This document shows, one piece after another, positions 1 through 64,000 of a stretch of DNA of 64,000 nt. The notes under the pieces are model-generated. The model saw nothing but the letters and a program-made list of their open reading frames with translations. It did no database searches and was not told where the DNA came from. The number at the start of each line of letters is the position of its first letter. Within the stretch, counting starts at the first letter, position 1. The translations under genes were made by a program, and so were the position numbers. This stretch comes from Chloropicon primus (Eukaryota > Chlorophyta > Chloropicophyceae > Chloropicales > Chloropicaceae): contig CP060755.1 in NCBI GenBank assembly GCA_023205875.1, forward strand, positions 496,001 to 560,000, in the 5' to 3' direction.

Positions 1-129
1 AGCCACAAGTATGGAGAAATAGGTACACAAGGCGACTCTATTTAGCTTCTTTGCTTTGGATTCTCGTGTATTTGTTTTCGGGAAGTGTTTGCCGGCAGAA
101 CGTTGTGGTAGCCCGTTGTTCGTTGTGCT

Positions 130-2592
130 ATGTCCGATTTTTCTAAACCGAATACAGAAGACGAGATACAGCCCACACGTAGGTCCTTCATGCAGAATGA
201 CAGAGGGATGACGAGGACCTTCAGTTCCAGGTCAGGGAAAGGGGACGAAGGTGAAACGAAGGTTAATGTGGTAATTGAGCCAGCCACCCCTGTCCCAACA
301 TGGAGGCAGAAGCTCTTGACTTTGGTGGATTCGACATGGTTTTCCCTCGTGTCGACCTTTGTTACTATTTGGGCGTTGTTTGGTCAAGATATCCAGCTCG
401 CCGGCACAGACAAAAGCACAGACGGAATCTTTGAAGGGTTGACCATAGCCTGTCTTGCCTTTTTCACGATGGAGCTTATCGGTACATCGATTGCCAAGCC
501 CGTGGACTACTTCATGGGGTTCTATTTCTGGCTTGATTTCGTTGCCACGGCATCGATGATCTTTGATATTCCACAGGTGTTCGACGCCATCACGGCGAGT
601 ATGAGCGACGACTCCGGTGGCGCGGCTCAGTCCACCACCGTGTTGAAAGCCGGCCGCGCCAGTAGGGCGGGAACCAAGGCTGGTAGGATCGCGAGACTCG
701 TTCGTTTGATCCGTATTTTGAAGCTGTACAAGCAGTACATTGCGAGAAAGGAAGAGCTCAGAAAGGGTAACCTGGTCGTTGAGGATGACGAGGAGGAGAA
801 CCAGAGCAGAGTCGGACAGAAGCTTTCTGACTTGACCACGAGGCGTGTCATCATCGGAGTGCTTGCGATGCTTTTCATGTTGCCTCTTTTCGACTTGAAG
901 GGAGGATACTACGACGAGCCCCTCGGACTGGACTACTACGGCCTTGAGATGCTTCACAAGATGCACCAGGCCGGGCAAGACCCTCAGTACACGCTGTTCT
1001 TTGACTCCACCGTGGACACTTTCAAGAATGGAGTGAAGGCGTCAAAGACGAGTACTGGCGGAAAAACCACCCACAAGGTGTATCACCTCGTGGTCTGCGA
1101 CGAGGTCCTCATCGAGGGAGAAAGCAAGAGACCTGATTTCAGGAAAGATTTGGAGACCTTGGAGTACGCTTACACGAACGAGTTCACCGAGTGCGTCTCT
1201 ACGGTGTACTTTGACACCAAGTGGGAGAGTCAGCTGCAAGCGATCTTGAATATTATGAGGACCTTGTTCATCTGTATTATCCTTCTGGTGGGAGCAATGT
1301 CTTTCAGCAAGGATGCGAACCAGCTGGTTTTGATCCCTATTGAGAGAATGATCAAGAAGGTTCGTTTGCTGTCAGACAACCCCCTTGCTGGATCCAAGAT
1401 GAAGACGGAGACCGGCGGGGAGGACTCCCAGTACGAGACCAGGATTCTGGAGAACGCCTTCATCAAGATCAGTAGCTTGCTCGCTATCGGTTTCGGTGAT
1501 GCTGGTGCTGAGATCATCGGAGAGAACATGAAGAGCGGCGGAAACATCAATGCTATGGTCCCTGGTAAGAAGATGTACGCCATCTTCGGGTTCTGTGATA
1601 TCCGTCAGTTCACGGACGCCACGGAGGTGCTCCAGGAGGGCATCATGGAGTTCGTCAACAGTATCGCCAAGATTGTCCACATGGAGGTCGCCATGCACGG
1701 CGGTAGCGCCAACAAGAACATCGGTGACGCTTTCCTCCTCGTGTGGAAGTTCCCTCCTGGCACCACTGCTGATGACCTCGCGAACGTTGACTCCCTGCCA
1801 GCCGAGAAGAGGGAGGCGATCAAGAGCTTGGCCGACAAGGCTTTGGCCAGTTTTGTCATCATCATGTCCGGTCTCAAGAGGTCCAAGATGTTGAACCGCT
1901 ACAGGACCCACCCCGGGCTCAACGAGCGTATGCCAAACTATGACGTGAAAATGGGTTTCGGTCTCCACGCTGGCTGGGCCATTGAGGGAGCCATCGGTAG
2001 TGATTATAAGATTGACGCTTCTTACTTGTCTCCGAACGTGAACATGGCTTCTCGTCTCGAGGCCGCCACGAAGCAGTTCAGGACTCCACTTCTTCTGAGT
2101 AGGAATTTTGTGGACTTGATGTCCAAGAGCGCCACCAGCATGGTGAGGCAGATCGATTGCGTGACCGTCAAGGGATCCAACGAGCCAATGGGTCTTTACA
2201 CTTTTGACACCGACTTGACCGCCGTGGAGTCGGAGCCACAGAGCCTGACCTTGAACAGCCCAGCCGAGAAGGAGGAGAACACGGTGAACGACATCCTCAC
2301 CTACTCTCACCACGACTACACTGACGAGTTCAAGGAGAACCCAGACATCACCAAGGTTCACAACGCGACTCCAGAGTTCCTGCAGAAGTTCGGCGAGGCC
2401 TTCCAGGCCTACATTGACGGAGACTGGGGCAAGTCCAGGGATATGATCAACAGCATCATCAACGAGAGGGTGGACAGCAACGGAGAGCCCGTCAGAGACG
2501 GGCCAAGTGAAACCCTTCTGGAGGTCATGGGTAGAACGAACTTCCAGGCTCCAAAGGACTGGGCAGGATACAGAGCTCTGACGGAGAAGTAG
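130..2592 (+). CDS. Membrane class III nucleotidyl (adenylyl) cyclase with voltage-sensor-like N terminus
   Basis: Intronless, 820 aa. It is predicted to make cyclic nucleotide from NTP at a membrane. The N-terminal third has hydrophobic segments near residues 68-83, 99-121 and 127-147, then an Arg/Lys-periodic helix at about 175-202 (GRASRAGTKAGRIARLVRLI) that looks like S4 of a voltage sensor. A further segment at 238-256, an exposed region of about 120 residues and a last segment at 378-392 precede the catalytic domain. The cyclase domain starts near 484: metal-binding Asp in FCDIRQFT (D490), NKNIGD with the adenylate-type Lys (K529) and second metal Asp (D533), Ser631 where mammalian cyclases have the purine-binding Asp, and the transition-state Asn and Arg in NVNMASR (N638, R642). 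Lys/Ser favours ATP, but guanylate use cannot be excluded. No ion pore is evident. Catalytic call firm; voltage sensing is inferred. Confidence 0.85.
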   Translation: MSDFSKPNTEDEIQPTRRSFMQNDRGMTRTFSSRSGKGDEGETKVNVVIEPATPVPTWRQKLLTLVDSTWFSLVSTFVTIWALFGQDIQLAGTDKSTDGIFEGLTIACLAFFTMELIGTSIAKPVDYFMGFYFWLDFVATASMIFDIPQVFDAITASMSDDSGGAAQSTTVLKAGRASRAGTKAGRIARLVRLIRILKLYKQYIARKEELRKGNLVVEDDEEENQSRVGQKLSDLTTRRVIIGVLAMLFMLPLFDLKGGYYDEPLGLDYYGLEMLHKMHQAGQDPQYTLFFDSTVDTFKNGVKASKTSTGGKTTHKVYHLVVCDEVLIEGESKRPDFRKDLETLEYAYTNEFTECVSTVYFDTKWESQLQAILNIMRTLFICIILLVGAMSFSKDANQLVLIPIERMIKKVRLLSDNPLAGSKMKTETGGEDSQYETRILENAFIKISSLLAIGFGDAGAEIIGENMKSGGNINAMVPGKKMYAIFGFCDIRQFTDATEVLQEGIMEFVNSIAKIVHMEVAMHGGSANKNIGDAFLLVWKFPPGTTADDLANVDSLPAEKREAIKSLADKALASFVIIMSGLKRSKMLNRYRTHPGLNERMPNYDVKMGFGLHAGWAIEGAIGSDYKIDASYLSPNVNMASRLEAATKQFRTPLLLSRNFVDLMSKSATSMVRQIDCVTVKGSNEPMGLYTFDTDLTAVESEPQSLTLNSPAEKEENTVNDILTYSHHDYTDEFKENPDITKVHNATPEFLQKFGEAFQAYIDGDWGKSRDMINSIINERVDSNGEPVRDGPSETLLEVMGRTNFQAPKDWAGYRALTEK

Positions 2593-2954
2593 AAGCAAAC
2601 AACGAAAAGAAGCGGGGGGGTCTTTCTTCGAGATTGTTGGAGACGAAGAAATTCCTACACACACAAAAAAAACATCTTTGAACGATAAACGACAACAAAC
2701 AATTCATTTATCAATCCACCAAACACCACGAGCCCCCGGCACCCCCCCCCCTTGCCCCTCGTCCTCGTCGTCTCCGCTTCGCCTGCTCTCGTCTCCGCTT
2801 CGCTGCTCGTCTCCGCTTCGTCTTGGTTTTTTTTGAGGAGATGGAGGATCTCGAAAAAGAAAAAAAAATCAGATCAGAATCAATCACGCGAGATCGCACG
2901 CACGTGAGAGGAGGTGACGACACGAAAGCGAAACGCAAGCGCACACCCACGACG

Positions 2955-2987
<33 letters not shown>

Positions 2988-3006
2988 TACGGTGGTGCCT
3001 GACGGG
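2593..3006. other. Intergenic: cyclase 3' end and cysteine dioxygenase promoter
   Basis: No gene seen. It holds a C-rich stretch, three spaced copies of CTCGTCTCCGCTTCG at about 2768-2820, and a (GAGGAC)n run at 2958-2986 shortly before the next ATG. Acidic translations of that run are in frame with the dioxygenase only from a GTG, so I treat it as leader or promoter. Confidence 0.5.
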
Positions 3007-3277
3007 ATGACGTCTTGTCGAATTCGCCAGGCCTCGAGAGGCGTGAGAAGCGTTGGTTACGGTTCGTCTCCTCTCGTCGAGGGGAGAGGGGCTACGAGGC
3101 ATGTGCCGAGGGTGGCCGCCTCCAGGAGGGTGGCCGGAACCGTGGCCCTCGACCCGAAGAGAGACAGGATCGAGACCTTCGAGTCCGCCCGCACGCTGAT
3201 CAGAGTACGTGACCGTCTCCTACGCCTTTTCGTTTTTTTTTGGGTGGGTTTTCTGTCCCTTTGACTGACCGACCGTT

Positions 3278-3319
<42 letters not shown>

Positions 3320-3919
3320 CGGCAGTTGGTGAACGAGGCCGTGGTGGAGGCGTCCGGGATCCACGACGACACGTTGACGTACGACGTGGTGACCGAGAGG
3401 GTGGCCGCGGCCCTGACGAGCTGGGTGAGGGACCTGGACGGCATCCTTCCCGAGGAATTCGTCCAGCCCTCGAGCAGGGGCTACGGTCGAAGGGCTTTGC
3501 ACGTGAATAAGGACGGATTGTTCGGGGTTATCATCATGGCGTGGGCCCCCGGTCAGTCGACTGCGATCCACGACCACGACGACATGTGGTGCGTGGAGTG
3601 CGTGTACGACGGCAGGGTCAGGATCGACGCCTACGACACGGAGGCGTACGGCAGAGAGGACCTCTACAACCTCGTCCCCGCGGCCCAGTCCTTCGGGGAC
3701 GTCGGGGAGTCCGGCCAGCTCATCCCTCCCAAGGACGTCCACAAGATCAGCAACGACGATCCGGCCAAGATGGCCGTCACGATCCATGTGTACGGGGGCC
3801 ACATGGAAAAGTGCTCGTGCTTCAGACCGAGGCCAGAGTTCGGAGACGACGTCTTCGAAAAGGAGTCCAGGAGCCTGTTCTTCACCAGAAACCCAAACTG
3901 GTGCGGAATCTGCGGCTGA
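3007..3919 (+). CDS. CDO1: Cysteine dioxygenase (thiol dioxygenase, cupin fold)
   Basis: Exons 3007-3204 and 3326-3919, 263 aa. Non-heme iron enzyme oxidising cysteine to cysteine sulfinate with O2. The three His iron ligands are visible as H148 and H150 (IHDHDDMWC) and H205 (DVHKISN). C155 sits five residues after the second His, as in the mammalian Cys-Tyr cofactor, and the partner is Y222 in TIHVYGG with H220 two before it. The first 66 residues are Arg/Ser-rich and lack a cupin match, like a mitochondrial or plastid leader. The 121-bp intron starts GTACGTG and ends GGCAG; its polypyrimidine tract is a (TC)n run followed by (TG)n. Start is the first in-frame ATG. Plant cysteine oxidases (2-aminoethanethiol dioxygenase type) are the alternative, but spacing of the Cys and Tyr favours CDO. 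Confidence 0.85.
3277..3318. repeat. (TC)n-(TG)n microsatellite in intron
   Basis: Dinucleotide run that forms the polypyrimidine tract of the cysteine dioxygenase intron, ending seven bases before the AG acceptor. Confidence 0.9.
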
Positions 3920-4038
3920 TTGCGCCCCGCCCCCCTCTCGCTTTTCGTAAGATCTTTTTGTATTTCATAGCGCGCGGCGCGTAAACGCACTAAACGCACC
4001 AACAGCAGTTTTTAATTACACATGACTTAGATGATTTG

Positions 4039-4040
<2 letters not shown>

Positions 4041-4072
<32 letters not shown>
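4041..4072. repeat. (TC)16 microsatellite
   Basis: Perfect 32-bp dinucleotide run between the convergent dioxygenase and PIP-box genes, nine bases beyond the stop codon of the latter, so probably in its 3' UTR. Confidence 0.9.
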
Positions 4073-4076
<4 letters not shown>

Positions 4077-4081
4077 TAGCT

Positions 4082-5131
4082 CTACCGGCAAGGGAACGCC
4101 CTTCGTATGCGCTGGTTCTGCAGTGAGCAGAGCTCAGCTTGAATGGACCACCAGAGGCCTTCGAGCCGTTCCATGCTCCCGTCTCCAGCCGCCTTCCTGA
4201 CGTTGACGCTGCTGCTTTTGGCCCAAATGGCGGCCTTGATGTCATCCTCGGTCCAGTTCCCCTGCTTCGCTCTTGGCAAGCTCGAGTGGAGCTTCCTCGC
4301 CATCGTTGCATCCACATGAAAGTCAACCGCTGCGGGAAGCATGTTCTCTCTGGTCAATCGCGTGCTCTGGACTTTTTGGTTCAAAAAAGCATTTGACGTG
4401 ATCAACTCCGGTGCGCTCGATTGGTCCTTTGCTCCCTCCTCTTCAAGCATCTCGACGTCGCACCTCATGCCTCCGTAGGCGGCGCGCACGAGCAGAGCCA
4501 TGGCGACGTGGTCTCCCCGTGCATCCGCGGAGGACCAAACGCAGCCAGATACAGACGTCTTCCTTCTTTTGCTGCATCTTTCCCCCTCGTCGACGCCGTC
4601 GTTCTCCTCGTGCACGCCGTGACGAGCCAGTGCCAGAGCATATCTTTGGACGAATTCAAAGTCCCTCGGCCTCGGTCGGTAGTCGCAGCCCTTCGTCGAC
4701 ACTGCCAGCATGAGCCAAACGCAAGTGACGAGGTCCCTATCTGCCGTCCCGACGTCCTCGAGCGCGATGATCGGCATCCGGCGGCACAAAGAGGCGAACC
4801 CCCCCTTGCAGTGCGCCATCTCGAGGGCCGTCTGCTGAGCACTCCTGCCCAACCCCCTTCGGACAGCCTTCTGCAGGTTGGACTGCATGAGAGCCAGGTC
4901 GGTGCACCCCGGTCGACACTCCGCAGGGTCCTCCTCCACCGCCTCCCTCTCCCTCCACAGCTCGAGGTACACCGTCCTCTTGGTCTTGGACAAGCCCACT
5001 CGAGCCTCCCCTATTCGGGCATAATTCTTCGGAGGGGAAACGAGGAACGAGGCCTTGCCGTTCCCATCGCAACAGAAGTGAATCCGTGGCGGCGCTCTCT
5101 TCAAGAACGAGGACAGAGTGCCCTGCTTCAT
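4082..5131 (-). CDS. PIP-box protein with WRNIP1/RarA-like collar segment, unrecognised family
   Basis: Intronless, 349 aa from ATG at 5131; the frame stays open upstream but has only a TTG. The very N terminus, MKQGTLSSFLK, fits a PCNA-interacting PIP box (Q3, L6, F9) except that Leu replaces the last aromatic. Residues 86-131 contain LQKAVRRG and RRMPIIALEDVGTAD, which resemble the helical region after the AAA+ module of RarA/MgsA/WRNIP1 (typically RRL...A.EDIG.AD). No Walker A or B motif is present, so this is not a complete clamp-loader-like ATPase. A Lys/Arg patch (CSKRRKT) around residue 240 may be a nuclear signal. I infer a nuclear replication or repair accessory factor; the match to WRNIP1 is from memory and needs a profile search. 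It shares a divergent promoter with NAA10. Confidence 0.6.
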   Translation of the reverse strand: MKQGTLSSFLKRAPPRIHFCCDGNGKASFLVSPPKNYARIGEARVGLSKTKRTVYLELWREREAVEEDPAECRPGCTDLALMQSNLQKAVRRGLGRSAQQTALEMAHCKGGFASLCRRMPIIALEDVGTADRDLVTCVWLMLAVSTKGCDYRPRPRDFEFVQRYALALARHGVHEENDGVDEGERCSKRRKTSVSGCVWSSADARGDHVAMALLVRAAYGGMRCDVEMLEEEGAKDQSSAPELITSNAFLNQKVQSTRLTRENMLPAAVDFHVDATMARKLHSSLPRAKQGNWTEDDIKAAIWAKSSSVNVRKAAGDGSMERLEGLWWSIQAELCSLQNQRIRRAFPCR

Positions 5132-5178
5132 CACGAGGACCCAAACCAAAGGAACAAAACCGATGTTGAAGCCAGAAA

Positions 5179-5313
5179 GTCGAGTCCACTCGTTCAAGCG
5201 AGGTATCGTTGGAAAGCCCGGAAGACAACCCGTCGATCTGTTGGGTCCCCTCCTCGATCCACCGGCGCTCGCTCCCCCCAACCAATGCCCCTTGACTTGT
5301 TTCTCCTCCCCTC
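5179..5313. repeat. 135-bp direct repeat, copy A
   Basis: Matches 5361-5495 with about two differences; start-to-start distance 182 bp. Each copy carries one promoter element (see 5193 and 5375). It lies in the 462-bp divergent promoter between the PIP-box gene and NAA10. Confidence 0.9.
5193..5219 (-). promoter_or_regulatory. Recurrent promoter element, copy 1
   Basis: Read on the minus strand: GGGCTTTCCAACGATACC then TCGCTTGAA. It matches the element at 32728 closely and lies 62 bp upstream of the PIP-box gene ATG. Confidence 0.65.
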
Positions 5314-5360
5314 CTCTCGTTCTGTCGCGCAGTCAATCAATCTTCGACGAGCGGCGCGAT

Positions 5361-5495
5361 GTCGAGTCCACTCGTTCAAGCGAGGTATCGTTGGAAAGCC
5401 CAGAAGACGACCCGTCGATCTGTTGGGTCCCCTCCTCGATCCACCGGCGCTCGCTCCCCCCAACCAATGCCCCTTGACTTGTTTCTCCTCCCCTC
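5361..5495. repeat. 135-bp direct repeat, copy B
   Basis: Second copy of the 5179-5313 repeat, on the NAA10 side of the divergent promoter. Confidence 0.9.
5375..5401 (-). promoter_or_regulatory. Recurrent promoter element, copy 2
   Basis: Same sequence and orientation as copy 1, displaced 182 bp, about 193 bp upstream of the NAA10 ATG. Confidence 0.65.
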
Positions 5496-5593
5496 GTCTG
5501 TCAGAGGAGGAGCGTAGGTTATTTTGAGAGCGGCGCTGGCGCTGGCGCTGGAGAGAGAAGGAGAGAGGAGAGAGGAGAGAGGAAGGTATAGCT

Positions 5594-6193
5594 ATGGTGT
5601 GTATACGAACTGCGACGATAGACGACCTGCTTTACATGCAGCAGTGCAACCTGATGTCCCTGCCGGAGAACTATCAGTTCAAGTATTACTTGTATCACTT
5701 GCTTTCGTGGCCTCAGCTTCTGCAGGTGGCGGAGGACGAGAGCGGTAGGATCGTGGGGTACGTGTTGGCCAAGATGGAAGAGGATCCCGGGGAGTCTCAC
5801 GGGCACATCACGAGCCTTGCGGTGAACAGGACGAGCAGGAAGGTAGGACTCGCGACGAGGCTCATGATGTCCGCGCACGACAGTATGGACGAGGTCTTTC
5901 AATCGCCCTTTGTCAGCTTGCACGTCAGAGTCACCAACAAGGCGGCGATACATTTGTACAAAAACATCTTGAAATACGGTAAGTGGTTGGATCATCACCC
6001 TGATTGGGTTCTCGTTTGGTTCCTGACTCGCGTCTTTGCCTTTCGCTGCTCGGAAACGCTAGACGTTCACGACGTGGAGGAGAAGTATTACGCGGACGGG
6101 GAGAACGCCTTTGACATGAGGAAGCGCTTCAGGAAGCCGACGGGGAGCAGCGAGAAAGGTGGCGGGGGGGAAGGGAAAAAGCCTGCAGGGTAG
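5594..6193 (+). CDS. NAA10: N-alpha-acetyltransferase NatA catalytic subunit
   Basis: Exons 5594-5978 and 6063-6193, 171 aa spliced. A GNAT-fold enzyme that acetylates nascent protein N termini at the ribosome with NAA15. Family features: start [20 protein letters not shown], the GHITSLAV strand, the acetyl-CoA loop [26 protein letters not shown], and [13 protein letters not shown] at the end. The intron at 5979-6062 begins GTAAGTGG, has a CTGAC branch-like site and ends CTAG; it is 84 bp and free of stops, so retention would insert 28 residues in frame. Splicing restores the family sequence [17 protein letters not shown]. The C-terminal tail is Gly/Lys-rich. Confidence 0.93.
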
Positions 6194-6254
6194 ACCTGGC
6201 TAACCTCAACCAAGAGCAAAAGTTATACATACACGGTGCATGATTATGATACAG

Positions 6255-6260
6255 AATAAA
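6255..6260 (+). terminator. Candidate polyadenylation signal of NAA10
   Basis: AATAAA 62 bp after the NAA10 stop codon, between the convergent NAA10 and PP4c genes. Confidence 0.5.
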
Positions 6261-6349
6261 ACCAACCCGGACGCCGTCGTCGTCGTCGTTTCAAAAGTCG
6301 TGTCGTCGTGAGACGCCGGCCAGCCCCGGCCCTCCCTCCTCTTCCATTA

Positions 6350-7005
6350 TCACAGGAAGTAGCTCGGCGTGATTTTCCTCATCTCCACGTGGTGCAGCTC
6401 GTGCGGCGCGGCGGTGAAGACCTTGAAATCACACTTGAGCTGGTCGTCCAACTCGAGGACCGACGCGATGTTTCCACACCTGTAGCAGTAGTTCGGGGCG
6501 CTCCAAACCGTGACGAGCTGGCTGTCGAACATCCACTTGTACCCCTCCATCACCAGCTGGTGGGCCCTCGCGATGAAGCCGAGGCCGTTTATGTAGTTGA
6601 AGTGCTTGCAGATGTCTCCGCCGAAGAGGTACCCGGCTCCCCTCGGGCTCAAGCCCCACCCCGACATCTCCTCCGGGTCCGACCAGAGCAAATCGCACAT
6701 GGGCCCCTCGTGCGGCACCTCCTGCTTCCTGTCTATGCTCCTCACCCGGTCTATCGTAGAGATGCTCGGGGAGAGGCCCCCGTGTACCCCGAGCACCACG
6801 CCGTCCACCAAAGCGGCCAACGAAAGGTAGTCGAAGACCTCCACGCAATACCGCCACACGTTCAGCGTCCCGTACTTCCTCAGGCACTCGTCGTAGAACC
6901 CGTACACCTGGGTGATCTGCCTCGACTCGTGGTTCCCCCTTATCAAGAAGATCCTGTCCGGGTACCGCACCTATGCATCCACCACCGTCGTCGTCGTCGT
7001 CCACG

Positions 7006-7048
<43 letters not shown>

Positions 7049-7527
7049 GATGATTGTGTTGGGAGGAAAGGAAGAAGCACGGGAAGGAGCGTCGTTGTCA
7101 GTCGAGGTGCGCGTTCGTGTGCTGTCGAGGTGAGGGCCGAGGCGGAGCGCGCGACAAACAAGGTCTCTCTCCCTCCCTGTCCCTGTTCTCTGTCTCTCCC
7201 TCGGAAACCGAAGAACCTTACCTTGAGGGCCAAGAGCAGAAGAAACGTCTCGACGGAGTAGAAGCCTCTGTCGACAAAGTCCCCCATGAACAAGTAGTTC
7301 TTCTGAGGGCATTCCCCTCCGACCTTGAAGAGCTCCAACACGTCGAAGAACTGCCCGTGAATGTCACCGCATATCGTCACCGGTGGATAGATGGTCTGCA
7401 CGTTGCTCTCCTCCACGAGTATGTCTATCGCTCTCAGGCAAAGCGTCCGCACCTGCGTCTCGTCAAGGAGCTTGCACTCCTTGAGCTTGGAGATCCAATT
7501 GTCCAGGTCGGACGACGACGACGACAT
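6350..7527 (-). CDS. PPP4C: Serine/threonine protein phosphatase 4 catalytic subunit
   Basis: Exons 7222-7527 and 6350-6970, 308 aa (human PP4c is 307). PPP-family metallophosphatase. Metal and catalytic motifs GDIHGQF, GDFVDRG, RGNHE, the substrate region HGGLSPS, and the carboxymethylated C terminus YFL are present. PP4 rather than PP2A or PP6 is indicated by [41 protein letters not shown] and [16 protein letters not shown]-like context around [12 protein letters not shown]. The 251-bp intron (6971-7221) starts GTAAGG and contains a long ATG/ATC trinucleotide run. It is known to act in DNA repair, centrosome and spliceosome regulation. Confidence 0.93.
7006..7051. repeat. (ATG)n trinucleotide run in intron
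   Basis: About 15 ATG/GAT units inside the PP4c intron, near its 3' splice site on the minus strand. Confidence 0.9.
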
Positions 7528-8089
7528 TCTCTCACAACCGGACCCGCGACACGACACGACGCGACACGACACGCGCGGACCCTCGTACTCGGTCTCCTCG
7601 AGAAGCGCTTGAACAAATCGAGGAACTTCTCTGGATGGGAGAGAGTGAGGGAGAGAGAGGGAGAGAGTGGAGGATGGATGGCGAGGAGGGTGGGGATGGA
7701 GGGAACTGTCCCCGTCTCGTTCTCTATTTCTTTCTTTCTCTTCTTTCTTTCTTTCTCTCTCTTTCCTTTCCTTTCGTCGTGCATTGGAGGTGAGGTCAAG
7801 GAGAGGGGCACAGAGAGAGAGAGAGAGTGGAGGAGGGTGGTGCCGGAAGGGACGGGGGCATCGTCCTCCCGTGTCTGCGCCTCTTGACCTCTCTCCCTCT
7901 GCTTTTTTCTGGAGAGGGTGGTGGTGGAAGGGATGGAAATCACGAGGAGAAAGAGGCCGTCCTCTCCTCTCCCCCAACACAAACACGGCTTTGCTTGTTT
8001 TTTATGCATTAAAAAAATAGAAAAGGAAAAGAAACCTCAACGGCCTTCTGGTCTCCCGTCGTCTAGCCTTGATCTGCCTCGTCCCCCAC
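7528..8089. other. Intergenic: upstream of PP4c, downstream of small gene
   Basis: Contains a short CGACACGA-type repeat at about 7548-7575 just upstream of PP4c and a long T/C-rich tract at 7716-7775. I see no gene and no clear copy of the recurrent promoter element. Confidence 0.4.
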
Positions 8090-8434
8090 TCAGCAGTCGT
8101 CGTCAAAGCACCCCCTGTTCACCATTCTGTCCGCGACTCCAGAGTGAAAGTACTCGTGGTGGTAGTCCCCGTCCTCCTCGAAGAGCGCCGAGGGGACCAG
8201 GTAGTCGTCCTCAGGAGCCTTCGCCGCTTTCGCCGCGAAGAGGCTCCCCACGAACGCGATCCCGGTCGCCCTGGCGATCAAGCTCCCCATCGACCTCCGG
8301 GTCGCCAAGTGACGCTCCTCGTCCTCGCGGTACCGCGGAGCCTCCGCCTCGGCCCTCGCGACCACCGCGCACCCCCTCACCAACGCAGCCTTGCTCCGGT
8401 TCGCAAGCAGGAGCGATCGGTACATCGTACTCAT
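8090..8434 (-). CDS. Small organellar-looking protein, unrecognised
   Basis: 114 aa from the ATG at 8434. The first 50 residues are rich in Arg, Ala and Ser with few acids (MYRSLLLANRSKAALVRG), like a mitochondrial presequence. A weakly hydrophobic helix, SLIARATGIAFVGSLFAA, follows, and then an acidic tail with several His (EEDGDYHHEYFHSG) ending CFDDDC. I do not recognise a family. It could be a small inner-membrane subunit or assembly factor. The reading frame looks codon-biased like neighbours, and the gene shares a 540-bp divergent promoter with the NDUFAF3-like gene. Confidence 0.5.
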   Translation of the reverse strand: MSTMYRSLLLANRSKAALVRGCAVVARAEAEAPRYREDEERHLATRRSMGSLIARATGIAFVGSLFAAKAAKAPEDDYLVPSALFEEDGDYHHEYFHSGVADRMVNRGCFDDDC

Positions 8435-8767
8435 TGCGATGCGATGCGACCAGCAAGAAGAAAACAAAAACACCTCCTCCCTCTAACGGCTTAGACGGAA
8501 CCTGCTGTGGTGGTTTGGATTATTCGCTTATTCGCTTCTTCGCTTCTTCCCTCTCACGAGTGACACAACAACAATCGTTTCGGGTTCGTTTATCCGGTAA
8601 CGCTCGTAACGCTCGTAGAAAAACTGCGCCTCCATCCCCCGCGGTCGGTCGTCTTCGGTTCCCTCGTCTCGTGTCGATCGCGGTCTCGCGCCGTGCGTGT
8701 GCGTCGGGCGTGACGAGGAAGCCCTGACCCTTTTTGATCGTTCAAAACGACGAAAAAAGGGGAACGA

Positions 8768-8874
8768 GGAGAGACGTTAGAAATCCACACGAATGGAACG
8801 TCTCTGGAAGAATGATTGGGTGAGATTTGGAGAGACGTTAGAAATCCACACGAATGGATTTTGGAGAGACGAAC
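8768..8874. repeat. Direct and inverted repeats in divergent promoter
   Basis: GGAGAGACGTTAGAAATCC followed by ACACGAATGGA occurs at 8768-8797 and 8829-8858 (61-bp period), with a third partial copy to 8874. GAGACGTT at 8771-8778 also pairs with AACGTCTC at 8797-8804. It lies 100-200 bp upstream of the NDUFAF3-like ATG, in the 8435-8974 promoter region, which has no other clear content. Confidence 0.8.
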
Positions 8875-8919
8875 CAACTCCCGTACATTTTAGTGTAAAC
8901 CTTGTACACCTCGGGGAAA

Positions 8920-8954
8920 GAGAAAGAGAAAGAGAAAGAGAAAGAGAAAGAGAA
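8920..8954. repeat. (GAAAGA)n microsatellite in 5' leader
   Basis: Purine hexanucleotide run ending about 20 bp before the NDUFAF3-like ATG. Confidence 0.9.
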
Positions 8955-8974
8955 GGCAAGGGGCGCGATTGGCG

Positions 8975-9562
8975 ATGGCGTCGTCGTTGCGTTTGCTTCT
9001 GCGAGGAGGGTCCTCCTCCTCCTCCTCCTCCTCCTCCTCATCATCATCATCATGGTGGTGGTCCTCTGTGGTGGGCGGGTTCCACCGTCGTGGCGGTCGC
9101 GGTGACGGCCACCGTCGGTGGATCAACGTGGGGAGCGAGCTGTACAGCGACGTGCTGGATGGGGAGGAGCCCGGCGTGCACGTCAAGGGGTACGACCAGG
9201 AGGGGAGGTTCGTCATGGGGGACGGGAGGGTGATCAAGTCCCCCCTCCTGTGCTACAGCGGGAAGGTGTTCGTGTGGCGGGGGGTGGAGACGGTCAAGGA
9301 CGTGACGCCGGAGAAGCTGAGCCTGCTTCGGGCGGTGAAGCCGAAGCCGGACATCCTCGTGCTGGGATCGGGCTCGGGGAGCGGCGCGGGGCTTGGGAGC
9401 TCTGCGAGCAGGCTCTCCGAGTGCGTCAGGAGGGCGCTCTACGACCAAAACATAAGCGTGGAGGTCGTCGACACCAGGATTGCGATAAGCACCTTCAACA
9501 TCCTGCAACAGGAGGGCCGGAGGGTTGTCGCGGCTCTGCTCCCGGTGTCGTCCCCCGCCTGA
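8975..9562 (+). CDS. NDUFAF3: Mth938/DUF498 domain protein, NDUFAF3-like complex I assembly factor
   Basis: Intronless, 195 aa from the first in-frame ATG. The leader (MASSLRLLLRGG) runs into a 14-residue serine run coded by (TCC)n(TCA)n and looks mitochondrial. The domain from about residue 47 has the family order: VKGYDQEGRFVMGDGRV, SPLLCYSGKVFVW, KPDILVLGSGSG and VDTRIAISTFNILQQEGRRV. In animals and bacteria this family helps assemble respiratory complex I; function here is by homology. The related AAMDC subgroup is the alternative, less likely because of the leader. Confidence 0.75.
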   Translation: MASSLRLLLRGGSSSSSSSSSSSSSSWWWSSVVGGFHRRGGRGDGHRRWINVGSELYSDVLDGEEPGVHVKGYDQEGRFVMGDGRVIKSPLLCYSGKVFVWRGVETVKDVTPEKLSLLRAVKPKPDILVLGSGSGSGAGLGSSASRLSECVRRALYDQNISVEVVDTRIAISTFNILQQEGRRVVAALLPVSSPA

Positions 9563-10188
9563 TCCACCCCTCTCCTCCCGTGATCAGTGCTACTCTTTCT
9601 CACGACTCTGTATTTAATCAATCAATGAACAGCCGGAGGAGCGGCAATAGAAGCGCGTGCCACCATCTTCTTCTCCTCCCCGTTGGGCCTTTCAGTCGTC
9701 GACCTTTCCGTCGCCCACCGCGAGCGAGGAAAAACCGAAAAAAACACGTGCCGCGACGATGGTGCGCGGGAGGCAGGCCCAGGAGAGAGGCCACTGCGAG
9801 AGTTTGGTCATCCCGCCCCCCCCCCAATCCTCCTCCCCTTCTCTCTCCAAAACCCAGCAGCACAGCACCCTGCCACCGTCTTGCCAACGAGAAGCGGCAA
9901 CCTTTGGAGTGCACCCAAAAGCCCTCCTCCTTGTGACAGAATAATGTTACGACGACGATAGCACAGCACAGCCCTCCCGAGGAAGGCTCCTGAGGACTCC
10001 TCTCCCCATTGTTGCTGTCCTCTTCGCTCTTGATAACAAAATGATGTCTCTCTCCTCCTCGGTCGGAACCCTCACCAGACCATCTATCATTGCTTCATTT
10101 TTTTCCCGGGAAAGACACAATCTTTGGGGTTATTGTACCATCCTAACCTCGAGTAGGCGCTCTTAGGAGGTAGCCTCCCACTTGTGCC
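9563..10188. other. Intergenic, 626 bp
   Basis: 3' end of the NDUFAF3-like gene and promoter of the repeat protein. Open frames here are short and lack codon bias. There is a C-run at 9813-9821 and no recurrent promoter element that I can see. Confidence 0.4.
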
Positions 10189-13100
10189 ATGGGGCGAGGC
10201 CAAGGACACAAGATGATCCGGTATGCGCTCACTCTTGCTTTGCTCCTGGCCCTTGCCTTTGGAGGAAGACCTGCTGTGGCTTCGGAAGAAGTTGAGGTTT
10301 GCGCCGCGGAAGACCTCAAGAATGCTATCGAGTCGGGGACGTACAGGAGGATCATTGTGACTTGTGACCAGCTCATTGGACCGCAGCTCAACTTCAAACC
10401 AACGACGGACTTGACCATCGAGGGAAGGTGTTCGTCGCCAAGCGGTGTGGGTCCCTGCAAGATGACTGCGTTGAACCTGCAGCAACACTCCTCGTGTTCA
10501 GTGGTAGAGGATACGTGCCACTGGAAGCTGGTCGTGAAGAACATGATTTTCGATGGATCCTCCAATGGGTACGGCAACATGATATACTGGAAGTCCGATC
10601 ACTCCAATCAAATGGACGAGGGCGACTTCACGGGCTCGGTGTCGTTTGAGAGTTGCATTTTCAGGAACCTCTTGAACCCAGTCGTCGTCATGACGCGGTT
10701 CGATGTGACGTTCAGTTACTGCTCCTTCAGTGACAATGTCGGCAAAGCTTCGTCGACGCAGAGCATGGGGGGAACAAACTATTTTCCTGGCAGGGGTGGG
10801 GCCATCAGGGTCATCCGCGGCGAGGTTGTTGTCCTGGGTTGCACCTTCGAGAACAACAGCGTTGAGAACTCTGCAACGGGCGAGACGGGTCAGGGATCGA
10901 ACGTCTGGATCGGTGCTCTGAGTGTTCACTCAAGCTTCAGGCCCAAGGTGGAGTTTTCTGGGAGCAACTCGATCACTTCCACTTCCAACACTGTGTATGT
11001 CAAAGTGGATGACGACGGGAACATCTTGGGAAGTGCAGTCGATGTGGCAGCGCCTCCACCAAGTCCACCCCCACCACCGCCGGAAGAAGTTGAGGTTTGC
11101 GCCGCGGAAGACCTCAAGAATGCTATCGAGTCGGGGACGTACAGGAGGATCATTGTGACTTGTGACCAGCTCATTGGACCGCAGCTCAACTTCAAACCAA
11201 CGACGGACTTGACCATCGAGGGAAGGTGTTCGTCGCCAAGCGGTGTGGGTCCCTGCAAGATGACTGCGTTGAACCTGCAGCAACACTCCTCGTGTTCAGT
11301 GGTAGAGGATACGTGCCACTGGAAGCTGGTCGTGAAGAACATGATTTTCGATGGATCCTCCAATGGGTACGGCAACATGATATACTGGAAGTCCGATCAC
11401 TCCAATCAAATGGACGAGGGCGACTTCACGGGCTCGGTGTCGTTTGAGAGTTGCATTTTCAGGAACCTCTTGAACCCAGTCGTCGTCATGACGCGGTTCG
11501 ATGTGACGTTCAGTTACTGCTCCTTCAGTGACAATGTCGGCAAAGCTTCGTCGACGCAGAGCATGGGGGGAACAAACTATTTTCCTGGCAGGGGTGGGGC
11601 CATCAGGGTCATCCGCGGCGAGGTTGTTGTCCTGGGTTGCACCTTCGAGAACAACAGCGTTGAGAACTCTGCAACGGGCGAGACGGGTCAGGGATCGAAC
11701 GTCTGGATCGGTGCTCTGAGTGTTCACTCAAGCTTCAGGCCCAAGGTGGAGTTTTCTGGGAGCAACTCGATCACTTCCACTTCCAACACTGTGTATGTCA
11801 AAGTGGATGACGACGGGAACATCTTGGGAAGTGCAGTCGATGTGGCAGCACCTCCACCAAGTCCAACCCCACCACCGCCGGAAGAAGTTGAGGTTTGCGC
11901 CGCGGAAGACCTCAAGAATGCTATCGAGTCGGGGACGTACAGGAGGATCATTGTGACTTGTGACCAGCTCATTGGACCGCAGCTCAACTTCAAACCAACG
12001 ACGGACTTGACCATCGAGGGAAGGTGTTCGTCGCCAAGCGGTGTGGGTCCCTGCAAGATGACTGCGTTGAACCTGCAGCAACACTCCTCGTGTTCAGTGG
12101 TAGAGGATACGTGCCACTGGAAGCTGGTCGTGAAGAACATGATTTTCGATGGATCCTCCAATGGGTACGGCAACATGATATACTGGAAGTCCGATCACTC
12201 CAATCAAATGGACGAGGGCGACTTCACGGGCTCGGTGTCGTTTGAGAGTTGCATTTTCAGGAACCTCTTGAACCCAGTCGTCGTCATGACGCGGTTCGAT
12301 GTGACGTTCAGTTACTGCTCCTTCAGTGACAATGTCGGCAAAGCTTCGTCGACGCAGAGCATGGGGGGAACAAACTATTTTCCTGGCAGGGGTGGGGCCA
12401 TCAGGGTCATCCGCGGCGAGGTTGTTGTCCTGGGTTGCACCTTCGAGAACAACAGCGTTGAGAACTCTGCAACGGGCGAGACGGGTCAGGGATCGAACGT
12501 CTGGATCGGTGCTCTGAGTGTTCACTCAAGCTTCAGGCCCAAGGTGGAGTTTTCTGGGAGCAACTCGATCACTTCCACTTCCAACACTGTGTATGTCAAA
12601 GTGGATGACGACGGGAACATCTTGGGAAGTGCAGTCGATGTGGCAGCACCGCCGGGAACTCCACCTCCACCAGTGAATCCCAATCCACCTCCACCAGTGA
12701 ATCCTAACCCACCTCCACCAGTGAACCCCAATCCACCTCCACCAGTGAACCCCAATCCACCTCCACCAGTGAATCCTAACCCACCTCCACCAGTGAACCC
12801 CAATCCACCTCCACCAGTGAATCCTAACCCACCTCCACCAGTGAACCCCAATCCACCTCCACCAGTGAATCCTAACCCACCTCCACCAGTGAATCCTAAC
12901 CCACCTCCACCAGTGAATCCTAACCCACCTCCACCAGTGAACCCTAACCCACCTCCACCAGTGAACCCCAATCCACCTCCACCAGTGAACCCCAATCCAC
13001 CTCCACCAGTGAATCCTAACCCACCTCCACCAGTGAACCCCAATCCACCTCCACCAGTGAATCCTAACCCACCTCCACCAGTGAACCCCAATCCACCTCC

Positions 13101-13380
13101 ACCAGTGAATCCTAACCCACCTCCACCAGTGAACCCCAATCCACCTCCACCAGTGAATCCTAACCCACCTCCACCAGTGAACCCCAATCCACCTCCACCA
13201 GTGAACCCCAATCCACCTCCACCAGTGAATCCTAACCCACCTCCACCAGTGAACCCCAATCCACCTCCACCAGTGAATCCTAACCCACCTCCACCAGTGA
13301 ACCCCAATCCACCTCCACCAGTGAACCCCAATCCACCTCCACCAGTGAACCCCAAATCCACCTCCACCAGTGAATCCTAA
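10189..13380 (+). CDS. Secreted triple-repeat protein with proline spacer (first reading frame)
   Basis: 1063 aa. Signal peptide (ALTLALLLALAFGG) then three units of 266 residues, each beginning EEVEVCAAEDLKNAIESG. Units hold paired Cys and strand-turn patterns (LVVKNMIFDGSS, VSFESCIFRNLL, VTFSYCSFSDN, VVVLGCTFENNS) typical of right-handed beta-helix (pectin-lyase-like) proteins. Units are joined by PPPSPPPPPP linkers, then about 28 VNPNPPPP repeats. One repeat unit near 13351-13359 has an extra A, which shifts frame and meets TAA at 13378. The downstream frame (13370-14179) carries the rest. As read, this product would be secreted and lack the anchor. Likely role is cell wall or extracellular matrix; function not known. 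Confidence 0.75.
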   Translation: MGRGQGHKMIRYALTLALLLALAFGGRPAVASEEVEVCAAEDLKNAIESGTYRRIIVTCDQLIGPQLNFKPTTDLTIEGRCSSPSGVGPCKMTALNLQQHSSCSVVEDTCHWKLVVKNMIFDGSSNGYGNMIYWKSDHSNQMDEGDFTGSVSFESCIFRNLLNPVVVMTRFDVTFSYCSFSDNVGKASSTQSMGGTNYFPGRGGAIRVIRGEVVVLGCTFENNSVENSATGETGQGSNVWIGALSVHSSFRPKVEFSGSNSITSTSNTVYVKVDDDGNILGSAVDVAAPPPSPPPPPPEEVEVCAAEDLKNAIESGTYRRIIVTCDQLIGPQLNFKPTTDLTIEGRCSSPSGVGPCKMTALNLQQHSSCSVVEDTCHWKLVVKNMIFDGSSNGYGNMIYWKSDHSNQMDEGDFTGSVSFESCIFRNLLNPVVVMTRFDVTFSYCSFSDNVGKASSTQSMGGTNYFPGRGGAIRVIRGEVVVLGCTFENNSVENSATGETGQGSNVWIGALSVHSSFRPKVEFSGSNSITSTSNTVYVKVDDDGNILGSAVDVAAPPPSPTPPPPEEVEVCAAEDLKNAIESGTYRRIIVTCDQLIGPQLNFKPTTDLTIEGRCSSPSGVGPCKMTALNLQQHSSCSVVEDTCHWKLVVKNMIFDGSSNGYGNMIYWKSDHSNQMDEGDFTGSVSFESCIFRNLLNPVVVMTRFDVTFSYCSFSDNVGKASSTQSMGGTNYFPGRGGAIRVIRGEVVVLGCTFENNSVENSATGETGQGSNVWIGALSVHSSFRPKVEFSGSNSITSTSNTVYVKVDDDGNILGSAVDVAAPPGTPPPPVNPNPPPPVNPNPPPPVNPNPPPPVNPNPPPPVNPNPPPPVNPNPPPPVNPNPPPPVNPNPPPPVNPNPPPPVNPNPPPPVNPNPPPPVNPNPPPPVNPNPPPPVNPNPPPPVNPNPPPPVNPNPPPPVNPNPPPPVNPNPPPPVNPNPPPPVNPNPPPPVNPNPPPPVNPNPPPPVNPNPPPPVNPNPPPPVNPNPPPPVNPNPPPPVNPNPPPPVNPNPPPPVNPKSTSTSES
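10284..11081. repeat. 798-bp tandem unit 1
   Basis: First of three head-to-tail units; identical to unit 2 apart from a couple of bases in the proline linker. Confidence 0.95.
11082..11879. repeat. 798-bp tandem unit 2
   Basis: Second unit. Lack of silent differences over about 770 bp shows very recent duplication or ongoing homogenisation. Confidence 0.95.
11880..12655. repeat. 798-bp tandem unit 3
   Basis: Third unit; diverges only at its end, where the linker becomes the VNPNPPPP array. Confidence 0.95.
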
Positions 13381-13490
13381 CCCACCTCCACCAGTGAACC
13401 CCAATCCACCTCCACCAGTGAACCCCAATCCACCTCCACCAGTGAATCCTAACCCACCTCCACCAGTGAACCCCAATCCACCTCCACCAA
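12661..13490. repeat. 24-bp proline minisatellite, about 34 copies
   Basis: Unit CCACCTCCACCAGTGAATCC plus four bases, coding VNPNPPPP. Two synonymous unit types (AATCCTAAC and AACCCCAAT) alternate, hinting at a 48-bp higher-order unit. One unit near 13351 is 25 bp. Confidence 0.95.
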
Positions 13491-14179
13491 TGAGCCCGTC
13501 CCCCCCACCACCACCACCTGAAAAGAAGGACGAGCCTACTTTCAAGGTAGGTTTCAAGCTCGTCTTTGAGAATGTCGATTACGACAAGCTGCAGGCAGAT
13601 GGGAAGCTGCAGTCACTTGCTGAAGACGTGAGGCGATCCTGGGCCCTTACAGCTGGCGTGCCAATTGAGGCAGTCGTGGTAACACTGAAGAAAGGAAGTC
13701 TGATCACAGAAGTGGAGATCAATTTTGAGGGGCAAGACAAGAAGGGCGATGCCGAGAAAGCCCAAGAAGGCGTGAAAAATTATGAGCTCGTCGTGGATGT
13801 CATTCAAACCAGTCCTGCGCTGAGCTCGGCCTTGGGCATACAAGACACGAGCACCTTGACCGCGGCCACGACGAAAACTTTCACCAGGATTGAAGGGAAA
13901 GTTCAGCTCACTGAAGAGTCTGGCTCGAGCGACGGTTCGTGGCTATCTTCCGGGAAGCGGGTTGTAATTCTGGTCTTTGGAGGACTCGTTATCGTCACCC
14001 TAGGATTCTGCGGTCTGAGTAGGAGGTACTCGAAGAAGAAGCCGCAAGATTACCTCGCAAAAGCGAAGCAGGCGGACAGAATGAGACAGGAACAGGAACT
14101 GCTTCCCACTCACATCAGCACGAACAAAATCAATTCGAACAAGTTCGTCACGATGAACCCCCTGTCCGCCGGATTGTAA
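13370..14179 (+). CDS. Membrane-anchor portion of the triple-repeat protein (second reading frame)
   Basis: Continues VNPNPPPP in frame 2 right after the shifted unit, then SPSPPPPPPEKK, a folded domain of about 110 residues (FKVGFKLVFENVDYDKLQ ... GVPIEAVVVTLKKGSLITEV) resembling SEA-like domains of algal surface proteins, a transmembrane helix (VVILVFGGLVIVTLGFCGL) and a basic tail of about 60 residues. It has no signal peptide, so it is best read as the C-terminal part of the upstream gene. The break is a sequencing or assembly indel in the repeat, an allele, or much less likely a programmed frameshift. Intact, the gene would make a type I surface protein of about 1320 residues. Confidence 0.7.
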   Translation: MNPNPPPPVNPNPPPPVNPNPPPPVNPNPPPPVNPNPPPPMSPSPPPPPPEKKDEPTFKVGFKLVFENVDYDKLQADGKLQSLAEDVRRSWALTAGVPIEAVVVTLKKGSLITEVEINFEGQDKKGDAEKAQEGVKNYELVVDVIQTSPALSSALGIQDTSTLTAATTKTFTRIEGKVQLTEESGSSDGSWLSSGKRVVILVFGGLVIVTLGFCGLSRRYSKKKPQDYLAKAKQADRMRQEQELLPTHISTNKINSNKFVTMNPLSAGL

Positions 14180-14450
14180 ACAAGTTATGAACTTTTTTTG
14201 AATTTATATATACTTATCATTCATCTATCCCAATCTTGTCTTGCTCTCCACCGTCTTGCCTCTGGTCTGGACATCACCATCGGCATGACTCCCTCCCCTT
14301 CCTTTCCTCAACGCTTGGCTTCCCCTCCACGACAGGCAGCCGTCACCGTCACAATCTGCAGACTCAGGCCGGAGCCGGAGCCGGAGGAGGAGGCTTGGCC
14401 CGAAGAGAGCGAAGACAGAGGGTTGGTACGGGCCAACGAACGCGAGAAAG

Positions 14451-15821
14451 ATGAAGTTAGACGCGAACATGCTTCGTTACTTGTCCAAGGAAGACTTTCG
14501 TGTCCTCACGGCGGTCGAAATGGGACAGAAAAACCACGAGATGGTTCCGACACAACTTGTTAGTGCCATCTCGGGCCTCAGGCATGGCGGTTCATACAAG
14601 GTTCTGAGGACGCTGCTGAGGCACAAGCTCATCCATCACGAGAACAAGAAGTACGACGGGTACAGGCTGACGACTTTGGGCTACGACTACTTGGCGCTGA
14701 GGGCGTTGTGCGCCAGAGGGGTGATAAGCGGTGTGGGTAGGCAGATAGGAGTGGGAAAGGAGAGCGACGTGTACGAGGTGGTGGACGAGGAGGGGAACTT
14801 GTGCGTGTGCAAGTTCCACCGGTTGGGAAGGACGAGTTTCCGAGCGGTCAAGACGAAGAGGGACTACCTCAAGCACAGGTCGAACTACTCTTGGCTTTAT
14901 CTGTCTCGCCTGGCAGCCAGGAAGGAGTTCGACTTCATGCGGGCTCTTGGAGAGAGCGGCCTGCCTGTGCCAGAGGCCATCGATCACAACAGGCACTGCG
15001 TCGTCATGTCGATTGTGGAAGCCAGGCCCTTGTCTCAAGTGGTGCGGCTGAGCGATCCGGCGAAAGTCTACAAGCAAATCATGCAGAACATGGTGGACCT
15101 CGCAAAACTTGGGCTCGTGCACTGCGACTTCAACGAGTTCAACATCATGCTCAGCGACGAGGAGGACATCACCGTGATCGATTTCCCTCAAATGATCTCT
15201 GTGAAGCACAAGAACGCCGCCCAGCTCTTTCAGAGGGACGTGGACTGCGTCGTGAAGTTCTTTACTAGAAAGGTGAAGTACAGCCCGGACGAGGACGTGC
15301 TTGGGGATCTCGCGTATCCTGACCTGGACGACATCGTTGAAGGCATGGACTTGGATGACCCTTCCTCCTTGGACAGGGTGCTCAAGGCCTCCGGGTTCAA
15401 GTCGAGAATGCACGAAAAAGATGGCAGCGACGGCGATGGCAGCAGCGAGGGTCCGAGCGACGCGGAGGACAGCGAGGACGATTCCCTCTTCGGAAGCGAC
15501 GGCGAGGGACCAAGCCCCAAGGAGGTTTTGGAAAGCTTCGATGGCATAAAACTGCGGGAGGGCGCGGATGGAGACGAGCCCTCCAGCAGTGGTGCCGACG
15601 AGGCGGGGGATCTTGATGGATTGCTGCAATTTGCGAAGAGCCACGACGAGCCAGAGGCGGCTGAATCTGAAGGATGGACCGCTCGCCACTCTTCAAGAAA
15701 GCCGAAAGCGGCCAATGGTCGCAGCAAGCCAAAGACAAAGACGAATGCGAACAAGGACAAGTCAGGAAGGAGACACCAAGGAGTGAAACATAAGGTTCGG
15801 ATATCAAAATCGGATTACTGA
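14451..15821 (+). CDS. RIOK2: RIO2 atypical kinase, 40S ribosome maturation
   Basis: Intronless, 456 aa. N-terminal winged helix (residues 1-90: MLRYLSKEDFRVLTAVEMG), then the RIO kinase: ATP loop GVGKESDVYEV, Lys in VCKFHRLGRTSF, catalytic loop HCDFNEFNIML and metal Asp in VIDFPQMIS. The C-terminal 130 residues are acidic and Ser-rich and end in a basic KHKVRISKSDY segment. RIO2 acts as an ATPase in late cytoplasmic pre-40S maturation. The stop codon is only 31 bp from the convergent neighbour's stop. Confidence 0.95.
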   Translation: MKLDANMLRYLSKEDFRVLTAVEMGQKNHEMVPTQLVSAISGLRHGGSYKVLRTLLRHKLIHHENKKYDGYRLTTLGYDYLALRALCARGVISGVGRQIGVGKESDVYEVVDEEGNLCVCKFHRLGRTSFRAVKTKRDYLKHRSNYSWLYLSRLAARKEFDFMRALGESGLPVPEAIDHNRHCVVMSIVEARPLSQVVRLSDPAKVYKQIMQNMVDLAKLGLVHCDFNEFNIMLSDEEDITVIDFPQMISVKHKNAAQLFQRDVDCVVKFFTRKVKYSPDEDVLGDLAYPDLDDIVEGMDLDDPSSLDRVLKASGFKSRMHEKDGSDGDGSSEGPSDAEDSEDDSLFGSDGEGPSPKEVLESFDGIKLREGADGDEPSSSGADEAGDLDGLLQFAKSHDEPEAAESEGWTARHSSRKPKAANGRSKPKTKTNANKDKSGRRHQGVKHKVRISKSDY

Positions 15822-15852
15822 GCGTTTTATCTTTATCGTACAACATCCCCTT

Positions 15853-17733
15853 TCAGCACGTTGGGCTTCTTTCGTACTTTGGTGGGAAGCTAGGGCAGGC
15901 CTCCGCCATGTGGGAGCTCATGTCAACCGTGTTATGGTCGTTCAAGTGCAAAGTGTACTTGCCCATGATTTGACACACTTTCGTGTCCCCACCTTGGTGC
16001 TGCGAGCCCTCGCCACTGTCGCACTCTTCAGGAAAGTCAAAATTGGCATCAAATATTCCAAGCTTGTGAACATCGTAAGGGGTGAACTCGCCGCAATTCA
16101 CTTTGTTCCCTATTTCCTGGAACAGCCCCGCCTCCTTCCATATTCTGCACACGAAGACGCTGCAGACCATCGCGGGACCCGTTTGGGTCATGTTTGGGAA
16201 CATCTGGTACTCCCACCCATCTTGCTCGGGGATGGCTGGAAGTCCAGAAAGGAACTGCGTTGAATCCATCCCCTCTGGCTTCTTCTCCAGGTACGTTCGG
16301 AACAAGTCGAGAGTGTGCAAGCCAGTGGTCCCGACCCTTTTGTTGAAGGCCTGGAGCCAAATTTTCTGCGCCACCGAGGTGGACACTCTGTCGAAAAAGA
16401 TCGCCAGCACCTCGAGGAGGATCCAGGAAAAGCACCTGTCGTACTTGGGAGGGATGCATGGGTAGTTTGCCTCAAAGGTGTCAAGCCAGGAGAAAAGCAT
16501 GTTCTCGTACCCGTAGTCCAGGCCCTCGACGGATTCGAAAAACTCCCAGGCTTGGACCTCGTTGAACTTCCTTCTGTATTCCGGAGCGAGAGGCGCCCAG
16601 ACGACGTGATGCTCTGCCTTGGAGGCCTTCTGCAGCCACTCCTCAAACGGAGTGCACTGTATGCCGTTCGTGTCCCAGTAAGCATCCTTCGCCGTGCTCT
16701 CGCAGATGTGAAGGCCTCCTGGACCCTCGACCTCCGGTTTCCTCAAGGCAATTGCGGTGTGCCCCGTGGTCGACCCCGTGGCCCAAGCCAGCATTGGGTC
16801 CAATCCGTCGAGCCTCAAGATGCCCATGAAGTCCCCGCTGTGGATCAAGCTGGAGTTCAAGCTGATGGGTCCCGTCCCTTGGCCACCATTCCTGGGCTCC
16901 ATGTACGGTTTGATCTGCTGGTACTGCCTCAGGAACTCGAGGTTGTCCCTCTCGCTGTAGGGGTTCACGTCCTGCGTGCCGAACGGGACGAAGAGGGAAA
17001 GCGTGTGGTAGACATCTTCGATGATGCTCGCCCAGCTTCCCTTCCTGAACAAGAAAACGTGGAGTCCCCTGTTGTAGAGGTACCACATCTCTTGCTCGGT
17101 CAGCTCCTTTGTGGTCCAGATGACCTTGTGGGTCCCTCCTTGACCAAAGTTGAGCATCTTGAAGCCACTGCCGGAGAACACCACCATGCTTTCCACGCAA
17201 GGCTTGTACCACTCCCCCTTCGCCTCCGCCAAATAGAAGATCATGCGGAGCTCCGTTCCCACCCCCTCCCTGATGTCCATCTCGAACCCAACCTCCTTGT
17301 AGCAGTGGCCCTCGACCACATGGCCCTGCACGCTCTCGGGCATGAGCGTCCCGACGTAGTCAGGGATGAAGCCGAACCACTCGGGGTCGGCCCCGCCTAC
17401 CTTCTCGGACTCCCTCACCCTTCTTCCGGCATACTCTCTCAACTCCTCCCGGAGCTTGCCCTGGAGTCTCTCCGTCGAGAGCTCGTCGAAGGAGAACTGA
17501 GGTCCAAGGAATCCTCTGGGCCACGCCCAAGACGCGTTGCTCCCCGGTTCCGCTCCCTCAGGAGTCTCGAAGAACGTGTCCACGAGTGACTCCCTCTCCC
17601 TCTCGTGCCTCAACCTCTGCGCCGCGAAGGAACGAGACTCTCTCCTCCCTCCCCTCGCGCAGTAGCAACCGTCCAAGAACACGAGGCAACACAAGGCGGA
17701 CACCACCAGTAACGCTCGCGTCATGCCTCTCAT
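15853..17733 (-). CDS. Secreted papain-fold (NlpC/P60-YiiX-like) candidate, conserved protist family
   Basis: Intronless, 626 aa from the ATG at 17733 (a second ATG follows at 17724). A signal peptide, RALLVVSALCCLVFLDGCYC, gives an endomembrane or extracellular product. Residues 295-400 contain SGDFMGILRLDGLDPMLAWATG, GHTAIAL (H325) and HICESTAKDAYW, then LDYGYENMLFSWLDT: an order like permuted papain-fold peptidases or acyltransferases, where the conserved GH is catalytic and Cys lies elsewhere. Several Cys in the C-terminal half suggest disulfides. I recall related proteins in other protists, but substrate is unknown. Confidence 0.6.
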   Translation of the reverse strand: MRGMTRALLVVSALCCLVFLDGCYCARGGRRESRSFAAQRLRHERERESLVDTFFETPEGAEPGSNASWAWPRGFLGPQFSFDELSTERLQGKLREELREYAGRRVRESEKVGGADPEWFGFIPDYVGTLMPESVQGHVVEGHCYKEVGFEMDIREGVGTELRMIFYLAEAKGEWYKPCVESMVVFSGSGFKMLNFGQGGTHKVIWTTKELTEQEMWYLYNRGLHVFLFRKGSWASIIEDVYHTLSLFVPFGTQDVNPYSERDNLEFLRQYQQIKPYMEPRNGGQGTGPISLNSSLIHSGDFMGILRLDGLDPMLAWATGSTTGHTAIALRKPEVEGPGGLHICESTAKDAYWDTNGIQCTPFEEWLQKASKAEHHVVWAPLAPEYRRKFNEVQAWEFFESVEGLDYGYENMLFSWLDTFEANYPCIPPKYDRCFSWILLEVLAIFFDRVSTSVAQKIWLQAFNKRVGTTGLHTLDLFRTYLEKKPEGMDSTQFLSGLPAIPEQDGWEYQMFPNMTQTGPAMVCSVFVCRIWKEAGLFQEIGNKVNCGEFTPYDVHKLGIFDANFDFPEECDSGEGSQHQGGDTKVCQIMGKYTLHLNDHNTVDMSSHMAEACPSFPPKYERSPTC

Positions 17734-17940
17734 GCTCGCCACCTCGTCGGAACAAAGCAGGAAAACGAAGACAAAAACGCGAGTCCTTAACTACCTTCGA
17801 CCCTCCACTCAACCCTCGCCCTTGGACTCGTCCCCTCCCTCCTCTCCCTCTCTCTCTTCCACCTCTCTCCTGGTTTCCCCTCTCTCGACTGGCCACGAAA
17901 ATGGCCACGAAATCCTCACCAAACCGTCTATCCTTTCACG

Positions 17941-17975
17941 CGACACCTCGTTCGAAAGAGCAAGAGACGAAGCTT
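17941..17975 (-). promoter_or_regulatory. Recurrent promoter element, copy 3
   Basis: Minus strand reads AAGCTTCGTCTCTTGCTC then TTTCGAACGAGG. Located about 210 bp upstream of the papain-fold gene ATG in the 573-bp divergent region 17734-18306, which has no gene. Confidence 0.7.
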
Positions 17976-18212
17976 CTTATTTCCCCCTCCTTTTTCGACA
18001 CTCTTCCCCACCCTGGTTGCCGTGGCCTCCTCTCCGTCACCTCTCCGTCGCCTCGAGCGTCGCCTTCTGCCTCGAGAGAATTGCCCTATGGATGAGGGGA
18101 CTGCTGAGTCACTCACTCGAGGAGGGCGAAGGTGACGAGGGGAAGGACGAACTTGGCGACGTCTTACGCACGAAGCGTGGGATGAAAGGGGAAGAGAATG
18201 AAATGAACGGAA

Positions 18213-18240
18213 GGTACGTCTCGAGGGCTTTCGATTGGTG
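18213..18240 (+). promoter_or_regulatory. Recurrent promoter element, copy 4 (short form)
   Basis: GGTACGTCTCGAGGGC then TTTCGATTGG, 67 bp upstream of the F-box-like gene ATG; nearly the same as the copy before VPS53. Confidence 0.7.
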
Positions 18241-18306
18241 TGCGCTGTCCTAGCCTAGCCTTTTGATGGAGGAATTTGACGGAAGGGAAGGCGATGAGGT
18301 GATGTG

Positions 18307-20046
18307 ATGAGGTGGGAGGAGGATTTCGCTCTTTCCATGGTCATGGATGCCATGGCCACCACGGAGCCGAGTGTCCCGGATTTGTTACGATGCCGAGCAG
18401 TAAGTAAGACGTGGATGCGGATGATTGACCGCAACATGGGCGAAAGGTGGATGCTGTGCGTGCCGAGCTCCGTTCCCAGAAACCAGCAGCTTCTCAAGTG
18501 CCTCTTCGTGAAGGAGAGAGAGTTGGACTTGTGCACCCAGAGGAGGCACCTGGCGGAGGCCTACCACCTCGTGTACCTGCAGGACAAGCTGAGGGAGAAG
18601 CAGAGGGCGGAGAGGAATGCGGTGGATGGGGCCCCGGGTTTGGACAGCCAGGCCGCGCTCCAGACCTTGCTGGCGCACGCCATAGACTCATTCGAGGGCT
18701 TCCCTTCTCTGACGAGGCCCAGGAAGGACGACCTGATCGGCTTCTGTTGCAACGCGTACTTCACGGAAGAGTTCAAGAGGCAGACGATCAGGAAGGGGGA
18801 TGGACCGGGGAGGAGTGACATCTCCAAGCACTGGCGGCAAGTGCTGGAGTGCATCAACACCAGGGAGTGGCGTGCGTCGGCACCAGTGAGGGGACAGTCC
18901 AGGGGGGCGCCAGCTCACCTGGTGAGGAAGATACAGGTGGGCATGTGGTTGTGGTGCTTCTCCCACGCCGATCCAAGCGCGGAGTCGAGGGAAGACCCAG
19001 GCGCCAGCTCCCTGGGGAGGGTTTTGGGCCGAGAGCGTTGCCTGCAGAGCGCGCTCGCGGGGTCCTCCTCCTCGGCGCTGGACGACCTGACGCTAAGCAG
19101 CTCAAAGTTTTCCGACATCGTTCCGACCTTCCTTGGGTCGTTCTACGGTCTCAACGAGGAGAACCTGAAACGCCCGCTGCAGGAAGTCGTGTCGGAAGAC
19201 CACTGGCCCAAAAGCGAGGAGACCTGCCTGGCGGACTACAACACGCACTTGCAGGAGATCATGGTGGGGACGTGGGAAGGGATGGTGGAGTCCCACGTCC
19301 AGCGCGCTTTCTCCAAAAATTCCTTTGACTTGGACAGCCTCCACCTGGTTCTCAAGGGCCTCTCCGCGTACCAAACGACCTTGTGCGATGGCATCATCGC
19401 AAAGCACGTCGAGAGGGCGGCCAAGCACTTTGTGAACGAAACGCTGCAGAGCCAGAGCGCTTTTGCTGCCGCCTCGGAGGAGCGAGAGCTGGGAAGACAC
19501 CGCAGCGGCCCACAACACGGCGGCCCGACAGCGATGGAAGAGGATGCGGCTTCCCAGGCTTCTTCCTCGTCCACGAGGAAGAGGAAGGGCGAGCGGGGGC
19601 AAACCGGGGTGGCCGACAGCTCGAAGAAGAAGGTGAAGCGCAGGGACTCGGGCAGGGAGCTTGACTTCAGCATCCTTCCGGACTGCCAGAGGATAAGGCA
19701 AGCGGTTTGCAAGCGGTGGAGGGAGGAGGTGAAGAGGCAGAAGGCTCTTAGGGACACGCCGGACTTGTGCATGATGTGCGCGAAGAACAAGAGGGCTGGC
19801 GAGTGCGGCTTCAAGATGTGCGGCTCTTGCTGCAAGAAGGCCGGGCACACCACCTCCTGCTCCAGGCATCACGTGGAGGGCCCCGGAAGAATGAGTGCCG
19901 ACACGCCGCGGGAGGACGAGGACATGTTTGCTGCCCGCGGACAAATGCGCGTCGGAAGGCCGGCGCGAAACAGGAGGCCTCGAAGGAACGCCATCTTCCT
20001 GGGAAGGCTTCCTCCGCTCGGCTTCCTGTTCCCCGAGGGGGACTGA
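18307..20046 (+). CDS. F-box-like protein with C-terminal Cys/His cluster
   Basis: Intronless, 579 aa. The N terminus (PDLLRCRAVSKTWMRMID) resembles the second half of an F-box, the SKP1-binding helix set of SCF ubiquitin ligases. The middle is helical and without a match I know. A Lys/Arg/Ser stretch around residues 430-460 (TRKRKGERGQ, SKKKVKRR) looks like a nuclear signal. Near the C terminus, CMMCAKNKRAGECGFKMC and GSCCKKAGHTTSCSRH form a compact Cys/His cluster likely binding one or two zinc ions. I infer a nuclear substrate adaptor; the F-box assignment is weak. Confidence 0.55.
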   Translation: MRWEEDFALSMVMDAMATTEPSVPDLLRCRAVSKTWMRMIDRNMGERWMLCVPSSVPRNQQLLKCLFVKERELDLCTQRRHLAEAYHLVYLQDKLREKQRAERNAVDGAPGLDSQAALQTLLAHAIDSFEGFPSLTRPRKDDLIGFCCNAYFTEEFKRQTIRKGDGPGRSDISKHWRQVLECINTREWRASAPVRGQSRGAPAHLVRKIQVGMWLWCFSHADPSAESREDPGASSLGRVLGRERCLQSALAGSSSSALDDLTLSSSKFSDIVPTFLGSFYGLNEENLKRPLQEVVSEDHWPKSEETCLADYNTHLQEIMVGTWEGMVESHVQRAFSKNSFDLDSLHLVLKGLSAYQTTLCDGIIAKHVERAAKHFVNETLQSQSAFAAASEERELGRHRSGPQHGGPTAMEEDAASQASSSSTRKRKGERGQTGVADSSKKKVKRRDSGRELDFSILPDCQRIRQAVCKRWREEVKRQKALRDTPDLCMMCAKNKRAGECGFKMCGSCCKKAGHTTSCSRHHVEGPGRMSADTPREDEDMFAARGQMRVGRPARNRRPRRNAIFLGRLPPLGFLFPEGD

Positions 20047-20343
20047 AGGAGAAGAGCGAGGACGAGCCGGGTTGTTTGTTTTCGTGTTGTTGTATTTTAT
20101 GTTTTTGTTTACAAATCAGAATCAATCAGGCGAAACAGAGATTCGCGATGCTCGTGCGCTCCCCCCCTGCACGGCGACGGCGACGCCTCTCCCAAGGATA
20201 AAGCCTTGCCTCTCCCTCCTCGGAAACACTTGTCCTTCACCCAAACCGCCGCACAGCCCTAACGCAAGGGAGAACGCCACCGCACCGCACCACCTTCCCA
20301 CTTTCCTGCCCCAGCCTTCCCGGAGGGCGGCGCTCGCAATACC

Positions 20344-20784
20344 TCAACCCTCCTCCGAGAAGAGGGAGTCGAAGGCGTTGCAAGGGATAGTCGTCTCGCT
20401 CTGGAGGAACTTGAACTCGAGGTCCTCGCCCCCGAACTGCGTGTTCAGGTTGGCGAGGTCCCCGCCAAAGTACTGGTCCCAAGAGACCGGCCCGGTGTTC
20501 CTCCTCCCCCTGTTCGAAAACCTCCTCCTCATCTTCTTCTCCTCTATCTTGCGCTTCTTCACGTCCTGGGTGTTCTCGAACTGCGACCTCCTCCTCACCT
20601 CCCTCTGCACCCCAGCATTCAACACCTCCCTATCGAACCTCTTCTCGCTCACCTCGAAGTTTTCCCTCTCACCCGGGATGATCTGCACGTTCAGGCTGTA
20701 CTTCTGCTTCATGTACACCCTCCCGCCGTTCCCCACCCCTCCCCTCACCCCTCTGCCCACCACGCTCGTCACCCTCGTCGCCAT
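20344..20784 (-). CDS. Organellar ribosomal protein bS21
   Basis: 146 aa from the ATG at 20784; the frame is open upstream through a GTG only. Core FEVSEKRFDREVLNAGVQRE then VRRRSQFENTQDVKKRK matches bacterial S21 (FDVALRRFKRSCEKAG, EVRRREFYEKP). The leader (MATRVTSVVGRGVRGGVGNG) is basic, suggesting import into mitochondria or plastid. Unusually, about 45 extra residues follow the basic tail (SWDQYFGGDLANLNTQFGG...). A (TC)n run precedes the gene at 20792-20818 and lies in its leader. Confidence 0.75.
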   Translation of the reverse strand: MATRVTSVVGRGVRGGVGNGGRVYMKQKYSLNVQIIPGERENFEVSEKRFDREVLNAGVQREVRRRSQFENTQDVKKRKIEEKKMRRRFSNRGRRNTGPVSWDQYFGGDLANLNTQFGGEDLEFKFLQSETTIPCNAFDSLFSEEG

Positions 20785-20905
20785 CTTCCCTTCTCTCTCT
20801 CTCTCTCTCTCTCTCTCGGCCGACAAAAGGATAAGGTTTCGGATTCTAGCCACAAGTTTAGAATTCCTCTGGTACTGTATTCGAATATCGACGTTAGTAT
20901 ACGTG

Positions 20906-20921
20906 AGGGTCTCGGTATTTC
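20906..20921 (+). promoter_or_regulatory. Variant element GGTCTCGGTATTTCGG
   Basis: Shares GGTCTC and GGTATTTCGG with 55742-55757 upstream of MOCS2A. It lies in the bS21/VPS53 divergent promoter (20785-21170) and may be a diverged member of the recurrent element family. Confidence 0.35.
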
Positions 20922-21070
20922 GGGCGCGAGAAAATACAAGTGCGCAAACCGAGCGGAGTCCGCGTTAGGGCTTGACGAGGGAGCGAGCGAGGGAGAGGTT
21001 GCGGTGGTGTTGGACGGCGACGGGCGACGGGAGGGAGGACTTCAAGGGGAAGGGGAGGGTGCAGGGTGAA

Positions 21071-21098
21071 AGTACGTTTCGAGGGCTTTCGATTGGTA
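21071..21098 (+). promoter_or_regulatory. Recurrent promoter element, copy 5 (short form)
   Basis: AGTACGTTTCGAGGGC then TTTCGATTGG, followed by GGAATTGGGTGGG, 72 bp upstream of the VPS53 ATG. The same trailing GGxATTGGGTGGG is seen after the copy at 27168. Confidence 0.7.
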
Positions 21099-21170
21099 CC
21101 GGAATTGGGTGGGTTTGGGCCGAGGGACTTGTTTTTTTTTCTCGTCAGAGGGACTGGAGTCGCGACGAGG

Positions 21171-23811
21171 ATGGAGACGATGGAGGCGTCCAGGATGGAG
21201 GAGAGCACGAGCGGATCGAACGGCGCGGCTCTGGGAAAGGAGGCGGAGGACCTCGACCACATCGAGACGAAGAACTTCAGCGCGACCGAGTACCTGAACA
21301 AGCTCTTTCCGAACGAGGAGTCCCTCTCGGGGCTGCCAGAGTTCCTGGTGAAGCTGAGGCGTCGCATTCGGAAGGTGAATGACGAGATACTGGTGGCGGT
21401 GCGGCAGCAGAGCCAGACGGGGAGCCGGGCCAAGGAGGACCTGGCCCAAGCCCAGAACGGCATTGAGGACTTGTCGGGTAGGATTACGGAGATCAAGGTC
21501 AAGGCCGAGCAGAGCGAGACCAAGGTCCAGGAGATTTGCAGGGACATCAAGAAGCTCGATTATGCGAAGAGGCACCTGACGAACACCATAACCGCCTTCA
21601 GGAGGCTCTCGATGCTCATGTCCGCCATTCAGAACCTGCAGGAGGTCTCGGACAAGAGGGACTACAGGGAGACCGCCAACCTCATGGAGGCCGTGAACCA
21701 GCTCGCTTCCCACTTCGAGTCCTTCAGCCAAATCCCCAAGGTGTGCGAGCTGAGGGGCCAGCTGAGCGCGATCAAGTCGGGCCTCCGGGCGACGATCTTC
21801 GACGACTTTATTTATGCGACGGCCAAGGAGGAGATCCCGCCGGAGACGTTGGAGAAGCTCACCCACGCTTGCAGGGTCGTGGAGGCCATCGACTTGCACG
21901 TGAAGGACGAGCTCGTCAGCAGGATATGCAACAAGGAGATGAGCGCGTACCAGCAAATATTCTCTACGAACGAGGCGCCGTCGACCAAGCTCGAGAAAAC
22001 GGACAGGAGGTACACATGGATGAAGAAGCTGCTGACGAGGAAGCAGCCGTTTTGGGACGTCTTCCCCAAGTCCTGGGAGGTCTCGTCGCTGCTGTGCACC
22101 AGCTTCTGCAAGATCACCAAGGCCCACTTGTCGGAGACCCTGGACTCGATGAGGGACAACCCCGACGTGGCGAATCTGCTCAAGGCCTTGCACTGGACCT
22201 TGGACTTCGAGAAGGAGCTGAACCTCATGGCGGGGGGAGGGGAAATCTCCTTGTACGAGGTGGTGGACGACGGCAACGAGGACGGGGAGAACGAAGCCGC
22301 GGACGAGGCCGAGCTCACGGAGGCGGAGATCATCAAGAGGAAGTACATGGCTGCCAGGAAGGAGAGAGAGGAGGGGGGGAGTGGCCAGAGCGAGCCTGGT
22401 GCCTCCCAAGCGCAGAAGGAGGGCGCGTTCACCGGGAGCATCTCGTCCTGCTTCGAGCAGCACTTGAAGTGCTACGTGGAGCTGGAAGAGAAGTCTTTGA
22501 TGGAGACCATCGATAACTTGGTGAATGCGGAGACGTGGGAAGCGGAGGGGGGAGAAAACAATGTGATCTCAAGCAGTGTCCAGGTTTTCTTGCACATCAA
22601 GAAGAGCCTCAAGAGGTGCAGCCTGCTGACCAAAGGGGAGACGCTGTTCAACCTTTCGTCCAGCTTCAAGCGAGTCCTGCAAGCGTACAGCGAGAGGCTC
22701 ATCTCTAGACTGCCGAGGAACACTTCAAACAAGTCCATGAATTCCATGGCGACGACCGTGTCCTCGGACTGGCACGTCAAGTTCGACGACAAGGAAGAGA
22801 AGGTGGTGTGCTTAATCATCAACACTGCCGAGTACTGCTACGAGACCGTGGACTCCCTGGGCCAGTCCATTGCAAAGATACTGGACAAGCCGTTCAGCAA
22901 CCAGATCGACATGTCTGAGGTGGAGGACGACTACTCTGGCGTCATCACGACCGCGTTGTCGACCCTAGTCCTTGGATTGGAGACGCGAGTGGACCAAGCA
23001 CTCGCGGATATGGCGAGAGTGAATTGGGCAGCCCTCGACCTGGTGGGTGACCAGTCCGAATACGTGAACGTGTTCAGCTCGGTGCTGGCGGACAGCATCC
23101 CAAGGCTTGGAGCCCTGCTTGACCAGAACAACTTCAGGTTCATGTGCGACAAGTTCACCGCTTCGTTTATCCCGAGGTACCGGAGTACAATATTCAAGCT
23201 GAAGATGCTGTCCGATTCGGGGACGCAGCAGCTGCTTCTTGACGCGCAGGCCATAAGGACCTTGCTTCTGGATCTCCCCTCTCTGGGCAACCACGGCCTT
23301 CCACCGAGTTACTCGAGGACCGTGCAGCAGGAGATGTCGAAGGCGGAGAATCTTTTGAAGGTCTTGTTGAGTCCACCGGACGCCATCCTTTCGAACTTCC
23401 TGGCTCTGATGCCGATCACGGCGGCGAAAGAAATGTGAGTTGAACATCGTCTTCTGCTTTTTTCCTTTTTTTGCTTCTACTGACCACTGACCACCTCGTC
23501 ATCATCTCCCGGGTATTCTCTTCTGCAGGCCACAAATTCTGGAGCTCAAGGGCCTCTCGAAGGCCGAGCAGCAAGACGTTCTGAACGAAATGAGCAGGAG
23601 AGGCCTGCTCGATGAGCAAGACACATCTCGCCTCGTCGCCAGCGGCGAGGGCAGCAGAAGGATGCCCGACATCAAGTGGGGCGGCAAGTTCGAAAACTTG
23701 AAGCAGAAGATGAAAGATTCCGCAAAGGGTTCCCAAGCCCTCAAGCTCAAAGAGAGGTTCCAACTCAAGGGAAAGTTCAACGTCAACCTTAACCTCGGCA
23801 ACAGGAATTAA
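21171..23811 (+). CDS. VPS53: VPS53, GARP/EARP tethering complex subunit
   Basis: Exons 21171-23434 and 23529-23811, 848 aa. Golgi-associated tether for retrograde endosome-to-Golgi vesicles, partner of VPS51, 52 and 54. The N-terminal CATCHR coiled coil matches the family: FSATEYLNKLFPNEESL, RRIRKVNDEI, AQNGIEDLSGRITEIK, EICRDIKKLDYAKRHLT. The only intron (94 bp, GTGAGT...TGCAG) is close to the 3' end and splits the codon of a Met. Without splicing the product would stop after residue 755, losing the final 94 residues (KWGGKFENLKQKM and a Lys-rich end). Confidence 0.93.
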
Positions 23812-24044
23812 TCTTTCATTCCTTCATTCCTTCATTCATGTATTGCTCTTGATTCCTTGCCCCTCCCTCTCCCTCTCCCTCTCCAGCAGCAAGATTTCAT
23901 CTTGCCTTACGGCGTACAGAAAACAATCGAGGAGGAGGGATGCGGACGTTCCTCCGGAGGGAGGGAGGAACCTTGGCACAGAGACTCTCGTGAGCGGGCG
24001 AAGACACATTGCTTAATTCGGCTCGCTTCGAATTGAAGTGAACT

Positions 24045-24065
24045 TGTCTCTCTCTCTCTCTCTCT
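24045..24065. repeat. (TC)n run in 5' leader
   Basis: Pyrimidine dinucleotide run ending 17 bp before the methyltransferase ATG; similar runs precede bS21, the 94-aa gene and XRCC3, suggesting an initiator-like role. Confidence 0.7.
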
Positions 24066-24081
24066 TACTCACTCACTCGGA

Positions 24082-25563
24082 ATGGGAAAGAAGCATTGGG
24101 ACGCCTCGCCTCGCGCGGGGTCGGCCATGAACACCAAGCGGTTGGTGTGGCTATTGCTCGCTGTGTGTGTGTTCATGGTGGGCAAGATCTACGTCAAGTG
24201 GACGTCCTCCACAACGAAGCATGTGATACATAAAGGGAGGGGCGAGGTTCCTGGATTGCAGGAGGCACTGGACGCCATCTACGAGAGGCTCGACACTATG
24301 GACCAGCGAGTGTTTGAGTTGAGCAAGGCCCAAGAGAAGCTACGAACGATGAAGGCTCCAAAGGCGAGGGGGGAGGAAGAGAGGGGGCCTCCGAAGAACA
24401 CGTTCTTCCTTTCTCAGGTCAAGCCTGGAGACATATGCATATTCAAGGCCACCGAGAAGGAAGAGAGTCTTGTGGGCATGCTGGGGGAGAGGAAAGTCTC
24501 TTACTCGAACCACCTGGGCGAAGTCTTCACGTTCACGGACTCAGAGAGCGGCAAGATAGCGTTCCAGCGATCGTCCATCTTGGCGATGATGCGGAGCTAC
24601 AAGAACGGGAGGTTCCAGATGCAAGCGAACAAGAAGGGGAGGATCGTTCCCAAGTGGTACGGGGACATCTGCGAGCACAAGGGCACGATAGAGAGCGCCT
24701 CGGGAGAGAAGAGCTCTTTCTTTGGCCGACCCTGCTCCTCCTGCCTGCCTTGGCTCCTCACGCAGGGCATCAAAGAGTTCAACTTGGTGGGTCTGGAGGA
24801 AGAGGGCCTCTGGCTTGATTTTGGTACGCGAGTCGGAGACACCACGAAGCACCTGTACAAGCTGAGGAAGGACGGTGGAATGATCTACACGTTTGACTCG
24901 TTCCAGGGCTACCCAGAAACGGTGGAGAACACTCCCTTCAAGGAGGGCAAGGGCGCGATGAACGAAGACTCTGTGACCCTGCAGTCTGGTTGGTTCCCGC
25001 AGAAGGAAGGTATCTCGGATTGGGGGAACCTGGGTATACCAGAAACCGTCAAGGTGGTGACGGGGTGGTTCAACGAGTCCTTGCCAGGCTTCATGGAGGA
25101 GCACAAGGGCGAACCCGTGAGGCTCGTCCACATCGATTCTGGCATTTACACCTCAGCAAAGCAGGTGCTCGATGCTCTCTCTCACTACGTGGGTCCAGGA
25201 ACAGTCATCGTTTTCAATGATTACACGTACTGCAGGGACGCCGATGCTTACGTCGCCGACCACCACCCCCGGGCGTTCTTCGAGTTCCTTGCCGACACGG
25301 GTCTGGGAGCCCAAGCCTTGGGCTCCACCAAGTACTCGGGGGCCTGGATCCTGCTGGAGAAGGACGACCTTCCGAATTGGCTTCGGGAGAACAAGGGAGC
25401 GTACAAGGAGAAAGAGGAGTCGAATAATGCAGCAGCAGAGGCGACGGAAGAGAACGCGGCGATGATTGTGTCCGCGGATTCGGAACAAGACTCCGAGCCC
25501 TATAGCGCCTCTGCGGGGGAGGGATTAGACAGAGAGGCGGAGGGAGGAGCGGATGTTGAATGA
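24082..25563 (+). CDS. Type II membrane TylF/MycF-like O-methyltransferase
   Basis: Intronless, 493 aa. A short basic tail (MGKKHWDASPRAG) precedes one hydrophobic helix (VWLLLAVCVFMVGKIYV, residues 23-39), then a coiled-coil stem: a Golgi-type II topology. The class I SAM methyltransferase domain lies at about 245-435: LWLDFGTRVGDTTKHL (SAM loop), IYTFDSFQGYPE, VKVVTGWFNESLPGFM, RLVHIDSGIYTSAKQVLDAL and GTVIVFNDYTYC. This order matches macrocin O-methyltransferase (TylF) relatives. Here VHIDSGIY replaces the usual HIDxDLY, so one metal-binding Asp may be absent. The C-terminal tail is acidic and low complexity. A glycan or sugar substrate in the Golgi is plausible but unproven. Confidence 0.7.
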   Translation: MGKKHWDASPRAGSAMNTKRLVWLLLAVCVFMVGKIYVKWTSSTTKHVIHKGRGEVPGLQEALDAIYERLDTMDQRVFELSKAQEKLRTMKAPKARGEEERGPPKNTFFLSQVKPGDICIFKATEKEESLVGMLGERKVSYSNHLGEVFTFTDSESGKIAFQRSSILAMMRSYKNGRFQMQANKKGRIVPKWYGDICEHKGTIESASGEKSSFFGRPCSSCLPWLLTQGIKEFNLVGLEEEGLWLDFGTRVGDTTKHLYKLRKDGGMIYTFDSFQGYPETVENTPFKEGKGAMNEDSVTLQSGWFPQKEGISDWGNLGIPETVKVVTGWFNESLPGFMEEHKGEPVRLVHIDSGIYTSAKQVLDALSHYVGPGTVIVFNDYTYCRDADAYVADHHPRAFFEFLADTGLGAQALGSTKYSGAWILLEKDDLPNWLRENKGAYKEKEESNNAAAEATEENAAMIVSADSEQDSEPYSASAGEGLDREAEGGADVE

Positions 25564-25592
25564 TTGGTGGGACATTTTGCCAATACAATCTT

Positions 25593-25598
25593 AATAAA
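25593..25598 (+). terminator. Candidate polyadenylation signal
   Basis: AATAAA 30 bp after the methyltransferase stop and 37 bp before the convergent TrpRS stop. Confidence 0.5.
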
Positions 25599-25634
25599 TT
25601 TTCTGTGTCTCCAGTTTCATATTGCGCGTCACCT

Positions 25635-26858
25635 CTAGAACGCGAGGGGTCTCTTGGCGAGGAAGGCGTCCACGATCTCGTCCGTCACCATAGCTCTGGC
25701 TTTCTGGTGCCTCTCCACCATGTCTGCAAGAACGTCGATCAAAATGGCCTTGATTTCCCCGGTCAGCATCTGTCCTGACGAGTACTTCTCCCCAATCTCC
25801 TTGAGCTTTTCCTCGTCCTCCATGAAGAAGTTCAGGTACTTCCAAGGAACGTCAACGTCCAAGTTCGCGCCCTTCTCCCTCTGCTCCTCGAGGGTGTCCT
25901 GGCCGCCCGAGAAGGCGTACTTGTTGATCTTGTTCTTGATCATTTTCCTCGTGTCTGTCACGAAAATGCTCGAGTTCGGGTCACTCGCGCTCATTTTGCC
26001 GCTATCCCCCTGGAGGGCTGGGAAGAAGACGCTCTCTATCAGCGCTGGCTTGTGGTAGCCCAGCCTTGGAACAACGTCCCTCGTCATGCGGAAGTAGGGG
26101 TCCTGGTCAATCGCGCAAGGAATCAGGCACCTGACCTTCTTGTTGCTTCCAAAGATGTGAGGGAAGGTGTCTGGCAAGGCCGGAGAGGCCTGAATCGCCG
26201 GGAAGGCCACCTTTCCTATATTGTCCTCCCCCTTGAACCCGAAAATTCCTCTCGCTTGGTTCAAAGTAACGCACCTCTGGATGCTATTGATGTTCTCGTA
26301 GAACTTCCCCCCGACGTACTCAAAGTCAGAGAACATGAACGTCCTGTTGATGTCGAACCCGCAAGCGATGATGTCCTTGGCGTTCTCCCTCGCGAGCCTC
26401 TTCGCCTCCTCGATCCCGAGAGACCGCCACAACACCTTCTCGTCATCCGTCAACTGTATCACGAGAGGCACCTTGAAAGCGTCCTGAAGATATTTCGTGA
26501 ACATGAAAGGAACCAGGTGGCCCAAGTGCAAGGCCTCGCTCGAGGGACCCCTCCCCGTGTAAAGGTAGAAAGGCTCTCCCTTCTCGTGCGCCTGGAGTAT
26601 CTGGTCCAAGTCCCTGTGCGCGAAGAACGTCTTCCTCTTCAAAAAGTGGTGGGCCTTCATGCTCGTCACCCTCTCGATGCGTTCCACTTGCTCGTCGCTT
26701 ATCGCTTGACAACCAAACTTCTTGATCAGCTTCCCGTAATCCACCTTCCCCTTCACGTCCCAAGGGTCCACATCCGTCCCCTCCTCTCCTCCCTCCTCCA
26801 GCTTCAGCCCCTCCACCTCGTCCACCACTTCTTCCGTCTCCTTCGTCGCCATCGCCAT
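25635..26858 (-). CDS. WARS1: Cytosolic tryptophanyl-tRNA synthetase
   Basis: Intronless, 407 aa. Charges tRNA-Trp with tryptophan. Eukaryotic/archaeal type: HIGH-like loop [48 protein letters not shown] and the KMSAS loop ([12 protein letters not shown]). No targeting leader beyond [10 protein letters not shown], so the enzyme is cytosolic. The ATG at 26858 is preceded in frame only by weak alternatives, and MAMATKE begins right after the promoter region. Confidence 0.95.
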
Positions 26859-26937
26859 CTTCCCCCTTTTTTTGACCCTTCGGCCGCCCGCCACGCCGCT
26901 CGACACCAGCCAGAGACCGGCCAAAGGAAGGACGACT

Positions 26938-27161
26938 GGCGCGCAACCGAGGGAGGAGAGCGAGATACGGACGACGGGATCACAAAGTACGCTTCAAGGG
27001 CTTTCCAGTGGTCCCTTGGTTGACGATTTTGAACTCTTGGAAAGCGGTCTGCTTGCCATCTCATCAGATACAACGGAGAGGCAACGAACCGAGCAAGGGA
27101 CACGAAGGGGAGAGGAGACTGGCGCGCAACCGAGGGAAGGGAGCGAGATACGGACGACGGG
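26938..27161. repeat. Direct repeat of GGCGCGCAACCGAGGG block, 181-bp period
   Basis: A 42-bp block (26938-26980 and 27119-27161) ending GAGATACGGACGACGGG occurs twice, start-to-start 181 bp, each followed by a recurrent promoter element. It lies in the 574-bp divergent promoter of TrpRS and the RING-like gene. Confidence 0.85.
26986..27012 (+). promoter_or_regulatory. Recurrent promoter element, copy 6 (short form)
   Basis: AGTACGCTTCAAGGGC then TTTCCAGTGGT, 128 bp upstream of the TrpRS ATG. Confidence 0.65.
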
Positions 27162-27167
27162 GTCTGA

Positions 27168-27200
27168 GCGTACGTCTCGAGGGCTTTCGGTGGGTTACGG
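27168..27200 (+). promoter_or_regulatory. Recurrent promoter element, copy 7 (short form)
   Basis: GCGTACGTCTCGAGGGC then TTTCGGTGGGTTACGG, 183 bp after copy 6 and about 235 bp upstream of the RING-like gene ATG. Confidence 0.7.
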
Positions 27201-27432
27201 TATTGGGTGGGTTCGACCCTTGAAAGGGCGAGGAGTGCGGAAGAGAGGGGGAGGGATTGCCTAGGGAGGGAGGCTGAGGCTGAGGGAGACCAAGAGGAGG
27301 GAGACTGAGGGGGAGGACGACTCAATAGACCATCGTGCCGCCGTTCCTGTCTCGCCAGGTGGTTTTCGCATTGGTCGAGGTGCTGGACGCGCTGTGAAGA
27401 AGGAGACAAGGTTGTTCGAGGCAGAGGAGCAA

Positions 27433-28905
27433 ATGGCGGGAGAGGGAGGGGGGGTGGGAGGTGGAGGGAAGGGGGAGGTGGAGAGCTTGAACGATGTGGA
27501 GTTGGAGATGCACAGGAAGTGGAACGTGTCGTTCAAGAAAAAGGAGGCCGAGGAGGAGGTGACGGACGAGAGGAGAGCGAAGCATCTCGCGAGACTTGAG
27601 GAGGAGGAAGTGAGGCGGATAGCCCAAGAGGCGTTGAGGAAGCAGGAGGAGAGGGAGAGACTGGAACGGGAGAGGAATGCGACGGCGTCGAACGAGGAGG
27701 GGGAGGAAATGGACGACAGGAAGAAGTATATCTTGCAAGTCCTCGAAGAGATCAAAGGGAAAATCCCAGATCAGTGCAAGGCCGCTTTCACCTCCGAGCT
27801 CGTGCAGTTGAACCTGGAGTACTCGGAACGGGTGAAGGTGACGGTCAAGGCAAGCTTCCCGAAAGGCTTCTCGCCGAGCAACAAGATGGTTCATTGCGAC
27901 GTGGAGAGCAAAAGCCTTCACGAGGACATCGTGGGCAAGCTGCTGGCGGGGCTGCAGCAGCACCTCGAACAAACTTTTGGTGCAGGAAGCGGGAACCAGG
28001 AAGGAGAAAACCCGATAGGCCACATCTACCAGTACTGCGACAAGTTTTTGGGAAAGAATCACTTGCTGACGGCCTACGAGGAGATCCAGAGAATAAAGAA
28101 GGAAATCCTGAAACCTCCTTCCAAAGTCCTTGGACTCGAGAACAAGCAAGGTGTCATCAAGGTCCGCGTGCAAGTCGAGAAGTACTACGTAGACCTCAAG
28201 GTGAAGGTCTTTTGCAAGAACTCGGTCGACTACCCCGATGGAATCATAGAGGTTGGCATCATCGAAACGAACTTGACCAAGGAGCTGGAGAAGAGCTTTC
28301 TTGCGCTCACTGAGGCCAGGATCAGGTTGCACGGGGACGCGCAGGAAGTAGTAGACGCGTCCATGCTGGAAGACAGGCCTCCGGAGAAAGAGGCAAAGTC
28401 GAAAATGAAGAAGAAAGTTCACCCGAGGAAAGTGGTCTTCCAGACAGCGGCGAGCAAAAACACCGAGGCGGAAATGCTACAAAAGCAGGAAGAGAGGGAG
28501 AGGGAGAGGCTGAAAAAACTGTTGGAGGACTCCAATAGGCCAAAGGTGATCGAGCCGAGAATCTTCATCATCGTCGAGTTCGTGTACAAGGAGTTGCTGA
28601 AACCGGTGGTGGAGAGCAAGTGCCCCTGCTGCGACAAGAAAATTCTTCCATCCGATCCAAAGCACTGCGCCAAGATACCCTCGAAAATGAAAGCTGATCG
28701 GTTGTACTGTGGCCACTTTTACCACCACCACTGCCTGACCAACTACTTGAGCAACCCGCCCTTCGACGACGAGTGCCACATCTGCGGAGCCCAGATCAGC
28801 CACCACAAGTTCGTGGACACGAAGCAACAGTTGGAGAAGAGGTGGGCGCAGAAGCAGGCCAGGCAGAGAGAAATTGAGGACTTGGAGGATCTCTTTGGGT
28901 TCTGA
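27433..28905 (+). CDS. RING-like zinc protein with coiled coil
   Basis: Intronless, 490 aa from the first ATG. Residues 35-110 are a charged helix (EEEVRRIAQEALRKQEERE). The middle (about 100-320) has alternating strands and helices (KVTVKASFPKGF, IKVRVQVEKYYVDLKVKVF, DGIIEVGIIETNL) that could hold RWD-like domains. The C-terminal part has paired Cys/His: CPCCDKKILPSDPKHC, LYCGHFYHHHCLTNYL and CHICGAQI, an atypical RING with a long first loop. It may be a ubiquitin ligase. No better family match comes to mind. Confidence 0.6.
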   Translation: MAGEGGGVGGGGKGEVESLNDVELEMHRKWNVSFKKKEAEEEVTDERRAKHLARLEEEEVRRIAQEALRKQEERERLERERNATASNEEGEEMDDRKKYILQVLEEIKGKIPDQCKAAFTSELVQLNLEYSERVKVTVKASFPKGFSPSNKMVHCDVESKSLHEDIVGKLLAGLQQHLEQTFGAGSGNQEGENPIGHIYQYCDKFLGKNHLLTAYEEIQRIKKEILKPPSKVLGLENKQGVIKVRVQVEKYYVDLKVKVFCKNSVDYPDGIIEVGIIETNLTKELEKSFLALTEARIRLHGDAQEVVDASMLEDRPPEKEAKSKMKKKVHPRKVVFQTAASKNTEAEMLQKQEERERERLKKLLEDSNRPKVIEPRIFIIVEFVYKELLKPVVESKCPCCDKKILPSDPKHCAKIPSKMKADRLYCGHFYHHHCLTNYLSNPPFDDECHICGAQISHHKFVDTKQQLEKRWAQKQARQREIEDLEDLFGF

Positions 28906-28967
28906 GATCATATAAATATGCATTTTTGACCTGTATTTACAACGTATTTGTACCATTGACCAGTGGA

Positions 28968-29768
28968 TCAGAGGGCAGCGGGCGTGGTGGAGGGTTCCCT
29001 TTTCCCTTCCCCCTTGGCTTCCATTTGCGACACCTTGAAAGTAATTTTCAGGCCTTTCTTCGCATCTGACCCGGAGCCATTCTCTACCTCGGGCTCTTTT
29101 GCTGTGGTCGGACTCTCCGCAGGTTCCTGTGCATCGCTGGACGCCTGGCCGGCCTCTTGGATTGCTTCGAGGGCGATGCTCACCGCCTCGCTCAGCCCCT
29201 TGGTCCTTTTGGAGACCCGCTCTTGGAAGTCTTCGCACATCCAATGATCGAGCTTATCCCGAGGAAGCCACGAGCACTGGTTGTCGTCACCGAAGAAGAC
29301 CACGAAAAGGTCGGTCTTCTTGTGCCTGATCGCTTTGTGCTCTTCACCCGGCGTGGCGAGCTGCGGTACAAGAGAGAGAGAGAGAGAACAAGTGTCGGTA
29401 GATCAGTATGCGCTGCTTTCCACTGCCAGCGGGGGAATGAGCGACTCGATCCGTCTTACCTGCGCAGGCCACCAAGGGAAAGACGGGATCTTGGCCCACA
29501 CCACCTCTCCAGGGAGAAGCGCCCTCAGCGGAACCCTCTTGGCCTTCTTCTCCCTCTCCTTGTCTTTATTTTCCCCCTTTCGCCTCCTCTTCCTCGCCCG
29601 CCCGAAATCCAGGTCCAGGTCCAGGTCCAGGTCCGCACCGTCGTACACCACCGCCTTCCCCGAGTGAGGCACCCTCTGGTTCACCTCATCGTCAGATATT
29701 GTCGCTTCGCTCGCGGTGCTCGCACTCTCGCTCCCCCCCTCCCTCCCATCTACCCTCGCTTCCTCCAT
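28968..29768 (-). CDS. PWWP-domain chromatin protein
   Basis: Exons 29460-29768 and 28968-29360, 233 aa; intron of 99 bp (GTAAGA...CGCAG) with a GA run near its acceptor. An acidic and basic N-terminal stretch (DLDLDLDLDFGRARKRRRK) precedes the PWWP domain: GEVVWAKIPSFPWWPAQ, across the intron LATPGEEHKAIRHKK, then DLFVVFFGDDNQCSWLP. PWWP domains bind methylated histone H3 tails with DNA. The C-terminal tail is Glu/Pro/Ser-rich. The stop lies 62 bp from that of the RING-like gene. Likely nuclear. Confidence 0.8.
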
Positions 29769-29798
29769 CGCGTTTCGCGTCCTCAAATCCTCACCACT

Positions 29799-29855
29799 GC
29801 TTCGTTTCCTTCGATCGAGGACAATTTCGAAAGAGGAACAGACGATATTTCCGCC
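29799..29855 (-). promoter_or_regulatory. Recurrent promoter element, copy 8 (long form)
   Basis: Plus strand: GCTTCGTTTCCTTCGATCG, then AATTTCGAAAGAGGAACAGAC and TTCCGCC. It starts about 31 bp upstream of the PWWP ATG. Confidence 0.7.
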
Positions 29856-29982
29856 TTCCCGGTCCTCTCCCTTCCCCGACCCTTTCCCCTCCCGATACCG
29901 CAGCGCTCGTCCTCCACGGCACGCACACGCACAAGCCCTCAAAATGACGCGTCTACTTTCTCTCTGCCAATGCCTCACAACC

Positions 29983-30040
29983 GCTTCGTTTCCTTCGAGC
30001 GACGGCTCTTTCGAAAGAGCAAGAGACAACGCTTCCGCTT
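29983..30040 (-). promoter_or_regulatory. Recurrent promoter element, copy 9 (long form)
   Basis: Plus strand: GCTTCGTTTCCTTCGAGCG, then the perfect 16-bp palindrome GCTCTTTCGAAAGAGC (30005-30020), AAGAGAC and CTTCCGC. Exactly 184 bp after copy 8 in the same orientation; about 110 bp upstream of the XRCC3 ATG. No gene in 29769-30151. Confidence 0.75.
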
Positions 30041-30151
30041 GTTCGGTCCTCCACTTCCTCGCTCCCCCTCCCGCCCGCTCAGACGCTTCGTTTCGCGAAC
30101 TCTCTCTCTCTCTCCCTCGCGCGCGATCGCCAAGCTGTCAGTGGAGCGGCG

Positions 30152-31326
30152 ATGGCGGAGGTGAAGCGAGCGAGGGTGGAGGGTCCGAGGGGGACAGGGC
30201 GGGTGGAGGTGGCCAAGGTCGTGAACATGGTGAAGGATTCTTGCGCCAGAAGGATCACAACTGGTTGTCCCATCTTGGACGAAACCCTCTGCGGTGGATT
30301 GAGGACAAATAGTGTGCACGAAGTCGTGGGAGAGAGCAACTGTGGAAAGACACAGTTCTGCCTGCAACTTCTCCTCACAAGTCAGTGGAACGAGGAACAC
30401 GGTACGAGGCATTGTTCGCATCGAGCGGAAGCGATCCAAATCCTTTATCGCTCACACACACGTACTCTCTCTCTTTCTCTTTCTCTCTCTGTTGTGTCTG
30501 TGTTTCATCATCGCCATCGTCGTCGTCGTCATCATCCATCCATCCTCCCAACGAAACGGCCAAAGGTGGACTTGGGTGCAAGAGCTTGTACATCAACACG
30601 GAGGGAAGCGGAGGCATTACGGCGACGAGGTTGCGGGAGTTTGCTGACTTCCACGCCTCCAAGGGGTTCCTCTGCGGGGGAGGGGAGGACGAGGGGGAGG
30701 GTTTGGGTCCTGCCCAAGCCAGTTTGATGAGTATGGACAATATCTTCATAGAAAGGTGCACGACGGATGATCCAAACTCCCTGCTGGAAGTACTGCTTCG
30801 GGCCAAGACTCTCCTGGAGCACCACAACGTGAAGCTGATCGTGATCGACTCCATCGCCAATGCTTTCAAGGGCATGTCGTCCTCCTCCCTTGACGATGGG
30901 GGCGCCCAAAAGCAACAGCACGAAAGCCAGCGACTCACGCAAGTCCTGTACCGGACGATGAACTTGCTCAAGAGGTACGCGTGCGATTACAATGCGTGCG
31001 TGGTGATCACGAACCACGTGGCTGACCACATCGAAAGGGTCTCCGTGCAGAGGGCCACCCAAGCCCTGACGGAGACCTTGTGCACCTCAGGGAGGATCGT
31101 GAGGGCTTCCCTCGGCATGGGTCTTGCCCAGAGCGTGACCTGCCGGTACTTTGTGTCGAGGCTTGAGGGTGTGAGGCTGAACGAGAACGAGTACGACACA
31201 AGCGGGTGCGTCAGGGCTTTCGAGGTGGTGTTCTCCCCGTTCCAAGCGAAGCGGAAGACAAAGTACATCATCAACCAATCTGGTGTGTGGGGTATTCCAG
31301 ACGCCGTGTACGAGACCGGGCAGTGA
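30152..31326 (+). CDS. XRCC3: RAD51 paralogue, XRCC3-like
   Basis: Exons 30152-30401 and 30566-31326, 336 aa. RecA-fold ATPase that supports RAD51 filaments in homologous recombination. Walker A GESNCGKTQ, the family lead-in ITTGCPILDETLCGGL, GGLGCKSLYINTEG, and Walker B VKLIVIDSIANAF. The C-terminal end (YIINQSGVWGIPD) resembles XRCC3 (YTISAEGVRGTPG). There is no N-terminal helix-hairpin-helix, unlike DMC1. The 164-bp intron (GTACGA...AAAG) contains CT and CATCGTCGT runs and splits the Gly codon of HGGLGCK. RAD51C is the main alternative. Confidence 0.8.
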
Positions 31327-31405
31327 GGTCGTCGTCGCCGATGGCACGCCCCTGCGTAGACGAAAAGACTGTACGATTATGCAAATGTGTATGTAATATA
31401 AGTAA

Positions 31406-31411
31406 AATAAA
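31406..31411 (+). terminator. Candidate polyadenylation signal of XRCC3
   Basis: AATAAA 79 bp after the XRCC3 stop, directly abutting the last codon of the convergent dehydrogenase gene, so the two 3' UTRs very likely overlap. Confidence 0.45.
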
Positions 31412-32565
31412 CTAATAACCGCGATGAATATCGACGACGTTGAGGAGGCCCTCGCTTCCTTGCTCCAAGTAGTTGCTCATGTTTTTCACGAACAAGTGAA
31501 TGCTGTTGTCCAACCACCCATCCACTTGGTCAGCGTTGTGCGGGCTGATCAAAACGTTCGGCATCCCCCAGAGCTCCGAATCTTGAGGCAGAGGCTCTGT
31601 CTCGAAGACGTCCAGCCCAGCTCCCATGATCGCCCCGGATTTCAGTGCGCTGCAAAGCGCTCTCTCGTCGACGCACTGCCCTCTGCCAACGTTGATGAAC
31701 ACGGCCGTGCGCTTCATCTTGGACAGGACGCTGGCGTTCACGATGTGCTTCGTGCTGGGAACCAAAGGGGTGGAGCAGACAACGTAGTCGCACTCCTGCA
31801 CCATGAGCTCCAAGTCTGCCGTGCAAAATATCTTGTCCACCGCTTTGTCCCCTCTGGACAACTCAGGGTTCCTCCGCGTGGCCAGGACTCTCATCCCGTA
31901 GGCCTTGGCGAGGACCCCAGTTGCCCGCCCAATGTCGCCAAACCCGATGATCCCCATGGTCTTCCCCGCGAGCTCACCGACTGGAAACTTTTCCCAACGG
32001 GCGCTCGCCTTCTGGTTCAGGAGCCTAGGCGTCTGTAACGCGAAGAACTTGGCGCTGAAGAGAACATACTCGGCCAGGGACCGCGAGTACGTGCCTTTGC
32101 TATTGGTGATCGTGAGGTCTCTGCATGGAGCCGGAACCGACGACGAAGGGTCAGTCAAACACTTGGCGTTGGCACAGGCAACTCGTGTCGTCGTTTGGAG
32201 AGAAGAAGAAGAAAGAAGAAGAAGAACATTTTCTCTTACCTGTCCATGATCTCAGGAATCTTGATGACGTCCAATCCTGCCATGTTCGAGTGAAGCCACT
32301 TGAGCGACGGGAGGGAGTTCTGGGCAAAGACCTCTCGTACCTCTTCCCTCGACACTCCCACACTGTTCAGCAACATGCATTCCACCTCGTCCAAGCTCCC
32401 CTGGGGAAACTTCGTCCCAATGCCCACGACCTCCACATCCTTTGGGAGTTCTTTCAAGTGCCTCAGCTCTGATCGTTCCTTATCGGCCACGACAACGAGC
32501 CTCGCCTTCTGCCTCGTCCCAGACATCGAGAACGACCGCGGCTTCCCCCCTGCCAGAGGAGCCAT
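31412..32565 (-). CDS. D-isomer-specific 2-hydroxyacid dehydrogenase
   Basis: Exons 32240-32565 and 31412-32120, 344 aa; 119-bp intron (GTAAGAG...GCAG) rich in AAG triplets. NAD(P)-dependent oxidoreductase of 2-hydroxyacids. NAD-binding loop MGIIGFGDIGRATG, catalytic Arg in FINVGRGQCVDE, Glu in LDVFETEPLP and His in LISPHNADQ are all there. The residue after the loop (TRRNP at the end of strand 2) has Arg rather than Asp, which favours NADPH. Substrate unknown; glyoxylate or hydroxypyruvate reduction is plausible. No clear targeting leader. Head to head with the hydroxypyruvate reductase gene. Confidence 0.85.
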
Positions 32566-32727
32566 CGCCAATCCTTATCCAAAAACGAAATCCTAGAGAA
32601 ACGTGAGCCATCCACATCGCATCGCTCCGGAGGGACGGAGAGGGAACCGAGGGAAGCGAGAGGTAAGCGAGAGTGGGCGTGTGGGTAGAGGTTGGGGGGG
32701 TTGGGATTGAAGAATTCGTCGTGTTTG

Positions 32728-32763
32728 GGGCTTTCCAACGACCTCTCGCTCGAAGGGAACGAC
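32728..32763 (+). promoter_or_regulatory. Recurrent promoter element, copy 10
   Basis: GGGGCTTTCCAACGACC then TCTCGCTCGAAGGGAACGAC. Located between the divergent dehydrogenase (ATG 32565) and hydroxypyruvate reductase (ATG 32873); the 307-bp gap has no gene. Confidence 0.7.
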
Positions 32764-32872
32764 GAGGTATTGAGGATTTGAGGACTGATCTCTGATGTTG
32801 GTGTGTCTCTCTCTTTGTGATGATGATAGTGAGTGCGTGAGGAGGGCATTCGGGACGAGATCGAGGGCGAGA

Positions 32873-34114
32873 ATGATTGCGGCGATAGCGACGAGGGTGT
32901 GGGCGAGGCAGGCCATGGCCGCGAATGGGTTGGCGAGGCGCGGTCTGTCCACGACGAGCGGCGGTCTCGCTGTGGAGGTTTACAATCCTTCGGGAGAGAA
33001 GAGGGTTGTCGTGACGAAGATGCTTCCGGGAACCCGCTGGCTCGATATTCTGACGAAGAAGCTCGGGGCGAGGGTGGAGGTCCTGACCGACGCGAAGTAC
33101 GCGCCCACGATCGTGCCGAACTCGGCCATCGTGGACCTTATCGGCGACAAGTGCGACGGAGTGCTCGGGCAGCTCACCGAGGACTGGTCCGCGGAAACCT
33201 TCGGAGCCCTGAAGCAGGCCGGTGGCGTCGTCTACAGCAACTACGCCGTCGGGTACAACAACGTCAACGTGGACGACGCGACTGCTGCGAATATCGCGGT
33301 GGGAAACACTCCAGGAGTCCTGACGGAGACCACTGCCGAGATCACCGCCGCACTGACCCTCGCGGCCGCGAGGAGAGTCGTGGAGGCGGATGAGTTCATG
33401 CGGGCCGGAAAGTACCTCGGCTGGCTGCCCGACTTGTTCGTGGGCAAGCTCTTGCAGAGGGGAACCCTCGGGCTCATCGGCGCGGGAAGAATAGGCAGCG
33501 CCTACGCGAAGATGATGGTGGAGGGGCACTACATGGACCTCGTGTACTTTGACAAGTTCCAGAACCAGAAGCTGGAGGACTACATGAAGGGCTACTCTGA
33601 CTTTTTGGAGAGCCAGGGAGAGAAAGGGATCACCTGCACGAGGGTCGACACCGTGGAGGAGGTGTTGTCCGCGTCCGACGTCGTCAGCCTGCACCCGCTT
33701 TTGGACAAGACCACCCACCACCTGATCAACAAGGAGAGGCTTTCTATCATGAAGGACGACGCGATCCTTGTGAACGCCGCCAGGGGCCCAGTGGTGGACG
33801 AGGTCGCCCTCGTCGCCCACCTTCAGGCCAACCCCAACTTCAGGTGCGGCTTGGACGTCTTCGAGGACGAGCCCTTGATGAAGCCTGGCCTCGCGGAGTG
33901 CCCGAACGCCACTATCGTGCCCCACATTGCCTCAGCTTCCCTGTGGACGAGGGGAGGCATGGCCACCCTTGCCGCCCAGAACATTTCCGCCTTCCTCCAA
34001 GGCCAGCCAGGCTACGATTCGCAGGACATGACCCCGTTCGTTGACGGGCCTTTCGACGCCATGCCGGAATCCTGCCCATCCATCGTCAACATGGACAGCA
34101 TCAAGCGCAACTAA
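32873..34114 (+). CDS. HPR1: NADH-dependent hydroxypyruvate reductase, plant/green-algal type
   Basis: Intronless, 413 aa. Reduces hydroxypyruvate to glycerate in photorespiration. Sequence follows plant HPR1: VEVYNPSGEKRVVVTKMLPG, GQLTEDWS, SNYAVGYNNVNVDDAT, TAEITAALTLAAARRVVEAD, LGLIGAGRIGSAYAKMMVEG. Catalytic Arg (NAARGPVVDE), Glu (DVFEDEP) and His (VPHIASAS) are present. The N-terminal leader (MIAAIATRVWARQAMAANG, then LARRGLSTTS) looks mitochondrial, and the C terminus IKRN is not a peroxisomal PTS1. A longer start at 32795 is also an ATG and would add 26 residues; I prefer 32873 because the leader is then typical. Mitochondrial photorespiration is known in chlorophytes such as Chlamydomonas. 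Confidence 0.92.
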   Translation: MIAAIATRVWARQAMAANGLARRGLSTTSGGLAVEVYNPSGEKRVVVTKMLPGTRWLDILTKKLGARVEVLTDAKYAPTIVPNSAIVDLIGDKCDGVLGQLTEDWSAETFGALKQAGGVVYSNYAVGYNNVNVDDATAANIAVGNTPGVLTETTAEITAALTLAAARRVVEADEFMRAGKYLGWLPDLFVGKLLQRGTLGLIGAGRIGSAYAKMMVEGHYMDLVYFDKFQNQKLEDYMKGYSDFLESQGEKGITCTRVDTVEEVLSASDVVSLHPLLDKTTHHLINKERLSIMKDDAILVNAARGPVVDEVALVAHLQANPNFRCGLDVFEDEPLMKPGLAECPNATIVPHIASASLWTRGGMATLAAQNISAFLQGQPGYDSQDMTPFVDGPFDAMPESCPSIVNMDSIKRN

Positions 34115-34166
34115 AGATAGGTGCGGATGGTGTTCAACCCAGCTAAGCTAACCTCAGCTCTAGAGC

Positions 34167-34172
34167 AATAAA
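34167..34172 (+). terminator. Candidate polyadenylation signal of HPR1
   Basis: AATAAA 53 bp after the HPR1 stop, 116 bp before the next ATG. Confidence 0.5.
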
Positions 34173-34287
34173 AAACATTCTTCTCCACACCCCTGCCCCA
34201 TCACCATCACCTCGCCAAGGCCTTCACTCCTCCATTGGCTCTCCTCCGCCATAATCTCTCTCTGGTGGCTGCAGAGCGACGACGACG

Positions 34288-35223
34288 ATGGCGGAGGACG
34301 AGAGCGAGAGGGCGACAGACAGGCGCGTGCGTGCGGCGGAGATCCTTGTGAAGACGGGGAACCTCATGAGCGGTGAGTGCGGACAAGGCTCCCCCTCGAC
34401 GTCGGCGTCCGCCTGCCCGAACGCTCAAGGAGACCAGAACTCGGCGAACAATATGCCAAAGATACAAAACGAGAGTACGAAGGCGTCGTTGTCGAGCCAC
34501 CGGCAGGTTTCCACGATACCCATCGGTCCGACGGACTTGCCCAACCACCAGGTGAGTGACTTGAACAGCTTGGAAAGAGTTGCCTTCATTCCTTTGCCAA
34601 GGGACTCTTCCGTCTTCGTCTTCTTCCCTGAAACATATTGATGAGTTGGACTCACACACACACGAACGAACGAATGCTCTCGGTCTTGGTCTGAACGACA
34701 GGAAAAGGACGCCAAGCGATGGACGTACCCTTCGCCTCAGATGTTCTTCAACGCCATGAAGAGGAAGGGGTGGAAGCCCAAGGAGGAAGACATGGAGGTT
34801 GTTGTTGCGATCCACAACACCGTGAACGAGCGTGTCTGGGAGCACATACTCCACTGGGAAGAGCTTCACAAGAGCGAGTGCTGTGAGCCCCAGTTGTCTC
34901 GATTTGAGGGCAGGCCAAAAGACTACAGCCCCAGGGCAAGGATGCTGAATTGGCTCGGGTACAAGCTCCCGTTCGATAGGCATGACTGGGTCGTTGATCG
35001 TTGTGGGGAGAAGGTTCGTTATGTGATTGACTTTTATAACGCGCCCCCCTCGGGACCAGAGCCCGTGGCGATGCACTTGGACGTGAGGCCAGCGCTAGAC
35101 AGCTTTGGGGCGTGCTACGATCGATTTAGGATGTTCGCGTACCAGGCTTTGGGGCTTGCTGGCTCCAGCGCGGCACAAGACTCCAGCGGCGGGGGACTCA
35201 AGGAGCAGCAGCAGAACCAGTGA
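34288..35223 (+). CDS. HCCS: Holocytochrome c synthase (cytochrome c heme lyase)
   Basis: Exons 34288-34551 and 34702-35223, 261 aa; 150-bp intron (GTGAGT...GACAG). Attaches heme to apocytochrome c in the mitochondrial intermembrane space. One CP heme-regulatory-type motif in the N terminus (SACPNAQG), then the family core: RWTYPSPQMFFNAMKRKGW, MEVVVAIHNTVNERVWEHIL, FEGRPKDYSPRARMLNWLG, PFDRHDWVVDRCG and VRYVIDFYNAPPSG followed by the conserved LDVRPALDSF. The tail is Gln-rich. No cleavable leader is obvious, as usual in this family. Confidence 0.93.
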
Positions 35224-35566
35224 CAATGCTGGGCGACGCGCTACAAATGAAAGAGAAGAAATCACGGTGAGTGGCGTTCCCGTCGTCTCCTTTCATTCCT
35301 CTCGTAGTTGGCAATGATGGTCGGCGGCTTGAACGACGCCGACCCCCCAAAAAACTTGATCTTATCATAAGCTTGGTTTTGCTCGCTGTAGCCATTAACT
35401 TGGCGTTCCAGCTCGTAGCGGAACAACGTGTTGACGCATGATATGAGCCAACAAATCCGAGAGGAAGCTTTCGAGAAGCTTGCTGGAACCAAGAACTGAC
35501 GCGGGACTGGGACTTTCTTCTCTTATACTACAATACAACAACAGCGAGGGCGCGCCATTCTTTTAG
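35224..35566. other. Convergent intergenic region with a protein-like minus-strand ORF
   Basis: On the minus strand, 35262-35492 reads without stops as ISCVNTLFRYELERQVNG, then YSEQNQAYDKIKFFGGSA and SFKPPTIIANYERNERRR. Composition is unlike the nearby frame shadows, but it has no ATG of its own. It could be an exon of a small spliced gene (a TTTCATTTGTAG acceptor-like site follows at about 35243) or chance. No known family recognised. Confidence 0.25.
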
Positions 35567-37027
35567 TTACATGTTTAGCTTTCCGTCTAGGTGGTGGACC
35601 GCTGCTGTGATGGAGCCCTCTGCGACGCTGGAGGCGTTGAACTCTTGCACCATGGCGTCAAGAGCCTTATTATTTGTTTCGAGCGTGAGCTTAGCGGCAC
35701 TCTGAGGCCAGTCACAAGGCATAACCAATTCAATAGCAGTCTCACCGTTGTAGACTTTCTTGAAACCCACGTCTTGCTTGTCGGACACGGATACCGGCCA
35801 GCGAACTTCAACATTCAGCGCATCAGCGTCCAAGCTCTTGATGTACGCCTCCCTGACCTTGAAGCTGGCTATTCTCGCGTTGATGGCGTGGACGAACGCC
35901 GGGATGTAGTCCGTGCCCTTGAAATTCTCGAGCAAGTCCTGGCAAGGAACGTCGTTTGGGGTCATTCTCATGGCCGAAATCACCTGGTCCGCGCTGCTGA
36001 TGCCCACGCACACCTCGTGCTCCACGGTCTCCAGCTCGCCCTCCAGGTACTCGCAGCCCTCGAACTTCGCGGCCGCGAAGGCGGCGGCGTCTGGCTCCGT
36101 CCTGACGCTGATGTGCAGCTCAGAGTCGCTCACGTCCAGAATCCTCAGTCCGGAGACTTTGCCGATGACCTCGATCGTCGACTGCAGCCACTCCTTGTGC
36201 TCCTGCAGCCTCCTCTCCTCCAGGTCCTCGATGTCCGACTTCGTTTCAGCGGACTCGTACTCTCTCAGCTTGGATCTGACGGCGTTCATCCTCTCCTCGA
36301 GGGCCTCGACCTCGGCTTCCATCTCCTGCACGTCCGACTCTTGCCTGGCTTTCCTTTGCTCCTTCTCCGCCTCCGCCGACTTTGCCTCCGCGATGGACTG
36401 CCTCAGCTTCTCCTTGGGGAGCTTGGCGTTGTTGGAGTACTTGGTGTAGGTCTCGAAGGCTTCGTCGTACGCAGTCATGGACGCGTTCAGCTTCTCCAAG
36501 ACCGCCCCGAGCTCGGCCTTGAGCCTGGCGAAGTCTTTGTACTCCTCGCACAAGACTTCAAGGGTGCCCCTGATCTCGTCGGCGACCTCCTCCTTGCGCT
36601 TCTTGCTCTTCCGGAGCTCCTCCGCGGACTGCGAGGTGGCGGACTGGGCCTGCGTCAGGAGCGAGGACTCCGTGCCGTCCGGCCTCCCAGCCATGAGAGC
36701 GTCGATGAACGCCTCCTTCGTGTCGAGGCTCACGTAGCTTCCCTTCAGGCTCCTGAACTGGTCCCTCATGCTTCGCAGCGCGCCCTCTCCCGTCCCGCTC
36801 GCCGCCGCGTTCGCCGCGCACTTCCTTATCTGCTCGAACCTCTCCTCCGTTATCTCCACAATCTTCGCGTACGCCTGCTGAAAGCTCTCGTGCGACGGGT
36901 TCTCCCTCACGTTCTCCAGCTCAGTCTTGAGCGCCTCGGAGGCCTTCTGCACCGGAATCATCTCCATCGGCCCGCCGTCCTCTCCCGTGAAGTCAAGCTG
37001 CTTCACCACCGCCACCTCCGTCCCCAT
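35567..37027 (-). CDS. Long coiled-coil protein with C-terminal globular domain, unrecognised
   Basis: Intronless, 486 aa from the ATG at 37027. Residues 20-290 are rich in Glu, Lys, Arg and Ala with heptad spacing (LKTELENVREN, KLPKEKLRQSIAEAKSAEAE, DVQEMEAEVEALEERMNAVR), a long coiled coil. The final 180 residues are mixed strands and helices (GLRILDVSDSELHISVRTE, DVGFKKVYNGETAIELVMP, VHHLDGKL) that could be one or two RWD-type folds. Coiled coil followed by RWD is common in kinetochore subunits (SPC24/25, KNL1, CENP-O/P), so a kinetochore role is a hypothesis only. It shares a 646-bp divergent promoter with DMC1. Confidence 0.55.
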   Translation of the reverse strand: MGTEVAVVKQLDFTGEDGGPMEMIPVQKASEALKTELENVRENPSHESFQQAYAKIVEITEERFEQIRKCAANAAASGTGEGALRSMRDQFRSLKGSYVSLDTKEAFIDALMAGRPDGTESSLLTQAQSATSQSAEELRKSKKRKEEVADEIRGTLEVLCEEYKDFARLKAELGAVLEKLNASMTAYDEAFETYTKYSNNAKLPKEKLRQSIAEAKSAEAEKEQRKARQESDVQEMEAEVEALEERMNAVRSKLREYESAETKSDIEDLEERRLQEHKEWLQSTIEVIGKVSGLRILDVSDSELHISVRTEPDAAAFAAAKFEGCEYLEGELETVEHEVCVGISSADQVISAMRMTPNDVPCQDLLENFKGTDYIPAFVHAINARIASFKVREAYIKSLDADALNVEVRWPVSVSDKQDVGFKKVYNGETAIELVMPCDWPQSAAKLTLETNNKALDAMVQEFNASSVAEGSITAAVHHLDGKLNM

Positions 37028-37253
37028 CCTCAAGTTCAAGTCAAAAAAAACACAACACAAAAAACACTCTCTCCTCTCCCTTTCCTTCGTTCCGCAAAGA
37101 AGAGAAAAGAAAAGAAAAGACGAATGCCGTCGACGAAGCTTCTTCTGGTGACACTCTTGTCGAAAGACGCCGCCTCCACAACACCCTCGTGCTCTCGTCA
37201 GTACCGCGCTCTCTCGTCGTCGCTCGCCTCGGGCGCCGTGGTTTCGTCCTTCT

Positions 37254-37292
37254 GTCTCTCAGGAGTTTTGAAGATGGTTCTTTCGAACGGCC
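37254..37292 (+). promoter_or_regulatory. Degenerate recurrent promoter element, copy 11
   Basis: GTCTCTCAGGAGTTTTGAAG then GGTTCTTTCGAACGGCC. The spacing between GTCTC and CTTTCGAA is longer than in other copies. It sits in the coiled-coil/DMC1 divergent region (37028-37673), which otherwise holds GATC-rich repeats at 37484-37520 and 37588-37624. Confidence 0.4.
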
Positions 37293-37673
37293 ATTCTGCG
37301 AACGACGTTATTTTACACTGATCGCACGACACCGTTGGGAGAGAGTAGAGTAGAAAGTGCCTTCTTCAAGGAAGGTGTTGTCTTTGGGTGTAAACGCGGG
37401 GAAGATGAGCTGAGCCCGGAGGAGAGAGAGGGAGGGAGGGAGAAGGGAAGGGGCGATCGGCGACGGTACGGTGGAGGTGGAGTGATCGTGATCGTGATCG
37501 ACGGAGCGGAGTGATCGACGGAAAGGGGATCGGTGCGATCGGTGTGAGGAATTTTGCGCCCAAGGGAGTGTGCGTGGTGGGAGTGAAACGAAACGATCGC
37601 GATCGCGATCGATATCGGTATCGGCAGGAGAGAGAGAGCGGACGTTACGCGGAGGAAGGAAGGAGAGGGAGAG

Positions 37674-38830
37674 ATGGTTCCCGGGGCGCAGATGAAGCAG
37701 AGGGAGTCCCCCGCAATGTAAGTGCTTGAATTCGTCTGAGGTGACGCAATGGACTTGATCCGATCGCGCGCGTTTCGTCTGTGTGTGTTTGCTGACTCTT
37801 GCTTTGCTCCTGATCGATCGATCGCAACGCCAAACGCAGGGACGTGGACACGAGTGAGAAGGCTCCCGACGAGCTGGAGATGATCGAGGAGCTCGCGAGG
37901 TTCGGGATCAATGCCGGAGACATCAAGAAGGCCAAGGAGGCGGGGTTTCACACCGCAAAGTCCATCGTCATGGTCCCCAAGAAGGCGCTGTACAGCGTCA
38001 GGGGTCTTTCGGAGGCCAAGGTGGACAAGATGGTGGAGGCGGCGTCCAAGCTCGTCAAGTGTGGCTTCATCACCGCCACGGAGGCCCTTGAGAAGAGGAA
38101 GCAGATCTTTAAGATCACCGTGGGGTCCAAAGCGGTGGACGACCTGCTCGGCGGCGGCATCGAGACTCAGTCCATCACGGAGGTCTTCGGGGAGTACAGA
38201 TCAGGCAAGACTCAACTCTCGCACACTCTGGCTGTCACGACTCAGCTCGAGATCAGCCAAGGAGGGGGCTTTGGAAAGGTGGCGGTGATCGACACGGAGG
38301 GCGCGTTCCGACCCGAGAACGTGATCCCGATCGCGCAGAGGTTCGGGTTGGATCCGGACAAGGTTCTCGACAACATCGTCACCGCGAAGGCCTACAACAC
38401 GGACCACCAGATGGAGCTGGTCGACCATGTGGCGGCCCTGTGCGCGACCCAACCTTTCAGGCTCCTCATCATAGACTCGCTCACCGCCCTGTTCAGGTCG
38501 GACTTCAGCGGGAGGGGGGAACTCTCGGAGAGGCAGCAGAAGCTGAACCAGATGATGTCAAAAATAAAGAGGCTTGCAGACCAGTACAACGTCGCCGTGT
38601 TCGTGACCAACCAAGTGATGGCTGACCCTGGCGGTGGCTCTGTGTTCGTCCAGGATGCGAAGAAGCCGATCGGTGGCCACATCCTTGCCCACGCGAGCTC
38701 CGTCCGCATGAGCGTGAGGAAGGGCAAGGGAGAATCCAGGATCATCAAAATTATTCAGCACCCGAACATGCCCGAGGCGGACGCCACCTTCGATATCTCG
38801 AACCAGGGGATCACGGACAGCAACGATTAG
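37674..38830 (+). CDS. DMC1: Meiotic recombinase DMC1
   Basis: Exons 37674-37717 and 37840-38830, 344 aa; 122-bp intron (GTAAGTG...CGCAG). RecA-fold strand-exchange protein. The N-terminal helix-hairpin-helix (LARFGINAGDIKKAKEAGFH) leads to Walker A GEYRSGKTQLSH and Walker B LLIIDSLTALF. DMC1 rather than RAD51 is indicated by KLLGGG-type lead-in DDLLGGGIETQSITEVFGEY, YNTDHQMELVDHVAA, RQQKLNQMMSKIKRLADQYN, VTNQVMADPGG and KKPIGGHILAHAS. Its presence implies meiosis. The stop is 119 bp from the convergent RING gene stop. Confidence 0.9.
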
Positions 38831-38949
38831 GTGAGCGACCTGCAAAGAATTTTATTCACAGTAACCAAGTCCCGACGCGTGCCCCGCCGCCGCCACCGAG
38901 CGGGGACGTGCGGTCGAAAAACATTTTAATAACAACATGAACTTCTGAG

Positions 38950-39566
38950 TCAGAAGAAGAGCTTGATCACTTTGTTCGCGCTCGCAACGGCTTTCCTGCA
39001 CATCGGGCACTCCATTTTGGTGCTCAGAGCGGTCCTGAGGCACGAGGCGCAAAACACGTGGCTAAGAAGAAGGAAACGAAGAAGAGTCCGCGGCGTTAGC
39101 GATGACGATCGAAAGTCCCCTCTCGCTCGGCGCGCCGCCTGCCGCATTCACCTTACCCGCACGGAAGAGCCGCCGGCTCCCTCATGTGCTTGATGCAGAT
39201 GCAACAGCTCGAGTCCCTCAGAACCGTCTGCCTCTTCTTTTCCGTCTTGTTGCGAAGGAGCTCCTCCCTAGACAAACGCAGAGCGAGCTTCATCTCCACC
39301 AGCTCGGCCTTCCTGTTCTGGTTCGCGAAGGAGAGCTCGCTTATCTTGGTCAAAAGCCTCGCCTTTTCACTCAGCATCTCGTAATTTACCCTCTCGATGT
39401 CCCTATCCAACCTCTGGATCCTTTCCTTCAAAGTCCTCCTCTCCCTCCTCCACAACGCTTCATTCTTCTCGTTCTCCACCGCAAGCGACCTCAACCTGTC
39501 CTTGGTCTGCCGCGTGATCCTATTCAGATCACTCAGCAAGGCCTCGTCCGCATCGTACAGAGGCAT
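38950..39566 (-). CDS. RING-finger protein with coiled coil (C3HC4)
   Basis: Exons 39157-39566 and 38950-39061, 173 aa; 95-bp intron (GTAAGG...CTTAG) inside the RING. Residues 1-125 are helical and charged (LYDADEALLSDLNRITRQ, TLKERIQRLDRDIERVNYEM). The RING reads CCICIKHMREPAALPCGHVF then CASCLRTALSTKMECPMC, a full C3HC4 set, with only about 15 residues after it (KAVASANKVIKLFF). This is the size of small E3 ligases; substrate unknown. The ATG at 39566 is the first Met in frame; the frame continues upstream only through a GTG. Confidence 0.8.
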
Positions 39567-39799
39567 CCCGTCACACCCCTCCCTGATCCTCACCTACCCT
39601 TCCCGCTGCCCTCGTTCCCTCACTCCACGAGACACAATCAATCAATCACACCATAACGCTCGTCACTTTCTCTAGGCACCAAAGGTCCCTTCATTCTCTG
39701 CCCGTCCATTAGGAGAGAGAGAGGTTGGAGTCGGTAAGGGAGGGTTTTTTGCGGCCAAGGAGGCTGGAAGGGTGCGAGAGAGGTTTCTCCAAACGAATC

Positions 39800-39821
39800 T
39801 ACGTCTCAAGAGTTTTCGAGA
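39800..39821 (+). promoter_or_regulatory. Recurrent promoter element, copy 12
   Basis: TACGTCTCAAGAGTTTTCGAG A, 70 bp upstream of the UNC45-like ATG, in the 324-bp divergent gap 39567-39890. Confidence 0.6.
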
Positions 39822-39890
39822 GATACCCTCCATTGATAGGTTTGGACGCGAGGCGAGGTTGGGTCTCTTCGGAGGAAGGGGTTGGCGTCG

Positions 39891-42673
39891 ATGGAGACCG
39901 AGGCGTTGGCTCTCAAGGAGGAGGGGAATGGTTTGTTCAAGAAAGGGGATTACGCCGAGGCGCTCGGTGCGTACACCAAGGCCCTCGTGAGCTGCGGGGA
40001 CGCGGAAGCGGGAGGAATCAGGACGACGCTGTACTCCAACAGGGCAGCGGTGAACTTGAAGCTTGGGAATCTGGAAGCAGCGATAGAGGATTGCGCGACT
40101 TGCCTGAGTTTCGATGACTCGAACGCGAAGGCGAGGTTCAGGAGGGCGGAGGTAAGGGTTCGAGACCCCCACGACTCGTTTGCGTTTGCGCGAACCGCGA
40201 GCTCTGACCTGATCTTTGGCTTGTCCCGTCGCAGGCTCTGCAGAGGCTGGGGAGGCTTGAGGAGGCCCTGAAGGACGTGGCCGTGCTGTGTCGGGAGCAC
40301 CCGAAGAGTAAGGAGTTTCAGGACAAGGCGAGGGCGATCAGGGATAGGACCGCCGCCTCGGATGCGGGGTCGACGAGCTTGTTGTCCCTTGTGGAAAGGC
40401 TTCAAGACTTCAAGAGCCTGAGCGAGAGCGAGCAAATCGATGTGCTGGGGACGGTTGCCAGGTCCGCGAGCGGGTCCGCCATAGAAGCGGAAGCCTTTTG
40501 CTGCAAGGGGGGGTTGAGCGCCCTGGCAAGCGCGGTGAGCGGAGAGGACTCGCACTCGGCGAACTTCGGCCGAGTCTGCTCATGCATTTCGATCCTAGCG
40601 AGCGCCAGCACGAGCTGCTCGGTGCTCTGCTCCGCCTTCGTCCGGGACAAGCTCGGGGATTTTGGCGTGCGTCGCATTGCGCAGGAAGAGCAGGTGGTCG
40701 CACTCATGAGAATGTACGATGGCATCACCCGCGGCGCCGCCGAGGGCGGCCAGCTCGACAACAAAGAAGCCGTCTGGGTCATCTGTCAAATCTTGGAGCA
40801 GGTTCCGAAACTCCTGCGGGAACACGTCGTGAGGCAGCTCTTCGCGTCGAAGGTGCCTGGGCTGTGGGAGCATCTTCTGGGGGACGCAACCCTGACCTCA
40901 GCGATAATGATGTCACTGCTTTGGTCCGGGGAGACCTCCAGGCAGTCCCTTCTCCACTTGATGGGGATCGCAAAGGAGGCCTTGGGGATGGAGACACTGA
41001 AGTCCCAAATTCTCCTCATCATGTCGGGAAAGGCCATGCCCAAGGGCGTTCAGCTGAGTGAACTGGAGTCCGCCATGCTCATCGAAGCGTTATTCATACT
41101 GATGCCAGAGGAGGGGGCCTGGCTTCTCAACAGCACACCTGCTTACGACCAAGTCTTGCACATTGCCGAGAAGAGCAACGACGAGCCTGTTTTGAAGGTC
41201 CTGTCGAGCATCCTTTCCCACCTTGCTTCGAACAAGGAGGGCCAGAGCAAGTTCAAGGAGCCAGAGATACAAAAGATTCTTGCCAGGATGACCAAGGTGG
41301 AGGACTACCAGTCGCGGGCGAACTCCCTCTTGGTGTTGGCCAAAATTGCGAAAAATGAGGGAGACCACAGGGAGGACGAGGGGATCGTTCTGGAAGCCCT
41401 GATGCTTCTCGGCGAGATCAGCGACGACGCCAAGGGCCTGAGCCCGCAGAGGCACGCCGAAGTCGCCACGAGCTTGGTGGAAGTCCTGGTGTTTATGGTG
41501 GACGACAGCGCCGTGAAGGATCAAATTGCCACCCAGTTAATGATGAACGCGGAGATCATTGGGAAGCTCTGCAAGGGAGCCCAATCCAGCTCCTCCCTCT
41601 CCTTCGGCCTTTCGAGAGTCTTCGCATTTGCCGTGGCCACGAGGAAGGATATGGAGGCCGTGCCCTTGCTCACGGAAGACTCAGATGAAGACCAAGAAGC
41701 GAGGAAAATGGCGAGCGAAATCATGAGGAAGCAGGAGAAGCAGGCCGTAGAAGACGACGACACCCCGCAGCGCTGCTCTGTGAGGAAGTTGGCCTTTGTG
41801 AAGGCGCAAGGCATTTCGAGCCTGCCCCTCCTTCTGAGAATGGGGAGCCCGACCACAAAGCAGCAGATCGCGGTGACGCTGTTTCACTGTGCGTCAGAAC
41901 AGGCTCTGCGGCCCGTCATGGTGCAGCAAGGTGCCTTGAACCTGATCATGAAGCTTGTCAGGGAGGATCAGAAGAGCGACAACAAGTGCAAGCTCTTGGC
42001 GTCCCACGCTTTGGCCAGAATTTTGATCAGCATTAATCCCGCACTCCTTGAGGACGTGCAGATCGCGGCGTACGTTGGCCCCCTCCTTCTTCTGATCGGA
42101 AGGGACTACGCTTTGCAGCAGTTCGAAGGTCTTCTTGCTTTGACCAACCTCGCCACGGCTGGGCTGGAGCTCCAGGAAAAGATCGTGGCCCAAGGGTTCG
42201 CAACCATCGAGGACCTTCAATTCTCGCAGAACGAGATGGTCGTGAGGGCCGCGACCGAGCTCCTCTGCAACTGCGTCAGCTGCGACAAGGTCCTTGCCTC
42301 AATCAAGGATGAGTCCAGGCAGAAGCTTTGGATCTCCCTGTCGTTCTCGGATGACATGCCCCTCGCCTTGGCCTCGGCCGGGGCATTAGCGATGGCCTCC
42401 GGGGACCCGGGGGTCTCCAAGAGCATCATCGATAACGGCTTGTTCGAGGACTTCCTCAAGCTGGCAAAGTCGGAGGACGAGGGTATGCAGCACAGGGCGT
42501 GCGTGACGCTCGAAAACCTTTGCGCCAACGAGAGTGCCATGAAAGCCATGGCGCTGGACGCCAGGAAAAGAGTCTTGTCCGGCGTGGAGGACACCCTCGA
42601 CGTCGTGGTGACTCGGGTCGGCACCGCACGCGACAGTCTGGAGCAAGCCTTGGCGAGTCTGCGCAAGCTCTGA
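39891..42673 (+). CDS. UNC45: UNC45-like TPR and armadillo-repeat chaperone
   Basis: Exons 39891-40151 and 40235-42673, 899 aa (animal UNC45 is about 930). N-terminal TPR domain (ALKEEGNGLFKKGDYAEALG, YSNRAAVNLKLGNLEAAIED, ALQRLGRLEEALKDVAVL) with the carboxylate-clamp pattern that binds HSP90/HSP70 tails; the rest is armadillo-type helical repeats ending near the C terminus with MQHRACVTLENLCANESAM. UNC45/UCS proteins fold myosin heads. The 83-bp intron (GTAAGG...GTCGCAG) falls inside the third TPR. Another TPR-ARM family is possible, since UCS-specific residues were not checked. Confidence 0.75.
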
Positions 42674-42746
42674 ACGGGAGGAAGGACTACGGGGGGAGAG
42701 GCAGGCAGGCAGGCAGCGAGGCTCTTTTGGTCTGTACATTAGAAGG

Positions 42747-42752
42747 AATAAA
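42747..42752 (+). terminator. Candidate polyadenylation signal of UNC45-like gene
   Basis: AATAAA 74 bp after the stop codon, followed by TGTGT and a T-run. Confidence 0.55.
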
Positions 42753-42863
42753 GTGTGTACCTATAGCGATTTTTTTTTTGCTTTGTTGTTCCCACCCTCT
42801 CCTCGTCGAAAAAAAGAGGAAAGAGAAGAAGAAAAGGAGGTTCGCCAGGTCTTTCGGTGTCAC

Positions 42864-43270
42864 CTACTTGGTCACTCCCGTTCCTTTCTTGAACCAGCCC
42901 CAGTAAGGGCTCTCGTCGTTGTCGGGCACGGGCATCATCGTGCTCACGGCCTTGTACTCCAAGCCGTTGAACACCGCGTCCCCTTTCCCTTCGTTCGCGT
43001 TCTTGCGCATCCAGTACTCCCAGTGCGAGTCCTCCGTGATCTTCAACGAGGCGGAACAACAACAAAAAGAAAAGAAACAAACAAAGAAGAGGGTCGTCAG
43101 CGCACCGCCTCGTCGTCGGCGTTTTTTTTTCTTCTTCCTTCCTTCCTTCTCCTCATCCTCACCTCCTGCTGCGCTGCCGCATCCCAAGGGTTCTTCCCAC
43201 CCTCTTCCTCCAAGTCCATGTCGAGCTCCTTGAGCTGGAACTCCGCGTCTTTCCACAAGTCCTTCGCCAT
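42864..43270 (-). CDS. Small spliced protein, 94 aa, unrecognised
   Basis: Exons 43163-43270 and 42864-43040; 122-bp intron (GTGAGG...GAAG). The protein starts MAKDLWKDAEFQLKELDMDL, continues GKNPWDAAAQQE, and across the intron ITEDSHWEYWMRKNANEG, ending YWGWFKKGTGVTK. It is acidic and Trp-rich with no signal peptide or membrane helix. The Trp/Lys C terminus is compact and protein-like. I do not recognise the family. A (TC)n run directly precedes the ATG. Confidence 0.55.
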
Positions 43271-43502
43271 CTTCTCTCTCTCTCTCTCTCTGGTCTCTCT
43301 CCGTCAACAACAACTCGCCGTCGTCGTCGTCGCCGTCTCGCCTCTCTCTCTGAAGCGGCGAGCGTTTTTTTTGGGGAAGCGGCGAGCGTTTCGTTTTCAG
43401 AAAATAACGGAGTTTGAGGGGAGGGTGCGGCCGGCGAGGGGGAGAGGGAAGGGAGAGGGAGAGGGAGAGGGAGAGGGAGAGTGGGAGGGGGAGAGACCGA
43501 AG

Positions 43503-43550
43503 CGTCGTCTCTTGAGCTTTCGAAAGAGTCGTCAATCGAAAGAAACGGAA
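43503..43550 (+). promoter_or_regulatory. Recurrent promoter element, copy 13 (long form)
   Basis: CGTCGTCTCTTGAGC, CTTTCGAAAGAGTCGTC, then AATCGAAAGAAACGGAAAG. About 80 bp upstream of the first secreted paralogue ATG; gap 43271-43630 otherwise has G/A repeats. Confidence 0.75.
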
Positions 43551-43630
43551 AGAGGGTGGAACGAGGAGGGGAGAAGGGGAGTGAGGATGTCGACGATGAC
43601 GACGGCGTTTGGATTGGGGGGGGGACTGGG

Positions 43631-44290
43631 ATGACGAGGACGCCGCGGCGGAGGGAGAGGTCGGTGCTGGCGAGGCTCGCCCTGGTCCTGCTGACGCTTT
43701 CGGCGGTGCTGCACTCGGCGGACTCGGCGAGCGTGAGTCACAGGAAGCTCTTGCAGGGGACGGGCGAGCCGCCCTTCATCCTGTCGCCCCTCGTGCCCAT
43801 CAACTGGGGTTTCTTTCAAGGCGCGCGGCTGAACGAGTTCGCGGTGCGCGAATGGGTTTCGTACTGGGTCGCTTTCAGCTCGGCTCTCATGAGCTTGAAC
43901 GCCGTCGAGCTCACGTTCTTCGGCGACGTGCCGACGGTGAGCCTGGCGATCCCCCAATTCTCGGTCTTCGGGGGGAGGGGCTGGAACCCGCTCACGCCGG
44001 AGGGGGTGGAGCCCGGGGCCATCTTCTCAGAGCTCGCGGCGTGGCTGGAGTTCGAGTTCTTCAACTTGGGCGCCACGTTCGTGGGCCTGCGCGTGTCTCT
44101 GTTCGATCGTCTCGGGCTCGAAGATCTCGGGCTCGGCGTCCCGTCGAACTTCGCTGACCTTTACAGCATCCCCTGGAGCTCCAACGGGGCAGTCCAGGTC
44201 AGCATCATTGACGACTCCTTGGTCAACTTCCTGCTCTCCCCGACCTCCTCCTATTCGGGGTTCTACGGCACGTCCTTCTCCAGCGTATGA
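43631..44290 (+). CDS. Secreted paralogue 1 of a tandem family, unrecognised
   Basis: 219 aa. Signal peptide (RSVLARLALVLLTLSAVLHS) followed by SVSHRKLLQGTGEPPFILSP and LVPINW, identical to paralogue 2 at protein and almost at DNA level. The mature part is hydrophobic and Phe-rich with conserved LNAVELTFFGDVPT, PQFSVFGGRGWN, SLFDRLGLEDLGLGVPSN and the end YSGFYGTSFSSV. There is no Cys in the mature region and no known domain. Likely cell-surface or vacuolar; function unknown. Confidence 0.7.
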   Translation: MTRTPRRRERSVLARLALVLLTLSAVLHSADSASVSHRKLLQGTGEPPFILSPLVPINWGFFQGARLNEFAVREWVSYWVAFSSALMSLNAVELTFFGDVPTVSLAIPQFSVFGGRGWNPLTPEGVEPGAIFSELAAWLEFEFFNLGATFVGLRVSLFDRLGLEDLGLGVPSNFADLYSIPWSSNGAVQVSIIDDSLVNFLLSPTSSYSGFYGTSFSSV

Positions 44291-44310
44291 ACGCGGCGTC
44301 GGTCGGTAGG

Positions 44311-44312
<2 letters not shown>

Positions 44313-44362
<50 letters not shown>
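44313..44362. repeat. (GA)25 microsatellite
   Basis: Perfect dinucleotide run just after paralogue 1, in its 3' UTR; absent from the equivalent place after paralogue 2. Confidence 0.9.
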
Positions 44363-44365
<3 letters not shown>

Positions 44366-44400
44366 GGATGGGGGACGGGGGCTCGTCATATTTATTTGTG

Positions 44401-44706
44401 TATCCTTGTAAACGAACGCAACATCAGTCACCTTCAATTCACTTCACTCCTCCTTCCCACCCATCATCGAGAGACGAGACCTCTGGGATTTTTTCCCTAA
44501 CGGCTCAAGCCTCGATTCTCTCGCGAAGAGCAGCGCTCATGAGGGGAGAGCGAGAACGAGAGCGAGGACGAGGGCGACGACGGGAGCGACGACAATCACA
44601 ACAATGGCGTTCGCTCCGCAATGCAGAGGTCAGGATAGGGTAGAGTAAGACAGGCGGAAGTATGGCACCGCCGCGGCGGGGGGGGGGGTCGGTGCTGGCG
44701 AGGCTC
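44401..44706. repeat. 306-bp direct repeat, copy A
   Basis: Identical by eye to 45502-45807 (offset 1101 bp). It spans the 3' UTR of the upstream paralogue, the promoter, and the first 15 codons of paralogue 2. Confidence 0.95.
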
Positions 44707-45336
44707 GCCCTGGTCCTGCTGACGCTTTCGGCGGTGCTGCACTCGGCGGACTCGGCGAGTGTGAGTCACAGGAAGCTCTTGCAGGGGACGGGCGAGCCGC
44801 CCTTCATCCTGTCGCCCCTCGTGCCCATCAACTGGTTCATCTTCCGTGATGCTCCGACGACGGAGTTCAACCTCGGGGATCCGGTGGTGAACTGGTGGGT
44901 TAGTTTCAGCTCGGCCTTCCTGCACTTGAACGCCGCAGAAATCACCCTCTTCGGCGACCTGCCGCACCTGTTCAGTCTAGCCATCCCTCAGGTGACGCTG
45001 TTTGGGGGCAACGGCTGGAACGCGCTGGACGAGGAAGGGTTGAGGGCGGGGGCGTCCTTGATCGAGCTGGCGGGGTGGTTCGAGTTCGAGTTCTTCAACC
45101 TTGCAGCAGGGATGCCTGTTGCCACCGTGTCTCTGTTCGATCGCCTGGGGCTGGAAGACCTCGGTCTCGGTGTCCCGTCGAACTACGTGAACCTTTTTGA
45201 TATCCCGTGGGCGGGAGAGGGCGTCGTCGAGACCAGCATTATCGACGACTCGTTCGTGAACTTTATCCGGAGCCGTGGCCTGGCCGACTTGCTCAGCTAT
45301 CCCGGGTTCTACGGCACGTCCTTCTCCAGCGCGTGA
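44662..45336 (+). CDS. Secreted paralogue 2 of the tandem family
   Basis: 224 aa. Start MAPPRRGGGSVLARLALVLL shared with paralogue 3; from LARLALV through VPINW it is shared with paralogue 1. The mature part keeps LNAAEITLFGDLPH, PQVTLFGGNGWN, FDRLGLEDLGLGVPSNYVNL, IIDDSFVNF and YPGFYGTSFSSA, but intervening residues differ widely from both paralogues. Family unknown. Confidence 0.7.
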   Translation: MAPPRRGGGSVLARLALVLLTLSAVLHSADSASVSHRKLLQGTGEPPFILSPLVPINWFIFRDAPTTEFNLGDPVVNWWVSFSSAFLHLNAAEITLFGDLPHLFSLAIPQVTLFGGNGWNALDEEGLRAGASLIELAGWFEFEFFNLAAGMPVATVSLFDRLGLEDLGLGVPSNYVNLFDIPWAGEGVVETSIIDDSFVNFIRSRGLADLLSYPGFYGTSFSSA

Positions 45337-45501
45337 TGCGGAGTCGGAGTCGCTGAGGGGGGGGGAGGGGCACCACAAGACTCAAAGATTCGACGACGCG
45401 CGAGATGCTTCTGCTTCTGCTCTGTTGGCTGGGGAGAAGGAAGGCCAAAAGAATTTTGTGCGAGAGCGAGCGAGGGGCGGGAGGGAGAGAGAGACTATTT
45501 G

Positions 45502-45807
45502 TATCCTTGTAAACGAACGCAACATCAGTCACCTTCAATTCACTTCACTCCTCCTTCCCACCCATCATCGAGAGACGAGACCTCTGGGATTTTTTCCCTA
45601 ACGGCTCAAGCCTCGATTCTCTCGCGAAGAGCAGCGCTCATGAGGGGAGAGCGAGAACGAGAGCGAGGACGAGGGCGACGACGGGAGCGACGACAATCAC
45701 AACAATGGCGTTCGCTCCGCAATGCAGAGGTCAGGATAGGGTAGAGTAAGACAGGCGGAAGTATGGCACCGCCGCGGCGGGGGGGGGGGTCGGTGCTGGC
45801 GAGGCTC
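45502..45807. repeat. 306-bp direct repeat, copy B
   Basis: Second copy of 44401-44706, giving paralogue 3 the same promoter and start as paralogue 2. Confidence 0.95.
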
Positions 45808-46473
45808 CTCGCCTTGCTGGGGAGCCTGGTGGTGGTGGTCGCGCTGTTCTCCGCTGCTGCGTCTGCGAGCGCGGCGGGCGGGACGATGAGTCACAGGAAG
45901 CTCTTGCAGGAGACGTCCGAGCTGCCCATCCTGTCGCCCCTCGTGCCCATCAACTGGTTCATCTTCGGAGGGCAGCCAACGAACAAGTTCAATATAAGCA
46001 ATCCCATCGTGCGTTACCTCATCGTTTTCACCTCCAGCTTCATGAGGCTGAACGCGTTCGAGTTCACCCTCTTCGGTGACTTCCCGGTCCTCACGATGGG
46101 GGTGCCTCAATTCACGCTGTTCGGGGGGAGGGGGTTCGGCAACGGGAGAGCTGGAAGTGAGATCGGACTGCGGACCGGGGCGCCCGTGAGCCAACTGGCG
46201 TCTTGGATCGCCTTCCAGGCCTTCGCCGTTCCAGCGCGAGCGGTGGGCCTGCGCATGTCCCTGTTCTCGCGCTTCGGGTTCGAAGAGCTCGAAGAGCTCG
46301 GCATTCCGTCTAACTTGCCTGACCTGTGGAGCATCCCTTACAACAGTAACGCCGCATCAGTAGCCTTGATCGACGATAGTTTCGTCAACTACGTGAGGAG
46401 CGGGAGGTTGGCCGAGCTCTTGCTCTCATCGAGCTATCCAGGGTTCTACGGCACATCATTCTCCTCCATATGA
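45763..46473 (+). CDS. Secreted paralogue 3 of the tandem family
   Basis: 236 aa. Identical start (MAPPRRGGGSVLARL), then a longer signal region (LALLGSLVVVVALFSAAASA) and MSHRKLLQETSELPILSPLV followed by PINWFIFGGQPTNKF. Conserved LNAFEFTLFGDFPV, PQFTLFGGRGFG, LIDDSFVNY and YPGFYGTSFSSI; ELEELGIPSNLPDLWSIPYN corresponds to the LEDLGLGVPSN block of the others. The most divergent of the three. Confidence 0.7.
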   Translation: MAPPRRGGGSVLARLLALLGSLVVVVALFSAAASASAAGGTMSHRKLLQETSELPILSPLVPINWFIFGGQPTNKFNISNPIVRYLIVFTSSFMRLNAFEFTLFGDFPVLTMGVPQFTLFGGRGFGNGRAGSEIGLRTGAPVSQLASWIAFQAFAVPARAVGLRMSLFSRFGFEELEELGIPSNLPDLWSIPYNSNAASVALIDDSFVNYVRSGRLAELLLSSSYPGFYGTSFSSI

Positions 46474-46650
46474 TGCGCGGCGTTCACCGGAGTCGGGGGA
46501 TCATCCCCTCCACAAGACTCAAAGCAACGGTTGCGCTCGCCGACGACTTGGCTCACTCCACATTGTTGTATAAAGAACTAATAAGTTTATTTGCGATACA
46601 GTTGCCCAGCGCCGTTGCCTGAGCACGCGGGCGACCACCACCATCAAGCC

Positions 46651-48564
46651 CTAGTTGATAACTCCAGTGAAGGATGCGGAAAAGGACATCGATCCGCTGA
46701 AGGATGCGAAAGATGCTCTGGGGGTCGCACCTGACGAGAAAGAAGAACCCTTGTCATCGACCAGAGCGAACTCCTCCTCGTCCTCAGCAGGAACCTGTGC
46801 GCTCCAGAACTCCACCTCGTTCGCCTTCATCTGCTTGTAGTCCAACCCCTTCTTCCTGCAAAGGAGCTGGAAATCTACCGCAAGATCCGTCTGGTCATTG
46901 AGCGCGTTTGCGTCGACCTTGTCATCCACGATGGCAGACTTCACGATCCCGTAACGACCTTCGTACATTGCGTTCCTGGGCCTCCAATCGTGCTGCAAAA
47001 CCATAACGCTCTCATACTTCAGGCCCACTGTAGTGCCGCAACCCTTGCACTTCAAGTCCCTGAAATACATGGGGCCAACTGACAGGAAGTCTGCTTGCTT
47101 CTTGCCGACCTCAACGTTTTCCTTCTCGACTTGGGAGAGGTAAAAGGTTGATTCCTCCCCGTTACCAACGTCGTGCATGTGGTAAGGCTTGCAAACGACG
47201 TCCTTGGAGTTCCCCAGGACGGTGTCGCAGACAACCATATCATCTTTCTTCTTCTTCTTCCCCTGAAAGGTCATGGCCTTGCACCTCAGCTCGTGGCTGT
47301 CCAAAAACTTCCACTGCGCATCCTCCTTCTCCCTGTCGTACCACCTCAAGTAAGTCTCAGCAAAGTAATGCATCTGCGAGTACTCGCCCAAGAGCTGGTA
47401 CAAGTTGCCGAGGGTCTTCATGTCCTTGGCGTCCAGGGCATTGCAATCGATTGGAAAGGTTTTCTCCTTCACCCTCACCTCGGCGTTCAGGCTGATCTGG
47501 CTGGTGTCGATCTTGAAGCCAAGGTACAAGTTGCAGCCCTTGCAGTTCAGGTGCCTCACCACGAGCTCGTCGAAGAACTCGTCAAACTTCTCGTAGTCAA
47601 TCTGCTCGCCGAACATCTTCATGAAGTACCCGCCAAAGAGAATCAGAGCGTTTTGATCCAAGTCTCTCAGGAACAGGTGGTTCTTGCTCAGCTTTACTCC
47701 GCTCGGAAGCACTTTCGTGCAAACTAACCGGCCGTCGTGGCCCAAAATCTCCAGGTGCTTGTTGTACACCAGGTCTCCCTTCTTGCTAAGGAGAGGGCGG
47801 CCGCAGGACTTGCAAGCAGCCCAGTACTTGGAGACCAGCTTCCCAATGGCATTGAGCCTGCGGTTCACAACCATGAGGCGAGCCGCGTCCTTCATGTCAA
47901 GGGTTTTGAACAAGTGAAGAAGGACCTCCTCAGGAAAGTCTGACAGACTCGTGCTCTTGTCATTCTCCAGGAAGAAGCTCCCGTCTCTGCTTCCTATGGA
48001 ACCTCCGGATCCCCTTGACCCCTTTGATTCTGTGGACAGTCTCCTGGCTCTGGCCTTCAAGTTCCGCTGCATACCTTCCTGAAGCATTCCTTGCTCCGAG
48101 AGGGACAGCCTGTCGATGCTGTATCTGCAGTCCTCGATGTCCGACGGCTGTAGCTTGTTGACGGCGAGCTTCCGGTGGCTGCACACCCCTGAAAACAACT
48201 CGAGCAGAAGTTCGCTCACTTCCTCGCACCGGTCTGAGAAGTAGTGGTAATCGTATCCAGTGTAGCCGTCCACCACGTGTATGATGCTCTGCTTCGTCTC
48301 GGTGCACAGAGTGACCTTCTTTATCTTTGACAACCCCATCGCCCCCTTGCTGCAAGTGAGCTTCTCAAAGAACATGCCCTTATTGATATTGTACAAATTT
48401 CTATTCGTGAGCATCAACACCCTCTTCTGCTGAGCCCCCTTCCTATTTATCTTGATGACATGATCGCTGAAGACGACCTTCTCGCTCTTGTCTTCCAAGA
48501 TCTTGGTCACCTTATTGGCGATGTCCAAGTAGTCCAAGTTAGCGTCCCTGTGATGATACGACAT
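46651..48564 (-). CDS. Myosin-TH1-like, F-box and Yippee-like zinc protein
   Basis: Intronless, 637 aa from the ATG at 48564. Residues 1-130 resemble the lipid-binding TH1 tail domain of class I myosins (SEKVVFSDHVIKINRKGAQQ, KRVLMLTNRNLYNINKG, HVVDGYTGYDYHYFSDRCEE), but no motor domain is attached. An F-box follows at about 205-245 (LSDFPEEVLLHLFKTLDMKD). Three zinc-type pairs follow: CKSCGRPLLS (about 249), CKGCNLYLGFK (about 341) and CKGCGTTVGLKY (about 503), the last two like Yippee/Mis18/CULT folds. The C-terminal tail is Ser-rich. I infer a membrane-recruited ubiquitin-ligase adaptor; the combination is unusual. Confidence 0.65.
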   Translation of the reverse strand: MSYHHRDANLDYLDIANKVTKILEDKSEKVVFSDHVIKINRKGAQQKRVLMLTNRNLYNINKGMFFEKLTCSKGAMGLSKIKKVTLCTETKQSIIHVVDGYTGYDYHYFSDRCEEVSELLLELFSGVCSHRKLAVNKLQPSDIEDCRYSIDRLSLSEQGMLQEGMQRNLKARARRLSTESKGSRGSGGSIGSRDGSFFLENDKSTSLSDFPEEVLLHLFKTLDMKDAARLMVVNRRLNAIGKLVSKYWAACKSCGRPLLSKKGDLVYNKHLEILGHDGRLVCTKVLPSGVKLSKNHLFLRDLDQNALILFGGYFMKMFGEQIDYEKFDEFFDELVVRHLNCKGCNLYLGFKIDTSQISLNAEVRVKEKTFPIDCNALDAKDMKTLGNLYQLLGEYSQMHYFAETYLRWYDREKEDAQWKFLDSHELRCKAMTFQGKKKKKDDMVVCDTVLGNSKDVVCKPYHMHDVGNGEESTFYLSQVEKENVEVGKKQADFLSVGPMYFRDLKCKGCGTTVGLKYESVMVLQHDWRPRNAMYEGRYGIVKSAIVDDKVDANALNDQTDLAVDFQLLCRKKGLDYKQMKANEVEFWSAQVPAEDEEEFALVDDKGSSFSSGATPRASFASFSGSMSFSASFTGVIN

Positions 48565-49438
48565 CCTCCCCACCCAGCTCCTTCACCCACACCCCCTGGC
48601 CCTGGAGGAGACTCCTCCTCAGTCCCGTGTCCCTGGTGCCCCTTGGTCCAAATTGGCCCGTGACAAAGACAAAGAATCTCCCTCCCTCCTGTTCTCAAGG
48701 CCAAGGTCTCGAACACGAATTCGTTCGATCGTTCCTCCCCTCCTCGGTATTGCTCTTCTCTCCCTCTACCCTCGGCTCGGTCCTACCACTCACCCATCGT
48801 GCGTCCTCGTCCTGCTCGAGCTGCTCGAGCTCCCGTCTGTCGAAGAAAAGGGACGAAACGCGACGAAAAGAAGAGAAGAGAAGAGAAGGGACAGGACCAA
48901 AGGCTTATTCAAGTCCTTGGTCACGGACCAAAACCTTATTCAAGTCCTTGACACCAACGCCCATCGTTGTCGGCGATTGCTTGGCTTGCAATGCAGGAGC
49001 GTGGAGCGCGTTGCAATCGAACGAGGGAATCTTGAAGCTAAACCTGTCCTCTCTCGAGGAAAGAGCAAAGGGACTTCCCTTGCTTGAGCGCCCCTACGAC
49101 TGAAGTCACACCTCGAAGGCAACAGGAGAGCTCGGGAGGCTTCTGGGCTTCTTTCCCGGCGCTTGAACCCAACCCACAGTGTTGCGCCAGGGGGGGGCAA
49201 ATTTGAGACCAACAGACGCTTAAGCACGAGCCCGGAGCCCGGAGCTCGGTTCTGGGCCGCAACTCGCGCTGACGCAAGACAACGCACCATGGATGTCGTC
49301 GTCGTCCTCATCGTCATCGTCTTTGCCGTCTGATGAGTGTACAATATTGTACATTATTTTATAGACCCTGGCGGCGAGGGCGAAAGCGATCAGAGGGGAA
49401 GCGATCGCGATCGATCGATCGATCGCGCGCGGCAAAGG
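48565..49438. other. Divergent intergenic region, 874 bp
   Basis: Between the TH1/F-box gene and MIC60. It holds a 27-bp direct repeat with CTTATTCAAGTCCTTG at 48895-48921 and 48926-48952, and a CGATCG-rich tract at 49400-49430 next to the MIC60 ATG. A stretch near 49050-49075 (CTCGAGGAAAGAGC) is only a weak match to the recurrent element. No gene supported. Confidence 0.5.
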
Positions 49439-49762
49439 ATGTGGAGGCGTATCGCGAAGGTAGCGGAGGAGGTGTCTTTGGTCGAGGCCAGGAGAGGGAA
49501 AGCCTCCCCCGCGTCCACTCTCAAGGGGATCACCTCTTGCGCTTGTCGTGAAACACAACAAAACTTGAACCAAGGGGGTGGTCCGATCGTGCCTTCATGC
49601 AGAGGGTATTCCTCCGTCGGGGGACCGGAAGGGGTGAAGCCCAATCTGCTTCAGCACAAGCCGACCAAGGCGGAAAGAAAGCCCGTCGCGGAGGCCGCCT
49701 CCGTCCTGTCCGAGGCATCCACCGGGACAAACAGCAAGACCAAGGTGAGTTCTTCTCCCCCC

Positions 49763-49828
<66 letters not shown>

Positions 49829-52073
49829 CTCCATCCCTGTTGGCTGACACCGCGCGTTTGTTTTCGTTTCGTTTCGTTTCGTGCAGTGGCTGCTTCACCC
49901 GCAGCTTCCGGTGGACGTGCGCGCCGTGGGTGCGCTGGTGGCGGGTGCGAGCGGGTTCTACCTCTATAACCTGGACGGGGACACCGCCAAGCCAAAGGTG
50001 GAGGAGGAGCTTCAAGTGGAGAGGGGGTTCGAGGAGGACGACGTCGATGCATCGGTGACGATTCTGGACGAGAGATTGTCTCCTGAGGAAGAGGCGGAAG
50101 ATGTGACGGCGGAGCTTGCGGTGGCGCAGAACATGGAGGAGGAGGTCGAGGAGGTCGTGGCCTCGGAGGAGGAAGCCTCGGCGCCCGTCTCCGCAGTTGC
50201 GCCGGAGGAGGCGGGGGAGGGGGGCAATGTGCCGGAAGAGCAACCTGCTGCTGCTGTAGCCAGCGAAGAAGGCGAAGAGGTTGATCCAGACCAAGCCAAA
50301 CAGGCGGAGCTCGTGGCCAACTTGCTCCAAGACGTGCTCACGGGCAAAGTGGTGGAAGAGGTTCAAGATCAAACCTCCACGAGCGTCCAGGATGAAGCTT
50401 CCGAGGTGCAGAGAAGCGCAGGAGGTGAAGACGCTGTGGGCGAGGCCTCCAGCACGTCCGAGCCTGCTCCTCTCCATGTCGCCGACCTCGAAGCAAAGGA
50501 GGGTTCAGCGCCGTCGCCCGAGGATGTCGTCGAGGCCGCTGCGGAGCTGGCGATGAGCCACGAAGAGGCTTCGGAGGAAGTTGCTGGGGAAGAGGCCACG
50601 GAGCCTGTGGTGGAGGCCGCCGCGGAGCTGGCGATGAGCCACGAAGAGGCTTCGGAGGAGATTGTTGGGGAAGAGGGCACGGAGCCTGCGACAGAGCCGG
50701 TCACAATGGAGGAAGGGTCCTCCCCGGTGATTGACGATGTCGCTGTGGAAACAAGGGACGAGCAGACAGAGTGCACGGTCCTTTCCCAGGACGAGGTCGC
50801 CGTCGAAGAAGAAGTGCCACCACCGCCGCAGATCGGGGAAGATCCAAGGGAGATAGTGTGGAAAAAGATTGAGGCACAGAACCTCGTTTCTGATGCTGTG
50901 TCTAAAGGAGAAGATCCCGGGGAAAATTGGGAGCTTTATGGGGCAATGCATCGCCAGGCAGCTCACGATGCGGAAGTATTTAATTCCATGATCATGGAAA
51001 TCGTCAAGCAGTACGAGGTAAGCTTTTTTCTGAAACACCGGAAAGAGAAGAGGAGAAGGCCTATCGTACTCACCGCAGGTTACCTCAAGGGGAATGAACC
51101 TAGTGGCTCTTATTTGGCCGATATCCCTCTACGTGCGCCTTGATTGTGCAGGCAGGAATGTTCGTCATGTACTGTTTTGCTTGGCTAACGAGAAACATCT
51201 TTTGTTCGTACTTTGTTCTTATAGGAGGAGATCGATGACATAATCGGAGACTTGAGGCGCATGGAGTCCAACAAGGAAAAGCTGGAGAGCGATATCAGCC
51301 AGCTAGCCATCCAGCACAGGGAAGACCTGAGAGCTGAATACGTCAGGGGCGAGGTGAGAAGGCTGGAGTCTAACAAGAAACAGGCCGAGGAGTACTTGAG
51401 AACCACAGCGAAGGCGATGGTTAGGGAGAGGGAAATCATGCTGGGGCAACTAGACGAGGCGAGGATGAAGTTGAATTCTCTAAAGGTGGCCTTCAGCAAA
51501 CGAAGCGAGGAAGGAAAGCGCGGCAACGATTCCCATCAACTGGCACAAGCCGTGCTCTCGATCAAGCACAAGACAGGAGAGGGTCTCCCTTTTGCTGACG
51601 CACTTGAGGTTCTTGGGCCCCTGGCCAAAGACGACGAATTCATTGCGCTCGTCGTTGCTTCCATCCCCTCTCACGTAGCAGAGAAAGGGGCAATGTCGAG
51701 CACTCAGTTGCAGGAGTGGTTTTGGGAAGTGGAAAAAGATGCAGCCCGAGTGGCTCTTCTCCCGGCAGAGGGAGCTGGGTTCCTTTCCACAATGCTTTCC
51801 TACGCGGCTTCTTTTGCCAGGGTAAGAGAGGACAGCAGCGGGGAAGCTGACGCTGAAGGCGGCGTGGAGTCCGCACTGAGCGCCGCCAGGGCACTGATCA
51901 CGGACGGCAAATTCTACGAGAGCGCTGCTCTGCTGGAAAAGAGTTTTGGGAGCACCTCCGCAATGGCCATCTTTAGCGAGTGGGTGCAGGCTGCCCGGGA
52001 CAGAGCGAGGGTTGACCAGGCCGTCATGGTGCTTGAGGCATCTGCGGTGACAAAAGCAAAAAGTCTAAGCTAA
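49439..52073 (+). CDS. MIC60: MIC60/mitofilin, MICOS complex core
   Basis: Exons 49439-49744, 49887-51017 and 51225-52073, 761 aa; introns 142 and 207 bp. Inner mitochondrial membrane protein that shapes cristae junctions. Leader MWRRIAKVAEEVSLVEARRG is mitochondrial; a transmembrane helix lies just after the first intron (RAVGALVAGASGFYLYNL, about 112-130). An acidic low-complexity region with two 27-residue repeats (VEAAAELAMSHEEASEE) follows, then a coiled coil (EEIDDIIGDLRRMESNKEKL) and the mitofilin domain with LLPAEGAGFLSTMLSYAASF, LITDGKFYESAALLEKSFG and WVQAARDRARVDQAV. The first intron is nearly filled by a (TC)n run. The stop is 39 bp from that of AlaRS. Confidence 0.88.
49768..49824. 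repeat. (TC)n microsatellite in MIC60 intron 1
   Basis: About 28 dinucleotides, the longest such run in the window, followed by TTTCGTTTCG repeats up to the GTGCAG acceptor. Confidence 0.9.
50529..50690. repeat. 81-bp in-frame duplication in MIC60
   Basis: Two adjacent units (50529-50609 and 50610-50690) code VEAAAELAMSHEEASEE plus ten similar residues; only a few differences. Confidence 0.85.
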
Positions 52074-52112
52074 GGGTGGGTAATTCTAATCCTTTTAGTA
52101 GAATTCATGTAG

Positions 52113-55100
52113 TTATTGACTCAACTCCTTGAACTGCGTCTCTGCATATCGGACGGCTTCCTCGATCTTCGAAGGGTCAGTGCCACCGGCTTGTGCCAAG
52201 TTGGGCCTCCCCCCACCCTTTCCACCGCAAACCTCAGCGACAGAACTGACGAACTTTCCGGCGTGCATCTTCCTCTCCAACAAATCAGCACCGAATGCTG
52301 CCACCAAAGAGACTTTCTTGTCCGACACCTTTGTCACCAGAACGACAGCCGCGTCCTCACCCAAGCTGCTTTGAAGCTGCTGGGCAGCAGCAGAGAGGAC
52401 CTTTGAATCCATGTCATCAATGGATTCAAAAACAGCTTTGAAGCCGTTGATGCTCACTACTTTCCCTGCGAGCGCAGCCGTTTTGGCCACCGCGAGCTCT
52501 TCCTTCAACTTGGACACCATTCCCTGAGAGGCCTTGAGGTCATTCATCAGGGTTGATATCCTGGGCACAATCTCTTCCCTCTTTATCTTCAACTGGGAAG
52601 ACAAGCTCTTGACGATGTCATCGGCTGCCCCCAAGTAGTCGATGACCTGATCCCCCGCGACCGCCTCAATTCTTCGGATGCCCGACGCAATGCCTGATTC
52701 TGAAACAACTTTCAAGCCCCTGATCTCCTGCGTCCTCTCTACATGTGTCCCACCACACAATTCCATCGAAACACTTTCGCCCTGCTCCGACATGACGCTG
52801 ACGACCCTAACGACATCCCCATACTTCTCCCCGAACATGGCAGTGGCACCTTTGGCCTTTGCTTCCGCAATTGGCATCTCGTCAACCACAGTCTCGTTAT
52901 TTCCTGCGACCCAACTGTTCACGAGGCGCTCCACTTCCTTGATTTGGGCGCCCGTCATCGCCTCGGGGTAATTGAAGTCGAATCGCAGGGTGTCTGGCTT
53001 CACGATGGACCCAGCCTGGCAAACGTCATCGCCCAGAACACTCTTCAGGGCAGTCTGAAGCAGGTGAGTGGAGGTGTGGTGGATCTTGCAGCCGTCCCTA
53101 AATTTTTTGTCCACTTGAGCTGACACCCTGTCGCCAACAGCCAGGGAGCCTTCCTCGACTATGCCCTCATGGAGGTACAGCAAGCCACCTGCCACTTTCT
53201 GGACATCCACGACATTCACCTTGCAGTTATCGGAGACGAGAACGCCCCTGTCTCCGACCTGCCCTCCCGACTCGGCGTAAAAAGGCGTTCTGTCGAGCAC
53301 AAGCTTGATCTTTTCCCCTTCCTGCGAGCTGCTGACCTGCTCCTTGTCCTTGATGACGGACAAGACCTCGCTCTCCGCGTCCAGGTCAGTGTATCCGCAG
53401 AACTCGGTGGAGGGCAGAGTCTTCGCGAGCGTGCCCTCGTAGTCATTGAGGGTCATGTCAACGGCCTCGTGCGCCGATCTCGACAGCGTGCGAGCGTCCT
53501 CCATAGCCCTCTCAAAGCCTTCCAGATCAACATCGATTCCCTTCTCAGCAGCGAGCTCCTGGGTGATCTCCAGGGGGAATCCATACGTATCATACAGCAT
53601 GAAGGCGTCCGCACCCTTGAGGGATTTTGATTTATCCGTCGAGGCCTTTTCCAACAGATCACTCAAGATCGCTTCCCCTCTGTCCAGGGTCTTCACGAAC
53701 CTCTCCTCTTCGCGTGCTATTTCGCTAAGAATGCGCTGGCTGTTCTTCGCGACTTCGGGGTCACAGTCGTTCGACATCCCCACCGCGATTTCAGCGATTT
53801 CGGGGGTGAAGAGCTTTCCCTTTTCGGCGCCAAGCAGCCTCCCCTTCAAGACGACTCTTCGCAGAAGCCTCCTCACGATGTATCCCCTGCCAATGTTACT
53901 CGGGGTCACCCCGTCCGAGATGAGGTAGACCACCGCCCTCGTGTGGTCCCCAATCACTTTGCATGCCTGCTTCATTCTTTCGTCCAGCTTATGGTACTCG
54001 ACGCCCGCCGAGGCGCAAGCCTTCTCCATGAGCGGGTAGATCAAATCGGTCTCGTAATTGTTTGGCTTTCCTTGCAAAATCTGGGCCATCCTTTCCAAGC
54101 CCATCCCAGTGTCCACGCACTTCACCTTCAAGGGCTCCAGCTCCTTGTCCGGCGTTCTGTTGTACTGCATGAAGACCAGGTTGTAAAACTCGATAAACCT
54201 GTCGTCGTCCTCGAGGTCTGCGCCTTCTGCTCCCAGCTCGGGGGAAAAGTCGTAGTAGAGCTCAGTGCACGGTCCGCACGGCCCGGTTGGGCCAGACGAC
54301 CAGAAATTGTCCTTCTCACCAAGCCTCACGATCCTCTCCTTTGGGATTCCGATGCTCTTCTCCCATATCTCGTAGCTCTCGTCATCGTCCTTGTAGACGC
54401 TGATCCAGATCCTCTCCGGGTTGAGCGGGAAGACTTTCGTGCACAGCTCCCAGGCGTGCCTGATGGCGCCCTCCTTGAAGTAGTCTCCAAAAGAAAAGTT
54501 TCCCAACATCTCAAAGAACGTGTGGTGCCGCGCCGTCACCCCGACGTTCTCTATGTCGTTCGTTCTCACGCACTTCTGAGTGGTCGTGCAGCAGTCGTAC
54601 TTCTTCTTCTCCTGGCCAAGGAAGATGGGCTTGAACTGAAGCATGCCTGCAATCGTCAGCAGGACCGTGGGGTCGTCAGGAACGAGGGACGAGCTCGGGA
54701 GATGCTTGTGGCCGCGCGAGACGTAAAAGTCTATGAACCGCTTCCGTATCTCGGACCCACCGAGGACACCCGCAGCTGTCCCATCAGTCTCTTGCGAGCT
54801 TCCCGCTGCCGCGGTCTTCACCTCCGTCGAGGGCGAGGACCCGCAGCCCACCACCCTCGCCGACCCGCAGCCGGCCAAGCTTCTCCTCAGTCCACTCCCT
54901 CCGGTGCCTTCGCCCTTCCACCGGGCCGCCTCCGCCCGATGCGCCGTCCCTACGAAAGCTCTCGAGCTCCACGCCGTTCCACACGACGCAAAACTTTGCT
55001 GACTCAACCCAGTGGCCTTCATCTTCGCCATCATCAGGGCACTCCTCTTGGAAGAAGCACCGCAGCTCGAGGTGGTTCTCAAAGGCGAGTACGACGGCGA

Positions 55101-55274
55101 GTACGAATACGACGCCGGCACCTGCACGGCGGGGACCAGGCAAGATGAGGAGGGCGCGGAGGTCGTTGACCACCTCACCGGCGTCGCTCTCACCCCCAGC
55201 ACCACGCCCTTGTTCCCCTTGCTCAGCAGAGAGCACGCGCTCCTCTTCGTCATCGCTTTCAGTTTGTCCGCCAT
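52113..55274 (-). CDS. AARS: Alanyl-tRNA synthetase with organelle-targeting leader
   Basis: Intronless, 1053 aa. Charges tRNA-Ala. The catalytic part starts near residue 170: EIRKRFIDFYVSRGHKHLPS, PTVLLTIAGMLQFKPIFLG, TTTQKCVRTNDIENVG, RHHTFFEMLGNFSFGDYFKE and TGPCGPCTELYYD. The editing domain has HHTSTHLLQTAL (HxxxH) and MELCGGTHV; the C-Ala end has GGKGGGRPNLAQAGG. The first 165 residues are Ser/Ala/Arg-rich and low in acids (SACSLLSKGNKGVVLGVRAT), long for a plastid or mitochondrial leader; internal Met residues at 8, 80, 81 and 84 might allow dual targeting. Bacterial-like, so an organellar or dual enzyme. Confidence 0.92.
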   Translation of the reverse strand: MADKLKAMTKRSACSLLSKGNKGVVLGVRATPVRWSTTSAPSSSCLVPAVQVPASYSYSPSYSPLRTTSSCGASSKRSALMMAKMKATGLSQQSFASCGTAWSSRAFVGTAHRAEAARWKGEGTGGSGLRRSLAGCGSARVVGCGSSPSTEVKTAAAGSSQETDGTAAGVLGGSEIRKRFIDFYVSRGHKHLPSSSLVPDDPTVLLTIAGMLQFKPIFLGQEKKKYDCCTTTQKCVRTNDIENVGVTARHHTFFEMLGNFSFGDYFKEGAIRHAWELCTKVFPLNPERIWISVYKDDDESYEIWEKSIGIPKERIVRLGEKDNFWSSGPTGPCGPCTELYYDFSPELGAEGADLEDDDRFIEFYNLVFMQYNRTPDKELEPLKVKCVDTGMGLERMAQILQGKPNNYETDLIYPLMEKACASAGVEYHKLDERMKQACKVIGDHTRAVVYLISDGVTPSNIGRGYIVRRLLRRVVLKGRLLGAEKGKLFTPEIAEIAVGMSNDCDPEVAKNSQRILSEIAREEERFVKTLDRGEAILSDLLEKASTDKSKSLKGADAFMLYDTYGFPLEITQELAAEKGIDVDLEGFERAMEDARTLSRSAHEAVDMTLNDYEGTLAKTLPSTEFCGYTDLDAESEVLSVIKDKEQVSSSQEGEKIKLVLDRTPFYAESGGQVGDRGVLVSDNCKVNVVDVQKVAGGLLYLHEGIVEEGSLAVGDRVSAQVDKKFRDGCKIHHTSTHLLQTALKSVLGDDVCQAGSIVKPDTLRFDFNYPEAMTGAQIKEVERLVNSWVAGNNETVVDEMPIAEAKAKGATAMFGEKYGDVVRVVSVMSEQGESVSMELCGGTHVERTQEIRGLKVVSESGIASGIRRIEAVAGDQVIDYLGAADDIVKSLSSQLKIKREEIVPRISTLMNDLKASQGMVSKLKEELAVAKTAALAGKVVSINGFKAVFESIDDMDSKVLSAAAQQLQSSLGEDAAVVLVTKVSDKKVSLVAAFGADLLERKMHAGKFVSSVAEVCGGKGGGRPNLAQAGGTDPSKIEEAVRYAETQFKELSQ

Positions 55275-55286
55275 CTCCTCACCAGA

Positions 55287-55343
55287 GCGTCGTTTCTTTC
55301 AAGCGACGGCTCGTTCGAAAGAGCAAGAGACGAAGATTCCGCC
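55287..55343 (-). promoter_or_regulatory. Recurrent promoter element, copy 14 (long form)
   Basis: Plus strand: GCGTCGTTTCTTTCAAGCGA, GCTCGTTCGAAAGAGC (55309-55324, one mismatch from a perfect palindrome), AAGAGACG and ATTCCGCC. It begins only 13 bp from the AlaRS ATG, so it is part of, or abuts, the transcription start. Confidence 0.75.
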
Positions 55344-55542
55344 TGTACCCTCAACTCTCCCTCCCTCCCTCCCGCCCGCCCGCTCCTTCCCTTCAAAGCC
55401 GCAAGGTCCTCACCCAACCTCGTTCTGAGGCTCCTGTTGCTCCACACGTTATCCAAACAGAGGCGGACGCGAAAGACGGTGGAGTCGATCGAGAGAGGGG
55501 AGGAGGGGTCGGGAAAGGGGAGGGGGAAGGTACCAGGGCGAA

Positions 55543-55568
55543 GCTGCGTCTCAAGGGCTTTCCATCGG
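55543..55568 (+). promoter_or_regulatory. Recurrent promoter element, copy 15 (short form)
   Basis: GCTGCGTCTCAAGGGC then TTTCCATCGG, in the 517-bp AlaRS/MOCS2A divergent region; opposite orientation to copy 14. Confidence 0.65.
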
Positions 55569-55741
55569 CGTGTCACTCGCCCGGTTTGGTCACGAGACTT
55601 GTTGTCCACCCCTCTTGGACCCCACTTGTTGTGAAAGGAGTCCAGTCCTCTCTTCTCGAGAGCAAAGGAGAGAGGGGTTCACGGGGCGCAGGAGGGGGCT
55701 GGGCGGCGGGAGACCGGGTGTGGGAGCTCCCTTTGGCTGTG

Positions 55742-55757
55742 GTCTCTCGGTATTTCG
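55742..55757 (+). promoter_or_regulatory. Variant element GGTCTCTCGGTATTTCGG
   Basis: Shared with 20906-20921; 35 bp upstream of the MOCS2A ATG. Confidence 0.35.
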
Positions 55758-55791
55758 GATCAGGCAAGGGTGCACTGGTCGATGGCACGGC

Positions 55792-56194
55792 ATGGTGGAG
55801 GAGGTTGAGGTCAAGGTCGTTTATTTCGCAAGCGCCAGGGAGGCGGTTGGGAGCGAAGGGGAGGCAGTTCGGTTGGAAGCGGAAGGGCACGGGGAGGACG
55901 GGGAGCCGTACGTCACGACCGATGTCCTCGTGAAGGTCCTGGTAAGTGCACATTGTTATTGTGTGTCTGTCTGTCTGCGTGTTGTGTGTGTGTCTGTATG
56001 TGTCTGTGTGTTTGGCTGGGCTGACCGCGCGTGGACTTTTTCGACAACAACAGCTTGAGCGCCACCCGAAGCTGCGAGCCATCTTCAACACTATCGTTCT
56101 GGCGGTGAACATGGATTACGCGGACAAGGGCCAAAGCGTGAGGCTGAAGGGGAGGGACGAAGTGGCGCTCATTCCGCCGATAGGGGGAGGTTGA
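55792..56194 (+). CDS. MOCS2A: Molybdopterin synthase sulfur-carrier subunit (MoaD/MOCS2A)
   Basis: Exons 55792-55941 and 56054-56194, 96 aa; 112-bp intron (GTAAGTG...CAACAG) containing TG/TC runs. A ubiquitin-like protein whose C-terminal Gly is thiocarboxylated and gives sulfur to precursor Z in molybdenum cofactor synthesis. Start VEEVEVKVVYFASAREAVGS is the usual beta-grasp opening; ERHPKLRAIFNTIVLAVNMD and DEVALIPPIGGG close it with the required terminal GG. Length fits the family. Confidence 0.9.
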
Positions 56195-56445
56195 GACCTG
56201 GGCCAGGGGTAAACCTAACGAAGCCTTTTATTATAGTAGATGTTATGAAGCTATCCAATTTACGTGTTGTGTTCCCTTATATTCTTTGTCTTTTCGAAAG
56301 GTCACGGTGTCCTGTACGGGGTTTCACATGGGCTCGGCAGAACCACCAAGTGAGCGCTCGACGTGATATGCGCAGTACTGCCCCGCTCAGCTGGGGGTTT
56401 TGTTGGCGCTCCACTGTTAGCGTGTGTCGGAAAGACGTCGTCGAG

Positions 56446-57204
56446 TTACTGTGGCGCCGGCGCTGGCGGACCACCAGCCCCTGGCGAGGCTGGTGGCGGG
56501 GTCCTGCTTCTGCTCCTCGCTCTCGGCGGGGTCCTGCTTCGGCTACGGCTCGCAGACCTGGACCTGGGCCTTGGCGACCTCGATCTCGATCTGCTCCTCG
56601 AGCGACCCCGCGGGGACGCTGGCGACCTGCTCCTGCTCCTGCTTCTCGGCTCGTCCTCGTAAGGGAAGATCTTGATGTTCGTCCTGTCGTAAGGGTTCTT
56701 GAACTCGGTGTCGTGCATCTTGTTAAGGCAGTACCTCATGTCGTCCTTATTTGTGTACTCAACAATTCCCATGAGCCCTCCCCTCTTGGTGGTCCATACG
56801 TCAGCAAACACGACCTCGCCCGCCTTCCTCATGAAGTCCTTCAGGTCTTGCCACGAGCACCTATCCGGGAGATTCTCCACCTCCACGCAAAGGTGCATAT
56901 TCCTCGGGCCCCTCCCCGCCCTTCCGCCTCTTCCGTCTCTTCCCCCGTCTCTTCCTCTCCCCCCTCCACGTCCTTTCGCGATCTCCACCCTCAACTTGTA
57001 ACCGTCGAAGTCATACCCATCCCTCCTCCGCACTGCCTCGTCCGCATCATCGGCATGGTCGAACTCGATGAAGGCAAACCCTGGGGGTCTCGGTGGAAGC
57101 TTCAAGTCAATGTCCACGATCTTGCCGCACTTGTAGAACACGTCGTCGAGTTCTCTCTCCCTCACGTCAAGAGGAAGGTTCCCGACATAAATCGTACGAG
57201 ACAT
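56446..57204 (-). CDS. SRSF1: SR splicing factor, SRSF1/SF2 type
   Basis: Intronless, 252 aa from the ATG at 57204. First [23 protein letters not shown] with RNP1-like [15 protein letters not shown] Gly/Arg linker ([18 protein letters not shown]) follows, then a second pseudo-RRM with the diagnostic SWQDLKD and [15 protein letters not shown], then an RS domain ([20 protein letters not shown]) and a Pro-rich end. It binds exonic enhancers and recruits U1/U2AF; it may also act in export. The plant homologues are SR30/SR34. Confidence 0.92.
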
Positions 57205-57970
57205 CCTCCTTCGTCCTTCGTCCTCGTCCTCGTCAAAACAAAAAACAAAACAAACCCTTCTGGCTTCGATCGTTCGACACGAACGTAATCCTTTCCTTCT
57301 GGATGGATCGTACGTACGGATGGATATGGATCTCAACCGTCGACCGCCGCAATCACAAAAGGTTCGGGTCGAGAAAACAAACCTCTCGTCCGTTACGAAC
57401 CAAGAGAGGCAGGCGTTACGAACCCAAGAGAGGGGGAAGGGGGCAAACGTTTGCCGTCGTGGGCCCAAAGACCGCCGTTGCGTTGCGTTGCGTTGCCGTC
57501 GTCTCCTTCGTTCTTCGACGAAGCTTTTTTTTTTTTTTCGGCGCGCCAAAAATAATAGGGTGTACCAAGGCGAAGGAGTAGTGTAAAAGAATCGTCATCG
57601 TTTCCTTAATTGGAGCCAAGAGACAGGCGAGGACGAGGAGGAGGAGGTCTCGTCGTCTTGGCACTGAATAAGGGAATGGCGTCTTGGCGTCACGTACTCG
57701 TACTTGTTCAAGTAAGGAGTCTCTCGATGGAGTGTACGCGTTCTCCTTGCCTTGGTTTTGCCTTAATCGAAGGCGAGGAAAAGACTTTGCACCTTTTGGA
57801 CGTCCCAGGTGTTAGTCTCGTTTCCTAAAGTAAAGGGTTTCATTGACCGGAATTTGAACCCAAGGGTCTTGGGAAGGACAAAGGGTGTGGTGCCTGTGGG
57901 CGAGGAAGCGTAGGCTTTAGGCTGGAAGTACGGCGCAGGGAAGGGCGTGAGCAAGGCGGAGAAGGGTTCA
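57205..57970. other. Divergent intergenic region upstream of SR and DNAI3 genes
   Basis: No gene seen. Short direct repeats GTTACGAACCAAGAGAGG / GTTACGAACCCAAGAGAGG at about 57394 and 57415, a T-run at 57527-57538, and low-complexity G/A stretches. A T-arm-like GGGTTCAAATTCC on the minus strand at about 57846-57858 does not fold as a tRNA. Confidence 0.45.
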
Positions 57971-58026
57971 GGCGGAATCCTCGTCTCTTCAGCTTTCCAA
58001 AGAGCCCTCTCTTGAAGGAAACGGGA
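57971..58026 (+). promoter_or_regulatory. Recurrent promoter element, copy 16 (long form)
   Basis: GGCGGAATCCTCGTCTCTTC, AGCTTTCCAAAGAGCC, CTCTCTTGAAGGAAACGGG, about 90 bp upstream of the DNAI3 ATG. It shows every block of the long form in plus orientation. Confidence 0.75.
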
Positions 58027-58114
58027 AAGTGTGGGCATTGGGTCGACCTCAGGAGGGTGGGCAGTGGTTGCTGGAGCAGGGGAAGGGAAGGGCTAGGAGG
58101 GAGAGTTGAGGGAG

Positions 58115-60832
58115 ATGACCGAGGAGGAGGCTGGAGGGCAGGAGGAGGTGGCGGCCAAGGAGGCGGAGGATGGACCGGCGGAGGCCAAGGCGGAGGAGAC
58201 GCAGGCGGCGGAGGCTGCAGAGGGCGGGGACAAGGGGAGCGACGAGGAGGAGGAGGAGGAGGAGCTCGGGGACCCAAACGACATCGTCATACCCCTGTCC
58301 TACGTCGAGAAGGAGGACGGGACGAACGCCCCTCTCAAGGGCGTGCTCTCGATCTTCGTCACCGAGACGACCAAGAAGATCGTGAACATCGAGTCCTTGG
58401 GACCGGAGAACCCCATGATGACGGTGGAGAAGGCCGTGATTGTGGAGGACATTAGGTTCCGTGGCGTGATATCGGACTTCGGTCCGATAAAGAAGGAGAT
58501 CGAGTCCTCCCCCCTGGAGCTCTTGATCCTGAGGCACAACGAGGACGACATCTACGGCGACGGGAACAACCTGGAGGTGTGCGTGAGCGAGGGGGCCGCC
58601 ACGGTCTGGAACGAGGTCCTTGAGCTTACCCAGAAGAAGGCCGAGCTTATCAAGAAGATAGCCGAGAGGGAGGCGAGGGACAAGGCCATGGGAAAGAGCA
58701 AGCGGAAGAAGAAGAAGAAGAGGGTGCACAAGCCCTGGGTGAGCTTGGGCTCGGACCAAGAGATTCTCGAAGAGAAAGTGGTCGACACGAGGGACAGAAT
58801 TCAAATGGTTTTCCACAGGCAGCACGGGGAGCTCAACCAGGCCCTCGACTTGACCGACAAGGACGCCTCGGAGCTGTGGAACTCCTCTCAGATGGAATGC
58901 AGACCCTTCAAAGATCCTAACTTCGAGCTCGTGAGGCTCGAGAAGGAGATTGGCGTCCAAGCCATTCCGGAGACGACGGACTGCGGGTCTCAGGCCACGA
59001 AGAACAGGCAAGTAAACGCAGTGATGCAGTACGAGGCCTTCATGTCGGAGAACGTACGGAGCAACAGGAGAGAAAAGTTTCAGAAGACGGACAAGGACGA
59101 GGAGATCGCCGCCTTTCTTGACAGGGTGAGGCCCCTGTACGAGAAGGCCCTGCAGCAGAACGAGCTTTACGATATTTTCGAGGACAAGTTCAGTCTACTC
59201 GCCGAGGAGGATCACGGCCCAGGAAACAAGAACGAGAACAACATCACGGAGTTCCAGAGTTTCACCTACTGGAAGTACTCGAACAACAAGGTCGCCTCTT
59301 GCATTGACTGGGTTCCTGGGGAGGACAACGTGGTCGCTGTTGCGATTACCGAGCCGCTGTCGTTCAACGAGAGGCTGAAGATCTCCGGAAAGCCAAGGAC
59401 GAGTTACATTCTTATCTGGAGCTTCACGGACCCGATCCACCCGCAGTACGTCCTGGCGTCGCCTTTCGACATCTATGCTTTCCAGTTCAACCCCTACAAC
59501 AAGGGCATTGTTGCCGCTGGCTGCTACAACGGTCAAGTCATCCTGTGGAACATCGAAGACGCAAAGAAGCAGCTCGAGGCCCAAAGGAGCGCGGATGACG
59601 ACGAACAGGGGAGCGAGGAGACCCTCATCCCGTCGATCGCTCCCTCGATGGTCTCTTCGATCGACAAGTCCCACTCCATGTGCATCACGGACTTGATCTG
59701 GCTTCCAGCTGGCGTCGAGGTCACCAAGGACGGCAAGGTTGCCATCGGCAGCGATGACAACGCCAGCAGCTTCTTTGCCACGACCTCTGTGGACGGCAGG
59801 GTCTTATTCTGGGACACGAAGGTGGCCAAGAAGAAGGAGAGCGAAGCGGGGGAGAATGGAGGCGAAGCTGGTGGGAAAGGCAGCTCAGGAAATGCCCAAG
59901 GTAGCAGCGGAAGCAGCAGGAGAAGGGGGAAGGATAGCGATAAGGGCACGGAGTGGAAGGCGACTTGGAGCGTGGGTCTCGTGAGGGAGCAGGGAGGAGA
60001 CCTTGCGGCGACCAAGCTTTCGTTCAACCTCAAGGACTCCCTGGAGACGGCTTTCTTCGCAGGTTCCATGGATGGGGAGATTGCCTACGCGGAGTACCAC
60101 AAGCCAGAGGACGTCCAGCACCCCGAGTACACGAAAATGACGATAGACGCTCACTTTGGTGCCATCTCGACGCTCCAGCGGAGCCCCTTCTTCGAGGACA
60201 TTGTGCTTTCCGTCGGAGAGTGGTCCTTCAAGATCTGGAAGGAGGGCTTGAGCTCACCGATTTTCGCGTCGGCCTCGGCCACGACGTACTTGACCATGGG
60301 CTGCTGGTCTCCCACCCGGCCCGGAGTGATCATCACCGCCAGGGAGGACGGAATGATCGAGGTGTGGGATCTCTTGGACCGCTCTCACGAGGCCAGCATG
60401 GTCTCCACGGTGAGTTCCTCCTCCATCACCTCGCTCAAGTTTTACGAGAGCAGCTCCAGCAGCTACCAGCTCCTCGCTGCGGGGGACAGCATGGGTAAGC
60501 TGCACATTCTGGAGCTGCCCAGAAACCTCAGGCGGCCGATCTTGAACGAGAAGGAAATCATGCAGTCCTTCTGCGAGAGGGAGTTGGAAAGGGTTCAGTA
60601 CGTTGGCTCGACTTTGAAAACCTTCAAGAACATCGCCGATGACTCGAACAAGTTGTTGGATTTGGGCGACAAGGGCGTGGACCAAGACCTTCAGGACGAG
60701 CAGCAGCAAAGCATGCTCGAGCTCATCGAAAAGAGTGAGCAGGAGTACCTGAAGCTCGAGAAAGAGTACAGAGAAAAGTTCAACCTCGACGCGCCCAACG
60801 GTGCCGCCAACGGCGAAGTTCCTGTGAGCTGA
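58115..60832 (+). CDS. DNAI3: Axonemal inner-arm dynein I1/f intermediate chain (DNAI3/WDR63, IC140)
   Basis: Intronless, 905 aa (human WDR63 is about 890). An acidic, Ala-rich N terminus precedes a conserved region: IVIPLSYVEKEDGTNAPLKG, WNSSQMECRPFKDPNFEL, IGVQAIPETTDCGSQAT and RPLYEKALQQNELYDIFEDK. WD40 repeats run from about residue 380 to 800 (VASCIDWVPGEDNVVAVAI, YAFQFNPYNKGIVAAGCYNG, FFATTSVDGRVLFWDT, SVGEWSFKIWKEGL, PGVIITAREDGMIEVWDLLD). The C-terminal tail is helical. It is a subunit of the two-headed inner-arm dynein of motile flagella, so its retention points to a flagellate stage. Confidence 0.9.
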   Translation: MTEEEAGGQEEVAAKEAEDGPAEAKAEETQAAEAAEGGDKGSDEEEEEEELGDPNDIVIPLSYVEKEDGTNAPLKGVLSIFVTETTKKIVNIESLGPENPMMTVEKAVIVEDIRFRGVISDFGPIKKEIESSPLELLILRHNEDDIYGDGNNLEVCVSEGAATVWNEVLELTQKKAELIKKIAEREARDKAMGKSKRKKKKKRVHKPWVSLGSDQEILEEKVVDTRDRIQMVFHRQHGELNQALDLTDKDASELWNSSQMECRPFKDPNFELVRLEKEIGVQAIPETTDCGSQATKNRQVNAVMQYEAFMSENVRSNRREKFQKTDKDEEIAAFLDRVRPLYEKALQQNELYDIFEDKFSLLAEEDHGPGNKNENNITEFQSFTYWKYSNNKVASCIDWVPGEDNVVAVAITEPLSFNERLKISGKPRTSYILIWSFTDPIHPQYVLASPFDIYAFQFNPYNKGIVAAGCYNGQVILWNIEDAKKQLEAQRSADDDEQGSEETLIPSIAPSMVSSIDKSHSMCITDLIWLPAGVEVTKDGKVAIGSDDNASSFFATTSVDGRVLFWDTKVAKKKESEAGENGGEAGGKGSSGNAQGSSGSSRRRGKDSDKGTEWKATWSVGLVREQGGDLAATKLSFNLKDSLETAFFAGSMDGEIAYAEYHKPEDVQHPEYTKMTIDAHFGAISTLQRSPFFEDIVLSVGEWSFKIWKEGLSSPIFASASATTYLTMGCWSPTRPGVIITAREDGMIEVWDLLDRSHEASMVSTVSSSSITSLKFYESSSSSYQLLAAGDSMGKLHILELPRNLRRPILNEKEIMQSFCERELERVQYVGSTLKTFKNIADDSNKLLDLGDKGVDQDLQDEQQQSMLELIEKSEQEYLKLEKEYREKFNLDAPNGAANGEVPVS

Positions 60833-60922
60833 AGAAAAGCGCAGGGCTCAACAAACGGGTTTCGAAACACAACATACATTACTAGCTCGCCACCTGTGAA
60901 AGGGCGATATTTCACTTATATT

Positions 60923-61459
60923 TTACTGTCCCAAGAAGTTGATCAACCTTTGCCTCGTTATGTTACTGCTGCTGTTCGACGCTCTGGTCCGGTTCGAGCT
61001 CGTGCTCGTGCTCCTCGTGGTCGTTGGCAGCGCCGTCGGGATGTCCCTCAGCTCCTTCTTCATGCACAGGGACTCGCCGACAAGCGTCATGCAAGCCACG
61101 GAGACCCCTATGGTGATCCACCACTCTATGGACGCCGGGAAGCCTCCGTAGGACCAGCAGAAGAGCAGGTGGAACACGTAGCAAGTCACCGTGAAGTCCA
61201 AGCACTTCTTCGTTCGTTCCACTACGAGGTACAGAACGACCGAGCCCGCCAACGCGCTCGCGAGGTACGACACAATCGGGGAGACCCCAATAAGCTTCCG
61301 GTAGTCAAACAGGAGCTCCACTGTCAGCGGACTCCTCGCCCTCGAGGCCAGGAACATGTACAGCGCCGTGCACAAGTTCAAGTAAAACAGGCACTGCACG
61401 CACACCATCTGCGCCACGATGAGCACAGGGTCCCATATCGACTTTCCGTAAAACGCCAT
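60923..61459 (-). CDS. SYS1: SYS1, Golgi membrane protein
   Basis: Intronless, 178 aa. Four-helix membrane protein that recruits the ARL3/ARFRP1 GTPase to the trans-Golgi. Start MAFYGKSIWDPVLIVAQMVC matches SYS1 (WDPLLILSQI); later KKCLDFTVTCYVFHLLFCWS and FPASIEWWITIGVSVACMTL then GESLCMKKELRDIP are the family's most conserved segments. The C-terminal 35 residues are Ser/Thr/Asn-rich and cytosolic. It functions in the same trans-Golgi system as GARP (VPS53 in this window). Confidence 0.93.
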   Translation of the reverse strand: MAFYGKSIWDPVLIVAQMVCVQCLFYLNLCTALYMFLASRARSPLTVELLFDYRKLIGVSPIVSYLASALAGSVVLYLVVERTKKCLDFTVTCYVFHLLFCWSYGGFPASIEWWITIGVSVACMTLVGESLCMKKELRDIPTALPTTTRSTSTSSNRTRASNSSSNITRQRLINFLGQ

Positions 61460-61607
61460 CCTCCCCTACGTACGCCTTCGACGACAACACAGCACAGCAC
61501 AGCACAACACAACACTCCTCCTCCTCCCTTCACCGCCTTCCCTTCATCCTCCTAAGCTCTCTCTCTCTCTCTCTCTTTGTCTGTCTCTTTGTCTGTCTGT
61601 GTCGTCG

Positions 61608-61662
61608 CCGCTTCACGAGAGCGGTCGGTCCTTCGAAAGACAAAGAGGCGGCGCTTCCGCCT
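61608..61662 (-). promoter_or_regulatory. Recurrent promoter element, copy 17
   Basis: Plus strand: CCGCTTCACGAGAGCGGTC, CCTTCGAAAGACAAAGAGGC and GCGCTTCCGCC. It lies about 150 bp upstream of the SYS1 ATG in the 659-bp divergent gap, flanked by (TC)n runs at 61558-61576 and 61735-61753; the rest of the gap shows nothing else. Confidence 0.6.
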
Positions 61663-62118
61663 TCCCCTCTCCTCCTCGTCCTCCTCGCTCGTCGTCGTCC
61701 TCGTCCTCGTCGTCGTCCGATCGAGCGAGCGCTTCTCTCTCTCTCTCTCTCTCACTGTCAGCTTTCTGGCGCGCGCGCCGAGAGAGGGGAGCGACGGAGG
61801 AGTTGAACCTTTGGTGAGTGATCGTGCGACGCGCGGCGGCGTTCGAGAGAGAAGAGAGGCGACCGATCGATACTACCCGTCGCGATCTTTCCATAGACGG
61901 TTCACACGAAGGGTTTGGCCTCGGCACGAGGAGAGGACGCCGTGCGGATGCAGGGAAGGGCAAGGGTAGCGTTGGAGGTGGAGATGATGGAGGGCTAGAA
62001 CGGGGCCAAGGGGACGGAGCCAGAGGTCATGCGTTGGTCCATCAGTTCGTTGCGTTAGCACTTTCGTTGGTGGCACGAAGGAAGGTCGAGTTGTGACGTT
62101 GTGGAGAGGGAGGAGACC

Positions 62119-63768
62119 ATGGCGGACAGCACGATGTTCGGGTACAACCTCGGGATACCTCGGTTGGGGATGCCGTTGGAGGCGGTGAGTGGTGTCGAGG
62201 AGAAGGAGAAAGCGCCTTTGGTGCCCGCAGAGAAGGGCGTTGAAGACGAAGGAAGCGAAGGGACTCCTCGGACTTCTGAAGACTATGAGGACAACATCCC
62301 GACGAAAATAGGGGGACACTTCCCAACTTCGAGGGAAGCGAATGCCACGCACAAGGAGAACTTCGAGTTCGCCTGTGGCGTGCTGAAGGACTGGTTCTCG
62401 ACGATCAGGACGCCCAAAGACATGGCACGTAACGTCAGCCTGGTGACGCGGTGTTCGGTGCAGATGCTGTGCATGCACGACAATTACTTGGCAGAGGCGA
62501 TACACGCCGTGTGCAACAACGGCGGGCCAATGTACAGAAAGGGCTGCTTCGCGCGTGACATGCTGAGCTTCATGCTCACTGTGAAGAAGGTACACCCGAT
62601 GCTGGAGAACTTCTTCCTCTCGGAGAGGCTGGAGCTGCCCGACGACTCGAAGAGGATGGTCGTGGTAGACTTTCTCGGGGACGACAACCCAACAAAGATC
62701 TTCAAGAAGGCCGTGACGGAGGGTACGACGAGCTCTTTCAGCGTCTACTCGCTGAAGAAATGCAACCAGCAGATCAAGGAATGGAAGAAAATGGGGAAGC
62801 GTGAGCCGCTGACTTGGGGTAAGGGGCAGAATCTGGTGGCACAGGCAAAGAGGCTGAAGCAGGTGATCGAGAATCAGTTCAGGTACCGCGCGGACTGCGA
62901 GGTGCTAGTGATGCTCAAGTGCAGCACGATGTCATCCGAGTACGGCTTCCCCTTCGTAAGCACCTTTGACTTGGAGATGGCCATGGGGCTGAAGCGGCTA
63001 AACGTGGAGGGTCCTCCTTCCTTCCTGCCCTTCCGCTTCAATATGCTGAGGCGGTTCAACTTCGTGAAGAGCGTCGTCGGGCCCGACAGCTACCGAGGCC
63101 CGACCGAATCATTGGAGCTGGACTTGTCCCACGAGGACAAGCAGCTCAGGTTTGCCACCGACTTGCTGGAAGAGTGGTTTAGAAGGATAAGGATACAGGA
63201 CGACGTGTTCGATTATCCATCGGTCGCTTCTAGACTTGTGAACGAGGTGTTGACGTTAGGGGAACACCAATACCTTGCGAAAGCCTTTGAGGAGCTCATG
63301 AAAAAATCCGAGAAAAAAGCCATGAAGTTCAGGAAAGGAAGCTTTTCCAGGGATTACATGAACTTCCTGCTCATGGCCAAGGAGGTGCAACGTTTGTGCG
63401 ACGAAAACTGGGAGGTGCTGCGCAAAAAGATCCCAGAAGGCACGAAAAGGCTGGTCGTCTTGGACTACAAGTGCGAGGATAATCCAGATGAAGTCTTTCA
63501 GAAGGAGATATGCAAGGCAAAGACCAATGCCAAGCCCTTCTTTTGCTTCAGTCCAGAGATCATCAACAACCTCCTTGGGGACCCGATGTTTGTCGGCAAG
63601 AGGGTCGAGTGCAACCTCCTCAAGCTGGGCATTCTCACTTCGTTCAAGGACTGCGACGACGGCGCGGTTCTGATAATGCACCAAGACAACATTCTGAGTG
63701 TGAGGCACGCGTTCCCCTTTGATGCAACCCTCCCCCTTCAACGAAGGGAAAGTGCCAGAGTTGCTTGA
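62119..63768 (+). CDS. Two-repeat protein of unknown family
   Basis: Intronless, 549 aa from the first ATG. After a low-complexity start, two diverged copies of a module of about 115 residues are seen. Copy 1 (about 81-195): FACGVLKDWFSTIRTPKD, CFARDMLSFMLTVKKVHPML, DSKRMVVVDFLGDDNPTKIF. Copy 2 (about 344-465): FATDLLEEWFRRIRIQDD, SFSRDYMNFLLMAKEVQRLC, GTKRLVVLDYKCEDNPDEVF. Each copy has a helical first half and a VVxD(F/Y)..DNP.(K/E).F second half. A mixed region separates them, including ECNLLKLGILTSFKDC-like text after copy 2. No signal peptide or membrane helix. Function unknown. Confidence 0.6.
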   Translation: MADSTMFGYNLGIPRLGMPLEAVSGVEEKEKAPLVPAEKGVEDEGSEGTPRTSEDYEDNIPTKIGGHFPTSREANATHKENFEFACGVLKDWFSTIRTPKDMARNVSLVTRCSVQMLCMHDNYLAEAIHAVCNNGGPMYRKGCFARDMLSFMLTVKKVHPMLENFFLSERLELPDDSKRMVVVDFLGDDNPTKIFKKAVTEGTTSSFSVYSLKKCNQQIKEWKKMGKREPLTWGKGQNLVAQAKRLKQVIENQFRYRADCEVLVMLKCSTMSSEYGFPFVSTFDLEMAMGLKRLNVEGPPSFLPFRFNMLRRFNFVKSVVGPDSYRGPTESLELDLSHEDKQLRFATDLLEEWFRRIRIQDDVFDYPSVASRLVNEVLTLGEHQYLAKAFEELMKKSEKKAMKFRKGSFSRDYMNFLLMAKEVQRLCDENWEVLRKKIPEGTKRLVVLDYKCEDNPDEVFQKEICKAKTNAKPFFCFSPEIINNLLGDPMFVGKRVECNLLKLGILTSFKDCDDGAVLIMHQDNILSVRHAFPFDATLPLQRRESARVA

Positions 63769-64000
63769 ATTTTTGACCACGAGCCATGCCTCGATGGGCT
63801 CGTCGCCATTGGTTGTTATTGATCGCTCAGTGTAAAACTGTTGGCGCTAACAACGCGCCCTTGTATAACAAGAAAAGTTTAAGGCCTCTTACCGCTTGAA
63901 ACAGAGCCGATACGCTCTGCCGCGTCTTCCAGCAGAGATGAAGCAAACCGGAGGGCAGCTGTCTGAATTCCCGGAGCTAGCTCGATCGCTAGTTCAACGG
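63769..64000. other. Window end, downstream of the two-repeat gene
   Basis: Short AT-richer tail with GAGCC...GGCTC inverted arms at about 63781-63801, possibly a 3' UTR hairpin. No gene visible before the window ends. Confidence 0.35.

Follow-up and report, generated by a model that had tools for sequence, protein, structure and literature searches.

A gene-facing sequence module of about 66 bp with the marks of a directional promoter element in the green alga Chloropicon primus

The DNA analysed here is a 64,000-bp stretch of contig C2 of Chloropicon primus RCC138 (C2:496001-560000, hereafter the window). The genome comprises 17,584,162 bases in 20 contigs, with C1 and C20 measuring 1,855,637 and 417,210 bases, and two contigs start with telomere arrays of the TTTTAGG/TTTAGG type (complement reading), as described for this strain (PMC12301720). 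Gene calls, obtained with a 3-periodic coding model applied to open frames without introns, place in the window genes for VPS53, AlaRS, a D-isomer 2-hydroxyacid dehydrogenase and a DMC1/RAD51-type protein (at 37880). VPS53 matches a C. primus protein record at 100% identity; the record starts at 21180, not at the ATG at 21171. Several other open frames were noted. At 130-2592 (+), an ion-transport domain is fused to a guanylate cyclase domain, guanylyl cyclases forming a family of 30 in the Chloropicon genome (PMC6731263); at 46651-48564 (-), a single frame matches the odd domain mix of myosin TH1, F-box and Yippee/Mis18; and at 43631-46473, three related tandem frames, each of about 0.65-0.7 kb, include an exact 300-bp repeat. 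A minisatellite with a 24-bp unit, present in about 35 copies (12660-13497), overlaps the 3' portion of a long frame, which also contains three identical repeats at 798-bp spacing (10283-12178).

The intergenic regions of the window carry a recurring element, for which the initial annotation had listed 17 sites. A first model of 70 columns, built up from the sequence blocks of that annotation, gave 53 sites. Iteration with a relaxed model led into CT-rich repeats; that version was discarded and replaced by the final model, which is ungapped, has 66 columns and is scored against a third-order background with a threshold of at least 12 bits. Sixteen of the 17 listed sites were recovered, at 22.9-60.2 bits, whereas the site at 37254 reached at best -11.7 bits on either strand, which leaves the DMC1/RAD51-type gene without an element. 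The list was also incomplete, since one strong copy had been overlooked, and the window total is again 17 sites of at least 12 bits (Table 1).

Table 1. Copies of the element in the window and the genes that they face (positions are those of the window).
Feature	Coordinates	Strand	Score (bits)	Gene faced and remarks
Element copy, tandem pair (182 bp)	5176..5241	-	44.1	Gene 4082-5131 (-)
Element copy, tandem pair with 5176	5358..5423	-	44.7	
Element copy, divergent pair with 18203	17918..17983	-	49.1	Gene 15853-17733 (-)
Element copy	18203..18268	+	29.0	Gene 18307-20046 (F-box match under the Pfam cut-off)
Element copy	21061..21126	+	39.0	VPS53, ATG 21171
Element copy, tandem pair (183 bp)	26976..27041	+	27.3	
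Element copy, tandem pair with 26976	27159..27224	+	22.9	Gene 27433-28905 (+)
Element copy, tandem pair (184 bp)	29793..29858	-	36.5	PWWP gene 29403-29768 (-)
Element copy with perfect palindrome 30005-30020	29977..30042	-	55.6	
Element copy	32706..32771	+	40.6	D-isomer 2-hydroxyacid dehydrogenase, ORF 32795-34114
Element copy	39788..39853	+	29.4	Core 891 bp from next called same-strand gene, 40706 (Arm repeat)
Element copy	43492..43557	+	51.5	Gene 43631 (+)
Element copy, divergent pair with 55533	55281..55346	-	60.2	AlaRS, start codon 55274
Element copy	55533..55598	+	39.9	No gene called nearby; next same-strand gene 2555 bp from core
Element copy	57968..58033	+	44.1	Gene 58115-60832 (weak WD40-type matches only)
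Element copy, divergent pair with 61862	61599..61664	-	25.1	Gene 60923-61459 (-)
Element copy, new to the list	61862..61927	+	47.3	Gene 62119-63768 (+)

Application of the model to a 284-kb sample (the window, the stretches L009-L028, and L037 and L038, the latter two selected for holding the core and contributing 7 of the sites) revealed 54 sites of at least 12 bits. They form a distinct class: the interval from 12 to 20 bits is empty, and four order-4 Markov shuffles of this sample contained no site above the threshold. Their consensus is AnnRnnnGAAnSnTCGTCTCnnGnKCTTTCGAWnGAnnnSTCRCTYGAnnGRnWYGRnKnnnKRnn, with an information content of about 38 bits. A below-threshold site of 8.8 bits lies 519 bp from a neighbouring element, in divergent orientation. 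Two further stretches likewise selected for the core, L039 and L040, added four sites (44.7-51.3 bits), and with five more from the short loci L001, L002, L007 and L035 the set grows from 54 to 63 unique sites. Clustering separates this larger set into two subclasses of 31 and 32 sites with linked positions, one carrying TCTTTCGAAAGAG and the other CTTTCgATtGAt. Genome-wide, the pattern GTCTCNNGNNCTTTC has 647 matches, its reversed control only 17. It is matched by 13 of the 47 sites from stretches not selected by the core; scaling roughly from this fraction gives about 2,300 elements per genome. Three element patterns had no match in a viral contig collection, and no VPS53 relative was found there.

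The initial annotation had stressed the palindromic nature of the element. The perfect palindrome that it reported at 30005-30020 is present, yet it marks a subtype only: the left CTTTC is near-constant, the right half is variable, and paired palindromic positions show no covariation. The palindrome therefore does not merit the weight first given to it, and the same observations speak against a palindromic dimer site or an RNA hairpin.

Analysis of the position of the element relative to genes revealed a strict organization. As first reported for the window, no copy lies in a coding region: none of the 54 cores falls within called coding sequence, which takes up 66% of random points. Six copies run off the end of their stretch, and for the other 48 the next gene lies on the strand of the element in 44 cases and on the opposite strand in four, whose genes may have gone uncalled. 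The same-strand fraction at random non-coding points is 68% (binomial p ~1e-4, tandem copies not being independent), and without the core-selected L037 and L038 the orientation toward a same-strand gene is kept in 37 of 41 cases. Intergenic gaps were classified in a sample consisting of the window, C1:1.1-1.2 Mb, L024, L027 and L028, with C1:400,001-450,000 counted apart. In this sample the element was present in 17 of the 26 gaps between divergent genes, in 7 of the 25 between tandem genes and in none of the 28 convergent ones (divergent versus convergent, Fisher 7e-8). The statement that nearly all copies sit between divergent genes thus applies to 17 of the 24 element-bearing gaps, the other seven being tandem. 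Likewise, the proposed distance of about 250 bp from an ATG agrees with the median between core and called ATG (217 bp in the 44 same-strand cases), not with the range, which extends from 37 to 5028 bp. A copy within 600 bp upstream is found for 23 of 84 well-supported genes, a set that includes four stretches selected for holding the core, or for 23 of 68 when C1:400-450k is left out. Enrichment at 5' ends, absence from coding and 3'-3' regions, and an orientation following the direction of transcription of the predicted genes are those of a core-promoter element.

The genes served are functionally unrelated, as had been proposed; they encode VPS53, AlaRS, the 2-hydroxyacid dehydrogenase, Pescadillo, Dna2, PNKP, a sialyltransferase, GPI2 and an SDR. 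Two of the original gene assignments shift, however. The pair listed at 29799/29983 does not face the RAD51-like frames at 30251-31020 (+), which give weak tblastn matches; both copies point toward a gene on the minus strand, the open frame of which closes with the beginning of a PWWP domain. The second shift concerns the DMC1/RAD51-type gene at 37880, which has no copy. The gene at 58115-60832, the candidate for the DNAI3 label, has no more than weak WD40-type matches.

Such a dispersed repeat could also be a mobile or duplicating element, MITE-like or minisatellite-like, that was later tolerated in promoters, an alternative already named in the initial annotation. Like introner elements or MITEs, the element is a short unit of nucleosome-like length, present in many copies in a small green-algal genome. 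The near-identical tandem copies at 5176/5358, the linked positions of the subclasses, and 80 bases common to the heads of two sets of tandem units separated by 48 kb (C8:491501 and C8:539189, where gene duplication is possible), point in the same direction. However, similarity between element-bearing loci is confined to about 49-108 bp, with no long shared body, and unrelated copies are strongly diverged, with a mean identity of 0.50. Unlike introners or MITEs, the copies stay outside called coding sequence and convergent gaps and are bound to the orientation of genes. We consider a mobile origin very unlikely.

The copies are also spaced in a regular manner. All ten same-strand pairs lying 150-225 bp apart have a spacing of 176-186 bp. 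Genome-wide, same-strand CTTTCNNNNGA pairs with a start-to-start distance of 161-191 bp number 426, against 27 for the control, and the flanking classes of 130-160 bp and 192-222 bp hold 55 against 6 and 79 against 17, counts in which palindromic copies are scored on both strands and some matches are not elements. Within the 161-191 bp class the median is 180 bp (first 100 of the 426 matches). In 10 of 12 divergent pairs the 5' ends lie 180-219 bp apart, in the remaining two 258 and 272 bp; genome-wide, divergent pairs number 106, against 2 for the control. No convergent pair was seen among neighbouring sites up to 600 bp apart in the 284-kb sample (66-column model); the genome-wide convergent count (71 against 1) is confounded by the palindromic subtype, which is recognised on either strand. 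Members of divergent pairs have a mean identity of 0.50, the same as between unrelated loci, and their spacing is therefore kept without sequence copying. As for the ten tandem pairs, five are more similar than 95% of the pairings of unrelated copies, the other five stay within that limit, and two mix the subclasses; duplication therefore accounts for some of the pairs and not for the kept spacing.

These distances could reflect a nucleosome-phasing code, compatible with a promoter function, in which every copy would specify the position of a single linker or nucleosome edge. Copies in tandem would then mark successive nucleosomes, with a repeat of about 180 bp, and back-to-back copies would flank a nucleosome-sized or nucleosome-free centre. 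The narrow spacing of the ten tandem pairs, half of them within the similarity range of 95% of unrelated pairings, its recurrence genome-wide, and a change in strand composition 100-110 bp upstream of the element all agree with such a code. Unit duplication nevertheless explains part of the tandem pairs, and the 9-bp periodicity of information content along the element is weak (autocorrelation 0.16 at lag 9). We regard phasing as possible, though less likely than not. Internucleosomal DNA methylation reported in the small algae Micromonas and Ostreococcus (PMC12695648) offers a parallel in its nucleosome-scale periodicity at genes, with the difference that a base modification is involved there and a 66-bp sequence module here; the name Chloropicon does not occur in the main text of that paper.

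The composition of the surroundings was determined over the 63 sites. Between about -95 and the element the sense strand is rich in purines, with G at about 0.5; a weaker purine excess follows from the element end to about +180, whereas about 100-110 bp upstream of the element the strand turns pyrimidine-rich. This flip fits a mirror axis between divergent genes. De novo word searches, conducted upstream of the elements and upstream of element-free genes, gave no second strong motif, and the core words are not enriched before element-free genes. The palindromic word CGATCG is enriched in the 200 bp upstream of elements (16 of at most 53 stretches, 3.4 expected).

The start of transcription may be approached through the distribution of ATG. 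Over 60 usable sites, sense ATG occurs 27 times in the interval -100..0, against 43.0 expected; leaving out a single (GATGATG)n site changes the figures to 15 against 32.6, leaving out chromosome 20 to 5 against 24.2, and retaining only sites with a called gene nearby to 7 against 25.6, the depletion over all 60 sites being weaker partly because of that single repeat. Antisense CAT is not depleted in the same interval, nor is ATG in +66..+166. In element-free, well-supported genes outside C1:400-450k, ATG is depleted only over about the last 100 bp before the start. Since ATG ranks only 4th-5th among the 63-64 trinucleotides by depletion in -100..0 and is undepleted in +66..+166, its scarcity upstream is suggestive only. 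Beyond the last copy, counting from column 55, the first ATG lies 63-131 bp from the copy start in 37 of 53 cases. The median distance of 110 bp differs modestly from the 135.5 bp at 546 random intergenic points, and in 31 of 53 cases this ATG is followed by an open frame of 100 codons or more, against 31% at the random points.

Two genes bring the start codon very close to the element. In AlaRS it lies six bases beyond the 3' end of the element, and in PNKP, identified by Pfam in L028, the predicted start codon coincides with the last columns of the element, a prediction made without homologue support. The MADKxK near the N-terminus of AlaRS is kept in a relative with 70% identity (P0242), in which six extra codons precede MADK that, by eye, are unlike the 3' end of the element; the element may be absent there. 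If both start codons are right, the element is at least partly transcribed in these genes, and it probably lies at or downstream of their transcription start. Two placements can be proposed for the start in general. First, it could fall within the element, for example near the near-invariant CTTTC, which would give leaders of about 40-105 bases in the 37 cases above. Secondly, it could lie upstream, no more than about 100 bp before the element.

The sense orientation, the start codons directly after the element in AlaRS and PNKP, and the depletion over 100 bp upstream of sense ATG and not of antisense CAT, as if in a transcribed leader, would also fit a 5'-leader RNA element acting on mRNA translation or stability. 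RNAalifold, however, gave no consensus structure for 61 diverged copies folded together, an insensitive comparison in which 100 shuffled alignments also gave none, and the palindromic columns lack compensatory changes. At gathering scores, Rfam had no match in the window. Moreover, a function in RNA gives no reason for the tandem and divergent spacings, and the ATG signal itself is blunted by its rank and by the undepleted 100 bp after the element. An RNA element is thus improbable in our estimation.

The element is unevenly distributed over the genome. Chromosome 1 has three GTCTCNNGNNCTTTC matches up to 1.0 Mb and 27 over its other 0.86 Mb (p ~8e-7, among the matches listed), and on C2 none lies beyond 926,528 (among the matches listed). 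Looser pair patterns do have a few places in both sparse regions, and these are perhaps due to chance, because one of them lies in a C1 stretch without any model site. That stretch, C1:400,001-450,000, holds the element in none of its 19 gaps (5 divergent, 9 tandem, 5 convergent), and its leaders are also without purine skew. From these 50 kb we take a domain of C1 with a different promoter grammar as a lead and not a result. On C20, the elements of L025 and L026 are often preceded by ATGs and have few called genes around them, unlike those of the other stretches.

Comparison with known systems reveals partial resemblances. The polypyrimidine (TCT) initiator of ribosomal-protein genes, YC+1TTTYN, recalls the near-invariant CTTTC core of the element, and the start codon lies at a short leader distance in the two genes described above. 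The core of the element is nevertheless set in a rigid 66-bp module that serves unrelated genes, and the preceding base is T or G and not always a pyrimidine. Sites for general regulatory factors such as Reb1, Abf1 and CTCF are dispersed in the promoters of unrelated genes and have a plausible role in nucleosome phasing. The element is similar in all these respects and differs in being strictly gene-oriented, with fixed spacings. A long C2H2 array was not seen in the genome, where PF00096 has at least five matches, three of them in one frame.

Taken together, the element is real and stronger than the initial annotation had supposed; its strict direction, its length of about 66 bp, its tandem and divergent spacings and its purine-skewed surroundings had all been overlooked. 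The interpretation then offered is partly supported. A general core-promoter or architectural-factor site agrees with the position, the orientation, the absence from coding sequence and convergent gaps, and the unrelated genes. Our preferred reading, to which we assign a probability of about 0.6, is that the element acts as a directional promoter module where C. primus transcription units begin. Weighing against it are the majority of well-supported genes, which have no copy in their upstream 600 bp, the four copies facing a gene on the other strand, the intron-free gene calls and the only modest shift in the distance to the first ATG. A putative sequence-specific protein or complex would read the module on DNA and determine in which direction transcription runs and where the transcript begins, with the start inside the module or within about 100 bp upstream. 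The module would constitute one arm of bidirectional promoters, and its 180-bp spacing would arise from nucleosome phasing.

To our knowledge, little is known of the promoter syntax of early-branching green algae. The terms "promoter" and "palindrom" are absent from the main texts of the Chloropicon genome papers PMC6731263 and PMC12301720. Judged by title and the start of the abstract, among the matches listed, no such module appears in the literature on Chloropicon promoters or regulatory elements, and none of the papers listed for TTTCGAAAG deals with an algal promoter. We treat the module as undescribed in the literature covered.

In its most far-reaching form, which we consider rather unlikely, the promoter reading would extend to a nucleosome-quantised language, in which a 66-bp directional word, one per nucleosome and mirrored across a centre of about 200 bp, would encode start site and direction for perhaps one quarter to one third of the genes, whole chromosome domains using another grammar almost without the word. 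Already a long, sharply delimited, directional module with a spacing of nucleosome length would offer a testable handle on how DNA writes direction and chromatin phasing, and a ready promoter part for a lineage of marine phytoplankton.
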